From the NCBI GenBank assembly GCA_017626325.1, contig JAGAIZ010000038.1:1-52452 (forward strand): a stretch of DNA of 52,452 bases, written 5' to 3'. Made by a program: the position numbers and the translations under genes. Positions 1-52,452 of this stretch are shown piece after piece (positions within the stretch are counted from its first letter, which is position 1; each line of letters starts with the position of its first letter). The notes beneath the pieces were generated by a model. The model searched no databases. It saw only the letters and a program-made list of their open reading frames with translations, and was not told the origin of the DNA. Source of the DNA: Lachnospiraceae bacterium. Lineage in GTDB: Bacteria > Bacillota > Clostridia > Lachnospirales > Lachnospiraceae.

Positions 1-127
1 CATCATCCTCTGTTTGAACCATATATAGACAAAAGCGATAAATATCTGCATAATATCGTTCAATAATAATACCGACTGCTTCTTTATTTCCGCTATGTAC
101 CTTTTGAATCAATTCACTGTCTTTCAT
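1..127 (-). CDS. ECF-type RNA polymerase sigma factor, N-terminal part (runs off left edge)
   Basis: The minus strand reads MKDSELIQKVHSGNKEAVG, then an IIERYYADIYRFCLYMV-like stretch, which is the beginning of sigma-70 region 2 as found in extracytoplasmic-function sigma factors (a helix rich in aromatic residues after a G-[ND]-x-x-A segment). The ATG at 127 is preceded by GGAG at a spacing of eight bases, and is preferred to an in-frame ATG at 145. Only 42 codons are inside the window, so region 4 and any anti-sigma partner are not visible. Its target regulon cannot be inferred. The 224 bases between this gene and gdhA contain no other gene that I can support. Confidence 0.7.
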   Translation of the reverse strand, partial: MKDSELIQKVHSGNKEAVGIIIERYYADIYRFCLYMVQTEDD

Positions 128-351
128 AGCGTTTTCTCCAATCATAAAACGTCTTACATCTTATATAACCATTGCAAAGTTAAAAAAGTTCACTATAAAC
201 AAGCTGATAATCGTAAGTTATCTTCTACTTATCAAAATTCTGACAATTCTTATGTCGTATCAATACATAAAGAAAAGCCCCATACACACCAGTCAAATCG
301 AGGATTTGATTTGTTTACAGGACTTCTCCATATAATCTTAGAATTCAGTTA

Positions 352-1737
<1,386 letters not shown>

Positions 1738-1753
1738 CTATCAGCATGAACCA

Positions 1754-1786
1754 ATAAAAAAAGCCGCAGACATAAAGTCCCGGCTT
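1754..1786 (-). terminator. Intrinsic terminator in the gdhA leader (candidate attenuator)
   Basis: On the minus strand AAGCCG pairs with CGGCTT around an inner GAC/GTC helix, and the stem is followed directly by seven T residues. It lies about 55 bases upstream of the gdhA start and downstream of the best promoter, so it is inside the gdhA leader and not only behind the preceding gene. Confidence 0.7.
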
Positions 1787-1806
1787 CACAGACTCCTTTG
1801 TCCATG
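1787..1806 (-). promoter_or_regulatory. Hexaloop hairpin adjacent to the gdhA leader terminator
   Basis: The RNA would read CATGGAC-AAAGGA-GTCTGTG, a 7-bp stem (two adjacent G-U pairs) with a six-base loop that has A at loop position 1 and G at position 4. This is the loop pattern known for RNA targets of ANTAR antiterminators, which often control nitrogen genes in Clostridia. Those targets normally have two such hairpins and I find only one clear copy, so the assignment is tentative. The proposed transcription start falls at the base of this hairpin. Confidence 0.35.
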
Positions 1807-1810
1807 TATC

Positions 1811-1839
1811 ATTATAGTATGGGATATCAAAATCCACAA
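1811..1839 (-). promoter_or_regulatory. Candidate sigma-A promoter for gdhA
   Basis: The minus strand has TTGTGG, a 17-bp spacer and a perfect TATAAT. The predicted start is near 1804, giving a leader of about 105 bases that contains the hexaloop hairpin and the terminator. Confidence 0.5.
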
Positions 1840-1915
1840 CCCCGATTTAGCAGATTAAAGCGTAAAAATTTTGTTAATATTTTTGGATATATTGTACAAT
1901 GATACTAAGATGCAA

Positions 1916-1937
1916 GAATTATTGTATACAATAATTC
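1916..1937. repeat. Perfect 22-bp palindrome upstream of gdhA (operator-like)
   Basis: The sequence is centred on ATTGTATACAAT and every base of the 22 is symmetrical. A shorter related palindrome, ATTGTACAAT, lies at 1891-1900. Both sit in the 312-base stretch between gdhA and the gene at 2011, upstream of the proposed gdhA promoter. The symmetry suggests a dimeric regulator, which is not identified. Apart from these, the promoter and the leader hairpins, I see nothing in this stretch. Confidence 0.45.
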
Positions 1938-2010
1938 AATTTCCAATAATCCCGTTTGATTATTCAAGTTTAATTATTCCTTACTCATCTCTATAAAATA
2001 TTCTTTACTT

Positions 2011-2442
2011 CTATAAATATTCTTTCATCCTCTCTATATTCTTCTCCTCGAAATCCACCAGTTCCCGCGCCAGTTCCATCGCTTCTCCTGTCGCGAGCTG
2101 GTTATGCTTCATGACCTTCCACATACTCGTAATTCCCCGGTTGCTGCCGCGAATCATCAGTTCCGCCAGATGCTCTTTACTGATATTTAATGCGGTGTTC
2201 ATATGGATATTGCCTTTAAGCATCATATCGCTGATCTGGTTCCCCCGGTATACTTCTCCCTGATTCTCTAATATTTTATCCAACGCCATATTGTGGATCT
2301 CCGAATACCGCAAAGACTGCTTCGATAATTCCAGCGAAAAGTCGTCGTCGCCGATCATATCCAGAATCGTATCGATCGCTGTCATCCCCATCTGGGTATT
2401 TTTCTGTATTTCTTTTAAGATAACCGCGTCATCATGTTTCAT
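2011..2442 (-). CDS. Conserved-looking helical protein of unknown function
   Basis: This gene encodes 143 residues from the ATG at 2442, which is preceded by a GGGG ribosome site. A longer reading from 2478 has no such site. The product is predicted to be all-helical, without signal peptide, membrane segment or cysteine motif. It contains amphipathic helices such as DTILDMIGDDDFSLELSKQ, and a C-terminal ELVDFEEKNIERMKEYL helix. The pattern is compatible with a small four-helix bundle, but I do not recognise the family and assign no function. It stands alone between the terminator at 2492-2524 and the gdhA leader. Confidence 0.7.
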   Translation of the reverse strand: MKHDDAVILKEIQKNTQMGMTAIDTILDMIGDDDFSLELSKQSLRYSEIHNMALDKILENQGEVYRGNQISDMMLKGNIHMNTALNISKEHLAELMIRGSNRGITSMWKVMKHNQLATGEAMELARELVDFEEKNIERMKEYL

Positions 2443-2491
2443 GTCCCTAACCCCTTTCCTGTCATTCTTGCTCAACAATTACACACATTAC

Positions 2492-2524
2492 AAAAAGAGC
2501 ATGGAATATCATCCCACACTCTTT
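2492..2524 (-). terminator. Intrinsic terminator after the SH3-domain protein gene
   Basis: AAAGAGTGTGG pairs with CCATGCTCTTT (two G-U pairs) and is followed by TTGT on the minus strand. It lies about 70 bases beyond the stop codon at 2593. Confidence 0.65.
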
Positions 2525-2592
2525 ATCTTTACCATTATTTGACTGCTTAATCATCCGGATTACAGATCACGTCTGCCCAGACTTCACATGTA

Positions 2593-3912
2593 TTACTCTA
2601 CGTACTCGGATTTCACATAAGCTGTTCTTCCATTATACTTGATCTTCGTCCAGCCGTCCGCCTGCTTCATGATTACGTCCAGTTTCTCCCCTACATAGGC
2701 TGTTCCGAGTTTCTCGCCGTTTTCGCTGGCCGACGCACGGACACGGACATTCTCCTTAACCGTAACAGTACCTGTAATCTCTGCGCTGCTGTTGTCAGCC
2801 TGTTCCTCGCTCTCTGCATCCCCGCTGTCATCAGAAGTATCCTCCGCAGAAGCCTCCATCGTCTCTGACGGCTCTAAGAATTCGCTCTTGATATACGCTT
2901 CGCCGCCCTCGTACTCGATCTTGCTCCAGCCGTTGCCTTTCTCTTCCAGCAGAGTGAATTCATCGCCCACAGCCGCTTTGCCCAGCTTGTCGGCTGTCTC
3001 GCTGTCGGAGGTTCTGATATTAACCACGTCAATAGCCTTAACCTTGGTCACTACCGCAACAGGCTCTTCCTGTGAATCTTCTGTCTCTTCCGATGCATCC
3101 GCTGTTTCTCCGGCCGTGTCGCCCTCCGTCTCTTCAGAGGCCGCATCACTCTCTCCGCTTCCTTCGGCGCGTGCCAAAGCCTCTCCTACGTTCTTGTCAA
3201 TCTCAGCATTTAAGTCAAGAATAAAATCAACCAGATCTTCATCCTCAGCAAGCATATCGTTATACTTCACCGCAACCATATTATTTAAGTCTATCACATC
3301 GTCCTGAACGTTCACGTCACGGATATAATTCAATTCGTTCTCATTTTCTTCTCCGTCCTCGTTGATGTAATAGCTGCCGTCCTCACGCTGGCACACATAA
3401 TAAACGCTCATGCCCGGAATGTTCTTATCATAGTCATAGAATTTCAATTCCGCGTACACATATGCGATATAACTTCCTTCCTTCGGTCCCGCCTTCGTAT
3501 AGACCTCCAGGGTAGGATATGCTTCAATATACTTACTTGTCTCCTTCGCTCTTAATAACTCTGTTTCATCCAGATAATCTACCAACTGGGACATCGTATC
3601 GGTGTCGCCTTCCATCATTGCGGTGTAATATTTATTGAACAGCTCGTTAATTTCCGGTACCGCGTCCTGTTCAAGCGGCACATCCGGTACGCTGATCAGG
3701 CTGCCCGCCATATTCACTTCTTCGCTTGCTACTTCTGTTTCTTCCTGCTCTGCCTTTTTCTTATTGGCATTTACTGCTATCACAACTGTAATCAATACAC
3801 AGATCACCAATACAACAGGCATCACGATCTTGGAATATCGAATCAACCAGTTTTTTAGGATTTCAAGCTTGGCTTTAATGAAACCCTGTATTGTGTTATT
3901 TGACGTATTCAT
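2593..3912 (-). CDS. Membrane-anchored protein with two C-terminal bacterial SH3 domains
   Basis: The protein has 439 residues. It begins with a short cytoplasmic segment and one membrane helix (IVMPVVLVICVLITVVIAV, about residues 29-47), so the rest should be extracytoplasmic. Residues of about 75-230 form a globular region without a recognised family. An acidic Ser/Glu/Asp-rich linker follows, then an SH3b repeat with the NIRTSDS motif near 300 and a second with VRVRASAS near 390, the second ending at the C-terminus. SH3b domains in exported proteins usually bind peptidoglycan. The start ATG at 3912 has AAAGG upstream. The tRNA-Arg gene lies just before it on the same strand, and a terminator follows. 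A role in cell-wall binding is inference. Confidence 0.8.
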   Translation of the reverse strand: MNTSNNTIQGFIKAKLEILKNWLIRYSKIVMPVVLVICVLITVVIAVNANKKKAEQEETEVASEEVNMAGSLISVPDVPLEQDAVPEINELFNKYYTAMMEGDTDTMSQLVDYLDETELLRAKETSKYIEAYPTLEVYTKAGPKEGSYIAYVYAELKFYDYDKNIPGMSVYYVCQREDGSYYINEDGEENENELNYIRDVNVQDDVIDLNNMVAVKYNDMLAEDEDLVDFILDLNAEIDKNVGEALARAEGSGESDAASEETEGDTAGETADASEETEDSQEEPVAVVTKVKAIDVVNIRTSDSETADKLGKAAVGDEFTLLEEKGNGWSKIEYEGGEAYIKSEFLEPSETMEASAEDTSDDSGDAESEEQADNSSAEITGTVTVKENVRVRASASENGEKLGTAYVGEKLDVIMKQADGWTKIKYNGRTAYVKSEYVE

Positions 3913-3940
3913 TTACAACAACCTTTCTTTATTAATAATT

Positions 3941-3968
3941 GACTTCATCTCCCGAAGAAGATGAAGTC
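3941..3968 (-). terminator. Ten-bp hairpin behind tRNA-Arg
   Basis: GACTTCATCT pairs perfectly with AGATGAAGTC across an 8-base loop, immediately 3' of the tRNA. The following AATTATTAAT is only weakly U-rich, so it may be a terminator or a processing structure. Transcription could continue into the SH3 gene. Confidence 0.4.
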
Positions 3969-3971
3969 TTA

Positions 3972-4043
3972 TGCACCCGACAGGACTCGAACCTGCATCA
4001 AAGGCGTCGGAGGCCTACGTTTTATCCATTAGACTACGGGTGC
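3972..4043 (-). tRNA. tRNA-Arg (anticodon CCG)
   Basis: A 72-base cloverleaf is visible on the minus strand. The acceptor arm pairs GCACCCG with CGGGTGC with discriminator A. The D-loop contains AATGGATA, the anticodon loop is CTCCGAC giving CCG, and the T-arm contains GGTTCGAGTCC. The 3' CCA is not encoded, as is common in Firmicutes. Anticodon CCG reads the codon CGG. The anticodon stem has a T-T mismatch at its outer pair. Confidence 0.93.
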
Positions 4044-4086
4044 CCGCTTATGTGAACAAATGTTACAATTTTGTTACATCTCGATT

Positions 4087-4115
4087 ATCATACCATAAGT
4101 GAGCACCGTTGTCCA
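4087..4115 (-). promoter_or_regulatory. Sigma-A promoter of tRNA-Arg
   Basis: The minus strand has TGGACA, a 17-bp spacer and TATGAT, with a TG one base before the -10 hexamer (extended -10). It lies about 40 bases upstream of the tRNA. Confidence 0.65.
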
Positions 4116-4128
4116 GTCTTCAAATTAT

Positions 4129-5016
4129 TTAAGTATAAATTTCCTCAATTTCCGATTTTTCTCTCCTGTACCGGTACAGGCTGTACGACAGCACCTCTTC
4201 CGGCTCCACCTGTGTCGTATTGACTTCTTTTACCATCTGTCTGTAGAAATCATATTCATTCTGTCCGTCGTCCGGCAGGAGCAGTACTTCATGAATAGAA
4301 CTGGGCAGGATAAGCAGATCCGACTGCCATTGGTCCGCAAGCTCCTTCATCTTCTCAGAATACAGCAGCGCGGCGGCGCCGTAGGTTTTCTCCCGGTTAG
4401 TGAGCACATACATCGGAAGATATGTGTCCTTTCCCAGTTCGATTCCTGTCGTCTGTGCCAGCAGCTCCTTCATGGATACGAGTAACTCCGGCAGCCCGGT
4501 TCTCATATTTTTCCGGGCGGCGCGATAAAGGCAGTCCAATGATTGCCCCCACATATCGAGATGATGCCTGTGAATCGTGATGGAGGCCCTGCCGATTTTC
4601 TTCTCTTCCATCGCGTAATAGAAAATAATCGCCAGATCATGCCACCTGTAATGCGGAAGCTTCTCTAACAGCTTACTGTTTTGCTCATAGCTTACAAGCT
4701 TATAGAAAATCCTGTCTCTCACCTGCTCGAAATCCATGAAAAAATCCAAATTCAGATCATTATCCGGCATATGCTCGTTATAGAACGTCATCATGTTCTC
4801 CGCCAGCCGCTCTATCGCGGCGCCGTTCTGATATTCCTCGTACAATCCCTCCAGATAGATCGTCGGGGATATGTGATCCGATTCTCTCATGATCATCACG
4901 CCGGTCAGTTCTATATCATTATTTTTGGTCACTTTAGTCGCTTTGATTTCGTAGGCGTCTCCCATTCTTTTCTGCAGTAAATCCACAATATTTTCTACAA
5001 ATACATTAAAATCCAT
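4129..5016 (-). CDS. Uncharacterised protein resembling the DUF5688 family
   Basis: This gene encodes 295 residues from the ATG at 5016, which has AGAGGG upstream. A longer frame starting at 5067 would run through the efp terminator and is rejected. The N-terminus (MDFNVFVENIVDLLQKRMG, then a KATKVTKNNDIELTGV segment) and the overall length match my recollection of DUF5688 proteins, common in gut Lachnospiraceae and without assigned function. There is no signal peptide, membrane helix or obvious catalytic motif. It is a single gene between the efp terminator and the tRNA promoter. The family assignment is from memory and should be treated as moderate. Confidence 0.7.
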   Translation of the reverse strand: MDFNVFVENIVDLLQKRMGDAYEIKATKVTKNNDIELTGVMIMRESDHISPTIYLEGLYEEYQNGAAIERLAENMMTFYNEHMPDNDLNLDFFMDFEQVRDRIFYKLVSYEQNSKLLEKLPHYRWHDLAIIFYYAMEEKKIGRASITIHRHHLDMWGQSLDCLYRAARKNMRTGLPELLVSMKELLAQTTGIELGKDTYLPMYVLTNREKTYGAAALLYSEKMKELADQWQSDLLILPSSIHEVLLLPDDGQNEYDFYRQMVKEVNTTQVEPEEVLSYSLYRYRREKSEIEEIYT

Positions 5017-5049
5017 TTTCCCTCTTTCCCATTCTCTCCGGGCAGGGAT

Positions 5050-5092
5050 ATGAAAAAACAAAGACAATGGCCGCTTACGCTTCCATTGTCTT
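5050..5092 (-). terminator. Intrinsic terminator of the aro-efp operon
   Basis: AAGACAATGG pairs with CCATTGTCTT around a 12-base loop and is followed by TGTTTTTTC on the minus strand, 30 bases after the efp stop codon. Confidence 0.85.
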
Positions 5093-5121
5093 ATAGGCTT
5101 GTCTATTGACTGCGATATTTC

Positions 5122-5679
5122 TTATACTCTGGACAGATACTCGCCGGTTCTGGTATCGATCTTAATAACCTCACCCTGATCTACGAACAGCGGCACCATA
5201 ACCTTAGCGCCCGTCTCAACGATCGCGGGCTTCGTAGCTCCCGTAGCCGTATCGCCCTTAAATCCGGGCTCTGTCTCCGTAATCTCTAACTCTACGAATA
5301 AAGGCGGCTCAATCGCAAATACATTGCCGTTGTAAGAACAGATCTTAACCATCTCATTCTCTTTCACGAACTTAAGAGCATCGCCTACTGTATCGCCATT
5401 CAAAGCGATCTGGTCATAGGTCTCCGTATCCATAAAGTTATATAAATCACCGTCAGAATATAAATACTGCATATCTTTTCTATCAATACGTGCCTGCGGG
5501 CATTTCTCTGTAGGTCTGAAGGTTTTCTCTACAACGCCGCCGTTGATGATGTTTTTCAGCTTCGTTCTGACAAAGGCCGCTCCCTTACCGGGTTTCACAT
5601 GCTGGAACTCAATTATCTGATAAACATTACCCTCAAACTCGATGGTAATACCATTTCTGAAATCACCTGCTGAAATCAT
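5122..5679 (-). CDS. efp: Translation elongation factor P
   Basis: The protein has 185 residues, the normal EF-P length, and aligns throughout. It carries the N-terminal KOW-like domain with the loop [10 protein letters not shown], whose tip Lys32 is the site modified in many bacteria, followed by two OB-fold domains ending in [14 protein letters not shown] relieves ribosome stalling at consecutive prolines. An AGGAGG ribosome site precedes the ATG. It is the last gene of the unit yqeG-aroE-aroK-aroQ-efp and is followed by a strong terminator. The 87-base gap upstream contains TTGAAA and TATAAA 15 bp apart, so an internal promoter is possible but spacing is poor. Confidence 0.97.
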
Positions 5680-5766
5680 AAACTAATCCTCCTAAATTTT
5701 CACAAATATAATTCTTTTCTAGTTTATACTAAATAATATCATTTTTCAACTAATTTAAAAATTTTT

Positions 5767-6210
5767 TCATTCACTTTTTTCATTGGCCGCCAGAATATAA
5801 TCGATAGCCTCCAGATATCCGTCCAGACCATGGCCGTAAATCTGTCTGTCACATACCGGTGCAGTCACCGACACTTTGCGGAATTCTTCCCGCTTCGTTA
5901 TATCAGAGATATGGATCTCCACTTTAGGAACGACGATGCTCGCGAGCGCATCCCGAATCGCATAGCTGTAATGGGTGAACGCGCCCGGATTGATGACGAT
6001 TCCTTCGGTTCCGTCGAAATAGGAATCCTGAATGCGGTCAATAATCGCTCCCTCATGATTGCTCTGGAACACCTCAATCGTACAGTTCTCCTGCTCTCCC
6101 TTCTTCGCAATCATCTTAAGCAGATAGTCATAATCCTGTGTGCCGTACACGCTTTTCTCCCGAATACCAAGAAAATTCAGATTCGGTCCGTTAATAATTA
6201 GTAATTTCAT
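5767..6210 (-). CDS. aroQ: 3-dehydroquinate dehydratase, type II
   Basis: This 147-residue cytoplasmic enzyme converts 3-dehydroquinate to 3-dehydroshikimate. Length and motifs are those of the dodecameric type II family: IINGPNLNFLG at the N-terminus, the catalytic Tyr22 in SVYGTQ, the FQSNHEGAIID segment, NPGAFTHYS in the middle and VEIHISDI with the catalytic His. GGGAGG precedes the ATG. It lies between aroK and efp on the same strand, so three consecutive shikimate-pathway steps are grouped here. Confidence 0.96.
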   Translation of the reverse strand: MKLLIINGPNLNFLGIREKSVYGTQDYDYLLKMIAKKGEQENCTIEVFQSNHEGAIIDRIQDSYFDGTEGIVINPGAFTHYSYAIRDALASIVVPKVEIHISDITKREEFRKVSVTAPVCDRQIYGHGLDGYLEAIDYILAANEKSE

Positions 6211-6239
6211 GTCATCCTCCCTCTTTGACGCCTGTCTTG

Positions 6240-6743
6240 TTACAGTTGTTTCTCTATTTCGCTGATAATCTGTTCGAAATCCTTGCCGTCCACATCCACG
6301 ATCACATCCGCCGCTTTCGCGTAGTTTTCCTCCCGCTGCGCCATCAGAGTCCGTATCTTATCCTGTGGATTTTCCCCCTGCAGAAGCGGTCTGGTCGTAT
6401 CATGCTTCAATCTCTCGTAGATTGTCTCGGCTTTGGCGCGCAGATAGACTACCCGCCCCAACTGATGCAGCAGTTCTCTGTTTACTTCCCGCATCGGCAG
6501 ACCGCCGCCTACCGATATGATCTGATTGCCCGCCGTGACGATCAGTTTCCTGAGACATTCCGTCTCCCGGTCCCTGAAATATGCCTCCCCGTCTGCCGCG
6601 AAAATATCCGATATGCTTCTCTTCTCTTCTTTTTCAATCTCTTTGTCCGTATCCATCACTGCTTTTCTGAGGCGGTAAGACAATCTTAATCCCACCGTAG
6701 TCTTGCCGCAGCCCATAAAGCCAATCAAAATCACATTTCCCAT
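6240..6743 (-). CDS. aroK: Shikimate kinase
   Basis: The protein has 167 residues and phosphorylates shikimate with ATP. The Walker A loop GFMGCGKTT occupies residues 8-16. The shikimate-binding DTDKEIE and FRDRE motifs follow, then SVGGGLPMR in the middle, and the LID arginine region TTRPLLQG. All are canonical. It is 29 bases upstream of aroQ. A GGGAG sequence lies 11 bases before the ATG, slightly far for a ribosome site. Confidence 0.95.
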   Translation of the reverse strand: MGNVILIGFMGCGKTTVGLRLSYRLRKAVMDTDKEIEKEEKRSISDIFAADGEAYFRDRETECLRKLIVTAGNQIISVGGGLPMREVNRELLHQLGRVVYLRAKAETIYERLKHDTTRPLLQGENPQDKIRTLMAQREENYAKAADVIVDVDGKDFEQIISEIEKQL

Positions 6744-6811
6744 CTTCTGTATAACTCCCGTCCATATCCGCCTGATCTGGCGTCTGTCCGTCGCCGGCAG
6801 AATAATGCTTT

Positions 6812-7675
6812 CTATACGAAATGAGCCTTCATCTTCTCATATACCGCCATAGCGTCTTCTTCGGACACCTTCACCCCGTTCCATAATTCATAGGCTATGA
6901 TTCCCTGATATAACAACATCTTGAGTCCGTTAAAGGCAGCGCCGCCATTCTCCCTGACAAGCCGCATGAATTTCGTCTCCCACGGGCTGTAGATCAGATC
7001 GAATCCGGTATGGATTCTCTGATAGAACGCTCTGTCCTCGATCACCACATCCTCCACATGCGGATACAGACCGACAGAAGTCCCCTGTATCGCCAGGAAC
7101 TGCCGCTCCGGCAGTCTGGTATATTCGTCAAGCGTCATCGGTATGACCACTTCCGCCCCTGTCGTCCGGTTCACTTCCTCCGCTACCGTTCTTGCTTTTT
7201 GAAGCGTCCGGTTCAACAGGTATACCTTACCCGCTCCTTTGGACGCGCACAGATACGCCACCGCCCTGGCGGCTCCCCCCGCGCCCAGCAGTATGATATC
7301 CTCCCCTTCTATGCGGATGCCCTCGCTGTCCATCGCCCGGTACAGCCCTTCCATATCCGTATTGTATCCTTTGTAACCGCCCTCAGTCCTCACGAGCGTG
7401 TTCACAGCGCCGATATTCTCAGCCAGCGTATCAATATCCTTCAGGCTGTCTATCACTTCACTTTTATAAGGGATCGTCACATTCATTCCCTGCAGGTTCA
7501 GCGCGTAAGCGCCTTTCACAGCGTCTGATACCCTGCCTTCCTCCACCAGAAAAGGCACATATACCATATTGTGTCCCAGACGCTCCGCCAGCGTATTATG
7601 TATCACCGGTGACAGCGTATGCTCCACCGGATTGCCTATCAGTCCGCATGTTCTTGTTCTACCGTCTATTGTCAT
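6812..7675 (-). CDS. aroE: Shikimate dehydrogenase (NADP)
   Basis: This gene encodes 287 residues from the ATG at 7675, which is preceded by GGAGG at five bases; an ATG at 7687 would place that ribosome site inside the gene. The enzyme reduces 3-dehydroshikimate. The substrate domain shows LIGNPVEHTLSP, the catalytic Lys in MNVTIPYKSEV and the NTDMEG motif. The nucleotide domain has LGAGGAARA and the NRTLQKA segment typical of NADP preference. The start codon lies inside the last codons of yqeG, so the two are translationally coupled. Confidence 0.95.
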   Translation of the reverse strand: MTIDGRTRTCGLIGNPVEHTLSPVIHNTLAERLGHNMVYVPFLVEEGRVSDAVKGAYALNLQGMNVTIPYKSEVIDSLKDIDTLAENIGAVNTLVRTEGGYKGYNTDMEGLYRAMDSEGIRIEGEDIILLGAGGAARAVAYLCASKGAGKVYLLNRTLQKARTVAEEVNRTTGAEVVIPMTLDEYTRLPERQFLAIQGTSVGLYPHVEDVVIEDRAFYQRIHTGFDLIYSPWETKFMRLVRENGGAAFNGLKMLLYQGIIAYELWNGVKVSEEDAMAVYEKMKAHFV

Positions 7676-8213
7676 TTTTCCCTCCATACCGAAGCTCTTC
7701 TGGGGCTTCCTTACTGCCGGATCTCTGATAGAAAAACAGCACGATCCACTCCAGCCGCCGCTTTAACACGATCTGAATCTCTTCCCTGGGATGAATCGGC
7801 CTGACAAGAATCGACAGAATACCCGCCTTCTTCGCGCCCCATATATCCGTAAAAAGCTGGTCGCCCACGAACACCGTCGTATCCGCCGCAGTATTCATAA
7901 TCTCCATCGCCCTTCTGTAATTTGCAGCCGAGGGCTTGCCCGCTTTATAGATATAACGGGAATGTACCGCGTCATTAAACATTTTGACCCGTGGCTCCTT
8001 GTTGTTCGACAGAAGCATACTTTCAAAGCCGATCCGCCGCAGTCTGTCAAACAGTGCGACGCTTCTTGCATCCGCCGGAGCGCCATGCGGGACAAGCGTA
8101 TTGTCGATATCGAAGATTACTCCCCGATAGCCGTTTCGGTATAACGCCTCAAAATCTATCTCATATGCGGAATCCAGATAGATATCCGGATAAAAACATT
8201 CTAACAGCGCCAT
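7659..8213 (-). CDS. yqeG: YqeG family HAD-IIIA phosphatase
   Basis: The protein has 184 residues. The HAD catalytic motif I is FDIDNTLVPHG near residue 35, motif II is LLSNNKE, and motif IV is FVGDQLFTDIWGA. These match the YqeG/GEP4 group of HAD phosphatases, some of which dephosphorylate phosphatidylglycerophosphate. The substrate in this organism is not known. It is the first gene of the aro-efp unit, and its 3' end overlaps the aroE start by 17 bases. Confidence 0.88.
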   Translation of the reverse strand: MALLECFYPDIYLDSAYEIDFEALYRNGYRGVIFDIDNTLVPHGAPADARSVALFDRLRRIGFESMLLSNNKEPRVKMFNDAVHSRYIYKAGKPSAANYRRAMEIMNTAADTTVFVGDQLFTDIWGAKKAGILSILVRPIHPREEIQIVLKRRLEWIVLFFYQRSGSKEAPEELRYGGKNDNRR

Positions 8214-8259
8214 GTCGTCTTACTCTCCCTCATAAGCAGTCTTTGCAATCTTCTATATC

Positions 8260-8293
8260 ATAACAAAACCTCTTGCGGCTATGCAAGAGGTTT
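8260..8293 (-). terminator. Intrinsic terminator of the nrdR unit
   Basis: AAACCTCTTGC pairs perfectly with GCAAGAGGTTT around a six-base loop, followed by TTGTTA. It separates the nrdR unit from yqeG. Confidence 0.75.
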
Positions 8294-8357
8294 GTCGTCT
8301 TTCACGATTTCTTTCATAATTTCTTCTTCACGATTCCTGATCTGCTGAATCTCATAA

Positions 8358-8630
8358 TCACTTCAGATTCTTCACTATCCTGTTATATCTTGCGGCAAAG
8401 GCAATTCTCAGAATATTGCATAAAAGCATCAGCAAAATATCCCATACCAGGAAGGAATACGCCTTACCGACAAACGCGTCATACCATGCGGCCCCTTCCC
8501 ATATCTTATTGCCAAAAAATAAGAGCAGCAGCAGCAACAGCGCAATCGCAAGAAATAACCAGCGAAACCCGTTTGCTATCGTCATCGGCACACTTGCCTT
8601 TGCTACAATTTCCTTTTCCTGATCCGTCAT
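8358..8630 (-). CDS. Small membrane protein of unknown function
   Basis: This protein has 90 residues with two predicted membrane helices: a leucine-rich one (WLFLAIALLLLLLLFF, about residues 24-39) and a second (FLVWDILLMLLCNILRIAF, about 60-78). There is no known motif. The start lies four bases beyond the nrdR stop codon, with GGGG and GGTAGG in the end of nrdR serving as ribosome site, so it is co-transcribed and probably translationally coupled to nrdR. Function cannot be assigned. Confidence 0.7.
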   Translation of the reverse strand: MTDQEKEIVAKASVPMTIANGFRWLFLAIALLLLLLLFFGNKIWEGAAWYDAFVGKAYSFLVWDILLMLLCNILRIAFAARYNRIVKNLK

Positions 8631-8633
8631 ATC

Positions 8634-9101
8634 CTACCCCTGCTTATCCTCTTTATCCAGTACTTTCTTAAGTTCGTCCATAAAAGTATTGATATCCTTA
8701 AACTCCCGGTATACCGAAGCGAATCTGACATAAGCGACCGCTTCCAAATCCTTCAGCTTATTCATAACGATCTCACCGATCACCTGACTCGGGATTTCCT
8801 TCTCTTCCATATTGAAGATCTCCGTCTCCACCTCGTCTACCAGTTGGTTGATCTGATTGGCGCTGATTGGTCTCTTATGGCACGCACGCAGCACGCCGGC
8901 TTCGATTTTGGCCCTGTCATATGTCTCTCTGTTATTATCCTTCTTAATGATAATAAGCGGTATTGTCTCCACTTTCTCATACGTCGTAAAACGCTTATCA
9001 CACTCGTCGCAGACACGTCTTCTGCGAATGGAATTGTTATCTTCGGCAGGCCTGCTGTCGATTACTCTTGTATTCTCATGACCACAGAAAGGGCATTTCA
9101 T
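8634..9101 (-). CDS. nrdR: Transcriptional repressor NrdR
   Basis: This gene encodes 155 residues from the ATG at 9101, which follows AAGGAGG. An upstream ATG at 9128 lacks a ribosome site. The N-terminal zinc ribbon has CPFCGHENT and CDECDKRFTTYE, and the rest is the ATP-cone domain that senses ATP/dATP. NrdR represses ribonucleotide reductase genes. A near-perfect promoter lies upstream and a small membrane protein follows. No nrd genes are in the window. Confidence 0.96.
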   Translation of the reverse strand: MKCPFCGHENTRVIDSRPAEDNNSIRRRRVCDECDKRFTTYEKVETIPLIIIKKDNNRETYDRAKIEAGVLRACHKRPISANQINQLVDEVETEIFNMEEKEIPSQVIGEIVMNKLKDLEAVAYVRFASVYREFKDINTFMDELKKVLDKEDKQG

Positions 9102-9154
9102 TCGGATATCCTCCTTAAACATCAGCATATGATATTCTTTCGCTCAATATAGTT

Positions 9155-9183
9155 ATTATATGTGATGTTTAAATTTATGTCAA
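9155..9183 (-). promoter_or_regulatory. Consensus sigma-A promoter of nrdR
   Basis: The minus strand has TTGACA, exactly 17 bp and TATAAT, both hexamers matching consensus. Transcription should start near 9148, giving a leader of about 45 bases. Confidence 0.85.
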
Positions 9184-9253
9184 CTATTTTATGGAAACTA
9201 TACCATGAAAACGGCATTTTTTTACTGTCGAAATTACGTGTATGCTTTCCGTA

Positions 9254-9487
9254 TTACACACAAATATCAACGATTATGATATCCGGCCCAATCTGCTTGA
9301 TATCTTTGTAGCAGATGACATAATCCGATTGACTGCCGAACAGTCCGCACCATTTATTGTCCCCCGGAATAATCAGCTTAAAAATCTGTCCGGTACACTC
9401 GTCAAATTCAAAATCACATACTTTGCCCAATTTCTGGCAGTTTTTCAGATTGATAACTTCCTTCTTCTTTAATTCCGAAAAAAGCAT
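9254..9487 (-). CDS. YlmC/YmxH family PRC-barrel protein
   Basis: The protein has 77 residues and begins MLFSELKKKEVINLKNCQKLG, followed by a PRC-barrel fold with the typical GKVCDFEFD and IVPGDNKWCGLF-like strands, as in YlmC/YmxH. These proteins are annotated as sporulation-related because of their position beside sigG and ftsZ in Clostridia and Bacillus; their biochemical role is not established. GGAGAGG lies five bases before the ATG. The start region is buried in alternative RNA hairpins (see 9484-9541). Confidence 0.88.
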   Translation of the reverse strand: MLFSELKKKEVINLKNCQKLGKVCDFEFDECTGQIFKLIIPGDNKWCGLFGSQSDYVICYKDIKQIGPDIIIVDICV

Positions 9488-9541
9488 AGGAACCTCTCCG
9501 GGCTTTTTATTATCCTATGCATAAGCCCGTATAAGGTTCCT
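9484..9541 (-). promoter_or_regulatory. Mutually exclusive hairpins overlapping the ylmC start codon
   Basis: Structure 1 pairs AGGAACCT (9534-9541) with AGGTTCCT (9488-9495), and inside it CGGGCTT (9523-9529) with AAGCCCG (9500-9506). Structure 2 pairs GCATAGGA (9513-9520) with TCCTATGC (9484-9491) and is followed by TTTTTT, which looks like an intrinsic terminator that includes the ylmC ATG. The two share bases, so only one can form. It could simply end transcription of the upstream gene, or act as a switch. Confidence 0.5.
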
Positions 9542-9557
9542 GTCCTTCTCTTTCCAT

Positions 9558-10613
9558 CTACTGTACTGTGACATAATCCTGAAAAACATATCCTGTAGAG
9601 CCGTCCTCGAGTCTGATCTCATACCAACTGCCGTCTCCCGCGCTTCCATAACACTCGTATGTCTCTCCGGCCTTGGCCACCTTAAGGATATTCGTTCCCG
9701 AGGTGCTCGGATTATCGCGGACGTTGACGTTGTCTACGATTGTCAGTGTATATACGGCATTGTCCCCATCTGCGGAGGGTTCCGCTTCTTCCTGTCCGCT
9801 ATCCTGCGCCTGCTCCTGCTGCTCCTCTTCCTGTACCTTTTCATAATTCTTCGGAACATACTGCTGGTACAAATGATATCCCAGTATGGCTACCACCACG
9901 AGAAGAACGCAGCCGATCACCGCCGTCATAATCGTAATGACATCTACGCTTTCTTCCTCATCGTCGTCATCCCAATCGTCTTCGTTCCAGTCGTCTTCCT
10001 CCCAATCTTCGTCTTCCCAGTCATCTTCCTCACGATAAACCGGTCTCTTCTTCCTGGGAGGCTCCGGAACGGCTTTCTTTTTCTTAGGAGGCTCCGGCGC
10101 TCTTCTGACCGTGCCTTCCTGAGAAGCCCTGCTCTTAGCATGACCGGTCGTACCTAGGGAAGATCTGGGTTTCTCCTGACCGGATGAACCCTGCGAAGCC
10201 GTGCTCCTGCTCTGTCCGGTCGCGCTCTGGGAAGGTCTGGATTTCTTCTGACCGGGTGAGTTCTGGGAAGGTCTGGGTTTCTCCTGACCTTCGTTCTCCT
10301 TCCGTCCGCTTTCCTGCGCTCCGGCAGACGGCTTCTTACGCACCGCACCCTGCTCTGCTCTGATCTTTTTCTCCGTCTCTGAAAGAATATTTCTCTCTAT
10401 CGCCTCAATCGGAATATCCAAGGTCTCTTCCGGGACCTGCTGTGCCTTTTCGGAAGCTTCTATCAGCCTGCCGCACTTATGACAGAACTTCGTTCCCTCG
10501 CGAAGTACCGCGCCGCAATCCGGGCATCTCTTTTCCTTTATAACTTTGGTACCGCACCTGGAACAGAATTGATCCGTGTCCAGCAGATGGGCGCCGCATT
10601 TTGCACATATCAT
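9558..10613 (-). CDS. Zinc-ribbon membrane protein with extracellular SH3b domain
   Basis: The protein has 351 residues. The N-terminus has two zinc ribbons: CAKCGAH...CSRCGTK at residues 3-22 and CPDCGAV...CHKCGRL at about 30-50. A basic, low-complexity region follows with five 12-residue repeats of the type GQEKPRPSQNSP (about 105-165), then a strongly acidic Asp/Glu/Trp tract, one membrane helix near 230-250 and a C-terminal SH3b domain with VNVRDNPS. The topology is therefore cytoplasmic zinc ribbon and exported SH3. Function is unknown; envelope sensing is a guess. The upstream gap to the divergent sigG is 216 bases. Confidence 0.8.
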   Translation of the reverse strand: MICAKCGAHLLDTDQFCSRCGTKVIKEKRCPDCGAVLREGTKFCHKCGRLIEASEKAQQVPEETLDIPIEAIERNILSETEKKIRAEQGAVRKKPSAGAQESGRKENEGQEKPRPSQNSPGQKKSRPSQSATGQSRSTASQGSSGQEKPRSSLGTTGHAKSRASQEGTVRRAPEPPKKKKAVPEPPRKKRPVYREEDDWEDEDWEEDDWNEDDWDDDDEEESVDVITIMTAVIGCVLLVVVAILGYHLYQQYVPKNYEKVQEEEQQEQAQDSGQEEAEPSADGDNAVYTLTIVDNVNVRDNPSTSGTNILKVAKAGETYECYGSAGDGSWYEIRLEDGSTGYVFQDYVTVQ

Positions 10614-10829
10614 ACGTATCTCACCTCATTACGTTTCTAATATTTTATCTATGCACGTATTCCTCTACTAATGTATCAAAAAACTTCTGGTTTGTAAAAT
10701 GATAACCACAGTTTTTCATAAATTTTTGCAGTCAGGAGAAATGCCGGACAATCATGAATAATTCCGGCCCAATCGCACATCCTTGATAGAAAGGTTATTC
10801 ATTATAAACTACGAAAGGCTGGTAAATCT

Positions 10830-11609
10830 ATGATACAGGGTAAAGTAGAAATCTGCGGCGTCAATACCTCCAGGCTGCCGCTGCTTAAAAATGCAGAAAA
10901 GGAAGAATTATTTAAGCGGATCAGCGACGGCGACGACGACGCCCGCAAAGAATATATTAACGGCAACCTCCGCCTTGTATTAAGCGTTATCAAGCGTTTT
11001 CATTCCAGCAATGAGAACGTGGACGACCTCTTTCAAATCGGCTGTATCGGTCTGATTAAAGCAATTGATAACTTTGACAGTTCGTTAAATGTAAAATTTT
11101 CCACTTACGCTGTTCCGATGATTGTGGGAGAGATCAGACGTTACCTTCGGGACGCCAACAGCATCCGCGTTTCCCGCTCCCTTAAGGATACCGCGTACAA
11201 GGCAATCAGCGCCAGGGAACAACTGACCCGCCGGAATTCCAAGGAGCCCACCGTAACCGAAATCGCCGAGGAAATCGGTGTCTCCAAAGAAGATATCGTC
11301 TACGCTCTGGACGCCATCCAAAGCCCCATGAGCCTCTACGAGCCGGTCTATACAGACGGCGGCGACACGCTCTATGTGATGGACCAGATCAGCGACAAGA
11401 AGAACCGCGAAGAGATCTGGGTCGAGCATATCTCCTTAAGCGAGGCAATGAAGAAGCTCACCGAACGGGAAAATGAAATCATCTCCCTGCGCTTCTTCGA
11501 AGGCAAGACGCAGATGGAAGTCGCCGATAAGATCGGCATCTCACAGGCACAGGTATCGCGGCTTGAGAAGAACGCGCTAAAAACCATGCGCATGTATCTG
11601 ACCGCGTAG
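10830..11609 (+). CDS. sigG: Sporulation sigma factor G (forespore)
   Basis: The protein has 259 residues. The N-terminus KVEICGVNTSRLPLL is diagnostic for SigG, which drives late forespore genes. Region 2 includes NLRLVLSVIKRF and DLFQIGCIGLIKAIDNFD, region 3 IRVSRSLKDTAYKA, and region 4 a helix-turn-helix MEVADKIGISQAQVSRLEK. It is on the plus strand, whereas ftsZ, spoIIGA and sigE are on the minus strand; in most Clostridia sigG follows sigE in the same direction. Upstream, GAATA and CATCCTT at 17-bp spacing loosely resemble a sigma-F/G promoter, but this is weak. Confidence 0.95.
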   Translation: MIQGKVEICGVNTSRLPLLKNAEKEELFKRISDGDDDARKEYINGNLRLVLSVIKRFHSSNENVDDLFQIGCIGLIKAIDNFDSSLNVKFSTYAVPMIVGEIRRYLRDANSIRVSRSLKDTAYKAISAREQLTRRNSKEPTVTEIAEEIGVSKEDIVYALDAIQSPMSLYEPVYTDGGDTLYVMDQISDKKNREEIWVEHISLSEAMKKLTERENEIISLRFFEGKTQMEVADKIGISQAQVSRLEKNALKTMRMYLTA

Positions 11610-11682
11610 CCGCATCCTGCGCAAGCAACAGCTAAGGACCGGAGCACCCGCCTGAAACGCGCGCCGCCGGGCGTACGCTGGA

Positions 11683-11722
11683 ACAGGGCAGACGCGGCTC
11701 ACATAAGCCGCATCCGCCCTGT
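11683..11722 (+). terminator. Two-tier terminator hairpin after sigG
   Basis: ACAGGGC pairs with GCCCTGT and an inner GCGGCT pairs with AGCCGC across a six-base loop. The following CATCTTTC is only moderately U-rich. It is the likely end of the sigG transcript. Confidence 0.6.
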
Positions 11723-11770
11723 CATCTTTCATGTATATTGATTCCTTTCAGCCTGATCAAACATATGTAA

Positions 11771-11959
11771 TTGCAAAACTCCTTCATCATTGTTGAAATT
11801 GTACAAATTGTATAACCAACACAGCCGCGCTTTCGCTCCGTTCCAGACGCAACGGATACTAGGCTCGAAAAGACCTCGCCAAGTACCGGCGTCTTCCAAG
11901 GGGCTGCTTATGGTTATGCAATTTGCACAATTAAAGTTAAGTTGTGACGAGTTTCGCAA
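11771..11959. repeat. About 190-nt imperfect palindrome between sigG and the HD-GYP regulator
   Basis: The outer arms of about 48 bases (11771-11817 and 11912-11959) are imperfectly complementary, with a core match of 21 of 24 between 11794-11817 and 11912-11935. The interior keeps pairing: CAGCC/GGCTG, AGACGC/GCGTCT and CGG-TACT-type arms close around an apex near 11870. The fold would be a long rod, compatible with a structured RNA (6S-like in shape) or a miniature inverted-repeat element. A 10-bp direct repeat CATATGTAAT at 11762-11771 and 12001-12010 brackets a larger region. I see no protein gene in 11723-11981. Confidence 0.45.
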
Positions 11960-11981
11960 ACGTCTATGATAAGGCAGCGTG

Positions 11982-13976
11982 TCACCCAAAATTGGCGACG
12001 TCATATGTAATCGTAATATCCTTACCGCCGTACAATTTGAAGTAATTCTCCACGATTCGATCCGTTACCACACTAATGTTCTCTCTCTGCGTGCCTAACA
12101 ATACCACCAGAAACTGCGAACTGCTGTATCTTGTTCCTACGTCCACGCCGCGCAGCGACTTACAGATGGCCTGTTCCATACACTGCATGGCGATCTCCAT
12201 ACGCTCCAGCTTGATCTCACTGCCATCTGAAGAGAACAGGGTAAACAGCAATAACTGCGTCGCCTGATTGCTTCTCTGCGACAAATGCGCAACGAAATCA
12301 TAGATATGTTCGAACTCGCCGTAATCTACCTGGAAAGCGCCTTCATAGGTCTGGCGTTTCTGTATGATATCAATTACTTTCTGCAGATCATTCTTGGACT
12401 GTTCCGGCGTACGCACCATACCGTTGCTTTGATAGAAGCCATAACGGATTTCCGCATTCTGCTTCACGTGGTATAACGCCTTATCCGCCCTCTGATACAA
12501 CTCTTCGTACTCGTTGCCGTCTACGCCGGATATACTGATACCGATGGACAACTGGGTTTCCTTTAGAAGCTCCACTTCTTCCTGTTTTCTGGCAAATGCG
12601 TCCAGAATCTCGTTCACCTTTTCAACGGCCCCGTCCCTGTTCTTCATTCCTTCTATGTAATACAGGAATTTGTCGCCGCCGGTTCTGCACACCGTATCCT
12701 TGCCGCACACCTCGCGCAGAACATCCGCCGTCATCTTCAATGCATAATCGCCCGCCAGATGTCCGTGCTCTTCATTGATCTGCTTAAAGTGATCCAGGTC
12801 AATAATCATCAGACTGCCGCCCCGCACGCGGAGACTGTTCGATATATCATGTTCTCCCTTACGTTTGCTGAGCACTCCTGTAAGATAATCCGTGGAGGCA
12901 TCCAGAATACTCTCGTTCCCCATAACTGTGCCGTAAATATTATCGCTGCCAAAAATAGGAGACGCCATATCGTCTTCGGGCATCCACGCCTGCTCCAGCG
13001 CGCCCTCTTCTATCAATCCAATAAAAATATCGACCAGATCCGGATCCCACTGGGTCCCCTTACCCTTACGCAATTCCTCCATAACGAAATCATCACGGAG
13101 CCTTCTGCGGTAGACACGATTACTCGTCATGGCATCATAAGAATCCACAAGTCCGATCACTCTTGCAATCAGCGGGATCGATTCGCCCTTAAGTCCTTCC
13201 GGATACCCTTTGCCGTCATAGCGCTCATGGTGATATTTCGCGCCCACGCTCACATTCGGGAACATCTTAAAATCCTTCAGGATCTCCGCTCCCATGATCG
13301 TATGTCCCTTAATCAGCCGAAACTCCACATCCGTCAGCCGAAACGGCTTATTCAGCACCGCGTCCGGCACGCCGATTTTGCCTACGTCATGCAGCATCGC
13401 CACATAATAGATATTCTGTATCTCTTCCTCGGACCATCCCAGCCTTTGCGCCAGTATTTCAGCATATGCGGCTACCCTCATGGAATGTCCTTTGGTATAA
13501 TCGTCTTTCGCATCCACCGTATTGGCAACCGTCATGATCGCCTGAATCGTGATGCGTTCCATTTCTTTCGTCTTTTCATCCAGCCTGCGCTGCAGATCAC
13601 GACGATATCCGTCCAGCTCCAGCGTACTGTTAATACGGCTCAACATGATCTGCGGTTCGAACGGCTTCGTGATAAAATCACACGCCCGCATGCGGAAGCA
13701 TTCCACCTCCGTCTCCGAACTGCGGTCCGCTGTCAGGAAGATAACCGGAATCTTGCACCAGTGCGCATCTGCCTGCAGCGTCTTCATAAAATCAAATCCG
13801 CTGATCTCCGGCATATTGATATCCAGAAGAATCAGATCCGGAACATGTCTGTCCAGATATTTATAGGCCTGTTTCGCAGAATTTACCGCTACAACCTTAT
13901 ATTTATCCCCCAATAAATTCTGTGCTGTTGATAATGTTAACCGGTCGTCGTCCACAATTAAAATTATTTTTTTCAT
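11982..13976 (-). CDS. Response regulator with HD-GYP and degenerate GGDEF domains
   Basis: The protein has 664 residues. An N-terminal receiver domain (phospho-acceptor Asp52 in LLDINMP) is followed by an HD-GYP phosphodiesterase domain at about 140-330, with MLHDVGKIG and HHERYDGKGYP intact. A GGDEF domain at about 375-525 follows, then a further region to the C-terminus without a recognised family. The GGDEF signature reads GGDKF, so cyclase activity is doubtful, while the HD-GYP half should hydrolyse c-di-GMP. GAGGG lies three bases before the ATG. No partner kinase is adjacent. It lies between sigE and the palindrome, in the place where sigG is usually found. Confidence 0.88.
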   Translation of the reverse strand: MKKIILIVDDDRLTLSTAQNLLGDKYKVVAVNSAKQAYKYLDRHVPDLILLDINMPEISGFDFMKTLQADAHWCKIPVIFLTADRSSETEVECFRMRACDFITKPFEPQIMLSRINSTLELDGYRRDLQRRLDEKTKEMERITIQAIMTVANTVDAKDDYTKGHSMRVAAYAEILAQRLGWSEEEIQNIYYVAMLHDVGKIGVPDAVLNKPFRLTDVEFRLIKGHTIMGAEILKDFKMFPNVSVGAKYHHERYDGKGYPEGLKGESIPLIARVIGLVDSYDAMTSNRVYRRRLRDDFVMEELRKGKGTQWDPDLVDIFIGLIEEGALEQAWMPEDDMASPIFGSDNIYGTVMGNESILDASTDYLTGVLSKRKGEHDISNSLRVRGGSLMIIDLDHFKQINEEHGHLAGDYALKMTADVLREVCGKDTVCRTGGDKFLYYIEGMKNRDGAVEKVNEILDAFARKQEEVELLKETQLSIGISISGVDGNEYEELYQRADKALYHVKQNAEIRYGFYQSNGMVRTPEQSKNDLQKVIDIIQKRQTYEGAFQVDYGEFEHIYDFVAHLSQRSNQATQLLLFTLFSSDGSEIKLERMEIAMQCMEQAICKSLRGVDVGTRYSSSQFLVVLLGTQRENISVVTDRIVENYFKLYGGKDITITYDVANFG

Positions 13977-14025
13977 TCGCCCTCACACTTATAGTCAGCT
14001 CTATCCCATATTCTGATTTAACCAT

Positions 14026-14045
14026 ATTTGTGCGATATCACAAAT
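14026..14045. repeat. Short inverted repeat between sigE and the regulator gene
   Basis: ATTTGTG and CACAAAT flank a six-base loop CGATAT, in the 113-base gap between the sigE stop and the regulator start. There is no U-run, so it is more like an operator than a terminator. Confidence 0.3.
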
Positions 14046-14089
14046 AATACGATTATTTATTTATATTATATGGCAATATATTGTAAAAA

Positions 14090-14827
14090 TCAATTCTCTT
14101 TACTCATCTCCTTCTTCAATCTGCGCATAATTTTCTTCTCCAGTCTCGAGATATAAGATTGTGAAATACCTAACATTTCAGCCACCTCTTTCTGGGTCAG
14201 TTCTTTTCCATCCGCGTTCCCCAGTCCAAAGCGCAGTCTGATAATCGTCTGCTCCCGCTCGGACAGCTTGGCAATCGCCTTGATCAGAAGCTTACGCTCC
14301 ACCTCATTCTCAAGATCTTTATAAATAACATCCTCATCTGTTCCCAGAATATCTGACAAAAGCAGCTCGTTGCCATCCCAGTCCACATTCAGCGGTTCGT
14401 CAATCGACACCTCCATCTTATGCTTGCTGTTTCTTCTTAAGTACATTAAGATTTCATTCTCAATGCAGCGCGACGCATACGTCGCAAGCTTAATATTCTT
14501 CTCAGGGTTAAAGGTATTAATAGATTTGATTAGCCCTATCGTTCCGATAGAGATCAGGTCCTCCACTCCCACTCCTGTATTATCAAATTTCTTGGCTATA
14601 TATACTACCAGTCTTAAATTATGCTCTATCAGTATCGATTTCGCTTCGTCCGCATATTCCGTACCCAGATCGCTGATGATCTCGTTCTCCTTCTCGCTCT
14701 CTAACGGCGGCGGCAATACCTCTGCGCCTCCTATGTAATGTATATCTCCCTGAGACATAAGAAACTTTGCGTCCTTACGCACCATTTTAAACTGGATTTT
14801 CCCGGGGATTGCCACTTTTAGAACCAT
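14090..14827 (-). CDS. sigE: Sporulation sigma factor E precursor (mother cell)
   Basis: The protein has 245 residues. The N-terminal pro-sequence of about 25-30 residues leads to [12 protein letters not shown], the hallmark of pro-sigma-E. Region 2 contains [13 protein letters not shown] and [19 protein letters not shown], and region 4 ends in a helix-turn-helix ([19 protein letters not shown]). Cleavage by SpoIIGA activates it in the mother cell. It starts 11 bases after the spoIIGA stop codon, so the two form one unit. Sigma-E activity is relevant to the split PBP gene, because SpoVD in B. subtilis belongs to its regulon. Confidence 0.97.
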
Positions 14828-14838
14828 TTTACTTCCTC

Positions 14839-15651
14839 CTAGTTTTCTAATAACCGGGGGTGCAGTATCATCTGATACGCGCTCTCTTCTGAGATTCCCG
14901 CATTACAAATCGCGACAATAACATGCTCTTTACTTACCTGCTGTCCGCAGTTCTCAATGATGATTCCCGGAAGTTCATAAGCGTGCAATATCCCTCTGTC
15001 CCTGCCTACGCTCCGATAGGGTACGATGTGATATCTCTCCGGACTGAAACAGGAAGATAAAGTCTGCGCCAGTTTCTCACTGATGACGCTGACCGGCCTG
15101 CCGTTTACAGGCTCCGCCAGGTGATTGCCGGTATCCACCAGCGCTTTTACCCGGATCTCCTGCCGCAATGCCGGAACATAAATCCTCACTGTCCTAAGAC
15201 AGCTCTCTTTTCTGTTCTGCATCCGTTTGATCGTCTGATAAAGGATAATATATGCCAAATACCCTGTTACAATCGTCAGAAGCAGGCTGCCTGTTCCCTT
15301 TAGAATCATTCTCATACGGTTTAGAAGCCATATCATAACGCCTCCCCAAAAAAATCCACAGCACCCCATTACAAGACTACTATGAATCAGCTTCTTTCCG
15401 CTATGTTCTCTGTAAGTAATACGCAGCATTCCCATACTGACAGGTATGGCGCTTATCATCAGACGGATTCCGATCGTACTGACCGGTATCATCATTACCA
15501 TACAACTCATTCCAGCTCCCGCTATCGCCCCTGCCCAGATTCTTCTATGCGTGGCAGTACATCCAAGAATCCGGCCCGCCAGCGACAACAAGTACAAATT
15601 ACTTGTAAGCTGCAGGAGAAAAATACTGTCAATATATAATTTGTAATACAC
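14839..15651 (-). CDS. spoIIGA: Sigma-E processing peptidase SpoIIGA
   Basis: The protein has 270 residues. The N-terminal half has about five hydrophobic membrane segments, and the C-terminal half an aspartic-protease-like domain with the active-site triad Asp173-Thr174-Gly175 in ALVDTGN. The family cleaves pro-sigma-E at the sporulation septum after a signal from the forespore. The start codon is GTG, six bases after GGAGG. It lies directly upstream of sigE and downstream of the ftsZ terminator. Confidence 0.95.
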
Positions 15652-15675
15652 AATTCACCTCCGTGCTTCTGTTAT

Positions 15676-15710
15676 ATTATAGAAAAAGCGGGATAAATAT
15701 TCTGTCGTAA
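15676..15710 (-). promoter_or_regulatory. Candidate spoIIGA promoter with a Spo0A-box-like sequence
   Basis: A perfect TATAAT occupies 15676-15681 on the minus strand, with a poor -35. The plus strand at 15701-15710 reads TCTGTCGTAA, close to the Spo0A box TGTCGAA. In B. subtilis the spoIIG operon is driven by sigma-A with Spo0A, so the layout fits, but the -35 to -10 distance was not resolvable here. Confidence 0.4.
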
Positions 15711-15750
15711 TCAGGAAGCCTTTCTATTATTTTTGCAGACAGATAGCAAC

Positions 15751-15777
15751 AAAAAACCACAGGATATTCTCCTGTGG
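15751..15777 (-). terminator. Intrinsic terminator of ftsZ
   Basis: CCACAGGA and TCCTGTGG pair perfectly around a five-base loop, followed by TTTTTT on the minus strand, 26 bases after the ftsZ stop codon. It separates the dcw unit from spoIIGA. Confidence 0.88.
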
Positions 15778-15802
15778 CTTCTGATAACCTGATTTGCACT
15801 TT

Positions 15803-17029
15803 CTATTTACTTCTCAGAAAATCGGGAATTTTCAGGGATTTCTCTTCTACCGAACTCTTAATATCTCCCGTTCTGTTAATACCGCTGATCGGCTTAAGCT
15901 GCTGCTGTCCAACTGCATGTCCGCCCGTGGACGAAGCCGTGATCGGCTGCTTTAAACCAACATTCGCATTCGTAAAGCTTCCCAGTCCCGCGCTTGCCGT
16001 TCCTATCGCAGATTTACCCTGCAGAGAAGTGGGCGTTATGTATCCGCTCTTAAAACCAAGACCGCTCTGCCTTGCCGCTTTCTCTTCAATACCGGTCGCA
16101 ATAATGGTAATATTGCAGGTATCTGTCATATTAGCGTCATACATCGCGCCGAAGATAATATTAACGTCGTCGCCGGTAAGCTCCTGCACATAGCTTGCCG
16201 CATCGGAAGCATCCGCCAGAGAAATATCGCCGGATACGTTGATGATAACATGAGTAGCGCCGGAAATCGTGGTCTCCAGAAGCGGGCTCTCCACAGCCAT
16301 CTTAACTGCTTCGCTCGCCTTATCATCACCCTTACCGGAGCCAATGCCGATATGCGCAATTCCCTTGTCCTTCATAACCGTCTGGACATCGGCAAAATCC
16401 AGATTAATAACAGAAGGTACGTTGATCAGATCCGTAATGCCCTGCACCGCCTGCTGCAGTACTTCGTCCGCCTTCTTCAAAGCATCCGGCATGGTTGTCC
16501 GTCTGTCAACAATCTCTAATAATTTATCATTCGGAATGACAATCAAAGTATCTACATTATCTTTGATCTTCTCAATTCCCATAAGCGCATTGGTCATACG
16601 CGCCTTCGCCTCAAAACGAAACGGCTTCGTCACAACGCCTACTGTCAGGATACCCATATCCTTGGCAAGCTTCGCCACAACGGGCGCTGCTCCCGTACCG
16701 GTACCGCCTCCCATACCGCACGTAACAAATACCATATCGGCGCCCTTCAAGGCTGCCGCTACCTCTTCCGAACTTTCCTCCGCCGCTTTCTCGCCAATCT
16801 CAGGCTTGGCGCCGGCTCCCAGTCCCTTGGTCAGCTTCTCGCCGATCTGCAATAAAGTGGGCGCCTTACATAACTGCAATGCCTGCTTATCGGTATTAAT
16901 ACCGATAAATTCAACTCCGTCTATTTCTTCGTCAATCATTCTATTCACAGCGTTATTGCCTGCACCGCCGACACCGACTACGATGATTTTAGCAGCAGAC
17001 TCCGCATCATTCGACTTAATCTCAAGCAA
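15803..17029 (-). CDS. ftsZ: Cell division GTPase FtsZ
   Basis: The protein has 408 residues. It shows the N-terminal [13 protein letters not shown] loop, the tubulin signature [10 protein letters not shown], the T7 synergy loop NLDFADV and a C-terminal interaction peptide KIPDFLRSK after a variable linker. FtsZ polymerises into the division ring. The start codon is TTG, seven bases after GGAGG. It ends the cell-wall cluster and has its own promoter candidate upstream as well as a terminator downstream. Confidence 0.98.
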
Positions 17030-17070
17030 GGTGATTCCTCCTTCTGTTCCCGCATAAACTCATATAGATT

Positions 17071-17098
17071 ATCATATAATTATTTTCCCAAATTCGCA
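17071..17098 (-). promoter_or_regulatory. Candidate sigma-A promoter of ftsZ
   Basis: TTGCGA, a 16-bp spacer and TATGAT lie in the 104-base gap between divIB and ftsZ, about 45 bases before the start codon. It would give ftsZ expression independent of the interrupted upstream operon. Confidence 0.5.
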
Positions 17099-17133
17099 AC
17101 CCATTTTTTTGATTTTGTATTTATTTTCCAGTT

Positions 17134-17985
17134 TTAGTCCTGTTCAAAACTGTAAGATCTGGTATCTTCACTATACTCCCGCATATCCAGTGTTCCGCTT
17201 TTATCCGCCAGATCCGGCAGAATATACTGCAGCTTCATGATCTTCTCATCTATATCTGCGCTGTCCCCCAGAGAAACCCGCGCATCGCCGAATACAAGCG
17301 TCACCTGATAGTCCGAATCAAAATAGATCTTGTCTGCGGATAAATTATACTTGTCCAATTGCTGTGTGATATTCAGGATCTCGTCAAACACTTCCGGTTT
17401 CTCCACCGGCAGAGGCTCGTGCAGAATCACATGATCAAACTGAAGCCCTGTCACCTGCGGAATCCCCTGGGTTTCTTCCTCAGAAGTTTCCACCACAATA
17501 CCATCCTTGTCAAAATACACATAGCGCCCCAGATAAGTGACATAGCCTGCCAGCGCTTTCTCATACACTGTAATGCGGATCGTATCCTTCGCCTCAATCG
17601 CCACGTCCATTGTCTGGATAAAAGGGATATCATCGATTCCTTTGTCCCTGTATTTCAGTGATAACAGCAGGGAATTGCTGCCGTACCGGCCCCCCATGAC
17701 CATTTCTATAATCTCTTCATTCGTATAATGAATGTTGCCTTCCACATGCACCGTTGTAACGGTATAATTCGTAATGATATACAGATACCCGCCGATTAAC
17801 ACAGCCAGAAGAAGGGCAAGCGTTACCCCGAGAATAAGAATCCTTTTGGATTTTCCAAATCTTACTTTCTCATGCCCGGCTTCCTTTTTATTACTGCCCT
17901 TCTTAGATGGAACGGTATTATCTTTAACCAGTCTCAGACCCGGATTTTTCTTCTTCACTTTCCTGACCGTTTTATTACTGCTCAT
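17134..17985 (-). CDS. divIB: Cell division protein DivIB/FtsQ
   Basis: The protein has 283 residues: a basic cytoplasmic N-terminus, one membrane helix (about residues 48-70), a POTRA domain starting at TVTTVHVEGNIHYTNEEI and a beta domain ending near residue 275. DivIB links early and late division proteins through the FtsL-DivIC complex and the septal PBP. GAGG lies seven bases before the ATG. It is located between murA and ftsZ as in many Firmicutes. FtsQ is the equivalent name in other bacteria. Confidence 0.92.
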   Translation of the reverse strand: MSSNKTVRKVKKKNPGLRLVKDNTVPSKKGSNKKEAGHEKVRFGKSKRILILGVTLALLLAVLIGGYLYIITNYTVTTVHVEGNIHYTNEEIIEMVMGGRYGSNSLLLSLKYRDKGIDDIPFIQTMDVAIEAKDTIRITVYEKALAGYVTYLGRYVYFDKDGIVVETSEEETQGIPQVTGLQFDHVILHEPLPVEKPEVFDEILNITQQLDKYNLSADKIYFDSDYQVTLVFGDARVSLGDSADIDEKIMKLQYILPDLADKSGTLDMREYSEDTRSYSFEQD

Positions 17986-17999
17986 CCGTAAACCTCTTG

Positions 18000-19250
18000 C
18001 TATGCCAGTTCAATCTCTGCTCCCAATTCTCTTAAGCTCAACGTGATATCTTCGTATCCCCTGTCAATATAATGCCTGTTCGTCACGATGGTAGTTCCCT
18101 GTGCCGCAAGTCCCGCCGCCACAAGCGCCGCACCGCCCCGCAGTTCCTCCGCCTGTACAACGGCGCCGCGAAGCCTGCTCCTTCCTCCTACATACGCCCT
18201 GTTTCTGCACACCGCAATATCCGCGCCCATTTTCATAAGCTCCGGCACAATGCGAAACCGGTTCTCAAATACATTCTCTTCCACCCATCCCGGTCTGTCC
18301 GACACAGACATGGCTGCCATAAAAGGAGACTGCAGATCTGTTGGAAACGCCGGATAACATCCGGTAACCAGCCTGTCACAGCCTTTCGGTCTTGCCCTGC
18401 ATGTCACCATCAGTCCGTCCGGTTCACAGGTAATCCCTGCGCCCATCTGTCCGGCGAAGCAAAGCACACTCTCCATATGACGTTCGGGGGCGTCTTGTAA
18501 GAAAACACGCCCTCCCGCGCACATACACGCCGCCAGATAAGTACCGGCAACAATCCGATCTGCCGGAATCCTGAAGGATACCGGTTCCAGTCTGCTGACG
18601 CCGCGAATCACAAGCCTGTCGGAACCGATTCCCGTAATATCGGCTCCCGCCAGTTTCAGGAACCCGCACAATGTCTGTATTTCCGGTTCCCGGGCTGCCG
18701 GTTCGATCACAGTAGTTCCCTCTGCCAGCACCGCCGCCAGAACCAGATTCTCCGTTACTCCCACGCTGATAAAAGGCAATTTGTGAACCGCGCCCTTTAA
18801 CCGGCATACGCAGGCCAGGAAACCTCCCTCTCTCTCCCGCACTGTCACTCCCATTTTTCGAAGGGACTGTAAGTGAAGATCGATCGGTCTTGCCCCGATC
18901 ACACATCCGCCCGGATAATCCATCTCCACCCTGCCGACTCTTGCCAGCAGCGCCCCCAAAAGCATAATGGAGGAACGCATCACGCCCACGGAATCTGCCG
19001 GCATATCACATTCCGACACCTGCTCCGTGTTTACCCGTACAAGCGTCCCTTCTCTTATCACCTTGCATCCCAGGCTCTCCAGCAGTCTCAGCATGTGGTA
19101 CACATCCGAGATCTCCGGGCAATTTTCTATTTCACAAGTACCTTTTATCAGAAGCGTTGCCGCAAGAACCGGCAGCGATGCATTTTTTGACCCCTGTATC
19201 TTAGTCTGTCCGTCCAGACATTTACCACCATAGATACGAATAGCGTCCAT
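18000..19250 (-). CDS. murA: UDP-N-acetylglucosamine 1-carboxyvinyltransferase
   Basis: The protein has 416 residues, as usual for MurA, which adds enolpyruvate to UDP-GlcNAc as the first committed peptidoglycan step and is the target of fosfomycin. The N-terminal substrate motif is QGSKNASLP, and the catalytic Cys is in PGGCVIGARPIDLH. The C-terminal half includes PAFPTDLQSPFMA and RHYIDRGYE. All key residues are intact. It is preceded by GAGG and lies between ftsW and divIB. Firmicutes often have a second MurA; none is visible here. Confidence 0.96.
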   Translation of the reverse strand: MDAIRIYGGKCLDGQTKIQGSKNASLPVLAATLLIKGTCEIENCPEISDVYHMLRLLESLGCKVIREGTLVRVNTEQVSECDMPADSVGVMRSSIMLLGALLARVGRVEMDYPGGCVIGARPIDLHLQSLRKMGVTVREREGGFLACVCRLKGAVHKLPFISVGVTENLVLAAVLAEGTTVIEPAAREPEIQTLCGFLKLAGADITGIGSDRLVIRGVSRLEPVSFRIPADRIVAGTYLAACMCAGGRVFLQDAPERHMESVLCFAGQMGAGITCEPDGLMVTCRARPKGCDRLVTGCYPAFPTDLQSPFMAAMSVSDRPGWVEENVFENRFRIVPELMKMGADIAVCRNRAYVGGRSRLRGAVVQAEELRGGAALVAAGLAAQGTTIVTNRHYIDRGYEDITLSLRELGAEIELA

Positions 19251-19320
19251 ACAGTTACCTCAGATTTAAAATATGACCTATTCTATCTATATGGTTTTTA
19301 GAACAAAAATTATCTTGTCC

Positions 19321-20487
19321 TTATAAATCTTTCAGCCGGATTCCTTTCGCCACGCTTAAGACAAGCCCGATCTCTATCAGAAGGAACATGACCGAAGAAC
19401 CGCCGTAACTGATAAACGGCAGAGAGATTCCGGTATTCGGAATCGTGTTGGTGACAACCGCGATATTTAAAATCACCTGAATGGCAATATGTCCCAATAC
19501 CCCTACCACCAGCAGCGCACCGAACAGATCCGGCGCGTTATTGGCTATGATCATAAATCGCCAGATTAACAGGACGAACATGATAATCACGGCTATTCCG
19601 CCGAACAATCCCAGTTCTTCACAAATAATGGAGAAAATCATGTCATTCTGTGCTTCCGGCAGGAACCCGAGCTTCTGCATACTCTGTCCCAGTCCTTTAC
19701 CCAGTACGCCGCCCGAACCGATCGCATACAAAGCCTGGATCGTCTGGAAACCGGTATCGCTCGCATAGGCAAAGGGGTCAAGCCATGCCAGAATACGCGC
19801 GCCTCTGAAATCCAGGCTGTTCTCCGCGTTTGCCGCCATCTGTACGATGGCAAAGACAACTGCGGCGGCGCCTGCCACTGTCAGAAGCCCTAATATAATG
19901 AACCTTTTATATTCCGGTGAAGACACGAACAGCATCAGTACGGCAATCCCCACAATAATAATTGCCGAACTCATATTATTCGTAATCTTCCAGATCATAA
20001 GCGCAATCGGCATCGGCGTCATCAGTACCATCCAGAATCCCTTTTTCCCCCGTATCCGCCTGCCCATGGTGCATATCATACTTGCCAGGAACAGAATCAT
20101 ACATAATTTCGCCACCTCCGCAGGCTGCAGCGAAATCGGTCCTATGTACAGCCAGCGCTTTGCGCCGCCGGACTCATGCCCGAAGGGAATAATGAGCAGA
20201 ATCAGTACCACAGAAACCACATAACCAAGAACCGCGAAACGTTCCCAAAAATGATAGGGAATATTTGCGACAATAATCATCGCTATCAATCCTAATATGG
20301 AAGCAAACAACTGCTTTTTCAGATAAAAAGCAGAGTCCCCGTAATCCAGATTGGCTTTATAGGAGCTGGCCGAGTATACCATCACCATACCGAAGCCCAG
20401 AAGAAACAGCACAATGAACAGCAGACTGTAATCCATAAAATTATCGCTATTTCGTTGTTTTCTGCGAGAAGCATTTCTTTGCGCCAC
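19321..20487 (-). CDS. ftsW: SEDS family peptidoglycan polymerase FtsW/SpoVE
   Basis: The protein has 388 residues with about ten membrane helices and the SEDS signature near the C-terminus (PFISYGGSSVMF), plus GAKRWLYIGPISLQPAEVAK. These proteins polymerise lipid II together with a class B PBP. In B. subtilis the gene at this position is spoVE, the partner of SpoVD, while a separate ftsW exists elsewhere. Which role this copy has cannot be decided from sequence. The start codon is GTG, six bases after the murD stop codon; the ribosome site is the GGAGG in the murD end. Confidence 0.93.
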   Translation of the reverse strand: MAQRNASRRKQRNSDNFMDYSLLFIVLFLLGFGMVMVYSASSYKANLDYGDSAFYLKKQLFASILGLIAMIIVANIPYHFWERFAVLGYVVSVVLILLIIPFGHESGGAKRWLYIGPISLQPAEVAKLCMILFLASMICTMGRRIRGKKGFWMVLMTPMPIALMIWKITNNMSSAIIIVGIAVLMLFVSSPEYKRFIILGLLTVAGAAAVVFAIVQMAANAENSLDFRGARILAWLDPFAYASDTGFQTIQALYAIGSGGVLGKGLGQSMQKLGFLPEAQNDMIFSIICEELGLFGGIAVIIMFVLLIWRFMIIANNAPDLFGALLVVGVLGHIAIQVILNIAVVTNTIPNTGISLPFISYGGSSVMFLLIEIGLVLSVAKGIRLKDL

Positions 20488-20493
20488 TTACGA

Positions 20494-21855
20494 TCAATCC
20501 TCCAGCTTATTTACATACTCTTTGAACATCCTGCCTCTTACCTCATAATTAGGGAACATCCCCCAGCTTGCGCACGCCGGAGACAACAGCACCGCGTCTC
20601 CGCTTACCGCCTGCTGCGTGCAGATCGTAAGCGCCTCCTCGAAGGTATCCGCCAGAATCACGTTGTCAATCCCGTGCTTCGCCGCGCACGCCGCAATCTT
20701 CTCTCTCGTCTGTCCGATCAGCACGAAGCACTTCACCTTACCGTCGAAAGCCTCGATCCATTCGTCATATTCACTCTGTTTATCATAGCCGCCGCCGATT
20801 AAGACCGTAGGCTTCGTCATCGCCCGGATGCCCTGAATCGCCGCGTCAGGATTGGTTCCCTTGGAGTCGTTATAATAATCTACACCCTTCTTCGTGGCCA
20901 CGAACTCGATTCTGTGCTCCACTGCCTTAAACTGCCGCACCACGGCAAGAATCGTCTCCATCGGTACGCCCATGGCCTGCGTCATGGCGATAGCCGCCAT
21001 CACATTTTCCACATTGCAGGTTCCTACCAGATTCATGTCGTGTATATTCATAATGCGCGTTATTTCGCCTTTAGAAGCCTGATAGATTTCCTCCCCTTCC
21101 TGATAGAAGCCCTCTTCTAACCTCCGTGCGGAAGAAAACCATACGACACGCGCCGGGCACCGCGCGCCGAAAGCGCGGGTATACTCGTTCTCATAGTTTA
21201 AGACGCATACCTGCTCCTTCGTCTGGTTGCGTGTAATCGCTTCCTTGGCCGCCACATAATTCTCCATCGTATGATGCCTGTTCAGATGATCCGGCGTAAT
21301 ATTCAGAATCGCCGATACGTCCGGCTTAAACTTCTCTATTGTCTCCAACTGGAAACTGCTGATTTCCGCCACCGTCACAGTTTCCTCTGTCGCGTCCAAT
21401 GCCGTCAGCGTATACGGATTGCCGATGTTGCCGACCACGTCCACGTCCGGGCAATGTGCCGCCATGATCTCGCCCACGAGCGTCGTCGTCGTTGTCTTGC
21501 CGTTGGTTCCCGTAATGCCGATCACCCTGCCCCTGCCAAGCTCATAAGCCAGTTCGATCTCTCCCCATATCTGAACGCCTCTGTCGCGAAACGCCTGCAC
21601 AAATTCCGTATCCGTAGGCACACCCGGACTTAATACCACCAAATCTACAGAGTCCTCTGTCTCCGCAGGCAGACTGCCGATCACAATCTGCGCCCTGACG
21701 CCCGACGGAAGCTTCTTACAGACCTCATCCACTGTCAGCTTCTCATTTGCGTCAAACAAAACCGGCTCTGCGCCCACGCGATTTAACGCTTCTACCGCGC
21801 CCACGCCGCTGACGCCGCTTCCTACTACTAAAACCTTTTTATTTCGTAACTCCAT
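20494..21855 (-). CDS. murD: UDP-N-acetylmuramoylalanine-D-glutamate ligase
   Basis: The protein has 453 residues. The N-terminal Rossmann domain begins KKVLVVGSGVSGVGAVEAL. The central ATPase domain has the P-loop GITGTNGKTTTTTL, and the C-terminal ligase domain has DSKGTNPDAA. MurD adds D-glutamate to UDP-MurNAc-L-Ala in the cytoplasm. AAAGG precedes the ATG. It follows mraY with a 57-base gap and is coupled to ftsW. Confidence 0.97.
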   Translation of the reverse strand: MELRNKKVLVVGSGVSGVGAVEALNRVGAEPVLFDANEKLTVDEVCKKLPSGVRAQIVIGSLPAETEDSVDLVVLSPGVPTDTEFVQAFRDRGVQIWGEIELAYELGRGRVIGITGTNGKTTTTTLVGEIMAAHCPDVDVVGNIGNPYTLTALDATEETVTVAEISSFQLETIEKFKPDVSAILNITPDHLNRHHTMENYVAAKEAITRNQTKEQVCVLNYENEYTRAFGARCPARVVWFSSARRLEEGFYQEGEEIYQASKGEITRIMNIHDMNLVGTCNVENVMAAIAMTQAMGVPMETILAVVRQFKAVEHRIEFVATKKGVDYYNDSKGTNPDAAIQGIRAMTKPTVLIGGGYDKQSEYDEWIEAFDGKVKCFVLIGQTREKIAACAAKHGIDNVILADTFEEALTICTQQAVSGDAVLLSPACASWGMFPNYEVRGRMFKEYVNKLED

Positions 21856-21912
21856 GACTTATGCCTTTCTATGCTGTTTTCTTGCTGTATATATTTTCTG
21901 TAGGTATTCCTT

Positions 21913-22869
21913 CTATATTCCCATAAGGGCCGCCAGACACAGCAGTGCCGTCACGATGGAAAAGACCGCCACGATTCTCGTTTCAGACCAGCCGCACAAC
22001 TCGAAATGATGATGAATCGGCGCCATCTTAAAGATCCGCTTGCCGCCTGTCGCCTTAAAATAAGTTACCTGTATGATAACGGAAAGTACCTCTATCAGAT
22101 AAATAAAGCCCACAATCACGATGTACAGTGGCATCTGCATCATATATGCCGCAGCCGCCACGAAGCCGCCCAGCGCCAGGGAACCGGTATCTCCCATGAA
22201 CACGCTGGCAGGATGCACGTTAAACAGGAGGAACCCCAACAGTGCGCCGGCCACCGCGCAGGTAATCGGCTCAATGCCGCTGTTCGTCCCTATCGCCACT
22301 ACCGAGAAGAATGTCGCCACCAGGACTGTAACCGAGCTTGCGAGTCCGTCCAGCCCATCCGTAAAGTTCGTGCCATTCACAACGCCAATGACGACGAAGA
22401 ACAGAAACGGTATATTCGCCCATCCCAGATCCAGATACACGCCATCCAGGAACGGCACCTTCATGGCAAGGGACACATCCGTGTAATGCAGCAGATAGAA
22501 GACGAACACCGCCGTCACCACAATCTGCAGCGCAAATTTCTGCCACGCCCGCAGTCCCATGGATCGCTTCAGCACTACCTTAATATAATCATCCAGAAAA
22601 CCAATCAGTCCAAACCCCAGCGTCAGAAACAGAATCGGGATGATCTTCGGATAATCCTTCACAAAAAATAAAGAAGTCACCACCACACTGAACAGAATCA
22701 GAATGCCGCCCATAGTAGGAGTTCCGTTCTTCTTCAAATGGCTTTCCGGCCCCTCATCCCTGACCGTCTGCCCTACTTTCAGCCGCCGCAGAAACGGAAT
22801 CACCACCGGTCCCAAAACCACACTGATCGCAAAAGATATCATCACTGATAAAAAAACTGTTGAACTCAT
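21913..22869 (-). CDS. mraY: Phospho-N-acetylmuramoyl-pentapeptide transferase
   Basis: This gene encodes 318 residues from the ATG at 22869, four bases after GGAGG; an upstream ATG at 22911 has no ribosome site. The protein is polytopic with the family motifs KKNGTPTMGGI, FLDDYIKV, NGTNFTDGLDGLA, FMGDTGSLALGG and the histidine-rich MAPIHHHFEL. It makes lipid I. It is the first intact gene downstream of the interrupted PBP gene, so while the element is integrated its transcription from the far dcw promoter is blocked or very long-range. Confidence 0.97.
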   Translation of the reverse strand: MSSTVFLSVMISFAISVVLGPVVIPFLRRLKVGQTVRDEGPESHLKKNGTPTMGGILILFSVVVTSLFFVKDYPKIIPILFLTLGFGLIGFLDDYIKVVLKRSMGLRAWQKFALQIVVTAVFVFYLLHYTDVSLAMKVPFLDGVYLDLGWANIPFLFFVVIGVVNGTNFTDGLDGLASSVTVLVATFFSVVAIGTNSGIEPITCAVAGALLGFLLFNVHPASVFMGDTGSLALGGFVAAAAYMMQMPLYIVIVGFIYLIEVLSVIIQVTYFKATGGKRIFKMAPIHHHFELCGWSETRIVAVFSIVTALLCLAALMGI

Positions 22870-22930
22870 ACTTCCTCCATCATTACCACTGCAAAAACAG
22901 TTCCTCTTCATTTGCTGCCTTAGTAAAACT

Positions 22931-23596
22931 TCACGTCCTATTATAATTCATTTCCTCCAAATATGGAAGAATATTCTCAAAAAGCTGTCGCACAACGGGC
23001 GCGGCAATCTGACCGCCGTAATAAGTCCCCTGGGGATGATTGATAATGGCAACGGCAAGCACCTGCGGGTCGTCCGCCGGGGCGAAACCAAGGAAAGAGG
23101 CGATATATTTGCCGCTTCCCCGGGGCAGCGTCTGGCTGGTGGCAGTCTTGCCGCCGATGCGGTATCCCTCCACTGCGCCGTTCTTGCCGCTTCCTTCCGC
23201 CACCACCTGCTCTAAGATGTAACGCATCGTCTCCGAGGTCTCCTCAGAAACCACATTGTCCCGCACCGGATACTCGAATATCTGACACACAGAGCCGTCG
23301 CTGTCCATCGTCTTCACCCCGAAATGAGGGGTCACCCGCCTGCCGCCGTTGATAATAGACGAAGCCGTGGTGGCAAGCTGAATCGGCGTAATCTGGAAGG
23401 ACTGGCCGAAAGAGATGGTGGCAAGTTCCACCGGCCCGATATTCTCTTCCTTATGCATGATCGTGCCAGCCTCTCCCGGCAAGTCGATTCCCGTCTTGTC
23501 AAGCAGACCGAACTGCCGAAAATATGAATAAAAGCGCTCCACACCGATTCGAAGCCCTACCGTGATAAACACCGGATTACAGGAATTTCTGAACAT
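22931..23596 (-). CDS. spoVD: SpoVD-like class B PBP, C-terminal part of a gene split by a 23.7-kb element
   Basis: This frame encodes the rest of a transpeptidase domain: SCNPVFITVGLRIG (SxN motif), then SFGQSFQITPIQLATT, and the third motif GGKTATSQTLPRGSGKY followed by FLGFAPADDP. It has no membrane anchor, no SxxK serine and only four codons (Met-Phe-Arg and the shared Asn) before Ser-Cys-Asn. The ATG at 23596 lies inside the element and has AGAGG seven bases upstream, so the fragment might be translated after the recombinase gene. Joining at the 11-bp repeat to the N-terminal part at 47256-48361 gives 583 residues; in that numbering this part starts near residue 366. The third motif is KTA, not the usual KTG. 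Confidence 0.93.
   Translation of the reverse strand: MFRNSCNPVFITVGLRIGVERFYSYFRQFGLLDKTGIDLPGEAGTIMHKEENIGPVELATISFGQSFQITPIQLATTASSIINGGRRVTPHFGVKTMDSDGSVCQIFEYPVRDNVVSEETSETMRYILEQVVAEGSGKNGAVEGYRIGGKTATSQTLPRGSGKYIASFLGFAPADDPQVLAVAIINHPQGTYYGGQIAAPVVRQLFENILPYLEEMNYNRT
22940..22945 (-). promoter_or_regulatory. Perfect -10 hexamer upstream of mraY
   Basis: TATAAT occurs in the last codons of the PBP C-terminal fragment, about 70 bases before mraY. The sequence 17 bp further upstream, TTCCAT, is a weak -35. If functional it would supply mraY to murA in the integrated state. Confidence 0.25.
23577..23587. repeat. Left attachment-site core of the integrated element
   Basis: The sequence is TTACAGGAATT on the plus strand and is identical to 47256-47266. 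On the minus strand it reads AATTCCTGTAA and supplies the codons for Asn-Ser-Cys and two bases of the next Asn codon. To its left is PBP sequence, to its right element sequence 62 bases before the recombinase stop codon. Confidence 0.88.
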
Positions 23597-23649
23597 AGAG
23601 TATCCTCTGACTTCAAAAACCGTTCACGCCTTGTTCCGCGCTGCCGCTC

Positions 23650-25545
23650 TTATGCTTCATTGCCGTCCTGCACGCGCCAGACGCCTGTACCTGCGGCTTT
23701 GCCTTTTTCATACCGCAGTTTTCCTGCTTTTTTGAGCGCTTTGATCGAAGTATTGACATAAGAATACCCGACTCCCAGCAGCTCCGGCAGATCTTTGGCG
23801 CGGATACCCGGGTTATCCCTAAGAATATTTAATATTTGCTGGTTAATTTCCCTTCTCCTCTCCGAACTTCCGTTCTCATGTATGTACTCAGTACGAATCC
23901 GGCATGGAACATTCTCAGAATCGTCATCTACAGCGCTGTCTGTTTTGCCTCCATACAGCTTCATCAATCCCTGCAGTTTGGTTCTGTTAAAGAGTATCTC
24001 AACTTTACGATCCGGATATACATAGATTTGATCGATCCTCATAACGAGTTCCTTCAGCTTTGCCCGATCGACTACATCACCGTTCCTTAAAGCTCCTTTG
24101 ACCGCTTCCAGCCGTTCTTCCTGTCCGGCAGATGCGAGGCTTTGCTCCTGCAGCAAGCGGAGCTTATCTGTAATCAGGCCCATCCGGCTGTCCAGTTCTT
24201 CCCTGCACTGTGCAAACTCTGTATCCGTGATTGTTTCATTCACCAGCTTGTCAAGCAAGACCCGCTTCTTTCGCTCCAGCCTTTCACACTCTTTTTCAAG
24301 TCTGCATACTTCCGACTTGGCCGGATCATCTCTGACGGCCCTTCTCACAAGTGCAAACGCCTCATCCGCAATGCCGCGCTGTGCTCCGAATAAGTTATCA
24401 TACTGCTTCTTACAGGCTGCCCCGATCATCTTATGGAGCTCCTCTTCCAACAGATTAATATTATCACAGCCGCCCTCATTGGAAGCTTTCCGCCCTTTCT
24501 TAAGCGCCGTGGAGCATTTCCATTCTGCGACTCTTCTGCCTCCCGACCGAAAGGTTGTTCTGTAATAGACCGCCCTGCATTCCGCGCAGATAAGCTTGCC
24601 GGAGAGATCATACCTGCCGGCCTGGGACATGTCTCTGCCGGCAGTCCCTAAGCTGTATTCTGTCTTCCTCCCGGCGATCGCGTTCAGCACTTCCGACTGG
24701 TATGCTTCCGATACGATAGGGGGCAGGGCGTTCTCAATGGTAATCCATTCTTCCGGCGGCAGGCTGACAAACCGCTTCGTGTCAAAGTCATATTCTCTCG
24801 TATGAATCACCATCGCACCGTGAGCTCTGGGAGAATACAGCATCTTGCGCCACTGTACATTGGATATCCTGCCGCCGTTTTTGCCTCTGACGCCCTGATC
24901 GTACATGTAGTTTGCAATGGTATAGAACCCCTTGCCCGCCCCTGCCATGTCAAAAGCCATTCGGTAGGCTTCGGCCTCAGCGTCATTGAGCCGGTACACG
25001 TCCTTTCCCACCTTATCCCATCCGAACATAGGTCTTGTAATATTTAGTCCCGCAGGCTTTTTCTGCCTGTGCATCTGTTGTCTGCGCCCATGGGAATTTT
25101 TGATCTTCTTGGACAGTTCCCTGCTGAACTCTTCGGCAAGAATCGCCTTGATGCCTGAAATCAGACTGTCGTCCGGCGTATAAAATTTATCTTCCATATA
25201 TATATATAGCTGTTTATCACTCTCCGTAAGCTTGTTGAGAAACAGATACCAGTCTTTGGCTGACCGCGTCAGCCTGTCTATTGACTTGATCATCACGATA
25301 TCAAAGAGATCTTTCTCCATATCTTCCAGAAGTCTCTGGTATTCCGTGCGGTTTTTGACGGTTGTGCCGGATTCGCTTTCGATATACTGTGCGGCGATGA
25401 TCCAGTTTTTTCTGACCGTTGCGATCTCCCTGCTCTCTTCCGCCTGAACCGCCAGCGCGTTCTTCTGGGCTTCCTCCTCCGTAGAACATCTGTTATAAAT
25501 GCCGACGCGCGGCGCCGGCACAGATAATCGCTGCCCTGCTGCCAT
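23650..25545 (-). CDS. Large serine recombinase (integrase/excisionase)
   Basis: The protein has 631 residues. The catalytic domain begins near residue 13, with Ser21 in YNRCSTEEEAQ as the expected nucleophile and the arginine-bearing SIDRLTR motif near 90. It is followed by a recombinase domain (about 165-290), a zinc ribbon (CAEC ... C ... C, about 325-370) and a long coiled coil (about 420-470), as in phage-type large serine recombinases. The last about 80 residues (from RREINQQILNIL) look like an additional winged helix, which is unusual. GGAGG precedes the ATG. The gene ends 62 bases from the left att core and reads toward the PBP fragment and mraY with no terminator between. It most likely catalyses integration and, with a directionality factor, excision. 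Confidence 0.95.
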   Translation of the reverse strand: MAAGQRLSVPAPRVGIYNRCSTEEEAQKNALAVQAEESREIATVRKNWIIAAQYIESESGTTVKNRTEYQRLLEDMEKDLFDIVMIKSIDRLTRSAKDWYLFLNKLTESDKQLYIYMEDKFYTPDDSLISGIKAILAEEFSRELSKKIKNSHGRRQQMHRQKKPAGLNITRPMFGWDKVGKDVYRLNDAEAEAYRMAFDMAGAGKGFYTIANYMYDQGVRGKNGGRISNVQWRKMLYSPRAHGAMVIHTREYDFDTKRFVSLPPEEWITIENALPPIVSEAYQSEVLNAIAGRKTEYSLGTAGRDMSQAGRYDLSGKLICAECRAVYYRTTFRSGGRRVAEWKCSTALKKGRKASNEGGCDNINLLEEELHKMIGAACKKQYDNLFGAQRGIADEAFALVRRAVRDDPAKSEVCRLEKECERLERKKRVLLDKLVNETITDTEFAQCREELDSRMGLITDKLRLLQEQSLASAGQEERLEAVKGALRNGDVVDRAKLKELVMRIDQIYVYPDRKVEILFNRTKLQGLMKLYGGKTDSAVDDDSENVPCRIRTEYIHENGSSERRREINQQILNILRDNPGIRAKDLPELLGVGYSYVNTSIKALKKAGKLRYEKGKAAGTGVWRVQDGNEA

Positions 25546-25593
25546 ACTTAACCTCCATGTTATCTGTCTCCCTGCCTTAGATTTTCATTTTCC

Positions 25594-25746
25594 TTATTTA
25601 TATATCTCTTTGAATTTCATCTGTCCGTTAATCATATCTCTCATTCGTCTCTTCTCCTCATCGCTGATGAGTCCTTCCTGTTCCAGAAGTTCGGCAATAT
25701 TCAGCAATAAGTGTCTTTTTACCGTATCTGTATCAGCATCGCCCAT
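25594..25746 (-). CDS. Small helical protein upstream of the recombinase (SHOCT-like, candidate directionality factor)
   Basis: This gene encodes 50 residues from the ATG at 25746, preceded by GGCGGA. A longer frame to 25848 has no ribosome site. The segment LLLNIAELLEQEGLISDEEK followed by RRMRDMI resembles short SHOCT-type helical hairpins often encoded next to serine recombinases in Firmicutes elements. It lies 48 bases upstream of the recombinase on the same strand and must be co-transcribed. A role as recombination directionality factor is a guess from position only. Confidence 0.6.
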   Translation of the reverse strand: MGDADTDTVKRHLLLNIAELLEQEGLISDEEKRRMRDMINGQMKFKEIYK

Positions 25747-25826
25747 ATCATTCCGCCTGTATGTACAATTCTTGCTCCATTTTATTCCTGCGGGACCGCC
25801 GATATTACTATCTTTTCCCGGGCTGC

Positions 25827-25855
25827 TTGCATTTCGCCGTTTATTCAATTACAAT
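25827..25855 (+). promoter_or_regulatory. Sigma-A promoter of the LacI-sensor/GGDEF gene
   Basis: TTGCAT, exactly 17 bp and TACAAT, about 34 bases before the ATG at 25889. It is divergent from the recombinase unit, for which I could not identify a promoter. No clear sigma-E or sigma-K promoter was found for the recombinase. Confidence 0.6.
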
Positions 25856-25888
25856 AATGATAATACAAACGAAAAAGGGGGCTTTTTC

Positions 25889-27793
25889 ATGTACCATTCC
25901 AAAAAGATCGGTGTTTTTATTTCCCATATTTCCGGAGAATTCCAATGCGATATCTGTCAGGGAATCATCGACAAAGCATCCGAATTCGGTTATTTCGTAG
26001 AATTCTACTCCTCTACGGACGGTGAAAACATCGGCAATTACGGTATCGGTGAGAAAAGTATCCTCCGGATTCCGAATTTTGATGATTTTTCCGGCGTAAT
26101 TTTCGTATCGGGTACTTATCTGTCTGAAGATCTGCGGGACCGGATCGCAAAAGCCCTGCAGTCCAAATGCACCTGCCCCATTATCGACATCAACCAGAAT
26201 CACTCTTTCGCACCTTCCGTTGCACTGGATAATGACAGCGCTACCGGTCAGATCACGGAGCATCTGATTGGCACCCATCATTACAGAAGGATATGTTATC
26301 TCGGCAATTCGTCAGAGCCGCTTTTCTCCCATAAGAGACAGGAAGCCTATGAGAAAGTCATGGCACTGCACAATCTGCCGGTCAACGATACGGATCTTTA
26401 TGAATGTTCCTATGAAGAAAAGGATATTGCTGCCGCACTGACTCATTTCTTAAGCGTCGGAAAACCGGATGCCATAGTCTGCTACAATGACCGTATGGCA
26501 TTGACCTTGTTATCCGAACTGTTAGACCACGGCTATCGGGTTCCCGAAGATATCGCCATCACCGGAACAGATATGTTGGAAGAAGGTCAGGCAATGAACC
26601 CTTCCCTGACCTCTGTCACTTTCCCGATCAAAGAACTGGGAATCGCGGCGGCAGAACAGCTTCTGCTTGCGATCCGCGGGGAAAAGCCGGAGGATATATT
26701 TGTCATCAAGGCCTCTCCTCACATCGGCGGTTCCTGCGGCTGTCCCAGCACCTATGCCAGAAATCCTTTCTATTTTCAGCACTCCGTCAATCAGAAGGTC
26801 TGCCAGATGGAAAATGCCATTATGGATAATATCCATATGTCATCTTCTCTGCAAAGCGTGATTGACCTGAACGAGGGAATGGATCTGCTGGAACGGTTTC
26901 TTCCCCAAAGCGACGGCTTCAGAGACCTTTATCTGTGCCTTTATCCCGACTGGGACTCCGTTTCCACCCACATCCGCACCATCACCGCTTCCGAAGATGA
27001 GGATATGCCGGATCACGATATCATACTCCTTAAATTTGCCTTCAAAGACGGCAGACGGCTGCATGAATGCAGCTTTACCAAACAAAGCACGCTGCCGGAT
27101 CATCTGTTTGACACGGATGCTTCCGCCTATATCTTTTCCCCTCTTTATTTCGGCGAGAAAGAATTCGGCTACGTGGCTATGGCTTATAAAGGAAAACAAA
27201 TGTCCTATCAGCTTGACTTTTTCTCCTGGCTCATGAACGTCAGCAGCATGCTGCGCAATATTGCGGAGAACAAACGGACCGGCCTTCTGGTCAGCAGGCT
27301 GGAGGAAATCTATATGCGGGATGAATTGACAGGTCTGTATAACCGGCATGGATATAATCTGCTGTCAGAAGAATTATTGGAAAAAAAGAAGAACTCTGAT
27401 ACGCCTATCGCCGCTTTCGTTTTTGATCTGGATTGTCTCAAAGAGATCAATGACACCTATGGACACAGCGAAGGAGATTTTGCCATCCAGATTCTCGGTC
27501 AGGCATTGGAAAGCGCCGTCCGGAAAGGTGATATTTGCGCGCGCTTAGGCGGTGACGAGTTCTACCTGCTTGCCGCAGATTACACGAACGAGGATGCCCA
27601 TGCGCTTCTTTATCAGGTAAACCGTTATCTGGAGAATTATAACAAGCTGCACGCCAAAGCCTACAGGCTCTCCGTCAGCAGCGGCTTTGCTTTGGAAACA
27701 ATGAGCGCTTCCTTTGATCTGCCAAAGCTGTTTAAAAGAGCCGATCAGGAAATGTATCTTGACAAAAAGAAGAAGCCCAACCGTCACTGTTAG
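25889..27793 (+). CDS. LacI-type sugar-sensor domain fused to a GGDEF diguanylate cyclase
   Basis: The gene encodes 634 residues from the ATG at 25889, preceded by GGGGG; the open frame extends upstream but has no start signal there. Residues 1-275 form a periplasmic-binding-protein-like domain as in LacI repressors (KKIGVFISHISGEF at the start, AIVCYNDRMAL and the EDIAITGTD segment), but the DNA-binding helix-turn-helix is missing and there is no signal peptide. A middle domain of about 180 residues has no recognised family. The C-terminal GGDEF domain has DELTGLYNRHG and an intact RLGGDEF. It should therefore make c-di-GMP in response to a cytoplasmic ligand, probably a sugar. It converges on the AraC-type regulator. 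Confidence 0.85.
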   Translation: MYHSKKIGVFISHISGEFQCDICQGIIDKASEFGYFVEFYSSTDGENIGNYGIGEKSILRIPNFDDFSGVIFVSGTYLSEDLRDRIAKALQSKCTCPIIDINQNHSFAPSVALDNDSATGQITEHLIGTHHYRRICYLGNSSEPLFSHKRQEAYEKVMALHNLPVNDTDLYECSYEEKDIAAALTHFLSVGKPDAIVCYNDRMALTLLSELLDHGYRVPEDIAITGTDMLEEGQAMNPSLTSVTFPIKELGIAAAEQLLLAIRGEKPEDIFVIKASPHIGGSCGCPSTYARNPFYFQHSVNQKVCQMENAIMDNIHMSSSLQSVIDLNEGMDLLERFLPQSDGFRDLYLCLYPDWDSVSTHIRTITASEDEDMPDHDIILLKFAFKDGRRLHECSFTKQSTLPDHLFDTDASAYIFSPLYFGEKEFGYVAMAYKGKQMSYQLDFFSWLMNVSSMLRNIAENKRTGLLVSRLEEIYMRDELTGLYNRHGYNLLSEELLEKKKNSDTPIAAFVFDLDCLKEINDTYGHSEGDFAIQILGQALESAVRKGDICARLGGDEFYLLAADYTNEDAHALLYQVNRYLENYNKLHAKAYRLSVSSGFALETMSASFDLPKLFKRADQEMYLDKKKKPNRHC

Positions 27794-27799
27794 GCTTCT
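27764..27799 (-). terminator. Shared terminator between convergent GGDEF and AraC-type genes
   Basis: AGAAGCCTAAC pairs with GTTGGGCTTCT (one G-U pair) around a seven-base loop, followed by TCTTTTTG on the minus strand. The stem overlaps the stop codons of both genes. Confidence 0.75.
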
Positions 27800-29303
27800 A
27801 AACAGATGCAAAATGTATATTTTTGCGGTATTCGCCGGGGGAAACGCCGCAGGCGCTTTTGAAGGTTTTCATAAAATGCTTTTCGTTCTCATATCCTACT
27901 TTTGCGCTGATCTCACCTATGCGCAGCTCCGTGTCAGCCAGAAGCTTCTTCGCCTCCTCGATACGGAGTTTTTTCACATAGGATACGAAGTTAACTCCTG
28001 TGTACTGCTTAAATTCATAAGAGAACAGAGAGTAATTCATAGAGACGTAATTCGATACAACCGCCATGTTTAAGTCTTTATTATAGTTAGCTTCAATATA
28101 GCGTACCGCCTGAATGATCTTCTGCTTGTTCTTATAATCATCAAATTGCGTATGAATCTTCTCCTGCAGCGCCATCATCCATTCCGTCAGCTCTTCCATG
28201 AAATCCTCCAGGCATGGATACTGATAGATATTTTCGAATCTGCCGAAATCCATATCCTCTTCTTTCAGAAGATTCTGGTAGGTAGAGGTAATAGTCTGAA
28301 GCAAAGCCGCAATTCCTTTTTCAAAGCTTTCCAAAGAACAGCTTCCCTTATACACATCTCTTTTTAAGCTTTTCATAAACAGACTGATTTGAGCGCCCTT
28401 ATCCGTACCGATAAGCTGTGCGGTCTTTTTCATCTGTTCTTCTTCCATTGTCTGCGAAGAAACAAGAATTTCTATGCCCTTTTCATCCAGAAACGTAACC
28501 GACTCCTTTTTCTTGCAGTAAACCCGGTGTTCCATCTTGCGGTACGCCTGCTTTCTGGCAAGGAAGGCTTCCTCATACGCCTGCTTAAGCCCGGACAATC
28601 CGAAATGGATTTCGCTGAATCCCAGGAAACTGTTCTGCAGCTCATTCTTGGAAAAAAGCGTCAGCGCCCTGCTGTCTATCACGAACAGATCATTGCCCCA
28701 CACATCATTCAGATAAATAAAATGGCTGTTTTCTCCGCCATGATATTCCTGCTTCTCCAGACAACAGATATAATATCCTGCTTCGGGAAAGACACTGTTC
28801 TGATACTGTTTGATGATCACATCGATTTCTTTTTCTGAGATATTATCATTCTGCATCAGATATTTTAACTGTTGATATCCGATATGTTTTCTGGTCTTAT
28901 TCTGCATCCGCTTCTGCCGGATCTCTTCCTCAAATGTACGGATCAGTTCTTCTAACTGTTCATCAGCGACGGGCTTTAAGATATAGTCCCGCACACCCAT
29001 GCGCATCATTTCTACCGCGTAGGAGAAGTCGTCATGCCCGCTGACAGCAACCGTAATCGGCTTATAGGGCAGCTTCTGCATTGCCCGCACAAGCGCAATG
29101 CCATCCATCTTCGGCATACAAATATCCGTAAACATGATATCAATACCCTGACTCTCCAGCACCTCCAGGGCCTCCATACCGTTGCGGCACTCTGTGATCA
29201 TATCGATCGGAACCTCTGATTTACGCAGAATATTTTTGATTCTCTGTCTGCAGTTTTTCTCATCATCTACAATCAATACACTATACATATTTTTCTCATA
29301 CAT
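27798..29303 (-). CDS. YesN-type response regulator with AraC helix-turn-helix
   Basis: The protein has 501 residues. The receiver domain has acidic DDEK at residues 13-16, phospho-acceptor Asp60 in MFTDICMPKMDG and the Lys of YILKPV. The C-terminal 100 residues are an AraC-type DNA-binding domain (AVVSNYVSMNYSLFSYEFK ... EISAKVGYENEKHFMKTFK). Such regulators usually control sugar ABC importers and are paired with a YesM histidine kinase; none is encoded in this part of the element. Two in-frame ATGs, 29303 and 29288, are possible; neither has a strong ribosome site. It lies downstream of the two permease genes. Confidence 0.9.
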   Translation of the reverse strand: MYEKNMYSVLIVDDEKNCRQRIKNILRKSEVPIDMITECRNGMEALEVLESQGIDIMFTDICMPKMDGIALVRAMQKLPYKPITVAVSGHDDFSYAVEMMRMGVRDYILKPVADEQLEELIRTFEEEIRQKRMQNKTRKHIGYQQLKYLMQNDNISEKEIDVIIKQYQNSVFPEAGYYICCLEKQEYHGGENSHFIYLNDVWGNDLFVIDSRALTLFSKNELQNSFLGFSEIHFGLSGLKQAYEEAFLARKQAYRKMEHRVYCKKKESVTFLDEKGIEILVSSQTMEEEQMKKTAQLIGTDKGAQISLFMKSLKRDVYKGSCSLESFEKGIAALLQTITSTYQNLLKEEDMDFGRFENIYQYPCLEDFMEELTEWMMALQEKIHTQFDDYKNKQKIIQAVRYIEANYNKDLNMAVVSNYVSMNYSLFSYEFKQYTGVNFVSYVKKLRIEEAKKLLADTELRIGEISAKVGYENEKHFMKTFKSACGVSPGEYRKNIHFASV

Positions 29304-29326
29304 ATTTTTACTATATCAAAGGGAAA

Positions 29327-29359
29327 GCAGATATGCAAGGCATCGCCCCGCATACCTGC
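29327..29359 (-). terminator. Hairpin between the permease genes and the AraC-type regulator
   Basis: GCAGGTATGC pairs with GCATATCTGC (one mismatch) around a 13-base loop, followed by TTTCCCTTT. It is a probable partial terminator that lowers expression of the regulator gene. Confidence 0.4.
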
Positions 29360-29395
29360 TTCAAGGGAAAGAAATATATAAAAGAAGATTACCGT

Positions 29396-30229
29396 CTACT
29401 CTTTCACGCTGCCTGCCGAAACGCTGCTGATGATATACTTCGAGCAGAAACAGAATACCAGCAGAATCGGAATCACCGAGATTGCTACCGCCAGATAAAT
29501 CGCGCCCTGATTGGACTGAATATTCGTGGACGCTTTCAGCGTTGCCATCATCACCGGCAGGGTAAATTTTTCATTTTTGTTCAATATGATCATTGGCAGC
29601 AGATAGTTATTCCAGTTGCCGATAAATGCCATGATCGCCATGGTTGCAATACCCGGGGACATGATCGGCAGTACGATCCTGTGGAACGAATACAATTCTC
29701 CTGCCCCGTCGATTCTTGCCGCTTCCACCAAGGACGGCGGCAGAACAGACAATACATACTGTCTTAAGAAGAACACGGTTCCCGGCGCCGCAACCGCCGG
29801 AATGATTAACGGTATGTATGAGTTTACCAGATGCAGCCTGGTACACAGGTTGTAGAAACCGATCAGACCAAGCTGTCCGGGAATCATCATAAACAGAAGG
29901 ATCATGGTAAAGATGAACTTGTTCCCTTTAAACTTATACATTGCCAGACCATACGCGGTCAGCGCGGAGAAATATGCCGTCAGAAGCGTCGCGGGAACCG
30001 CTACCTTGACGCTGTTCCATATTCCCTGGAAAAGATTGAAATACTCAAATACGGTATCCCAGTTTTCCTTCAAATGCGTACTCGGAATCAGCGTAAAGGA
30101 ATTCACGATCTCTACACCGCTTCTCGTAGCATTGACGATCATTAAGAGGAAGGGAAGCAGACAAACCATTCCCAGAAGGATCAGAAGAAAATATAAAATA
30201 GCTTTTTTGATTTTAAAACCCGTACCCAT
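29396..30229 (-). CDS. Carbohydrate ABC transporter permease, MalG type
   Basis: The protein has 277 residues and six predicted membrane helices. The cytoplasmic EAA loop reads EAARIDGAGELYSFHRIVLPIMSPG, matching binding-protein-dependent transport permeases of the CUT1 sugar group. It follows the MalF-type permease by five bases. No ATPase gene is present in the operon or element, so a shared MsmK/MsmX-type ATPase encoded elsewhere is expected to power it. Confidence 0.92.
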   Translation of the reverse strand: MGTGFKIKKAILYFLLILLGMVCLLPFLLMIVNATRSGVEIVNSFTLIPSTHLKENWDTVFEYFNLFQGIWNSVKVAVPATLLTAYFSALTAYGLAMYKFKGNKFIFTMILLFMMIPGQLGLIGFYNLCTRLHLVNSYIPLIIPAVAAPGTVFFLRQYVLSVLPPSLVEAARIDGAGELYSFHRIVLPIMSPGIATMAIMAFIGNWNNYLLPMIILNKNEKFTLPVMMATLKASTNIQSNQGAIYLAVAISVIPILLVFCFCSKYIISSVSAGSVKE

Positions 30230-30234
30230 ATTCC

Positions 30235-31161
30235 TTAATCCTCCTTGTTAAACACTTTGAACTGGACAACAGAAACAGCAAGAATAATAAGGAAAAGGAT
30301 ATAGGCGATTGCCGAAGCATATCCCGTCTGTGTCGTTCCTGTTTCAAATCCGAATTTATAAAGATACATAACCGCCGTCTGCGTAGAGGGGTAAGCCGCG
30401 CTTGCCTTATCAACCATCAGGAACGGAAGATCGAACATCTGCAGTCCGCCGATCAGGGAAGTGACAGCCACATACAATAAGATCGGCTTTAACAGCGGTA
30501 ATGTGATTTTGCCGAATACAGTCCATCTTCCGGCGCCGTCGATCGCCGCCGCTTCGAAATAATCCGTGGAAATTCCCTGCACGCCCGCCATCAGCATAAT
30601 GAAAGAGTTGCCAAACCACACCCAGGTCTGGATCACTGCGATCGTAGGCCCTGCATAAGTTGCCGTGCCCAGCCAGTCGATCGGGTTATAAGACGCCCCG
30701 AAGAGATGATAGATACCGCTGATAATCTGATTGAATGTACCATAACGCCAATCTAACAATGTCTTAAACAAAAACGAGATAGAGGTGGCCGCAATCAGAT
30801 TCGGCAGATAATAAATAACTCTGAAAACACCAAGACCTTTCATCTTGTATTTGATATCGCTGAATACAATCGTCAGCAAAAACGCAAGTCCAAGCTGCAG
30901 CACGATATTGATGCCCCAGATTTTTGTCGTGTTCCATAAGGAACGCCAGAAAAATTTATCTTTAATCACTCTGATATAATTTTCAAACCAGACCCAATCC
31001 ATCTTGCCCACACCGGCAATCTTGGCATTGGTAAAACTTAAATATAAGGTTCTGAGAACCGGATATACACTGAAAATCATAAATACAACCACAAACGGAA
31101 GAACAAATATGTAGCCTGCCCGGTTGTATTTATGCAGATTGCTTTGACTCTTCTTTCCCAT
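30235..31161 (-). CDS. Carbohydrate ABC transporter permease, MalF type
   Basis: The protein has 308 residues with six membrane helices. Its EAA loop (EAAAIDGAGRWTVFGKITLPLLKPI) is intact. The N-terminal basic stretch MGKKSQSNLHKYNRAGY is typical for the MalF/UgpA partner of CUT1 importers. It lies between the lipoprotein gene and the MalG-type permease on the same strand. Confidence 0.92.
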   Translation of the reverse strand: MGKKSQSNLHKYNRAGYIFVLPFVVVFMIFSVYPVLRTLYLSFTNAKIAGVGKMDWVWFENYIRVIKDKFFWRSLWNTTKIWGINIVLQLGLAFLLTIVFSDIKYKMKGLGVFRVIYYLPNLIAATSISFLFKTLLDWRYGTFNQIISGIYHLFGASYNPIDWLGTATYAGPTIAVIQTWVWFGNSFIMLMAGVQGISTDYFEAAAIDGAGRWTVFGKITLPLLKPILLYVAVTSLIGGLQMFDLPFLMVDKASAAYPSTQTAVMYLYKFGFETGTTQTGYASAIAYILFLIILAVSVVQFKVFNKED

Positions 31162-31210
31162 ATGAAACCATACCCTCTCTTATATAATGATTCCTCACTT
31201 ATCCCGGACT

Positions 31211-31234
31211 GCGGATTCCTGCGACAGAATCCGC
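31211..31234 (-). terminator. Intercistronic hairpin after the solute-binding protein gene
   Basis: GCGGATTC and GAATCCGC pair perfectly around eight bases in the 115-base gap between lipoprotein and permease genes. There is no U-run. Such hairpins often stabilise the binding-protein mRNA and reduce read-through. Confidence 0.45.
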
Positions 31235-31276
31235 AAACCGAAACAAGCGCCAACCTAACTTCTATATTGTAATTAT

Positions 31277-32698
31277 TTACCTGTTTACCGTAATTTCAGG
31301 GTATGAAGACTCAACCACGTCATAGAATTCCGCAATCGCATCCTCCTTGGACTTCTCGCCTGTCTTAATTGCAGAGATCGCATTACCCCATGCATCGCCA
31401 AGCGCCTGATCGTATCTTGTTACTTTAGAAGTATCGATACCCTCTGCCTGTCCTAACCAGAACTGATAGAGCTTCTGTCCGCCGTAAACTTCGTTCTCAT
31501 CATCTTTATGCTTCTCAAGCGCGGACTTTAACGAAACGCTGTCACCCTGGGAATACTCGATCCACCAGTCGGCTGTCTCTTCATTTAAAGTACAGAATTT
31601 CACAAATTCCCATGCGGTGTCTTTTCTCTCGGAATTGGAAGAAATACCGATGTATGTACCGCCGTCGAAGCCGTAAGCAGGCCCGGAGCAGACGCCCCAT
31701 AAGCCGGAGGTATCTTTCACATTATCCCTTAAGGTCAGAACGCCCCAGGAGGGAAGACCGAATGCGAATACCTCTGTTGTCTCCATTCCCTGTGTTGCTT
31801 CCTCGAACTGTTCCGCATCCCATACATTAACGGAATCATCTGCGTAGTTCTGAATATCTGCTGTCAGAATCGGCACTTCACCGGCCATTGCCTGATACCA
31901 GGGTGTGGACCACTGATTTGCATATGCAGTCAGATCTCCCTGATACAGGGAAACACACAGATCCATATAATCGATTCTGGACTGATCTACATTTAACACA
32001 CCATCTACGACCCATGCGGTATCTCCTGAGAATACGTTCATCTCTGCATCAGAAGAGAAAATTCTGTATCCTGCCGCCTTTAATTTCTGTGCCGTATCAA
32101 GGATGGTCGGATAATCCGCAAACAGCTTGCCGATCTCATCGGGATCCTCTGTTCCGAATACTTCCTGTGCAATGTCTCTTCTGTAATAGATGCCTGCCGG
32201 TGTAATCTGCCAGGAGATCGCTCTCTGGATACCGTCAGCATCCTGACCTACTTCCCAAACGTAATCAACGATCTGATCCGCATAATCCTGTGCGCCGAAT
32301 TCATCCAGATCGGCGAAGAACCCTGCGTCATAGAAATCCTCTAACATCTTAGGCTCGCCGACGATAATATCCGGTTCCGTCTCTCCTGCCAGCAAGGCAG
32401 TCTGCACCTTCGTAGGATAGTTGGCCGGCTCGATCACGACCGTTTCCACCTCAACGCCTGTCTGATCCTGGAACCGTGCGCCAAAATCGATCAGGTCATT
32501 GGACAGAGTCCAGATAACTAATTTGCCGTCTCCTGCTGCTTCCGCGCCGTCTGACGCTGTGCTGTCACCCGTTGTTCCTTCCGCAGCAGCGTCCGCGCTT
32601 CCTTTGTCGCTGCCTGCTGTTTCATTGCTGCCGCATGCCATACAGGATAAGGTAAGCGCACCGGCTAACAATACAGATAAAATTTTCTTGCTTTTCAT
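31277..32698 (-). CDS. Sugar ABC transporter solute-binding lipoprotein
   Basis: The protein has 473 residues. It begins with a lipoprotein signal peptide (KKILSVLLAGALTLSCMACG; lipobox cysteine near residue 19-22), then an acidic Ser/Ala-rich linker and a type-1 solute-binding domain (KLVIWTLSNDLIDFGARF near residue 58, VQTALLAGETEPDIIVG in the middle). Such CUT1 lipoproteins bind oligosaccharides outside the membrane. It heads the operon with the two permeases. Upstream is a -10 hexamer and a nested inverted repeat. The cytoplasmic GH30 enzyme 3 kb away suggests a beta-glucoside as substrate, as inference. Confidence 0.93.
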   Translation of the reverse strand: MKSKKILSVLLAGALTLSCMACGSNETAGSDKGSADAAAEGTTGDSTASDGAEAAGDGKLVIWTLSNDLIDFGARFQDQTGVEVETVVIEPANYPTKVQTALLAGETEPDIIVGEPKMLEDFYDAGFFADLDEFGAQDYADQIVDYVWEVGQDADGIQRAISWQITPAGIYYRRDIAQEVFGTEDPDEIGKLFADYPTILDTAQKLKAAGYRIFSSDAEMNVFSGDTAWVVDGVLNVDQSRIDYMDLCVSLYQGDLTAYANQWSTPWYQAMAGEVPILTADIQNYADDSVNVWDAEQFEEATQGMETTEVFAFGLPSWGVLTLRDNVKDTSGLWGVCSGPAYGFDGGTYIGISSNSERKDTAWEFVKFCTLNEETADWWIEYSQGDSVSLKSALEKHKDDENEVYGGQKLYQFWLGQAEGIDTSKVTRYDQALGDAWGNAISAIKTGEKSKEDAIAEFYDVVESSYPEITVNR

Positions 32699-32761
32699 AT
32701 CAAATCTCCTTCCACATACTTATTTGTACTTGGTTCGTACGCAACTTGTTTTGATAAGCTT

Positions 32762-32853
32762 ATTATAATGGCCCAAAATATTCAGTTAAATTACCCATAT
32801 TTTTAAAAAGGTGTCATTTTTTAAGACTGGTAAAAAATCAACCTTTTTTAAAA
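32762..32853. promoter_or_regulatory. Promoter region with nested inverted repeat upstream of the lipoprotein gene
   Basis: On the minus strand TATAAT lies at 32762-32767, about 64 bases before the lipoprotein start. Upstream of it, AAAAAGGT (32805-32812) pairs with ACCTTTTT (32841-32848), and inside these ATTTTTT (32816-32822) pairs with AAAAAAT (32832-32838). The position upstream of the -35 region fits an activator site, plausibly of the AraC-type regulator. A related TGACACCTT sequence occurs upstream of the GH30 gene (about 36557-36566). Confidence 0.4.
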
Positions 32854-32947
32854 TATGTACACTTGTTTCTGCCTCTCATTTTTTTAGAATATAACATAGA
32901 GATATTTTCAAACTATCAGCCTGACGGCAGAAAGGAACTTTATTATT

Positions 32948-35065
32948 ATGAAGACCACCAAAAGAAACACCATAAAAAAGAAACGAACGAAGCCGAAAAA
33001 AGCCGCAAAAAGAAAAACCGGCATCTCTATTAAGTGCCAGTTAGTGATCGGTTTTCTCATCCCGATTATTTTTGTTATAATCGTGGGAATCTCAGGATAC
33101 GGCAGAGCTGCCTCCGGCATGAGAGAAAATTACGAAAATTCGGCCAAAACGGCAATGGAAATGTCCGTTTCCTGTCTGAATCAGGCCTTCAAGCCTATCG
33201 CTACCAATATACTGACGCTATCTTCGGACACCAATATATCAGGACTGCTGAAAGGCTCCTTTGATAAGAATACCGCCAACCGCTCCTTCTTCGCTTCTTC
33301 TGCCTCCGAGACCTTTATTGTGGCAGAGGGTACCGATACCTTTATTCAAAATATTCATATGGTACCAGCCGGAAGCGGCAATTGTGTGACAACGGTCAAT
33401 CTACAGAACCGTACTACGGAAGCTACATTTATAGACGCGCTGAAAGCTTCTGAGACAGAGGCGGATATGTTTGCCTCCTCTTCTATCTATTGGGGCAGTT
33501 ATCACCCGACTGTTGACAAACACTTAGATACGACTGAAGACGATTATGCTGTTTACTGCAGTATCATGACAGGAAGCAGAACGAACCCCGGCGTGCTCAT
33601 TATTGATATCAGCAGACAGGCCATCGTGGAACTGCTGGAGCAGATGGATTTCGGTGAAGGCAGCCTGGTCTTCTTCCTGACCCCGGAAAACCGGATCATC
33701 CAGACCGGCGATGCTTCGATCGATCTGCTGAATGCAGATTTCTACCAGAACCTGTCTTACGGGCAAGCTGCCGAAAGCGGCACAAGCAGCCTGATTGCAG
33801 AATATGTAACCTATGATAATAAGGAATATTATTTCCTGACAGAAACGATTGCCTCCAACAACTGCCGTCTCGCGGTTCTGGTTCCGCGCTCCACGATTAC
33901 CGCCAAAGCTGATCATATCAAAGTCATTACGATCGTGATGGTCCTCCTCGCCACTGTCGTTGCGGTCATGATCAGCACCTATATAGTCCTTACCATAGGA
34001 AACAACATTAACAAAAGCGTCAACCGTTTAGATGAAGTCTCCAAAGGCAATCTGATTATGAAAGAAGAAAAACAGCGAAAGGATGAATTCGGTAAAATCC
34101 AGACCGCAATCAGCCGTACAATCTTACATACCAGAAAACTGATCGAATCTGTCAACGGAATCCTTACGCAACTTGCCGCTTCCTCCCAAACGGTCAGCGG
34201 CGCAACCAACAGCGTAACAGCCCTGATTGACAAAATCTCAGCCGAAATGGACGGTATCGACCGCAATATCAGTCATGAGGCGGATGAAATCCACCTCTGC
34301 CGCAGGCAGATGGAAGAACTTTCCGGCAAGATCAAATTGGTGGATGCGAATACCGGCGAAATTGCGGATCAGATAAACGATACGCAGACCGTACTTCAGG
34401 ACAGCATCGAAGCCATGTCACTTATGACATCACAGTCCAAAGATACTTACGATGCGACGTCGGAGGTCAAACGGGTAGTCGGCGCCTTAGAAAGCAAGCT
34501 GGTAAATATCGCCAACTTTGCAGACGCTATTTCCTCGATTGCCAGACAAACCAATCTCCTGTCCTTAAACGCTTCGATCGAAGCAGCAAGAGCCGGGGAA
34601 TTCGGACGCGGCTTCAGTGTCGTCGCCGCGGAAATCCGAAAACTCTCCGAAGATTCCGCCGCTACCGCCGCCGAGATCATGAAAGAAACGAACGAGATCC
34701 GTTCCTATACCGTGGATACGGTAAAAGCGGTACAGACAGCGGAAGAAATCGTAAACAGGCAGGAAGCGACCGTCGCCAACACGGAATACTCCTTCCGGCA
34801 GATTAGCTCTTTTGTAGATCAGTTCATACAGAATATCAGTATCGTAGCTGCCAGCACCAAAGAAATGGACTCAGAGCGGAAACAGGTGCTTTCTTCCATG
34901 CAAAATATCCAGCAGTTGTCCCAGTATTCTGTGGCATCCGCCGAAGCAGTCAAGGTCTCTTTGGACACACAGATTGAGGCATCCAAAGAATTGAGCCGCT
35001 CTGAGGAAGAACTGAATCGCCATATGCAGGAGTTAGAGGAAGCCATTTCTTCTTTCCGTATTTGA
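32948..35065 (+). CDS. Methyl-accepting chemotaxis-type receptor
   Basis: The protein has 705 residues. A very basic N-terminus precedes a membrane helix (about residues 33-53), an extracellular sensor region (about 55-325) without a recognised fold, a second helix ([22 protein letters not shown]), a HAMP-like linker and a long cytoplasmic coiled coil with the conserved hairpin tip ([20 protein letters not shown] ... [14 protein letters not shown]). AAGGA precedes the ATG. It is divergent from the sugar-binding lipoprotein gene. No che or flagellar genes occur in the window, so it could signal to a chromosomal chemotaxis pathway or have another role. Confidence 0.9.
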
Positions 35066-35074
35066 CTCTAACAA

Positions 35075-35107
35075 AGCGGGGAAAGCAACTCTAATGCTTT
35101 CCCCGCT
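35075..35107. terminator. Shared 13-bp hairpin between receptor and GH30 genes
   Basis: AGCGGGGAAAGCA and TGCTTTCCCCGCT pair perfectly around seven bases between two convergent genes. U-runs are weak on both sides, but the stem is very stable and probably works in both directions. Confidence 0.7.
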
Positions 35108-35120
35108 AATCAGTCAACTG

Positions 35121-36461
35121 TCAATATACTACAGTAGCAATGGAATGACTGTCTAAGCTTACGGAAATTCCTTCTCCCGCTTCACTAAGCAGCATATCCA
35201 CCGTCTCCTCCGTCTTATTCAACAATACCACCGCTCTGCTGTTATCAGGATTTAAGAAAGCGGCGGCTTCCACCTTATCCGTGTATCTCGTAACCGCAAT
35301 CTTTACTGCTCCCGGCTGTATATAGCGTGAAAAATGACCGATGTAATAATAAGAAAGACGTTTCTCAAAATCAACGCTGCCGTCCTCTCCTGTCGTCAGC
35401 ATCATCGGCGCCGCGCAGAAATTCCCCACGTGATTTGGTCCGCCTTTCTCATCCAGCAGAAGATTCCAGTCCATGAAGCCGCTTACGCCCGCTTTCAGAT
35501 TGCCCAACATATCATGCGCATACATCTCCGCCTTCTGCACTTCTCCGGAATCCGCGAAGCGGGAGTATTCCACGCACCCCTCCGTAAAGAAAATCTTCTT
35601 CTCAGGATACTTTTTGCGAAGCAGCTCAATGGCTTCGAAATGATCTCCGGTATACCAATGCACGGCAATTCCGACAACACGCTCTCTTGCTTCCCGATCC
35701 TCAAAGATCGGCTTAACGCGTTCGATTACCGTCTCTTTATTGTGATCCCATACATAAATTCCCACTGTCTCCAATCCGGCTTTCTCCAATGCCGGGGCAA
35801 GATACCCTTTGGCAAAATCCCTCTCTTCTTCCGCCGTATAGACGCAGGAATCCCATGTCTGCGTAGCGGCAGGCTCATTCTGTACCGTTACATAAGAAAT
35901 TTGAATTCCGGCTTCCCGATAGGCTTTGATAAATGCAACAAAATATTCTGCCCACGCCTGATAGTATTCCTTCTTCAGCTTGCCGCCGTGATTCATCTCC
36001 CCATTAGCCTTCATAAACGCCGGCGGCGACCAGGGCGCTGCCATAAAGCTGATCTTGCCGCCGCATACTTTCAGCGCATCCTGTATCATCGGAATAATCT
36101 CTTCGAAATCATGTCCGATATCGAACGTGGCAAGGGTATCGTCACCTTCTTCGATATAAGTATAATTCCCCAGTGCGAAATCGCAACTGTTGATATGGAT
36201 GCGTCCCATATGATAGCGCAGACCGCTTTCTCCATAATACTGTTCCATAAATAACTGCCGTTTCTCCTGATCCAGCTTCCGGTAACTGTGCGCGCTCGCT
36301 TCCGTAAAAGCTCCGCCGAAGCCGTCGATGATCTGCTCCTTCTCATCGGCATATACCTTGACAAGCTTCATCTCCGAATCAATGGACCGCTTCGTCAGAA
36401 CAGATTCCTTCCAGTATTCCTTCTTCGCGTCATTTGTGACAATCAGTCTGATCTCCTGCAT
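35121..36461 (-). CDS. Glycoside hydrolase family 30 enzyme
   Basis: The protein has 446 residues. The (beta/alpha)8 domain shows DGFGGAFTEAS near residue 46, the acid/base Glu196 in TVQNEPAA and the nucleophile Glu294 in FFTEGCVE, followed by the C-terminal beta-sandwich of GH30. Relatives act as glucosylceramidase, beta-glucosidase or beta-1,6-glucanase. No signal peptide is present, so it should cleave imported oligosaccharides in the cytoplasm. A GGGAG ribosome site precedes the ATG. It sits alone between two terminators and could be co-regulated with the importer through the shared TGACACCTT-like sequence. Confidence 0.93.
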   Translation of the reverse strand: MQEIRLIVTNDAKKEYWKESVLTKRSIDSEMKLVKVYADEKEQIIDGFGGAFTEASAHSYRKLDQEKRQLFMEQYYGESGLRYHMGRIHINSCDFALGNYTYIEEGDDTLATFDIGHDFEEIIPMIQDALKVCGGKISFMAAPWSPPAFMKANGEMNHGGKLKKEYYQAWAEYFVAFIKAYREAGIQISYVTVQNEPAATQTWDSCVYTAEEERDFAKGYLAPALEKAGLETVGIYVWDHNKETVIERVKPIFEDREARERVVGIAVHWYTGDHFEAIELLRKKYPEKKIFFTEGCVEYSRFADSGEVQKAEMYAHDMLGNLKAGVSGFMDWNLLLDEKGGPNHVGNFCAAPMMLTTGEDGSVDFEKRLSYYYIGHFSRYIQPGAVKIAVTRYTDKVEAAAFLNPDNSRAVVLLNKTEETVDMLLSEAGEGISVSLDSHSIATVVY

Positions 36462-36510
36462 TGCTTATCTCCCTTCTTTGTAATATTTTCAGAACACCTT
36501 TTCAGTATTA

Positions 36511-36554
36511 AAAAAATAGCATACCGCTTCATGCGAAACAATAGGCTATTTTTT
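36511..36554 (-). terminator. Intrinsic terminator after the HlyD-like adaptor gene
   Basis: AAAAAATAGC (minus strand, from 36554) pairs with GCTATTTTTT, with additional partial pairing in the interior, and is followed by TAAT. It ends the second transporter operon. Confidence 0.65.
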
Positions 36555-36583
36555 CATTAAGGTGTCATATTTTCCACATCGAT

Positions 36584-37987
36584 CTAATACCTGACGATAT
36601 CCCCGTTATGTACTTCCTTCGTAGAGGAGATAATGATCTGGCTTTCATCATCCAGCGCCCCTTCCACGGCGACCCAGGAATCATTCTCATCCTGGATATT
36701 GACGTTTATTTCCTCCACATAATATTCCATACCAAGGATGCCCTCCCGCTCCTTTACCACATATACGTAGCTTCTTACGTCCTCCTTGTGAACTGCCTGG
36801 GGCGGCACGCAGCAGGCATATTTCTCTCCCGACTCCGTGTGGGTAATGGTGCCGGACAGCCCCGGCGTTCCCTTCCCTTCCGGGAGATTCACATAGATTT
36901 CGTAGCTGCCCGGCACAGACTCGCTCTCCGACAGGTAGTCGATCTCTGCCTCCGTCTCTCTGCTGCCGCCGTCCAGCTTTAAGGACACTTCGTCCTCCAG
37001 CCCTATGTATTTCTTCTGGTCCTTATCCAGAACCGCCTTAAACTGGCAGGGAACCGCATCGTCCGCCATCAGCATAGCGGCAGAGGAGGTCGTTCTGTCT
37101 CCCACATTGATATAGACATCCGTAATCAGTCCGCCCTGCTGTGCCGTCACCCTGCCTTCCGCATTCTGCACCGCCTGATACCTGGCGAATTCTTCCTGCA
37201 GGCCGGCAAGCTCAAGCTGACAGACAGAAAGGGTAGCATCTTCATTCTCCGGCAGAAGGATATCTTCCACCTTCCTGCCTGCCTCCTTCATCACGTTGTC
37301 TCTGTCCCATTTGGCATCCGCTTCCGCATAGGCCGCTGCCTGTAAAGCCTCCTTCATCTGCTTGTCTTCGGCTTCCCTCTGCTCTTCCTCCTGCTTCAGC
37401 TCTTCTTCCGTCTTCTCCTCTCCGGACCCCGCCGCGGCATTCTCCTGAGCCAGACGTCTCTCATCAGCCGTCTCTTCGATGTCTTCCTCCGCCTGCTTCA
37501 CTTCCTCTGCGGCTCTGCCCACCAGCGTATCCTTATATCTGGCCAGTTCATCGTAATCCTCTCTGGCGCGCGCTTCCTCTAATTCCTTCTTCTGTCTGGC
37601 CAGTTCTTCATTGGCAAGGATCGTGTCGATTTGCACCTGCACCTTAGCCATAGCGTTCCTTTTCTCTTCCATGATTTCCAGAAGATCATCCATATCGATC
37701 GTAAAAAGAAGATCGCCCTCTTCTACCCGGTCTCCCACCTGCACCGCCAGCGTCTCAACCCGCAGCCCCGCAAGCGCCGCAACCGGACTTTTGTCTCCCG
37801 CTATAACGATTCCTTCCACCTCTACCCGGTGCTCCACATATTTCTCTTCAGGAGGTTGTGCCGTTACCACCGGAAGCTTCGAGGCATATATACTCTTGGA
37901 TATGATCGTACAGAGCCACATAAACGCCAGAAATACGGCAAACCCCGCCAACACCTTCTTTTTCCCTAACCGATTCTCCTGCTGCAT
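36584..37987 (-). CDS. HlyD/RND-type membrane fusion (periplasmic adaptor-like) protein
   Basis: The gene encodes 467 residues from the ATG at 37987, preceded by GGGAG; a longer frame to 38167 would overlap the permease gene. It has one N-terminal membrane helix (KKVLAGFAVFLAFMWLC), a lipoyl-like half motif (VEVEGIVIAGDKSPVAALAGLRVETLAVQVGDRVEEGDLLF), a long Glu/Lys-rich coiled coil and the second lipoyl/barrel half (VTAQQGGLITDVYINVGDR). This is the architecture of HlyD-like adaptors, normally partners of exporters. Here the upstream genes are importer permeases and solute-binding proteins, so its job is unclear. No exporter ATPase is encoded nearby. Confidence 0.85.
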   Translation of the reverse strand: MQQENRLGKKKVLAGFAVFLAFMWLCTIISKSIYASKLPVVTAQPPEEKYVEHRVEVEGIVIAGDKSPVAALAGLRVETLAVQVGDRVEEGDLLFTIDMDDLLEIMEEKRNAMAKVQVQIDTILANEELARQKKELEEARAREDYDELARYKDTLVGRAAEEVKQAEEDIEETADERRLAQENAAAGSGEEKTEEELKQEEEQREAEDKQMKEALQAAAYAEADAKWDRDNVMKEAGRKVEDILLPENEDATLSVCQLELAGLQEEFARYQAVQNAEGRVTAQQGGLITDVYINVGDRTTSSAAMLMADDAVPCQFKAVLDKDQKKYIGLEDEVSLKLDGGSRETEAEIDYLSESESVPGSYEIYVNLPEGKGTPGLSGTITHTESGEKYACCVPPQAVHKEDVRSYVYVVKEREGILGMEYYVEEINVNIQDENDSWVAVEGALDDESQIIISSTKEVHNGDIVRY

Positions 37988-38010
37988 GGTATCTCCCTCT
38001 TTCTTTTCCC

Positions 38011-38919
38011 TTACTCCTTCAACCCGGAATAAATAATCCCCTGCTCCAGATAATCCTGTCCCCAGACGAATACGAAGACCGCCGGAATCAGCGTAATAAC
38101 AGACGCCGCGAACGCATAGCCGGCCTGTGACCATGTGATTTCCGGCAGATACAGGGACAGCGGCCACAACGCCTTGTCCTCCAGAAAGGCCATCGGCTGT
38201 TCCATCATGTTCCAGTATTCCAGAAAGCCCAGGACCATGGCCGACAGCAGGCCGCTTTTGCCAAGGGGTAGCCCGATCCGCAAGAAGATCGTGCTCTCCT
38301 TCGCCCCGTCTATCCGCGCCGCCTCAAACAACTGCATCGGAATGCCCCGGAAGCCTCCATAAGACAGAAAGACGGGAAAGGTGGAAAAGACCGCCGGTAA
38401 AATCACCGCCTGCGGGGTATCCAGCATTTCCAGCCGGTTCAGCACCAGATAGCTTGACAGCATCGTAACCTGAAAAGGCAGAAGCATCAGCACCACATAG
38501 AGCGCAAACAGCACTCTGCCGCTCTTCACCTTATAGACGGCAAACGCCCAGGCTGCCGGAACACCCACCAGAAGCTGTCCTGCCAGAATACAGCCCACCA
38601 TCTTCATGGAATTCCAGAACAGGACGAAAAACTGCGGCGTCATAAAGAGCAGCTTCCCATAGTGCTCAAAGGTAGGATAATCCGGCACCAGCTTCCAACT
38701 GATGTACTCCGTGCCTTCCGCGAAGATCGGGGACAAGTACTGCTTTAACTCCCCGTTTCCCATCACAGAGCCGGTGATCAGAAAAAGCATCGGCAAAACG
38801 ACCAGAACAGCAGGCAGAATAAGAAGCAGCATGGTAAGTCCCTGCCCGACGCTTTTTCCATATTGATTCTTCCTAAACCAGCCCTTTGCCGTCGTCCATA
38901 ACTGTGTTTTCGTTGTCAT
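38011..38919 (-). CDS. ABC transporter permease, MalG type (second operon)
   Basis: The protein has 302 residues with six membrane helices. The EAA loop reads FEAARIDGAKESTIFLRIGLPLGKSG, as in CUT1 permeases. It follows the MalF-type gene by 23 bases and precedes the HlyD-like gene by the same distance. It is related to, but clearly different from, the permease at 29396. Confidence 0.9.
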   Translation of the reverse strand: MTTKTQLWTTAKGWFRKNQYGKSVGQGLTMLLLILPAVLVVLPMLFLITGSVMGNGELKQYLSPIFAEGTEYISWKLVPDYPTFEHYGKLLFMTPQFFVLFWNSMKMVGCILAGQLLVGVPAAWAFAVYKVKSGRVLFALYVVLMLLPFQVTMLSSYLVLNRLEMLDTPQAVILPAVFSTFPVFLSYGGFRGIPMQLFEAARIDGAKESTIFLRIGLPLGKSGLLSAMVLGFLEYWNMMEQPMAFLEDKALWPLSLYLPEITWSQAGYAFAASVITLIPAVFVFVWGQDYLEQGIIYSGLKE

Positions 38920-38942
38920 ATAGATAGATTCTCCTTACAAGC

Positions 38943-39842
38943 TTATGCCTCGTCCCTGTCCCACAAATGCTGCAGCAGCATGATTACCGCAAACAGAAAG
39001 CCTCCTACGCAGACCGCCGCCGCTGCCATCTTATCAAAATCAAGATTCACAAACCAGTTGTTAAACAGATGCTGTAACAGATAGATGTCCTGTTCGGGAT
39101 ACGCGCCCGCCACCAGATAAGCTTCCCTGTATATCTTAAAAGAATTCAAAAAAGAAAGAATCACGATAGTATAAAGGCTTCCCTTTAAGTTAGGCAGTAC
39201 GATCCTAAAAAAAATCTGCCCGCCCGATGCGCCGTCCACCCGCGCCGCTTCCAGAAACTCATTGGGAATTCCCAGAATCCCCGCAAGCCACAACACCACC
39301 GTATAGCCCGTGTTTTTCCAGACATAACTAAATACCAGCACCCAGAAAGCCGCGCCGCTTCCCAGATAATCCTTATGGATTTCTCCCCATAAGCCCGTCC
39401 ATTCTCCAAGCTGCGTCAGAAAGAGATTTAAGAGGCCCTGTTTGTAGAAAAACATCTTCCACACAATGACAATCGTCGCCGTTGGCATGGCCAGCGGAAA
39501 CAGATACAGGGATTTTACCAGCCCGGCATTTTGCAGCTTACTGAGCGGCAGGGCAATAATGAGTCCCGCCACCACCAGGATCGGAATACATACCGCCGTA
39601 AACCGGAGGGTATTCTTCACGGCAAGCACAAACGCCTGATTGGTAAATATGGTCTGATAATTCCGTATGCCGTTAAACTGCCCCGTTACCGCTGTCGTAA
39701 AAGAACGCTTCCACACATCCAGAAACGGAAGCAGCACAAAGAGCAACACGCCCAGAAAACTGGGCGCCATAAATAACATAAATGACCTTCCGGATCTGCG
39801 CGACTGCCGGGATTGGTTCCTCCGCCCTCCCGCGCCCCGCAT
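38943..39842 (-). CDS. ABC transporter permease, MalF type (second operon)
   Basis: The gene encodes 299 residues from the ATG at 39842, preceded by GAGG; an alternative ATG at 39929 lies just after the upstream stop codon, without a clear ribosome site. It has six membrane helices and an EAA loop (EAARVDGASGGQIFFRIVLPNLKGS). The basic N-terminus RRNQSRQSRRSGR fits a cytoplasmic start. Together with the MalG-type protein it should form the channel for the lipoproteins encoded upstream. Confidence 0.88.
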   Translation of the reverse strand: MRGAGGRRNQSRQSRRSGRSFMLFMAPSFLGVLLFVLLPFLDVWKRSFTTAVTGQFNGIRNYQTIFTNQAFVLAVKNTLRFTAVCIPILVVAGLIIALPLSKLQNAGLVKSLYLFPLAMPTATIVIVWKMFFYKQGLLNLFLTQLGEWTGLWGEIHKDYLGSGAAFWVLVFSYVWKNTGYTVVLWLAGILGIPNEFLEAARVDGASGGQIFFRIVLPNLKGSLYTIVILSFLNSFKIYREAYLVAGAYPEQDIYLLQHLFNNWFVNLDFDKMAAAAVCVGGFLFAVIMLLQHLWDRDEA

Positions 39843-39935
39843 GATATAACGCCTCTTATGCTGTAATTCATCATTAACATTTATCTGTTTCAAACTGATA
39901 CCATGCCCTTCCTCAGCCTGCAAATCCATTTCACA

Positions 39936-42410
39936 CTACTCAGCCATATACAACGAAACCTTCTTCTCGATCTCTTCGACCGCTTCTTCCAGACTATATC
40001 TGCCGTACAGATAATTTGCGCCTTCCTCGTACACGACCTCTTCCAGTCTGTTATCCTCTATATAAGCAATTTGGGCTGTCTCGATATCTTCTCTCAGCTC
40101 GTCTATTTCCGCTTCCGTAGGCCAGTAAACATCCATTTCAAGATATTTTCCGTCGTCATAGCTTACGCAGATCATGCCATAGACGCCGTCTTCGTCTACT
40201 CCCTCTACCTCAAAGCTCTTCTCAAAAGCCGCTTTGTTTACCGCAAAGCCGTTAAACAGATTGCTCTGATTCTCTTTGCCAAGGCATACCCTGATAAAAT
40301 CCTGTGCCCGTTCCGTATTCTGCGACGCGGCGCTTACGCCAAGCATCGTCTTTGCGCAGAATACATTACTGCTTTGGCCGGGCATGGGAATCCAGTCTGT
40401 TGTCTCATAATCCCTGACCCTGCCTGTAGAAATAACGGTAGCGTAGCTGTAAGCATCGCCGATCGCGCCGCTGTTCATACACTGAAACTTTCCGATATAA
40501 CTCATGACGTCTGCAAACCTTCTAAAAGACTCCGAATCCTCTTTGGATGTTCCCGTAGTCTCTAAGTAATAATCATTCTCTTCGTCATAAATATCCACTC
40601 TGTCCTGCGGTATACCGTCCATCTGCGCATCATAGATCCGTTTCATCTGGGTCAGGAATTCCGCAATCGCCTCCTGATCAATTTCACCGTTCTGCGTCGT
40701 CCATGACGGCATACTGGTCATGGTAAACATGCGCATAATGCCTTTGGCAGAGCATATTCCTAATAAATCCTCTTCCGGATGCTCCGCCCGCAGCTTCTCA
40801 ACCGCATCGGCAAAGTCTGCGAGACTATTTGCCCCGGCAGTATATTTCCCATCCGCCACGATAACAGGAAGCTGAATCTCACAGGGTATGGCACAGATCT
40901 GATCCCCTGCTGTCATCACATCCGCGATATTGCCAAATATCTCGTCTTCTCCTTCCAGAGAGCCTATAAGCGGCTTCAAATCCAGAAGCAGGTTCTTCTC
41001 CATATAGGAGTCTAGCGGCATACCGTCCAGAATCAGAACGTCCGGCCCTTCTCCTGCCATAATCTTCGTATTCAGACTCTTTAAGGCGTCGTCCCTGGTA
41101 ATGGCGCCGCCTTCTCCCATGCCGATCTCATACTCCACGAACACCTCCGGGTTAGCCGTCTGGTACAGGGTAATCGCCTGTCGTATCGTATCGTTTTCCT
41201 TCAGGCTGTAAACCGTCAGCTTCTCATTGGGCACCGTAGGAATATCAGGATCATAGACGAATCGCACCAGCTTGCCATTCGTAAATAAAGTCATAAACTC
41301 GTTGTTTTCCATCGTCAGCATCCCATAGATGCCGTAGGCCGGATTATTAAAGGTACACAGCTTGCCGTCGATGACCTGCTCCATAGCGCTTCCGCCTATC
41401 ACATGCCGGTACAGGCCTTTGGCTCCCGCCAGATACAAGACGCCGTCTTCTCCCGGGAAGAAATACATACCGCAAGAACCCATTTCTCTGTCGAATCTGT
41501 CCGGATAATTTTCCTCCACAAACTTCTCCAGCACCTCATCTTCGATGTATTCTTCCTGCTCCATATCATAGATGAGAGGCCCCTTGCAGCCATATCCGTC
41601 CAGAATCATCAACTGGCCCAGAAAAGAAACCAGCTCCGGCCGAAAATCCGACTCCATCGTCATATAAAGTTCCCCGGTACCATCCTCTGAGACCTCATAG
41701 ATATTGCCGCTTCCCATGGTAGTCACAAAGATTCTGCCATCCTCTGTGATATAACTGTTATAGAGGTAAGAGTCTTCCTCCGTGGTAGGAAGCGACGCCT
41801 GTATCTGTGTGCCGTCCGGTTTCACGATCATCAGCTCCGGATGAAGCTCCGGTTCCGTCATCTCTTCTCCGGCAGACTCTGCATCCTCCGCGGCTCCTGT
41901 GTCGCTGCCGTCTGTGCTGTCTGCGGCGCTGTCAGTATTCGTCCCATCATAAATAACCGCCACCGTATTGTCCGCGCCTACACACATATCCATGATATAG
42001 ATCTGATCATCCATCATCTGCGTATACCAGTCTCTGGCGTCGGCCGTCCATGTAGCGCCATTATCCCCGGAGATGAAAATCCCCGACCCTCCCTCTGTAA
42101 TGACAAGACTGCCGTCCGTCAGACGCTGAAGACTGTTGTCATAGCCGTATATCAAATCGGTTAAATCCGTAACCTCCTCTACATACCGTCCCATAGCTCC
42201 GCTGTCCGCTCCGTTTTGCTCCTGCGTCTCTAAATGCGCGCTCTGTGCCTCTCCGTTCTGCGCTGCCGCGTCGTCTCCCGCGCTGCCGCATCCTCCAAGA
42301 CAGGACGCCGCCATGACGACCGCAAGGAACGCGGCTGACCTTCTATGCACATTGCTGCCATGCACATTTCTATTCCGCCATATAGATTGAAATTTTGTCC
42401 TTAATTGCAT
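39936..42410 (-). CDS. Lipoprotein with Asp-box N-terminal domain and solute-binding C-terminal domain (copy 2)
   Basis: The protein has 824 residues. The lipobox is LGGC (cysteine about residue 41). Residues of about 75-390 carry repeated beta-strand segments and one clear Asp-box (SGDNGATW), as in sialidase or BNR-type propellers, and the sequence LVSFLGQLMILDGYG. From about residue 400 the sequence is a type-1 solute-binding domain (NDTIRQAITLYQTANPEVFVEYEIG and AGEGPDVLILDG). The gene overlaps the end of copy 1 by 41 bases and has GAGGAG before the ATG, so both are coupled. It is a clear paralogue of copy 1. The substrate is unknown. Confidence 0.85.
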   Translation of the reverse strand: MQLRTKFQSIWRNRNVHGSNVHRRSAAFLAVVMAASCLGGCGSAGDDAAAQNGEAQSAHLETQEQNGADSGAMGRYVEEVTDLTDLIYGYDNSLQRLTDGSLVITEGGSGIFISGDNGATWTADARDWYTQMMDDQIYIMDMCVGADNTVAVIYDGTNTDSAADSTDGSDTGAAEDAESAGEEMTEPELHPELMIVKPDGTQIQASLPTTEEDSYLYNSYITEDGRIFVTTMGSGNIYEVSEDGTGELYMTMESDFRPELVSFLGQLMILDGYGCKGPLIYDMEQEEYIEDEVLEKFVEENYPDRFDREMGSCGMYFFPGEDGVLYLAGAKGLYRHVIGGSAMEQVIDGKLCTFNNPAYGIYGMLTMENNEFMTLFTNGKLVRFVYDPDIPTVPNEKLTVYSLKENDTIRQAITLYQTANPEVFVEYEIGMGEGGAITRDDALKSLNTKIMAGEGPDVLILDGMPLDSYMEKNLLLDLKPLIGSLEGEDEIFGNIADVMTAGDQICAIPCEIQLPVIVADGKYTAGANSLADFADAVEKLRAEHPEEDLLGICSAKGIMRMFTMTSMPSWTTQNGEIDQEAIAEFLTQMKRIYDAQMDGIPQDRVDIYDEENDYYLETTGTSKEDSESFRRFADVMSYIGKFQCMNSGAIGDAYSYATVISTGRVRDYETTDWIPMPGQSSNVFCAKTMLGVSAASQNTERAQDFIRVCLGKENQSNLFNGFAVNKAAFEKSFEVEGVDEDGVYGMICVSYDDGKYLEMDVYWPTEAEIDELREDIETAQIAYIEDNRLEEVVYEEGANYLYGRYSLEEAVEEIEKKVSLYMAE

Positions 42411-44865
42411 CGATTGTCTCCTCCATATTCTGATTGCCCTCTATATATGTAATCCCCTCTGTACATACCGCGTCTTCCAAAACCGTATCCTTTATATAGG
42501 GTACCTTCAACTCTGCCACCCACTGCCGCAGGGTGTCTTTTTCGGTCTCATCCATCCAGTATACCGCTTTCTCTATATAGTTGCCGTCCTCATCGGACAT
42601 CGCCCAATAGCCGTAAATCTCGTCATCCGAGCCATCCAGCGGTTTCTCCGGAAGCAGATTATATTCAAACGCTGCCCGATTCGTCACGAAGCTGCCGAAT
42701 TTGCCGTTCTCTTTTCCCAGAAGCACACGCAGAAGTTCCTGCGCCTGCCCGGCATGGGCGGACGCCGCGTTGATTCCCGCCAGCGTATCCACATAGAACA
42801 CATCTTCACATTGACCGGCAATACGGGCCGTCACTACGTCTTCGAAGCCTTTGACATACAGAATCGACGTAACATCCGAATAGTCATAGGCCCCGCTCGC
42901 AGACCCGATCTCCATCGCATGAGAATTGCCTCTTAACAGATAAGACATGGGATCGTAACCAATACCGAAATCATCGTCCTCTTTCGTCATTCCTGACCAT
43001 TCCACCCAATCCTCATTATCTTCCTCATAGGCTTCCGTCACCTCCTCCGGCAGCCCCTCCATCTGCGCTTCATAAATCCTTCTGCACGCTTCCAGATAGT
43101 CCGCAATGGCCTGCATATCTGCCTCTCCGCTTTCCGTCTTCCATGCAGGCGCGCACAGAGGTGTAAATTTCCTGATAATCCCTTTGGCGGAACAGATATG
43201 CAGCAAGTCCTCCTTAGGATGCTCTCTTCGCAGCTTTTCCACAATATTTGCGATTGCCTCCAGAGAATCCAGCTTTTCAACACATGCTTTGTCCCCTATT
43301 ACAACGGGAATGCTAAACTCGCAGGGCAGCATGTATATGCCGCTTTCTGTGCGAAAAGCCTCCGTGATATTCTCAAAAAGCGCTTCCTCTCCGTTTAAGG
43401 AGCTGGCGAAACCGCTTAACTCAAGCAGCAGTCCTTTATCAATATAGGAATTGGCAGGCAGACCGTCCAGAAGCAGAAGGTCAGGACCTTCTCCCGCCAT
43501 AATCTGTGTGTTAAGCTTCTTGATGGCATCCTCCCTTGTCACTGAACTGTCTTCCGTTATCCCTATTTCATATTCCACATACATCTCCGGATGCTCGTTC
43601 TGATATATGCTGATTGCCCGCCGTAAAATAGTGTTATCCTCCAGGCTGTAGGCTATAATCGTCTCACTGGGCATCGTCGGCACATCGGCATGATACACAT
43701 AACGCACCAGCCTTCCGCCGCTGAATAATGCCAGAAATTCATTGTCATCCAGAGCAACCATATCGAACAGACCGTACGCCGGATTGTTGAAGGTCGTAAG
43801 GTTGCCGTCGATCACCTGCTCCATGGCGCTGCCGCCCAGCACATGCCTGTGAAGTCCTTTCTTTCCCGCCAGATACAGGATATCATCCTCTCCCGGAAAG
43901 AAATACAGGTCGTACCAACTCCCGCCGTTAAAGCTTCGTTCCCCATAATTCTCATGGATGAAGTCGTCCAGCACCTCATCCTCTATGTATTTCTCCTGTT
44001 CCATATCGTAGATCAGCAGACTGTCGTAATAGTACCCGTCCATAATCATCTTATTGCCCAGAAAAGAAATCACCTGCGGGCGCTCCTCCACGGTCAGAAA
44101 CACTTCGCTGCTGCCGTCCTCATGGACTTCATAAATATTCGGCCCCAGCGTAGTGACAAACATTCTGCCCTCCTCTGTGCTCCAGATTTCACAAGGATAT
44201 TCGTCGTCCTCTGTGACGGAAATATCAACAGGAATCTGCGTACCGTCCGGCTTAATCAACACGACTTCCGGCTTAAACTTATAAGCTGCAGCTTCTGTAT
44301 CAGCATCCGCGCCGTCATTGTCTTCTTCTGCCTTCATGGCTTCCGGCTCATAGATGACGCCCACCGTATCATCCCGGCTGACAGCGATGCTCATCAAGTA
44401 TACGTTTTCTTCAAGCATATCGCTGCGCCAGTCTCTATGCTCTGTTTCCCAGGTAACGCCGTTATCGCCGGAACGCACGAAATCCGCAAATCGCTCCGTG
44501 ATTACCATACTGCCGTCCTCAAGACAGTAAAGTCTCTCATTGTAACCGCTGAGCATATCTCCTAAATCAGTCGTCTCCTCCAGATAACGCCCCATGGCCA
44601 CACCGCCCGCATCATCCGCTCCCTGCATTTCTCCCGCTCCTTCAATGCCTCTCTCCTCCGTCCCGGTTCCCTCTTCCGGTGCACCGCACCCTCCCAGCAG
44701 CGACACGGACATGAGAAGCGCTGTCAGAAGCGGCAGAGATTTTATACATCTCCTCTGATTACTGTCTCTATGCTTTCTCAATTTACACTTCTTTCTCAAT
44801 TGACAGTTCCCCTTTCGTCTTACGCCAGAACATTTACAGTTCCCCTTCGCCTTATGCCAGAACAT
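42370..44865 (-). CDS. Lipoprotein with Asp-box N-terminal domain and solute-binding C-terminal domain (copy 1)
   Basis: The protein has 831 residues. It has the same architecture as the next gene: LGGC lipobox near residue 60, an Asp-box SGDNGVTW, the shared block GGSAMEQVIDGNLTTFNNPAYG, and a solute-binding domain with AGEGPDLLLLDGLP. The start at 44865 lies in a tandem DNA repeat and gives an unusually long basic segment before the signal-peptide core. A TTG nearer the hydrophobic core is an alternative. The gene heads the operon and is divergent from the OmpR-type regulator. Confidence 0.82.
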   Translation of the reverse strand: MFWHKAKGNCKCSGVRRKGNCQLRKKCKLRKHRDSNQRRCIKSLPLLTALLMSVSLLGGCGAPEEGTGTEERGIEGAGEMQGADDAGGVAMGRYLEETTDLGDMLSGYNERLYCLEDGSMVITERFADFVRSGDNGVTWETEHRDWRSDMLEENVYLMSIAVSRDDTVGVIYEPEAMKAEEDNDGADADTEAAAYKFKPEVVLIKPDGTQIPVDISVTEDDEYPCEIWSTEEGRMFVTTLGPNIYEVHEDGSSEVFLTVEERPQVISFLGNKMIMDGYYYDSLLIYDMEQEKYIEDEVLDDFIHENYGERSFNGGSWYDLYFFPGEDDILYLAGKKGLHRHVLGGSAMEQVIDGNLTTFNNPAYGLFDMVALDDNEFLALFSGGRLVRYVYHADVPTMPSETIIAYSLEDNTILRRAISIYQNEHPEMYVEYEIGITEDSSVTREDAIKKLNTQIMAGEGPDLLLLDGLPANSYIDKGLLLELSGFASSLNGEEALFENITEAFRTESGIYMLPCEFSIPVVIGDKACVEKLDSLEAIANIVEKLRREHPKEDLLHICSAKGIIRKFTPLCAPAWKTESGEADMQAIADYLEACRRIYEAQMEGLPEEVTEAYEEDNEDWVEWSGMTKEDDDFGIGYDPMSYLLRGNSHAMEIGSASGAYDYSDVTSILYVKGFEDVVTARIAGQCEDVFYVDTLAGINAASAHAGQAQELLRVLLGKENGKFGSFVTNRAAFEYNLLPEKPLDGSDDEIYGYWAMSDEDGNYIEKAVYWMDETEKDTLRQWVAELKVPYIKDTVLEDAVCTEGITYIEGNQNMEETIDAIKDKISIYMAE

Positions 44866-44899
44866 TCGCAGCTCCCTTTCGCCTCATACCAGAACGCCT
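44803..44899. repeat. Three tandem 32-33-bp repeats at the start of copy 1
   Basis: The units are 44803-44835, 44836-44867 and 44868-44899, each with CAGTTCCCCTTTCG-like and CCAGAAC-like parts. On the minus strand each unit supplies an AAGGGGA-type ribosome site, and two units contain ATG TTC TGG. The second ATG (44833) opens only a 16-codon frame that ends at 44783. The duplication may give alternative starts or a leader peptide. Confidence 0.7.
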
Positions 44900-44926
44900 T
44901 CTGACCTCTGCATCGTATCAGACTTA

Positions 44927-45043
44927 TCTCTAAATTTTCTCTAAACTCACATACATTCTGCCAATCATTTTCCGGCAAACATTCTCCGGCCCGTATTTCT
45001 TCTTGTATTTCTTCTTTTCAGAGATACTTTTTAGAGATACTTT
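44927..45043. promoter_or_regulatory. Divergent regulatory region with TTTAGAGA boxes and 12-bp repeats
   Basis: The minus strand has TTTAGAGA twice at an 11-bp period (44938-44945 and 44927-44934). The plus strand has AGAGATACTTT twice at a 13-bp period (45020-45030 and 45033-45043), each preceded by TTT with one mismatch. Between them the 12-mer GTATTTCTTCTT is perfectly duplicated at 44993-45016. Direct repeats at roughly one helical turn are the usual sites of OmpR-type regulators, so the neighbouring regulator probably controls both divergent units. Confidence 0.6.
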
Positions 45044-45074
45044 AAAGAATCATGTGCTACGATAAAGGAAATCC

Positions 45075-45083
45075 TGTTATAAT
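45075..45083 (+). promoter_or_regulatory. Extended -10 promoter of the two-component system
   Basis: TGTTATAAT is an extended -10 element about 40 bases before the regulator start. The -35 (TGCTAC) is poor, as expected for an activator-dependent or extended -10 promoter. The TACTTT repeats end 12 bases upstream of that -35. Confidence 0.55.
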
Positions 45084-45123
45084 AATGATAAAATTTATTG
45101 GGTAAAAGAGTTACGGAGCGGCT

Positions 45124-45804
45124 ATGAGGATTCTACTGGCAGAAGACGACAGACAATTGAACAGCACGCTGACTTATCAGCTTACACAGGAAGGCTTTGA
45201 CGTGGATTCCTGTTTCGATGGGGAAGAAGCCTGCTTCTATGGAGAACAGAATATCTACGATATGATTCTGTTAGACAGAATGCTTCCGCATATGGAAGGA
45301 ACGGATGTACTGACCTCTCTGCGGACGAAGGGCATCACGACTACCGTCATACTGATTACGGCGCTTGGCACGCTGTCCGATAAGGTCACCGGGCTTAATC
45401 TGGGCGCCGACGACTATCTGGTCAAGCCCTTCGATTTTGAAGAGCTGCTTGCCCGAATCCGCTGTGTCGCCAGACGGCCGCATACACTGACAGACTCCGA
45501 TACGCTTACGGTCGCCGATGTCTCTTTTCAGGCCTCGGAAGGTATTCTTACAGGCCCTGCGGGCAAATGTACGCTTTCCAAGCGGGAGGCAGCTCTGTTA
45601 GAAGCCTTTCTCCGTTCGAGGGGACAGCTCCTGCCGCGAAGCAATTTGCTGCTGAAGGTATGGGGTCCCGACAGCGATGTAGAAGAAGGCAATCTGGACA
45701 ATTATATCCATTTTCTGCGCAGGCGGCTTTCGATTACCGGCAGCAGATTGCAGATTAAGACCATCCGCGGCGTAGGCTACAGCTTACAGGACACGGCGTG
45801 CTGA
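45124..45804 (+). CDS. OmpR/PhoB family response regulator
   Basis: The protein has 226 residues. The receiver domain has the acidic pair EDD at residues 7-9, phospho-acceptor Asp51 in LLDRMLP and Lys in LVKPFDFEELL. The C-terminal winged helix is of OmpR type (LSKREAALLEAFLRSRG ... LDNYIHFLRRRL ... IKTIRGVGYSL). It is on the plus strand with the histidine kinase following, and divergent from the propeller/solute-binding lipoprotein operon, its probable target. Confidence 0.95.
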   Translation: MRILLAEDDRQLNSTLTYQLTQEGFDVDSCFDGEEACFYGEQNIYDMILLDRMLPHMEGTDVLTSLRTKGITTTVILITALGTLSDKVTGLNLGADDYLVKPFDFEELLARIRCVARRPHTLTDSDTLTVADVSFQASEGILTGPAGKCTLSKREAALLEAFLRSRGQLLPRSNLLLKVWGPDSDVEEGNLDNYIHFLRRRLSITGSRLQIKTIRGVGYSLQDTAC

Positions 45805-45872
45805 CTGGGCTGTTATCATATTCAGCTCATCAGATTGATTTTTCAACCCATACTCACACGAAGGAAGCTTCC

Positions 45873-47171
45873 ATGTATAACAAAGTACACCGCAGACTCA
45901 CTCTGCTATGCGCGGGAATCACCGCCGTAATCATGATCGTTATGTCCCTTTGCTATCTGTATGTCTCAGAAAGAGGACTTTACCGGAATCAATTCCAATC
46001 CTTTCAGAACGATATCAATACCATTACCACCAATTTAGAGCAGCAGTCCGTTATCTCGATGGAATGGCTGTCTAAAATGGAGGCACAGGGAAACTATCTC
46101 TTCTTCGTGCTGGACAACGGCGTTCCTTTCCTGTACAACCAACTGAATGATTCGCAGGAAGCCTCCCTGCGCAAACAGCTTCTGAGCGAAGCGCTGGACG
46201 CCTTCGACAATCTGTTCATTTATGATCCTTCCCTGCAGGCCGTTATTCCCGCCACCTCTTATGTGTCTTTTCATCTGGAATACGAATTTGTCTCTTCTGC
46301 ACACGGCGCTTACTATGCCAGTGTCATCCGCATGGGGCAGAACGCCTCTCTGGAAATCATCGTGCTTTCTTCGCTGGCATCCCTGGAGCGACAGATTCAG
46401 GAACAGCGCATCCGTTTCGTCCTGATCGATCTGGCGGCCATTCTGCTACTCTCCGTCTTTTCCTGGTTTTTTACCGGAAAGCTGTTAAAACCCATTGTGG
46501 AAAACCAGTTAAAGCAGGTGCAGTTTGTGGCGTCAGCTTCCCATGAACTGAAAACGCCGCTGGCAGTCATCTTATCTGCGGCGGAATGCTGTAGAAATGC
46601 CGATGCAGATAAGCAGCAGGATTTCCTGAAGATCATCCGGCAGGAGGTTCGGCGCGTCTCCGCTCTGGTAAACGACATGCTGACGCTGTCCCAGTCGGAC
46701 AATCACTATTTCACCATCAGCCCGCAGCCTATAGAGCTTGACACCCTGCTTATGAATTCCTATGAAACCTTCGAACCGTTAGCGCGGGATAAGGATATCG
46801 CGCTCTCCATCCATCTGCCCCGGGAGGCGCTTCCCGCCTGCCCCGCAGATCCGGAACGATTAAGCCAGGTAATCGCTATCCTGCTGCACAACGCTATCAG
46901 CTATACGCCGGCTCATGGGGCGATAGACTTGTCCCTTTCTTACGAGAAGAATCATTTCCTTCTGTCCGTCATGGACAACGGCATCGGCATATCAAAGGAA
47001 GACAAGAAGAAGATTTTCGACCGCTTCTACCGGGCGGAGAGATCCAGAAGCACTAAGGGGCATTTCGGGCTGGGACTGTCAATCGCCTCCGAAATCGTAC
47101 GGGCGCACGGCGGCAGCATCGCTGTGACGGACACCCGGGGCGGCGGCAGTACCTTTACGGTAGTATTATGA
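45873..47171 (+). CDS. Two-component sensor histidine kinase
   Basis: The gene encodes 432 residues from the ATG at 45873, preceded by AAGGAAG; an overlapping start at 45798 is less likely. Two membrane helices (about residues 10-30 and 190-215) flank an extracellular sensor region of about 160 residues with no recognised family. The dimerisation domain has the phosphorylated His in SASHELKTPLAV, and the ATPase domain has HNAISYTP, DNGIGISKEDKKKIFDRFYRAE and GHFGLGLSIA. It is the partner of the preceding regulator. It is the last gene of the element, 84 bases from the right att core. Confidence 0.93.
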   Translation: MYNKVHRRLTLLCAGITAVIMIVMSLCYLYVSERGLYRNQFQSFQNDINTITTNLEQQSVISMEWLSKMEAQGNYLFFVLDNGVPFLYNQLNDSQEASLRKQLLSEALDAFDNLFIYDPSLQAVIPATSYVSFHLEYEFVSSAHGAYYASVIRMGQNASLEIIVLSSLASLERQIQEQRIRFVLIDLAAILLLSVFSWFFTGKLLKPIVENQLKQVQFVASASHELKTPLAVILSAAECCRNADADKQQDFLKIIRQEVRRVSALVNDMLTLSQSDNHYFTISPQPIELDTLLMNSYETFEPLARDKDIALSIHLPREALPACPADPERLSQVIAILLHNAISYTPAHGAIDLSLSYEKNHFLLSVMDNGIGISKEDKKKIFDRFYRAERSRSTKGHFGLGLSIASEIVRAHGGSIAVTDTRGGGSTFTVVL

Positions 47172-48361
47172 TATACCCCGGCGGCTGACTGCCGATACGC
47201 CGCAGACAGCAGACGCATGCACCTGCAATTTGCTCTGCAATCCGTAACTTCCTGCTTACAGGAATTCATCGTGCCCTGTACGAAGTCCTCCGCACCGTGG
47301 CCTCCTACCTTGTGACATCGTATCTTGCGGTCTTCCACCATAATGAAGCCGGGGCAGCTAAAGGTATCAGTGGTCTTCACCGCACCGGATTCCAGACCTG
47401 CGGCAGCCGTAATGATCTTGAAGGTAGAGCCGGGTTCATAGGTATCGTTGATGCACCCGTTGCGCCACATCTGGTTTAACAGATTCTGCCGCTCTTCTTC
47501 GGTAAGGCTACCGCTTTCTATCTCTTCCGGCAGCGTGTAAGGATTGTTCAGGTCAAATTCCGGCACATTCACCATGGCAAGAATCTCACCGTTGCGGGGA
47601 TTCATCACCAGAATCGACACGCTCTGCGCTTCCTTGGTCTCCATGGTCTGTAAGGCAAGCTGGGTAGCATAGCTTTGTATGTTCATATCCAGACTGATAT
47701 ACAGATCCTGACCGTTTACCGGCTCCACCCGTTCTTCTCCGGCTTCCGCCACTTCCACACCCTTAGCGTCTGTCACCGTCAGAATAGTTCCCGGCTCTCC
47801 CTGCAGATATTCCTCATAGATGACTTCCAGCCCGATAATGCCCTGATTATCTCCGCCCGTAAAGCCAAGTACCTTGGAAGCCAGCGAATCGTAGGGATAA
47901 TACCTTTTATAATCCTCATCCACCTTCACGCCGTCCAGATCATAAGCCCGAATGGCGTCTCCCACACTTTTGTCCACATTGCTCTTAATCTTCTCAATAG
48001 AGGAATATTTCTCCACTCTCTTGCGTACGTATTCTTCGGAAAGCCCCAGTTCCCTGCACAATACGTCAATTACTTCCTCCGGGTCCGTAAGCTGGTTGTG
48101 AATGACAGAGATCGTGCACACCGTCTTATTATCCGCCAGTATTTTGCCGTTGGCGTCCACGATGCGCCCTCTGGCCGCCTTAATGCTTCTCTCCCTCTCA
48201 TGCAGTTCTTTCGCTTTCTGCGTATAGTATTCCGACTGAAAAATCATCAGATAGGAGAGCCGTGCAATCAATCCGATAAAAACCGCAAGACAGGCGAAAA
48301 AGATAACCACCGTCTTGCTTCTGTGATAGGTTTTATGCAGATAAGATTTCTCTTCTTTCAT
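47027..48361 (-). CDS. spoVD: SpoVD-like class B PBP, N-terminal part of a gene split by a 23.7-kb element
   Basis: Authentic PBP sequence runs from 48361 to the att core at 47256 (368 complete codons); the remaining 77 codons to 47027 are element sequence antisense to the kinase gene. The authentic part has a membrane anchor (about residues 14-35), the dimerisation domain (RGRIVDANGKILADN) and the transpeptidase start with the nucleophile Ser312 in STFK. The SxN motif is broken: it reads Ser-Cys-Lys here, and the Asn and the KTA motif are 23.7 kb away. It follows pbpB directly, the position of spoVD in the B. subtilis cluster. It has no PASTA domain, unlike B. subtilis SpoVD. As it stands it cannot be an active transpeptidase. 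Confidence 0.93.
   Translation of the reverse strand: MKEEKSYLHKTYHRSKTVVIFFACLAVFIGLIARLSYLMIFQSEYYTQKAKELHERERSIKAARGRIVDANGKILADNKTVCTISVIHNQLTDPEEVIDVLCRELGLSEEYVRKRVEKYSSIEKIKSNVDKSVGDAIRAYDLDGVKVDEDYKRYYPYDSLASKVLGFTGGDNQGIIGLEVIYEEYLQGEPGTILTVTDAKGVEVAEAGEERVEPVNGQDLYISLDMNIQSYATQLALQTMETKEAQSVSILVMNPRNGEILAMVNVPEFDLNNPYTLPEEIESGSLTEEERQNLLNQMWRNGCINDTYEPGSTFKIITAAAGLESGAVKTTDTFSCPGFIMVEDRKIRCHKVGGHGAEDFVQGTMNSCKQEVTDCRANCRCMRLLSAAYRQSAAGVYHNTTVKVLPPPRVSVTAMLPPCARTISEAIDSPSPKCPLVLLDLSAR
47256..47266. repeat. Right attachment-site core of the integrated element
   Basis: TTACAGGAATT, identical to 23577-23587. To its right the minus strand reads the PBP sequence GAEDFVQGTM, and to its left is non-coding element sequence. 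The reading frame on both sides puts AAT-TCC-TGT-AA at the same codon phase, so recombination across it is frame-neutral. Confidence 0.88.
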
Positions 48362-48363
48362 AA

Positions 48364-48418
48364 AATAACCCCATAAAAAGGTATTAATATAATTTATTAC
48401 CCTTTTTATGAGGTTATT
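48364..48418 (-). promoter_or_regulatory. 18-bp hairpin covering the ribosome-binding site of the split PBP gene
   Basis: On the minus strand AATAACCTCATAAAAAGG pairs over its whole length with CCTTTTTATGGGGTTATT (one G-U pair) around a 19-base loop. The GGGG at 48369-48372, seven bases before the ATG at 48361, is the only ribosome site and is inside the stem. No U-run follows, so it is not a typical terminator. Confidence 0.7.
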
Positions 48419-48429
48419 CTTAATTGCTC

Positions 48430-50727
48430 CTATTGATTCTCTGCAGTTTCCCCTTCTGTCGTATCCTCAGGCGTTCCGGCTTCTTCCGCGCCCTCTTCGT
48501 CTTCCTCGTCGCCCAGAAGACTTTCGCCGCTGATCAGCGTCCCGGTCTCGGGGTCATAGAGATAACCGGTAGACGGATCTTTCGCATAACCGCTCTCCGG
48601 ATCGATCGGGAAGGTTTTCCAGATTTCATTGTCTGTCGTATCTTCTCCCTCTGCGCCTTCCTGTCCTTCTCCGGTATCGCCGCCGTCTTCAGGGGCGCTT
48701 TCGCCTCCCTCTTCGGTTCCCTCCGCCGGAATCGGATTTCCGTCTTCGTCTAACTGTGTCTCTTCCCCATCCTCTTCCTGAGGCGTCCTGATCTGAATCT
48801 GCAGCGCTTCCAGTTCTTCCCGCTCCTCGTCGCTTAGTTCCTCCGTCATAAAGATATTCAGATAGGGAAGTACTTCCGTCAGCACCTTCCTGACGATTCG
48901 GGTAGCGTGCTTGGCATCGTCCTGATAAGGGACATTGGGCCTGTCCACTACGACATAAATGGCGATCTCCGGGTCGTCCGCCGGGGCATAGCCCATGAAG
49001 GAGACCACATACTCACCGTTCTTACGGGGCAGCGTCTCCGCCGTTCCGGTCTTGCCGCCAATCATATAGCCTGCGGGCCTCGCCGTCTTGCCTGTCCCCT
49101 TCTCTCCTGTCACTACCGTGTTACAGAATTCTTTGATCGTCTCACTGGTGGACTGGGAGACCGTCTGCTTCAACACTCTCGGTTCTACACTCTCTATGGT
49201 TGCGCCGTCAGCCGTCGTAATTTTCTCTACTATATGCGGCTCATAATAATAACCGCCGTTGATAAGGGAGCAGAAGCCTGTAATCATCTGAATCATCGTC
49301 ACATTAAAGCTCTGTCCGAAAGAATTCGTCGCCAAATCCGTGATCCCGATCGTGTCGTGATTATACACCATGCTGGCCGTGCGGGCCTCTCCTGCCAGAT
49401 CAATATTGGTCTTTAGGCCGAAGCCAAACAAATGCTGGTAATCGACGAAGGTATCCTTCCCCATAGCGAAAGCCACATCCATCAGCACTACGTTGCAGGA
49501 CCGTTCAATGCCCTGCTGCACGGTAATATAACCGTCCCCATAGGTCTGGTGGCATTTAATCGTATGTCCTCCCACTTCGAGAGATCCCTCGCAGTTATAG
49601 CTCTCGTTGCCGGTAATGGATCCGCTTTCCAAAGCGGCGGCAACCGTAAAAGGCTTCGCCACAGAACCCGGCTCATAGGTATCCACAATACAGAAATTCT
49701 TCCACAGCGCGTTCAAATGCTGATACATGGTTTCATCATCCATGGCATCTAATGCTTCCTGTGTGACATATTCGCCCTTCTGCTTGACTCCGTCCTTATC
49801 CAACAGAGGCATACCGATAAGATTCTCGGTATTTCTCGTATCATTCAGGTCATAAAACGGATAACTTGCCATCGCCAGGATCTTCCCCGTATCGACCTCC
49901 ATAATAATACAGCCGATGTTCTCAGCGCCGTTCCCCTGCCGGTAATTATCCTTATATTCTTCATTAAATTCTTTCAGATACTTTTCTACGATGCTCTGAA
50001 TATTGGCGTCAATCGTAGTCTGGATATTATAACCGTCCACAGCCGCTATTGTGGTTCTCTCAAGCGTGGAATCAGCGTTTAAATATCCATATTCCCTGCC
50101 GTTTGTGCCGCAGAGAATATCATTATAATACTCTTCGAGTCCATAAGTGCCTACATTATCACTGGTTGTAAACCCTATCACGTCACAGGCAAGCGAACCG
50201 TTCGGATATTCTCTCTTATACTCATCTTCGAACCAGACGCCCTTGATATTAGCGCCGTTCTCCGCATCCTTCTGCATTTCCTGAAAAGCGTTCATCTTAT
50301 CATATTCCACGCGCTTGGCCATGACATAATAAGAAGAGGTGGGATGCTCCGCAATATAGGCTCTCACGGTGTTGGTATCGATATCAAAGCATTTTTTCAG
50401 CGCGCTTAAGGTGGGCTCCAGATATTCTTCCTTCTGCATCAATATCTTTGTATCCAGTATGACATTATAAACCTTATTGCTGACTGCCAGAATCGTTCCG
50501 TTGGAATCAACAATCGCGCCGCGTTTAAAAGGTATTGTCGTAGAATCGTATTCCTGCTGCGACAATACCTGTTTCTTATACTCTTCGCCGTCATCTCTGT
50601 TGATCAGAATCAAACGGGCGCTTAACCCTATGAAAGCTGTCAGTATGATTAAATATAACAACAGCAGCTTTTTTTGCATTTTAATCGTAAATTTGTTGAC
50701 AGAACGTCTTCTACTCTGATTACTCAA
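48430..50727 (-). CDS. pbpB: Class B penicillin-binding protein (division transpeptidase)
   Basis: The protein has 765 residues. A membrane helix (about 18-42) is followed by the PBP dimer domain (FKRGAIVDSNGTILAVS) and an intact transpeptidase: SVAK with Ser355, SCN at 410-412 and KTG at 559-561. After about residue 630 comes a 130-residue acidic Glu/Asp/Gly-rich tail. The gene follows ftsL, the position of pbpB/ftsI, so it likely cross-links septal peptidoglycan. It is intact, which would let cells divide while the second PBP is interrupted. The start codon is TTG, with GGGTG upstream. Confidence 0.93.
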   Translation of the reverse strand: MSNQSRRRSVNKFTIKMQKKLLLLYLIILTAFIGLSARLILINRDDGEEYKKQVLSQQEYDSTTIPFKRGAIVDSNGTILAVSNKVYNVILDTKILMQKEEYLEPTLSALKKCFDIDTNTVRAYIAEHPTSSYYVMAKRVEYDKMNAFQEMQKDAENGANIKGVWFEDEYKREYPNGSLACDVIGFTTSDNVGTYGLEEYYNDILCGTNGREYGYLNADSTLERTTIAAVDGYNIQTTIDANIQSIVEKYLKEFNEEYKDNYRQGNGAENIGCIIMEVDTGKILAMASYPFYDLNDTRNTENLIGMPLLDKDGVKQKGEYVTQEALDAMDDETMYQHLNALWKNFCIVDTYEPGSVAKPFTVAAALESGSITGNESYNCEGSLEVGGHTIKCHQTYGDGYITVQQGIERSCNVVLMDVAFAMGKDTFVDYQHLFGFGLKTNIDLAGEARTASMVYNHDTIGITDLATNSFGQSFNVTMIQMITGFCSLINGGYYYEPHIVEKITTADGATIESVEPRVLKQTVSQSTSETIKEFCNTVVTGEKGTGKTARPAGYMIGGKTGTAETLPRKNGEYVVSFMGYAPADDPEIAIYVVVDRPNVPYQDDAKHATRIVRKVLTEVLPYLNIFMTEELSDEEREELEALQIQIRTPQEEDGEETQLDEDGNPIPAEGTEEGGESAPEDGGDTGEGQEGAEGEDTTDNEIWKTFPIDPESGYAKDPSTGYLYDPETGTLISGESLLGDEEDEEGAEEAGTPEDTTEGETAENQ

Positions 50728-50766
50728 ATAGTCACCCGCTTACTTCATTTCACTTCATGTATCTGC

Positions 50767-51303
50767 TTAATCCGGAATATCAGCCATCTGTTTTACGTAA
50801 TCGCTGCTTTCACTGGCAAAAGTAACGACTTGTCCTTCTTCCGCATACTGCATCCCCAATTCCTGGATTGCGATTCTCTTTATCTCTTCCAAATCCACGC
50901 TGCTTGTAATTCTGCTGTACTCCTCATCATTTTCAAGCTTTAACTGGTTCAACTGACTCTCCAATGCGGATATATGCTGTATGCTGTTCGTAATATCAGA
51001 CTGCAGCCCGATATAATTCATCAGAATCAGTCCGGTAAAAGCAAGCGCCGCACACAAAAACACCACATATCCGGCGTTCATATTTTTCGCCTTTTCTCTG
51101 TTCTTACGTGTGGTGTTACTGATCTTCTTCTGTGGCTGTCTTTCGATTTCTCTCGTGACGTCTAACTTTCTGACAACATTGCCCTGTACATAATACTGTC
51201 CGCGGCTGCCTGACGTATGCCTGCCATCCGCCCTGCGGCGTCCCGAAGATGCCTGCCGCGCACCTGTTGTCCTTGCTTGTCCATTCCTCTGCGTCGCTGC
51301 CAT
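50767..51303 (-). CDS. ftsL: FtsL-like cell division protein
   Basis: The protein has 178 residues. A long basic cytoplasmic N-terminus (about 75 residues rich in Arg, Gly and Gln) leads to one membrane helix (AGYVVFLCAALAFTGLILM) and a short extracellular coiled coil (ALESQLNQLKLENDEEYSRI). The topology and position between rsmH and pbpB identify FtsL, although sequence conservation in this family is low. It should interact with DivIB and DivIC to activate septal synthesis. Confidence 0.85.
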   Translation of the reverse strand: MAATQRNGQARTTGARQASSGRRRADGRHTSGSRGQYYVQGNVVRKLDVTREIERQPQKKISNTTRKNREKAKNMNAGYVVFLCAALAFTGLILMNYIGLQSDITNSIQHISALESQLNQLKLENDEEYSRITSSVDLEEIKRIAIQELGMQYAEEGQVVTFASESSDYVKQMADIPD

Positions 51304-51326
51304 TTCCTGTTACCTTTCATTCATTA

Positions 51327-52283
51327 TTATACTCTTTCAAACACCCTCAGCTTGGCGCTCTTAGACCTTTTGTTCGCCGCAAGCTCTTCCTGTGAGGGTA
51401 AGACCGGTTTCTTAGTTACAACCCTGCCCTTCGACGCCTGTCCGCACACGCATACCGGGAAGTCCGGCGGACATGTGCATGGATTCTCATATCTGCGAAA
51501 GGCTGACTTCACAATCCTGTCCTCCAGAGAATGGAATGTGATGATACAGATTCTTCCTCCCGGGTTTAACATTTCAACCAGATCGTCCAGGGAATCCTTC
51601 AATACTTCCAGTTCCCTGTTACACTCTATCCTGATTGCCTGAAAAGTTTTCTTGGAAGGATGTCCTCCCGTCGCCCGCATCTTAGCAGGTATCGCCGCCT
51701 TAATGATCTCGTTTAATTCACCCGTCGTCTCAATAGGCTTGTCTTTTCTGGCATTCACAATATGCTTCGCTATATTCTTGGCAAATTGCTCTTCTCCGTA
51801 ATCCCTAATGACCCGGAACAATTCCATCTCCGAATAGTCATTTACAATTTCTCTGGCGCTTAAGGACTGTCTCTTATCCATTCTCATATCCAGCGCCGTA
51901 TCGTATTTATAGGAGAATCCTCTTTCTATATTGTCTAATTGAAAAGAAGAAACTCCTAAGTCCAGTACCATACCGTCTATTTTCTCTATACCGATCTGCC
52001 GCAGCGCTTCCTTCGCATTGCAGTAGTTATTACGTATCAGTGTAACTCTGTCCGCAAACGGCGCAAGCCTCCTGCCCGCCGCCTCGATGGCGTCTCCATC
52101 CTGGTCAATGCCGATCAGCCTGCCGCCTTTCTTTAGCCGGCCGGCGATCTCATAAGAATGTCCGCCGCCGCCCAAAGTACCGTCCACATAAATACCGTCC
52201 GGTTTGATATGCAGATTATCAATTGTTTCCTCTAAGAGAACCGATGTATGCTTAAATTCCATCTCTTCTATTTCCTCTGCCAC
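51327..52283 (-). CDS. rsmH: 16S rRNA (cytosine-1402-N4)-methyltransferase RsmH
   Basis: The protein has 318 residues from a GTG at 52283, nine bases after GAGG; the ATG at 52262 ([13 protein letters not shown]) is an alternative start. The SAM-binding motif is [11 protein letters not shown], and the family signatures [25 protein letters not shown] and [11 protein letters not shown] are present. The C-terminus has the conserved Cys-rich [11 protein letters not shown] segment. It methylates C1402 of 16S rRNA. It is the second gene of the dcw cluster, formerly mraW. Confidence 0.97.
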
Positions 52284-52322
52284 GGAGCATTACCTCAGGA
52301 AACACAAGCGCTTCGCACATCC

Positions 52323-52452
52323 TTAGATTCCAAGACCAAGCTCCGCCATATGCTCCGCTATTTCATCCATGTCCTCACAGGATGCCATGCTGTCAAAGCG
52401 TTCTCTGCTCCATATTTCTATCCGGCTTGCCACGCCAATAAGAACTACGTCC
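52323..52452 (-). CDS. mraZ: MraZ, C-terminal part (runs off right edge)
   Basis: The last 42 codons read VVLIGVASRIEIWSRERFD and end MAELGLGI, which is the C-terminal half of the second SpoVT/AbrB-like repeat of MraZ. MraZ is the DNA-binding regulator encoded first in dcw clusters and binds repeats upstream of itself. The promoter and binding repeats lie beyond the window, on the far side of the 23.7-kb insertion from mraY to ftsZ. Confidence 0.93.
   Translation of the reverse strand, partial: DVVLIGVASRIEIWSRERFDSMASCEDMDEIAEHMAELGLGI

Follow-up and report, generated by a model that had tools for sequence, protein, structure and literature searches.

Structure of the split spoVD-type gene

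In the 52,452-nt window, which is the whole stretch of DNA analysed here, a stretch of 23,679 bp was found to interrupt a spoVD-type PBP gene within the SxN catalytic motif, in frame. The N-terminal part (47256..48361, minus strand) consists of 368 codons and the AA of the Asn codon, and the C-terminal part (22931..23576, minus strand) runs from the remainder of that codon through the stop. As the sequence-only reading had proposed, the two parts belong to one class B PBP: the top profile match of each was TIGR02214 (spoVD), with 307.2 bits over profile positions 3-345 for the N-terminal part and 248.5 bits over positions 341-558 for the C-terminal part, so that the two ranges run consecutively. 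TIGR02214 was also the best-scoring family for two intact relatives, which scored 559.5 and 552.4 bits against a curated cut-off of 688 bits and left profile positions 559-636 unmatched; the name "spoVD-type" is used for this reason. The gene lies between pbpB on one side and mraY/murD/ftsW-spoVE on the other (the mraY and murD labels were assigned by eye), which is the cluster position of spoVD, and spoIIGA, sigE, and sigG were located farther along the window, in agreement with the earlier description.

The junctions are formed by two exact copies of the 11-bp repeat AATTCCTGTAA, namely attL (47256..47266, minus strand) and attR (23577..23587, minus strand), both of which were compared with those of relatives. 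Joining of the two parts gave 1752 nt or 583 codons with no internal stop, and the translation contained STFK, SCN, and KTA, so that the restorable frame and the motifs read from the sequence alone were both borne out. In a comparison by eye of the 14 loci for which both ends were available, the AA of the Asn codon was the sole adjacent base pair common to attL and attR at every locus, and the crossover core must therefore be shorter than 11 bp; precise removal at this short shared core restores the reading frame. SCN was present in all 12 joined split sequences and in all 30 intact sequences listed. The codon preceding Asn had drifted to Arg in 4 of 13 right ends while the host side retained Ser-Cys, as expected if the crossover alone is constrained.

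Recombinase, small ORF, and promoter-like block

A full-length ORF of 631 aa (23650..25545, minus strand) beside one of the repeats encodes, as previously noted, a large serine recombinase; it has Resolvase, Recombinase, zinc-ribbon, and winged-helix domains. Its Ser21, which we take from the family to be the catalytic residue, was identical across 11 aligned relatives. The catalytic and recombinase domains were open in all 15 split loci in which the recombinase was read, although five of these enzymes (G064, G065, G067, G068, and G069) were shorter at the C-terminus (543-563 codons vs. 604-631). A dead recombinase in relatives sharing the split, named earlier as a contrary sign, was thus not seen among these loci.

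Immediately upstream of the recombinase lies a 50-aa ORF (25594..25746, minus strand), which is a candidate recombination directionality factor. A counterpart was found in all 15 operons inspected, and comparable small ORFs were seen by eye to precede 3 of 10 distant recombinases; no match to the ORF was found in Pfam or PHROGs. The isoelectric points of these products spanned 5.2 to 10.0, and they are thus not uniformly acidic, in contrast to the acidic CD1234 of Clostridioides difficile.

A conserved promoter-like block (25779..25808, minus strand) upstream of the small ORF and the recombinase aligned without gaps in 11 of 11 operons, and was absent from G139 and G197 in a cross-genus comparison by eye. 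Its SigE-like score was weak, exceeding the 95% level of shuffled sequences in 2 of 10 regions with a tie in one; G068 was omitted from this scoring because the pattern had picked a second block copy that has decayed. The block also lacks the C of the CATA found in the SigE sites of the genus, an invariance that is partly built in, since the training sites (24 spoIVA, 29 spoIIIAA, 4 spoIID, and 8 yqfC) were chosen with the CATA pattern. Control by SigH was also considered, through a comparison of the block with the SigH consensus by eye. A leader-peptide reading was rejected, the required ATG being missing in G009 and L030.

Extent, cargo, and origin of the element

The intervening element (23577..47255; 23,679 bp), delimited by the offset between the repeats, is syntenic with that of the nearest split relative, G023. 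Its cargo (25883..47171) was identified by profile scans for the scanned proteins and by eye for the remainder, namely the permeases (29396-31161 and 38011-39929) and the region 42370-44865. It comprises a LacI-type/GGDEF sensor, an AraC-type response regulator, a two-component pair, solute-binding proteins, ABC permeases, an HlyD-like protein, a chemotaxis receptor, and a GH30 glycosidase.

Among the loci with both ends on one contig, the elements ranged from 3.4 to 24.7 kb, and the parts common to all were the recombinase and the small ORF upstream. Four minimal elements of 3.5-3.8 kb retain a recombinase with dN/dS of 0.115-0.188. The element of G073, which encodes ParA, a TraG/VirD4-type protein, and a TrbL/VirB6-like protein, resembles serine-integrase integrative conjugative elements. 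Unlike these, the window's element carries no transfer gene among its scanned proteins, and the minimal elements have too few genes to encode transfer. Pfam scans of element proteins revealed no phage gene among the proteins covered, apart from the integrase. A phage or plasmid origin was considered unlikely, the recombinase matching 6 phage records at 25-40% identity and 1 plasmid record at 33%. Two scans of viral contigs likewise yielded no relative, one giving no pattern match and the other 422 stretches that included no relative.

Occurrence among relatives

The comparison with relatives suggested earlier revealed the gene to be continuous in 65 of 77 genomes of the genus and split at the identical codon in 10, a recurrence at one codon that is beyond chance. 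The same codon is occupied in three other genera, in one case in G790, a single-contig genome of 4.08 Mb, with a distant recombinase. No second, intact spoVD copy, which the sequence-only reading had named as a contrary sign, was found in the ten split genomes of the genus. Trees showed repeated gain, loss, or exchange of the element. As for other sporulation genes, spoIIIAA was present in all 77 genomes and spoIVA in 71, including 9 of the 10 split ones; spoIVA was not found in G066.

Excluded from the split count were G020, whose two pieces lie about 15 nt apart with an apparent frameshift; G045, which has an intact gene together with an additional C-terminal fragment that lies at the start of a contig and begins before the junction; G874 and G799, whose pieces lie within one open frame; G813, with a continuous gene and a second piece; and G859, G894, G877, and G818, which are truncated (G859 and G894, the two examined, end with the contig). 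G029, with a pbpB-level match only, is in neither count, and G856 and L030 provided a single junction each. One stop flag was present in 12 of the 65 continuous genes, lying five codons from the end in the two that were checked (G043 and G075).

Selection on the two halves

The median dN/dS values of the split genes (N-terminal 0.057, C-terminal 0.049) were marginally above those of the intact genes (0.040 and 0.041), for which the 30 of 65 sequences with loci were used. After pairs with saturated synonymous sites were dropped, the usable pairs were 30 of 45 and 43 of 45 for the split N- and C-terminal parts, 252 of 435 and 388 of 435 for the intact ones, and 28 of 45 for the recombinase of the genus. 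As judged from these substitution patterns, both halves are under purifying selection. Premature stops were absent from both halves of the split genes, except near the very end in G009, where the stop resembles those of the intact G043 and G075.

Between the window and G023, dS was 0.83-1.85 for the cargo, 1.50 for the recombinase, 1.47 and 1.19 for the halves, and 1.74 and 1.23 for the flanks. Since dS is comparable across the element, the halves, and the flanks, the gene has remained conserved in its split state (dN/dS of the halves, 0.032 and 0.029). In a crude simulation of neutral drift over half this distance, each half acquired a stop in 1000 of 1000 replicates. Because the trees show gain, loss, or exchange, divergence outside this pair may partly predate insertion. 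That each half has been conserved despite the interruption argues for use of the gene as a whole.

Proposed mechanism and alternatives

We consider it probable, at roughly 80%, that the locus carries a skin-type sporulation gene-intervening element whose excision in the mother cell restores spoVD. A mobile element with a large serine recombinase occupies the SxN motif at its Asn codon; the recombinase, probably aided by the small protein encoded upstream, would act on attL and attR, recombining them within the AA of this codon, freeing the element as a circle and restoring the continuous 583-codon gene. SpoVD activity is required for the cortex in Bacillus subtilis and for sporulation in C. 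difficile, in which spores of normal morphology form without its PASTA domain. As SpoVD is needed for the spore cortex only, the gene can remain split during growth; and since the DNA of the terminal mother cell is not passed on, excision there would allow the spore lineage to keep the element. The skin-like logic advanced earlier is thus backed by the relatives, with its developmental timing still presumptive.

The strongest competitor, though an improbable one, is that excision is not developmental: growing cells would lose and regain the element at a low rate, and spores would arise from the minority with an intact gene. The weak SigE promoter score, the mobility and exchange indicated by the trees, and the excision of the yin element of another species at all culture time points (PMC10747680) would fit such behaviour. 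Spores from excised cells would lose the element, however, yet element and split persisted between the window and G023 over a flank-like dS, and minimal elements without transfer genes also persist.

Far less likely is that these species can do without spoVD, which would have been decaying since insertion. The gene as assembled cannot be translated whole, but the halves lack premature stops apart from the near-end one in G009, their dN/dS is close to that of intact genes, and neutral drift would produce stops. We give as little credence to the two parts being translated separately and then assembling into a functional enzyme: the C-terminal part in the window does have an ATG located 18 nt upstream of the Asn codon, behind a plausible ribosome-binding sequence, but in 7 of 13 loci the interval from the preceding stop to that codon contains none of ATG, GTG, and TTG, and the tail of the N-terminal part varies among elements. 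An assembly artefact is hardly credible even though MAGs account for the named relatives and drafts for most of the genomes, and the halves of G009 sit on two contigs, since an 11-bp repeat is too short for a misjoin and the junction is present in many separate assemblies, including the one-contig G790.

Comparison with known elements and implications

The skin-type element proposed here resembles skin in C. difficile sigK, a serine-recombinase element interrupting a mother-cell gene in frame, in which the element-encoded CD1234 (72 aa) is the directionality factor and control of that small gene by SigE and SpoIIID was demonstrated experimentally (PMC5025042); skin is described there as prophage-like and targets sigK, whereas a spoVD-type gene is the target here. 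The gin element in Bacillus cereus gerE is non-phage, as the window's element appears to be, employs a serine recombinase with an additional factor, has its cleavage predicted at AA, and was shown to excise in vivo and in vitro, but it is 28.6 kb long with three recombinase genes (PMC5595907). Similarly, yin in Clostridium botulinum yabG combines a serine recombinase in a sporulation gene with a small putative directionality factor; it is prophage-like and was reported from one strain, with excised junctions present throughout growth (PMC10747680). SP-beta in spsM (PMC4191935) and vfbin in spoVFB also lie inside sporulation genes and are excised during sporulation, but they are phage or prophage-like and reside in other genes. 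In the portions of the literature on such elements that were searched, the targets named were sigK, spsM, spoVFB, gerE, and yabG, and spoVD was not found among them; the spoVD-type target is best read as an addition to this class, and would contribute a cortex transpeptidase, an interrupted product that itself builds the spore wall.

More tentatively, and at somewhat less than even odds, the spoVD SxN codon may be a developmental safe harbour that is occupied repeatedly in Lachnospiraceae of the gut, and at least two distant recombinase lineages would home to it owing to the near-invariance of the catalytic motif. Metabolic cargo would then be carried through vegetative life, with excision restricted to the dying mother cell, and some elements may have shrunk to 3.4-3.8-kb host-domesticated switches that hold the cortex transpeptidase off until needed. 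The host family comprises gut bacteria thought to spread as spores, and the gradation between an element that encodes transfer genes and remnants of 3.4 kb that retain the recombinase could show a parasite coming to depend on host development, as well as a host coming to depend on element excision. When sporulation ability is judged from genomes, a spoVD gene split in this manner may pass for a pseudogene.

Split of the spoVD-type gene in the window

On the minus strand, the N-terminal piece of a class B PBP gene occupies 48361-47256, and its continuation, the C-terminal piece, was located at 23576-22931. As the sequence-only reading had claimed, the split was in frame: both piece ends carry an identical 11 bp in equal codon phase, and the joined pieces gave 583 codons without an internal stop. 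The NCBIfam spoVD model was the top match for both pieces, with consecutive profile ranges. The proposed spoVD-like cluster position was also confirmed by window annotation and profile matches, with pbpB as the upstream neighbour, the C-part beyond the element followed by mraY, murD (both by eye) and an ftsW/spoVE gene, and spoIIGA, sigE and sigG farther along. Since two uninterrupted relatives scored 559.5 and 552.4 bits against a model cut-off of 688, the gene is termed spoVD-type here.

The cortex of B. subtilis has been reported to require SpoVD transpeptidase activity, and deletion of SpoVD to abolish spore formation in C. difficile. Sporulation genes described as interrupted include sigK, spsM, spoVFB, gerE and yabG (PMC5025042, PMC5595907, PMC10747680), and a literature search over titles and abstract starts of open-licence papers found no report of an interrupted spoVD.

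Occurrence of the split

The uninterrupted gene that was to be sought in relatives was found, as the joined protein gave one continuous spoVD match in 65 of 77 genus genomes. The split near residue 368 recurred in ten: the window's genome (G000), G009, G023, G064-G069 and G073. In G020 the match fell into two pieces, apparently through a frameshift; G029 gave no spoVD-level match in this search. Recombinase matches were obtained in 28 of the 77 at 1e-30, and at 60% identity or more in ten, the window included. Each split genome gave three matches. Among the matches listed the third was pbpB-level (8/10), and in the other two genomes, G009 and G023, pbpB adjoins the N-part; no second, intact spoVD was thus seen in the ten, the majority of the genomes being incomplete drafts.

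In other genera, the recombinase was detected at 1e-150 in 3 of 397 genomes of a family draw (the window, G139 and G197) and in 2 of 392 of an order draw (the window and G752); as these draws are overlapping samples, no family-wide frequency is claimed. The recombinase sits between the spoVD halves at the window's codon in G139 and G197, and G752 is likewise split, the joined protein matching in 127 of 138 genomes of its genus at 1e-95. In that genus, G790, a single 4.08-Mb contig, has the same Asn codon split by an element that encodes a recombinase with 32% identity to the window's. These elements measure about 8.0 (G139), 6.3 (G197), 3.4 (G752) and 10.4 kb (G790). G856, also of that genus, has an attL-like end close to a contig end, and the named MAG contig L030 displays the right end alone. 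At 14245-15951 of L187, the G790 locus, a spoIIGA-like ORF (by eye) takes the place of mraY after the C-part, so that the cluster is rearranged. In G874 (C3:113396-115216) and G799 (C185:6958-8757), the spoVD alignment breaks in two near residue 282 while the reading frame stays open, a pattern that suggests an insertion in frame.

Contents of the elements

The repeat-to-repeat offset in the window is 23,679 bp. Minimal elements were about 3.5 (G064), 3.6 (G066) and 3.8 kb (G065, G069), mid-size ones 8.7 (G068), 15.9 (G073) and 17.9 kb (G067), and the largest 23.7 (G000) and 24.7 kb (G023); that of G009 spans two contigs. The constant parts were the recombinase and a small ORF upstream of it (15/15 operons inspected, the G790 resemblance by eye). 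In the window, a 50-aa ORF precedes the 631-aa large serine recombinase, which adjoins attR and has a winged-helix domain near its C-terminus (Pfam); the recombinases of G064, G065, G067, G068 and G069 have 543-563 codons and no C-terminal extension. Since similar ORFs were recognised by eye ahead of 3 of 10 distant recombinases, the small ORF may be a general partner.

The window cargo scanned was metabolic and sensory (a GH30 glycosidase, solute-binding proteins, a chemotaxis receptor, two-component and AraC-type regulators, a LacI/GGDEF sensor and an HlyD-like protein), and the eight element proteins scanned with Pfam, a subset of the ORFs, included no phage or transfer protein other than the recombinase. 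A conjugative ancestor is suggested by the G073 element, which encodes ParA along with TraG/VirD4-type and TrbL/VirB6-like proteins. Other cargo included BlaI/BlaR1-like regulators and an ABC transporter (G067), an FGGY-type kinase, FAD oxidoreductase and VanW-domain protein (G139), and Hsp70 (G197).

At 25883-27793 of the window, inside the element, a GGDEF domain is fused to a LacI-type periplasmic-binding domain, and at 39936-44865 lie two long adjacent lipoprotein-like ORFs that by eye resemble tandem paralogues, the first bearing solute-binding domains. Two small secreted-looking ORFs recur in the left half of the G066, G064, G065 and G069 elements (L063, L069, L070 and L071); the L071 pair had no Pfam or PHROGs match.

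Selection on the split gene

For the N-part and the C-part, median dN/dS was 0.057 and 0.049 where the gene is split, against 0.040 and 0.041 where it is intact; the split values are slightly higher and far from neutral. Between G000 and G023 the halves gave 0.032 and 0.029, and in a crude neutral simulation over half of that pair's distance each half acquired at least one stop in 1000/1000 replicates. The recombinases of the four minimal elements gave 0.115-0.188. The C-part lacks a start codon ahead of the Asn codon in 7 of 13 loci; in the window one is present, after a plausible ribosome-binding sequence. Because an always-split gene, not translatable whole, is kept this well, restoration of spoVD at the DNA level when used would be the simplest explanation. 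The structure of the split and its recurrence are established, and we strongly infer that the restored gene is in use.

Crossover site, mobility and age

The host Ser-Cys codons were kept at left junctions and had drifted at right junctions, to Arg in G065, G066, G068 and G073 (4/13). Both ends were read in 14 loci, and across these the AA of the Asn codon was the sole adjacent pair common to both ends in every case (by eye); SCN was present in 12/12 joined and 30/30 intact rows listed. The predicted cleavage point of the gin element is likewise an AA (PMC5595907).

A SpoVD tree was built from 42 rows, 12 of them split and 30 drawn from the 65 intact genes. On it the split required six changes, at least four of them forced by well-supported branches, and the recombinase tree paired G067 with G065 and G066 with G073, groupings that the host gene does not share; these trees indicate that the elements move or exchange parts. 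The G000 and G023 elements are largely syntenic, and synonymous distances were alike for seven cargo genes (0.83-1.85), the recombinase (1.50), the spoVD halves (1.47, 1.19) and the flanks (1.74, 1.23), for which the simplest reading would be an element in place since before the two species parted.

Regulation and sporulation capacity

A promoter-like block upstream of the small ORF, GTMATAYYG-N12-GAATARRAT, was gapless across 11/11 aligned operons. SigE-type promoters of the genus (spoIVA, spoIIIAA, spoIID, yqfC) read nATR-N15/16-CATA; spoIID and yqfC belong to the SigE targets. The genes spoIIIAA and spoIVA are named as SigE targets in C. difficile (PMC5025042). Compared with these promoters, the block has the ATA-N16 spacing with AATA in place of CATA. 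Under the SigE model it outscored every other site in 7 of 10 regions; it reached 9.8-10.9 of 20.4, with 7.8 in G009, against training medians of 19.2 and 20.2. It exceeded the 95% level of shuffles in two of ten regions and tied in one; a similar non-canonical site scored 9.2 upstream of the window's spoVD. The case for SigE-type control of the recombinase operon is suggestive at most, and mother-cell timing of excision would be a reasonable reading by analogy with known systems. On L064, the G068 element, a second block copy lies at position 8382 (+ strand), just ahead of a truncated small ORF; the pair looks like what is left of an older element after partial deletion at this site.

spoIVA was present in 71 of the 77 genus genomes searched and was not found in one split genome, G066; spoIIIAA was present in all 77 (76 above cut-off), and the window's genome has spoIID- and yqfC-type genes with scores under the curated cut-offs.
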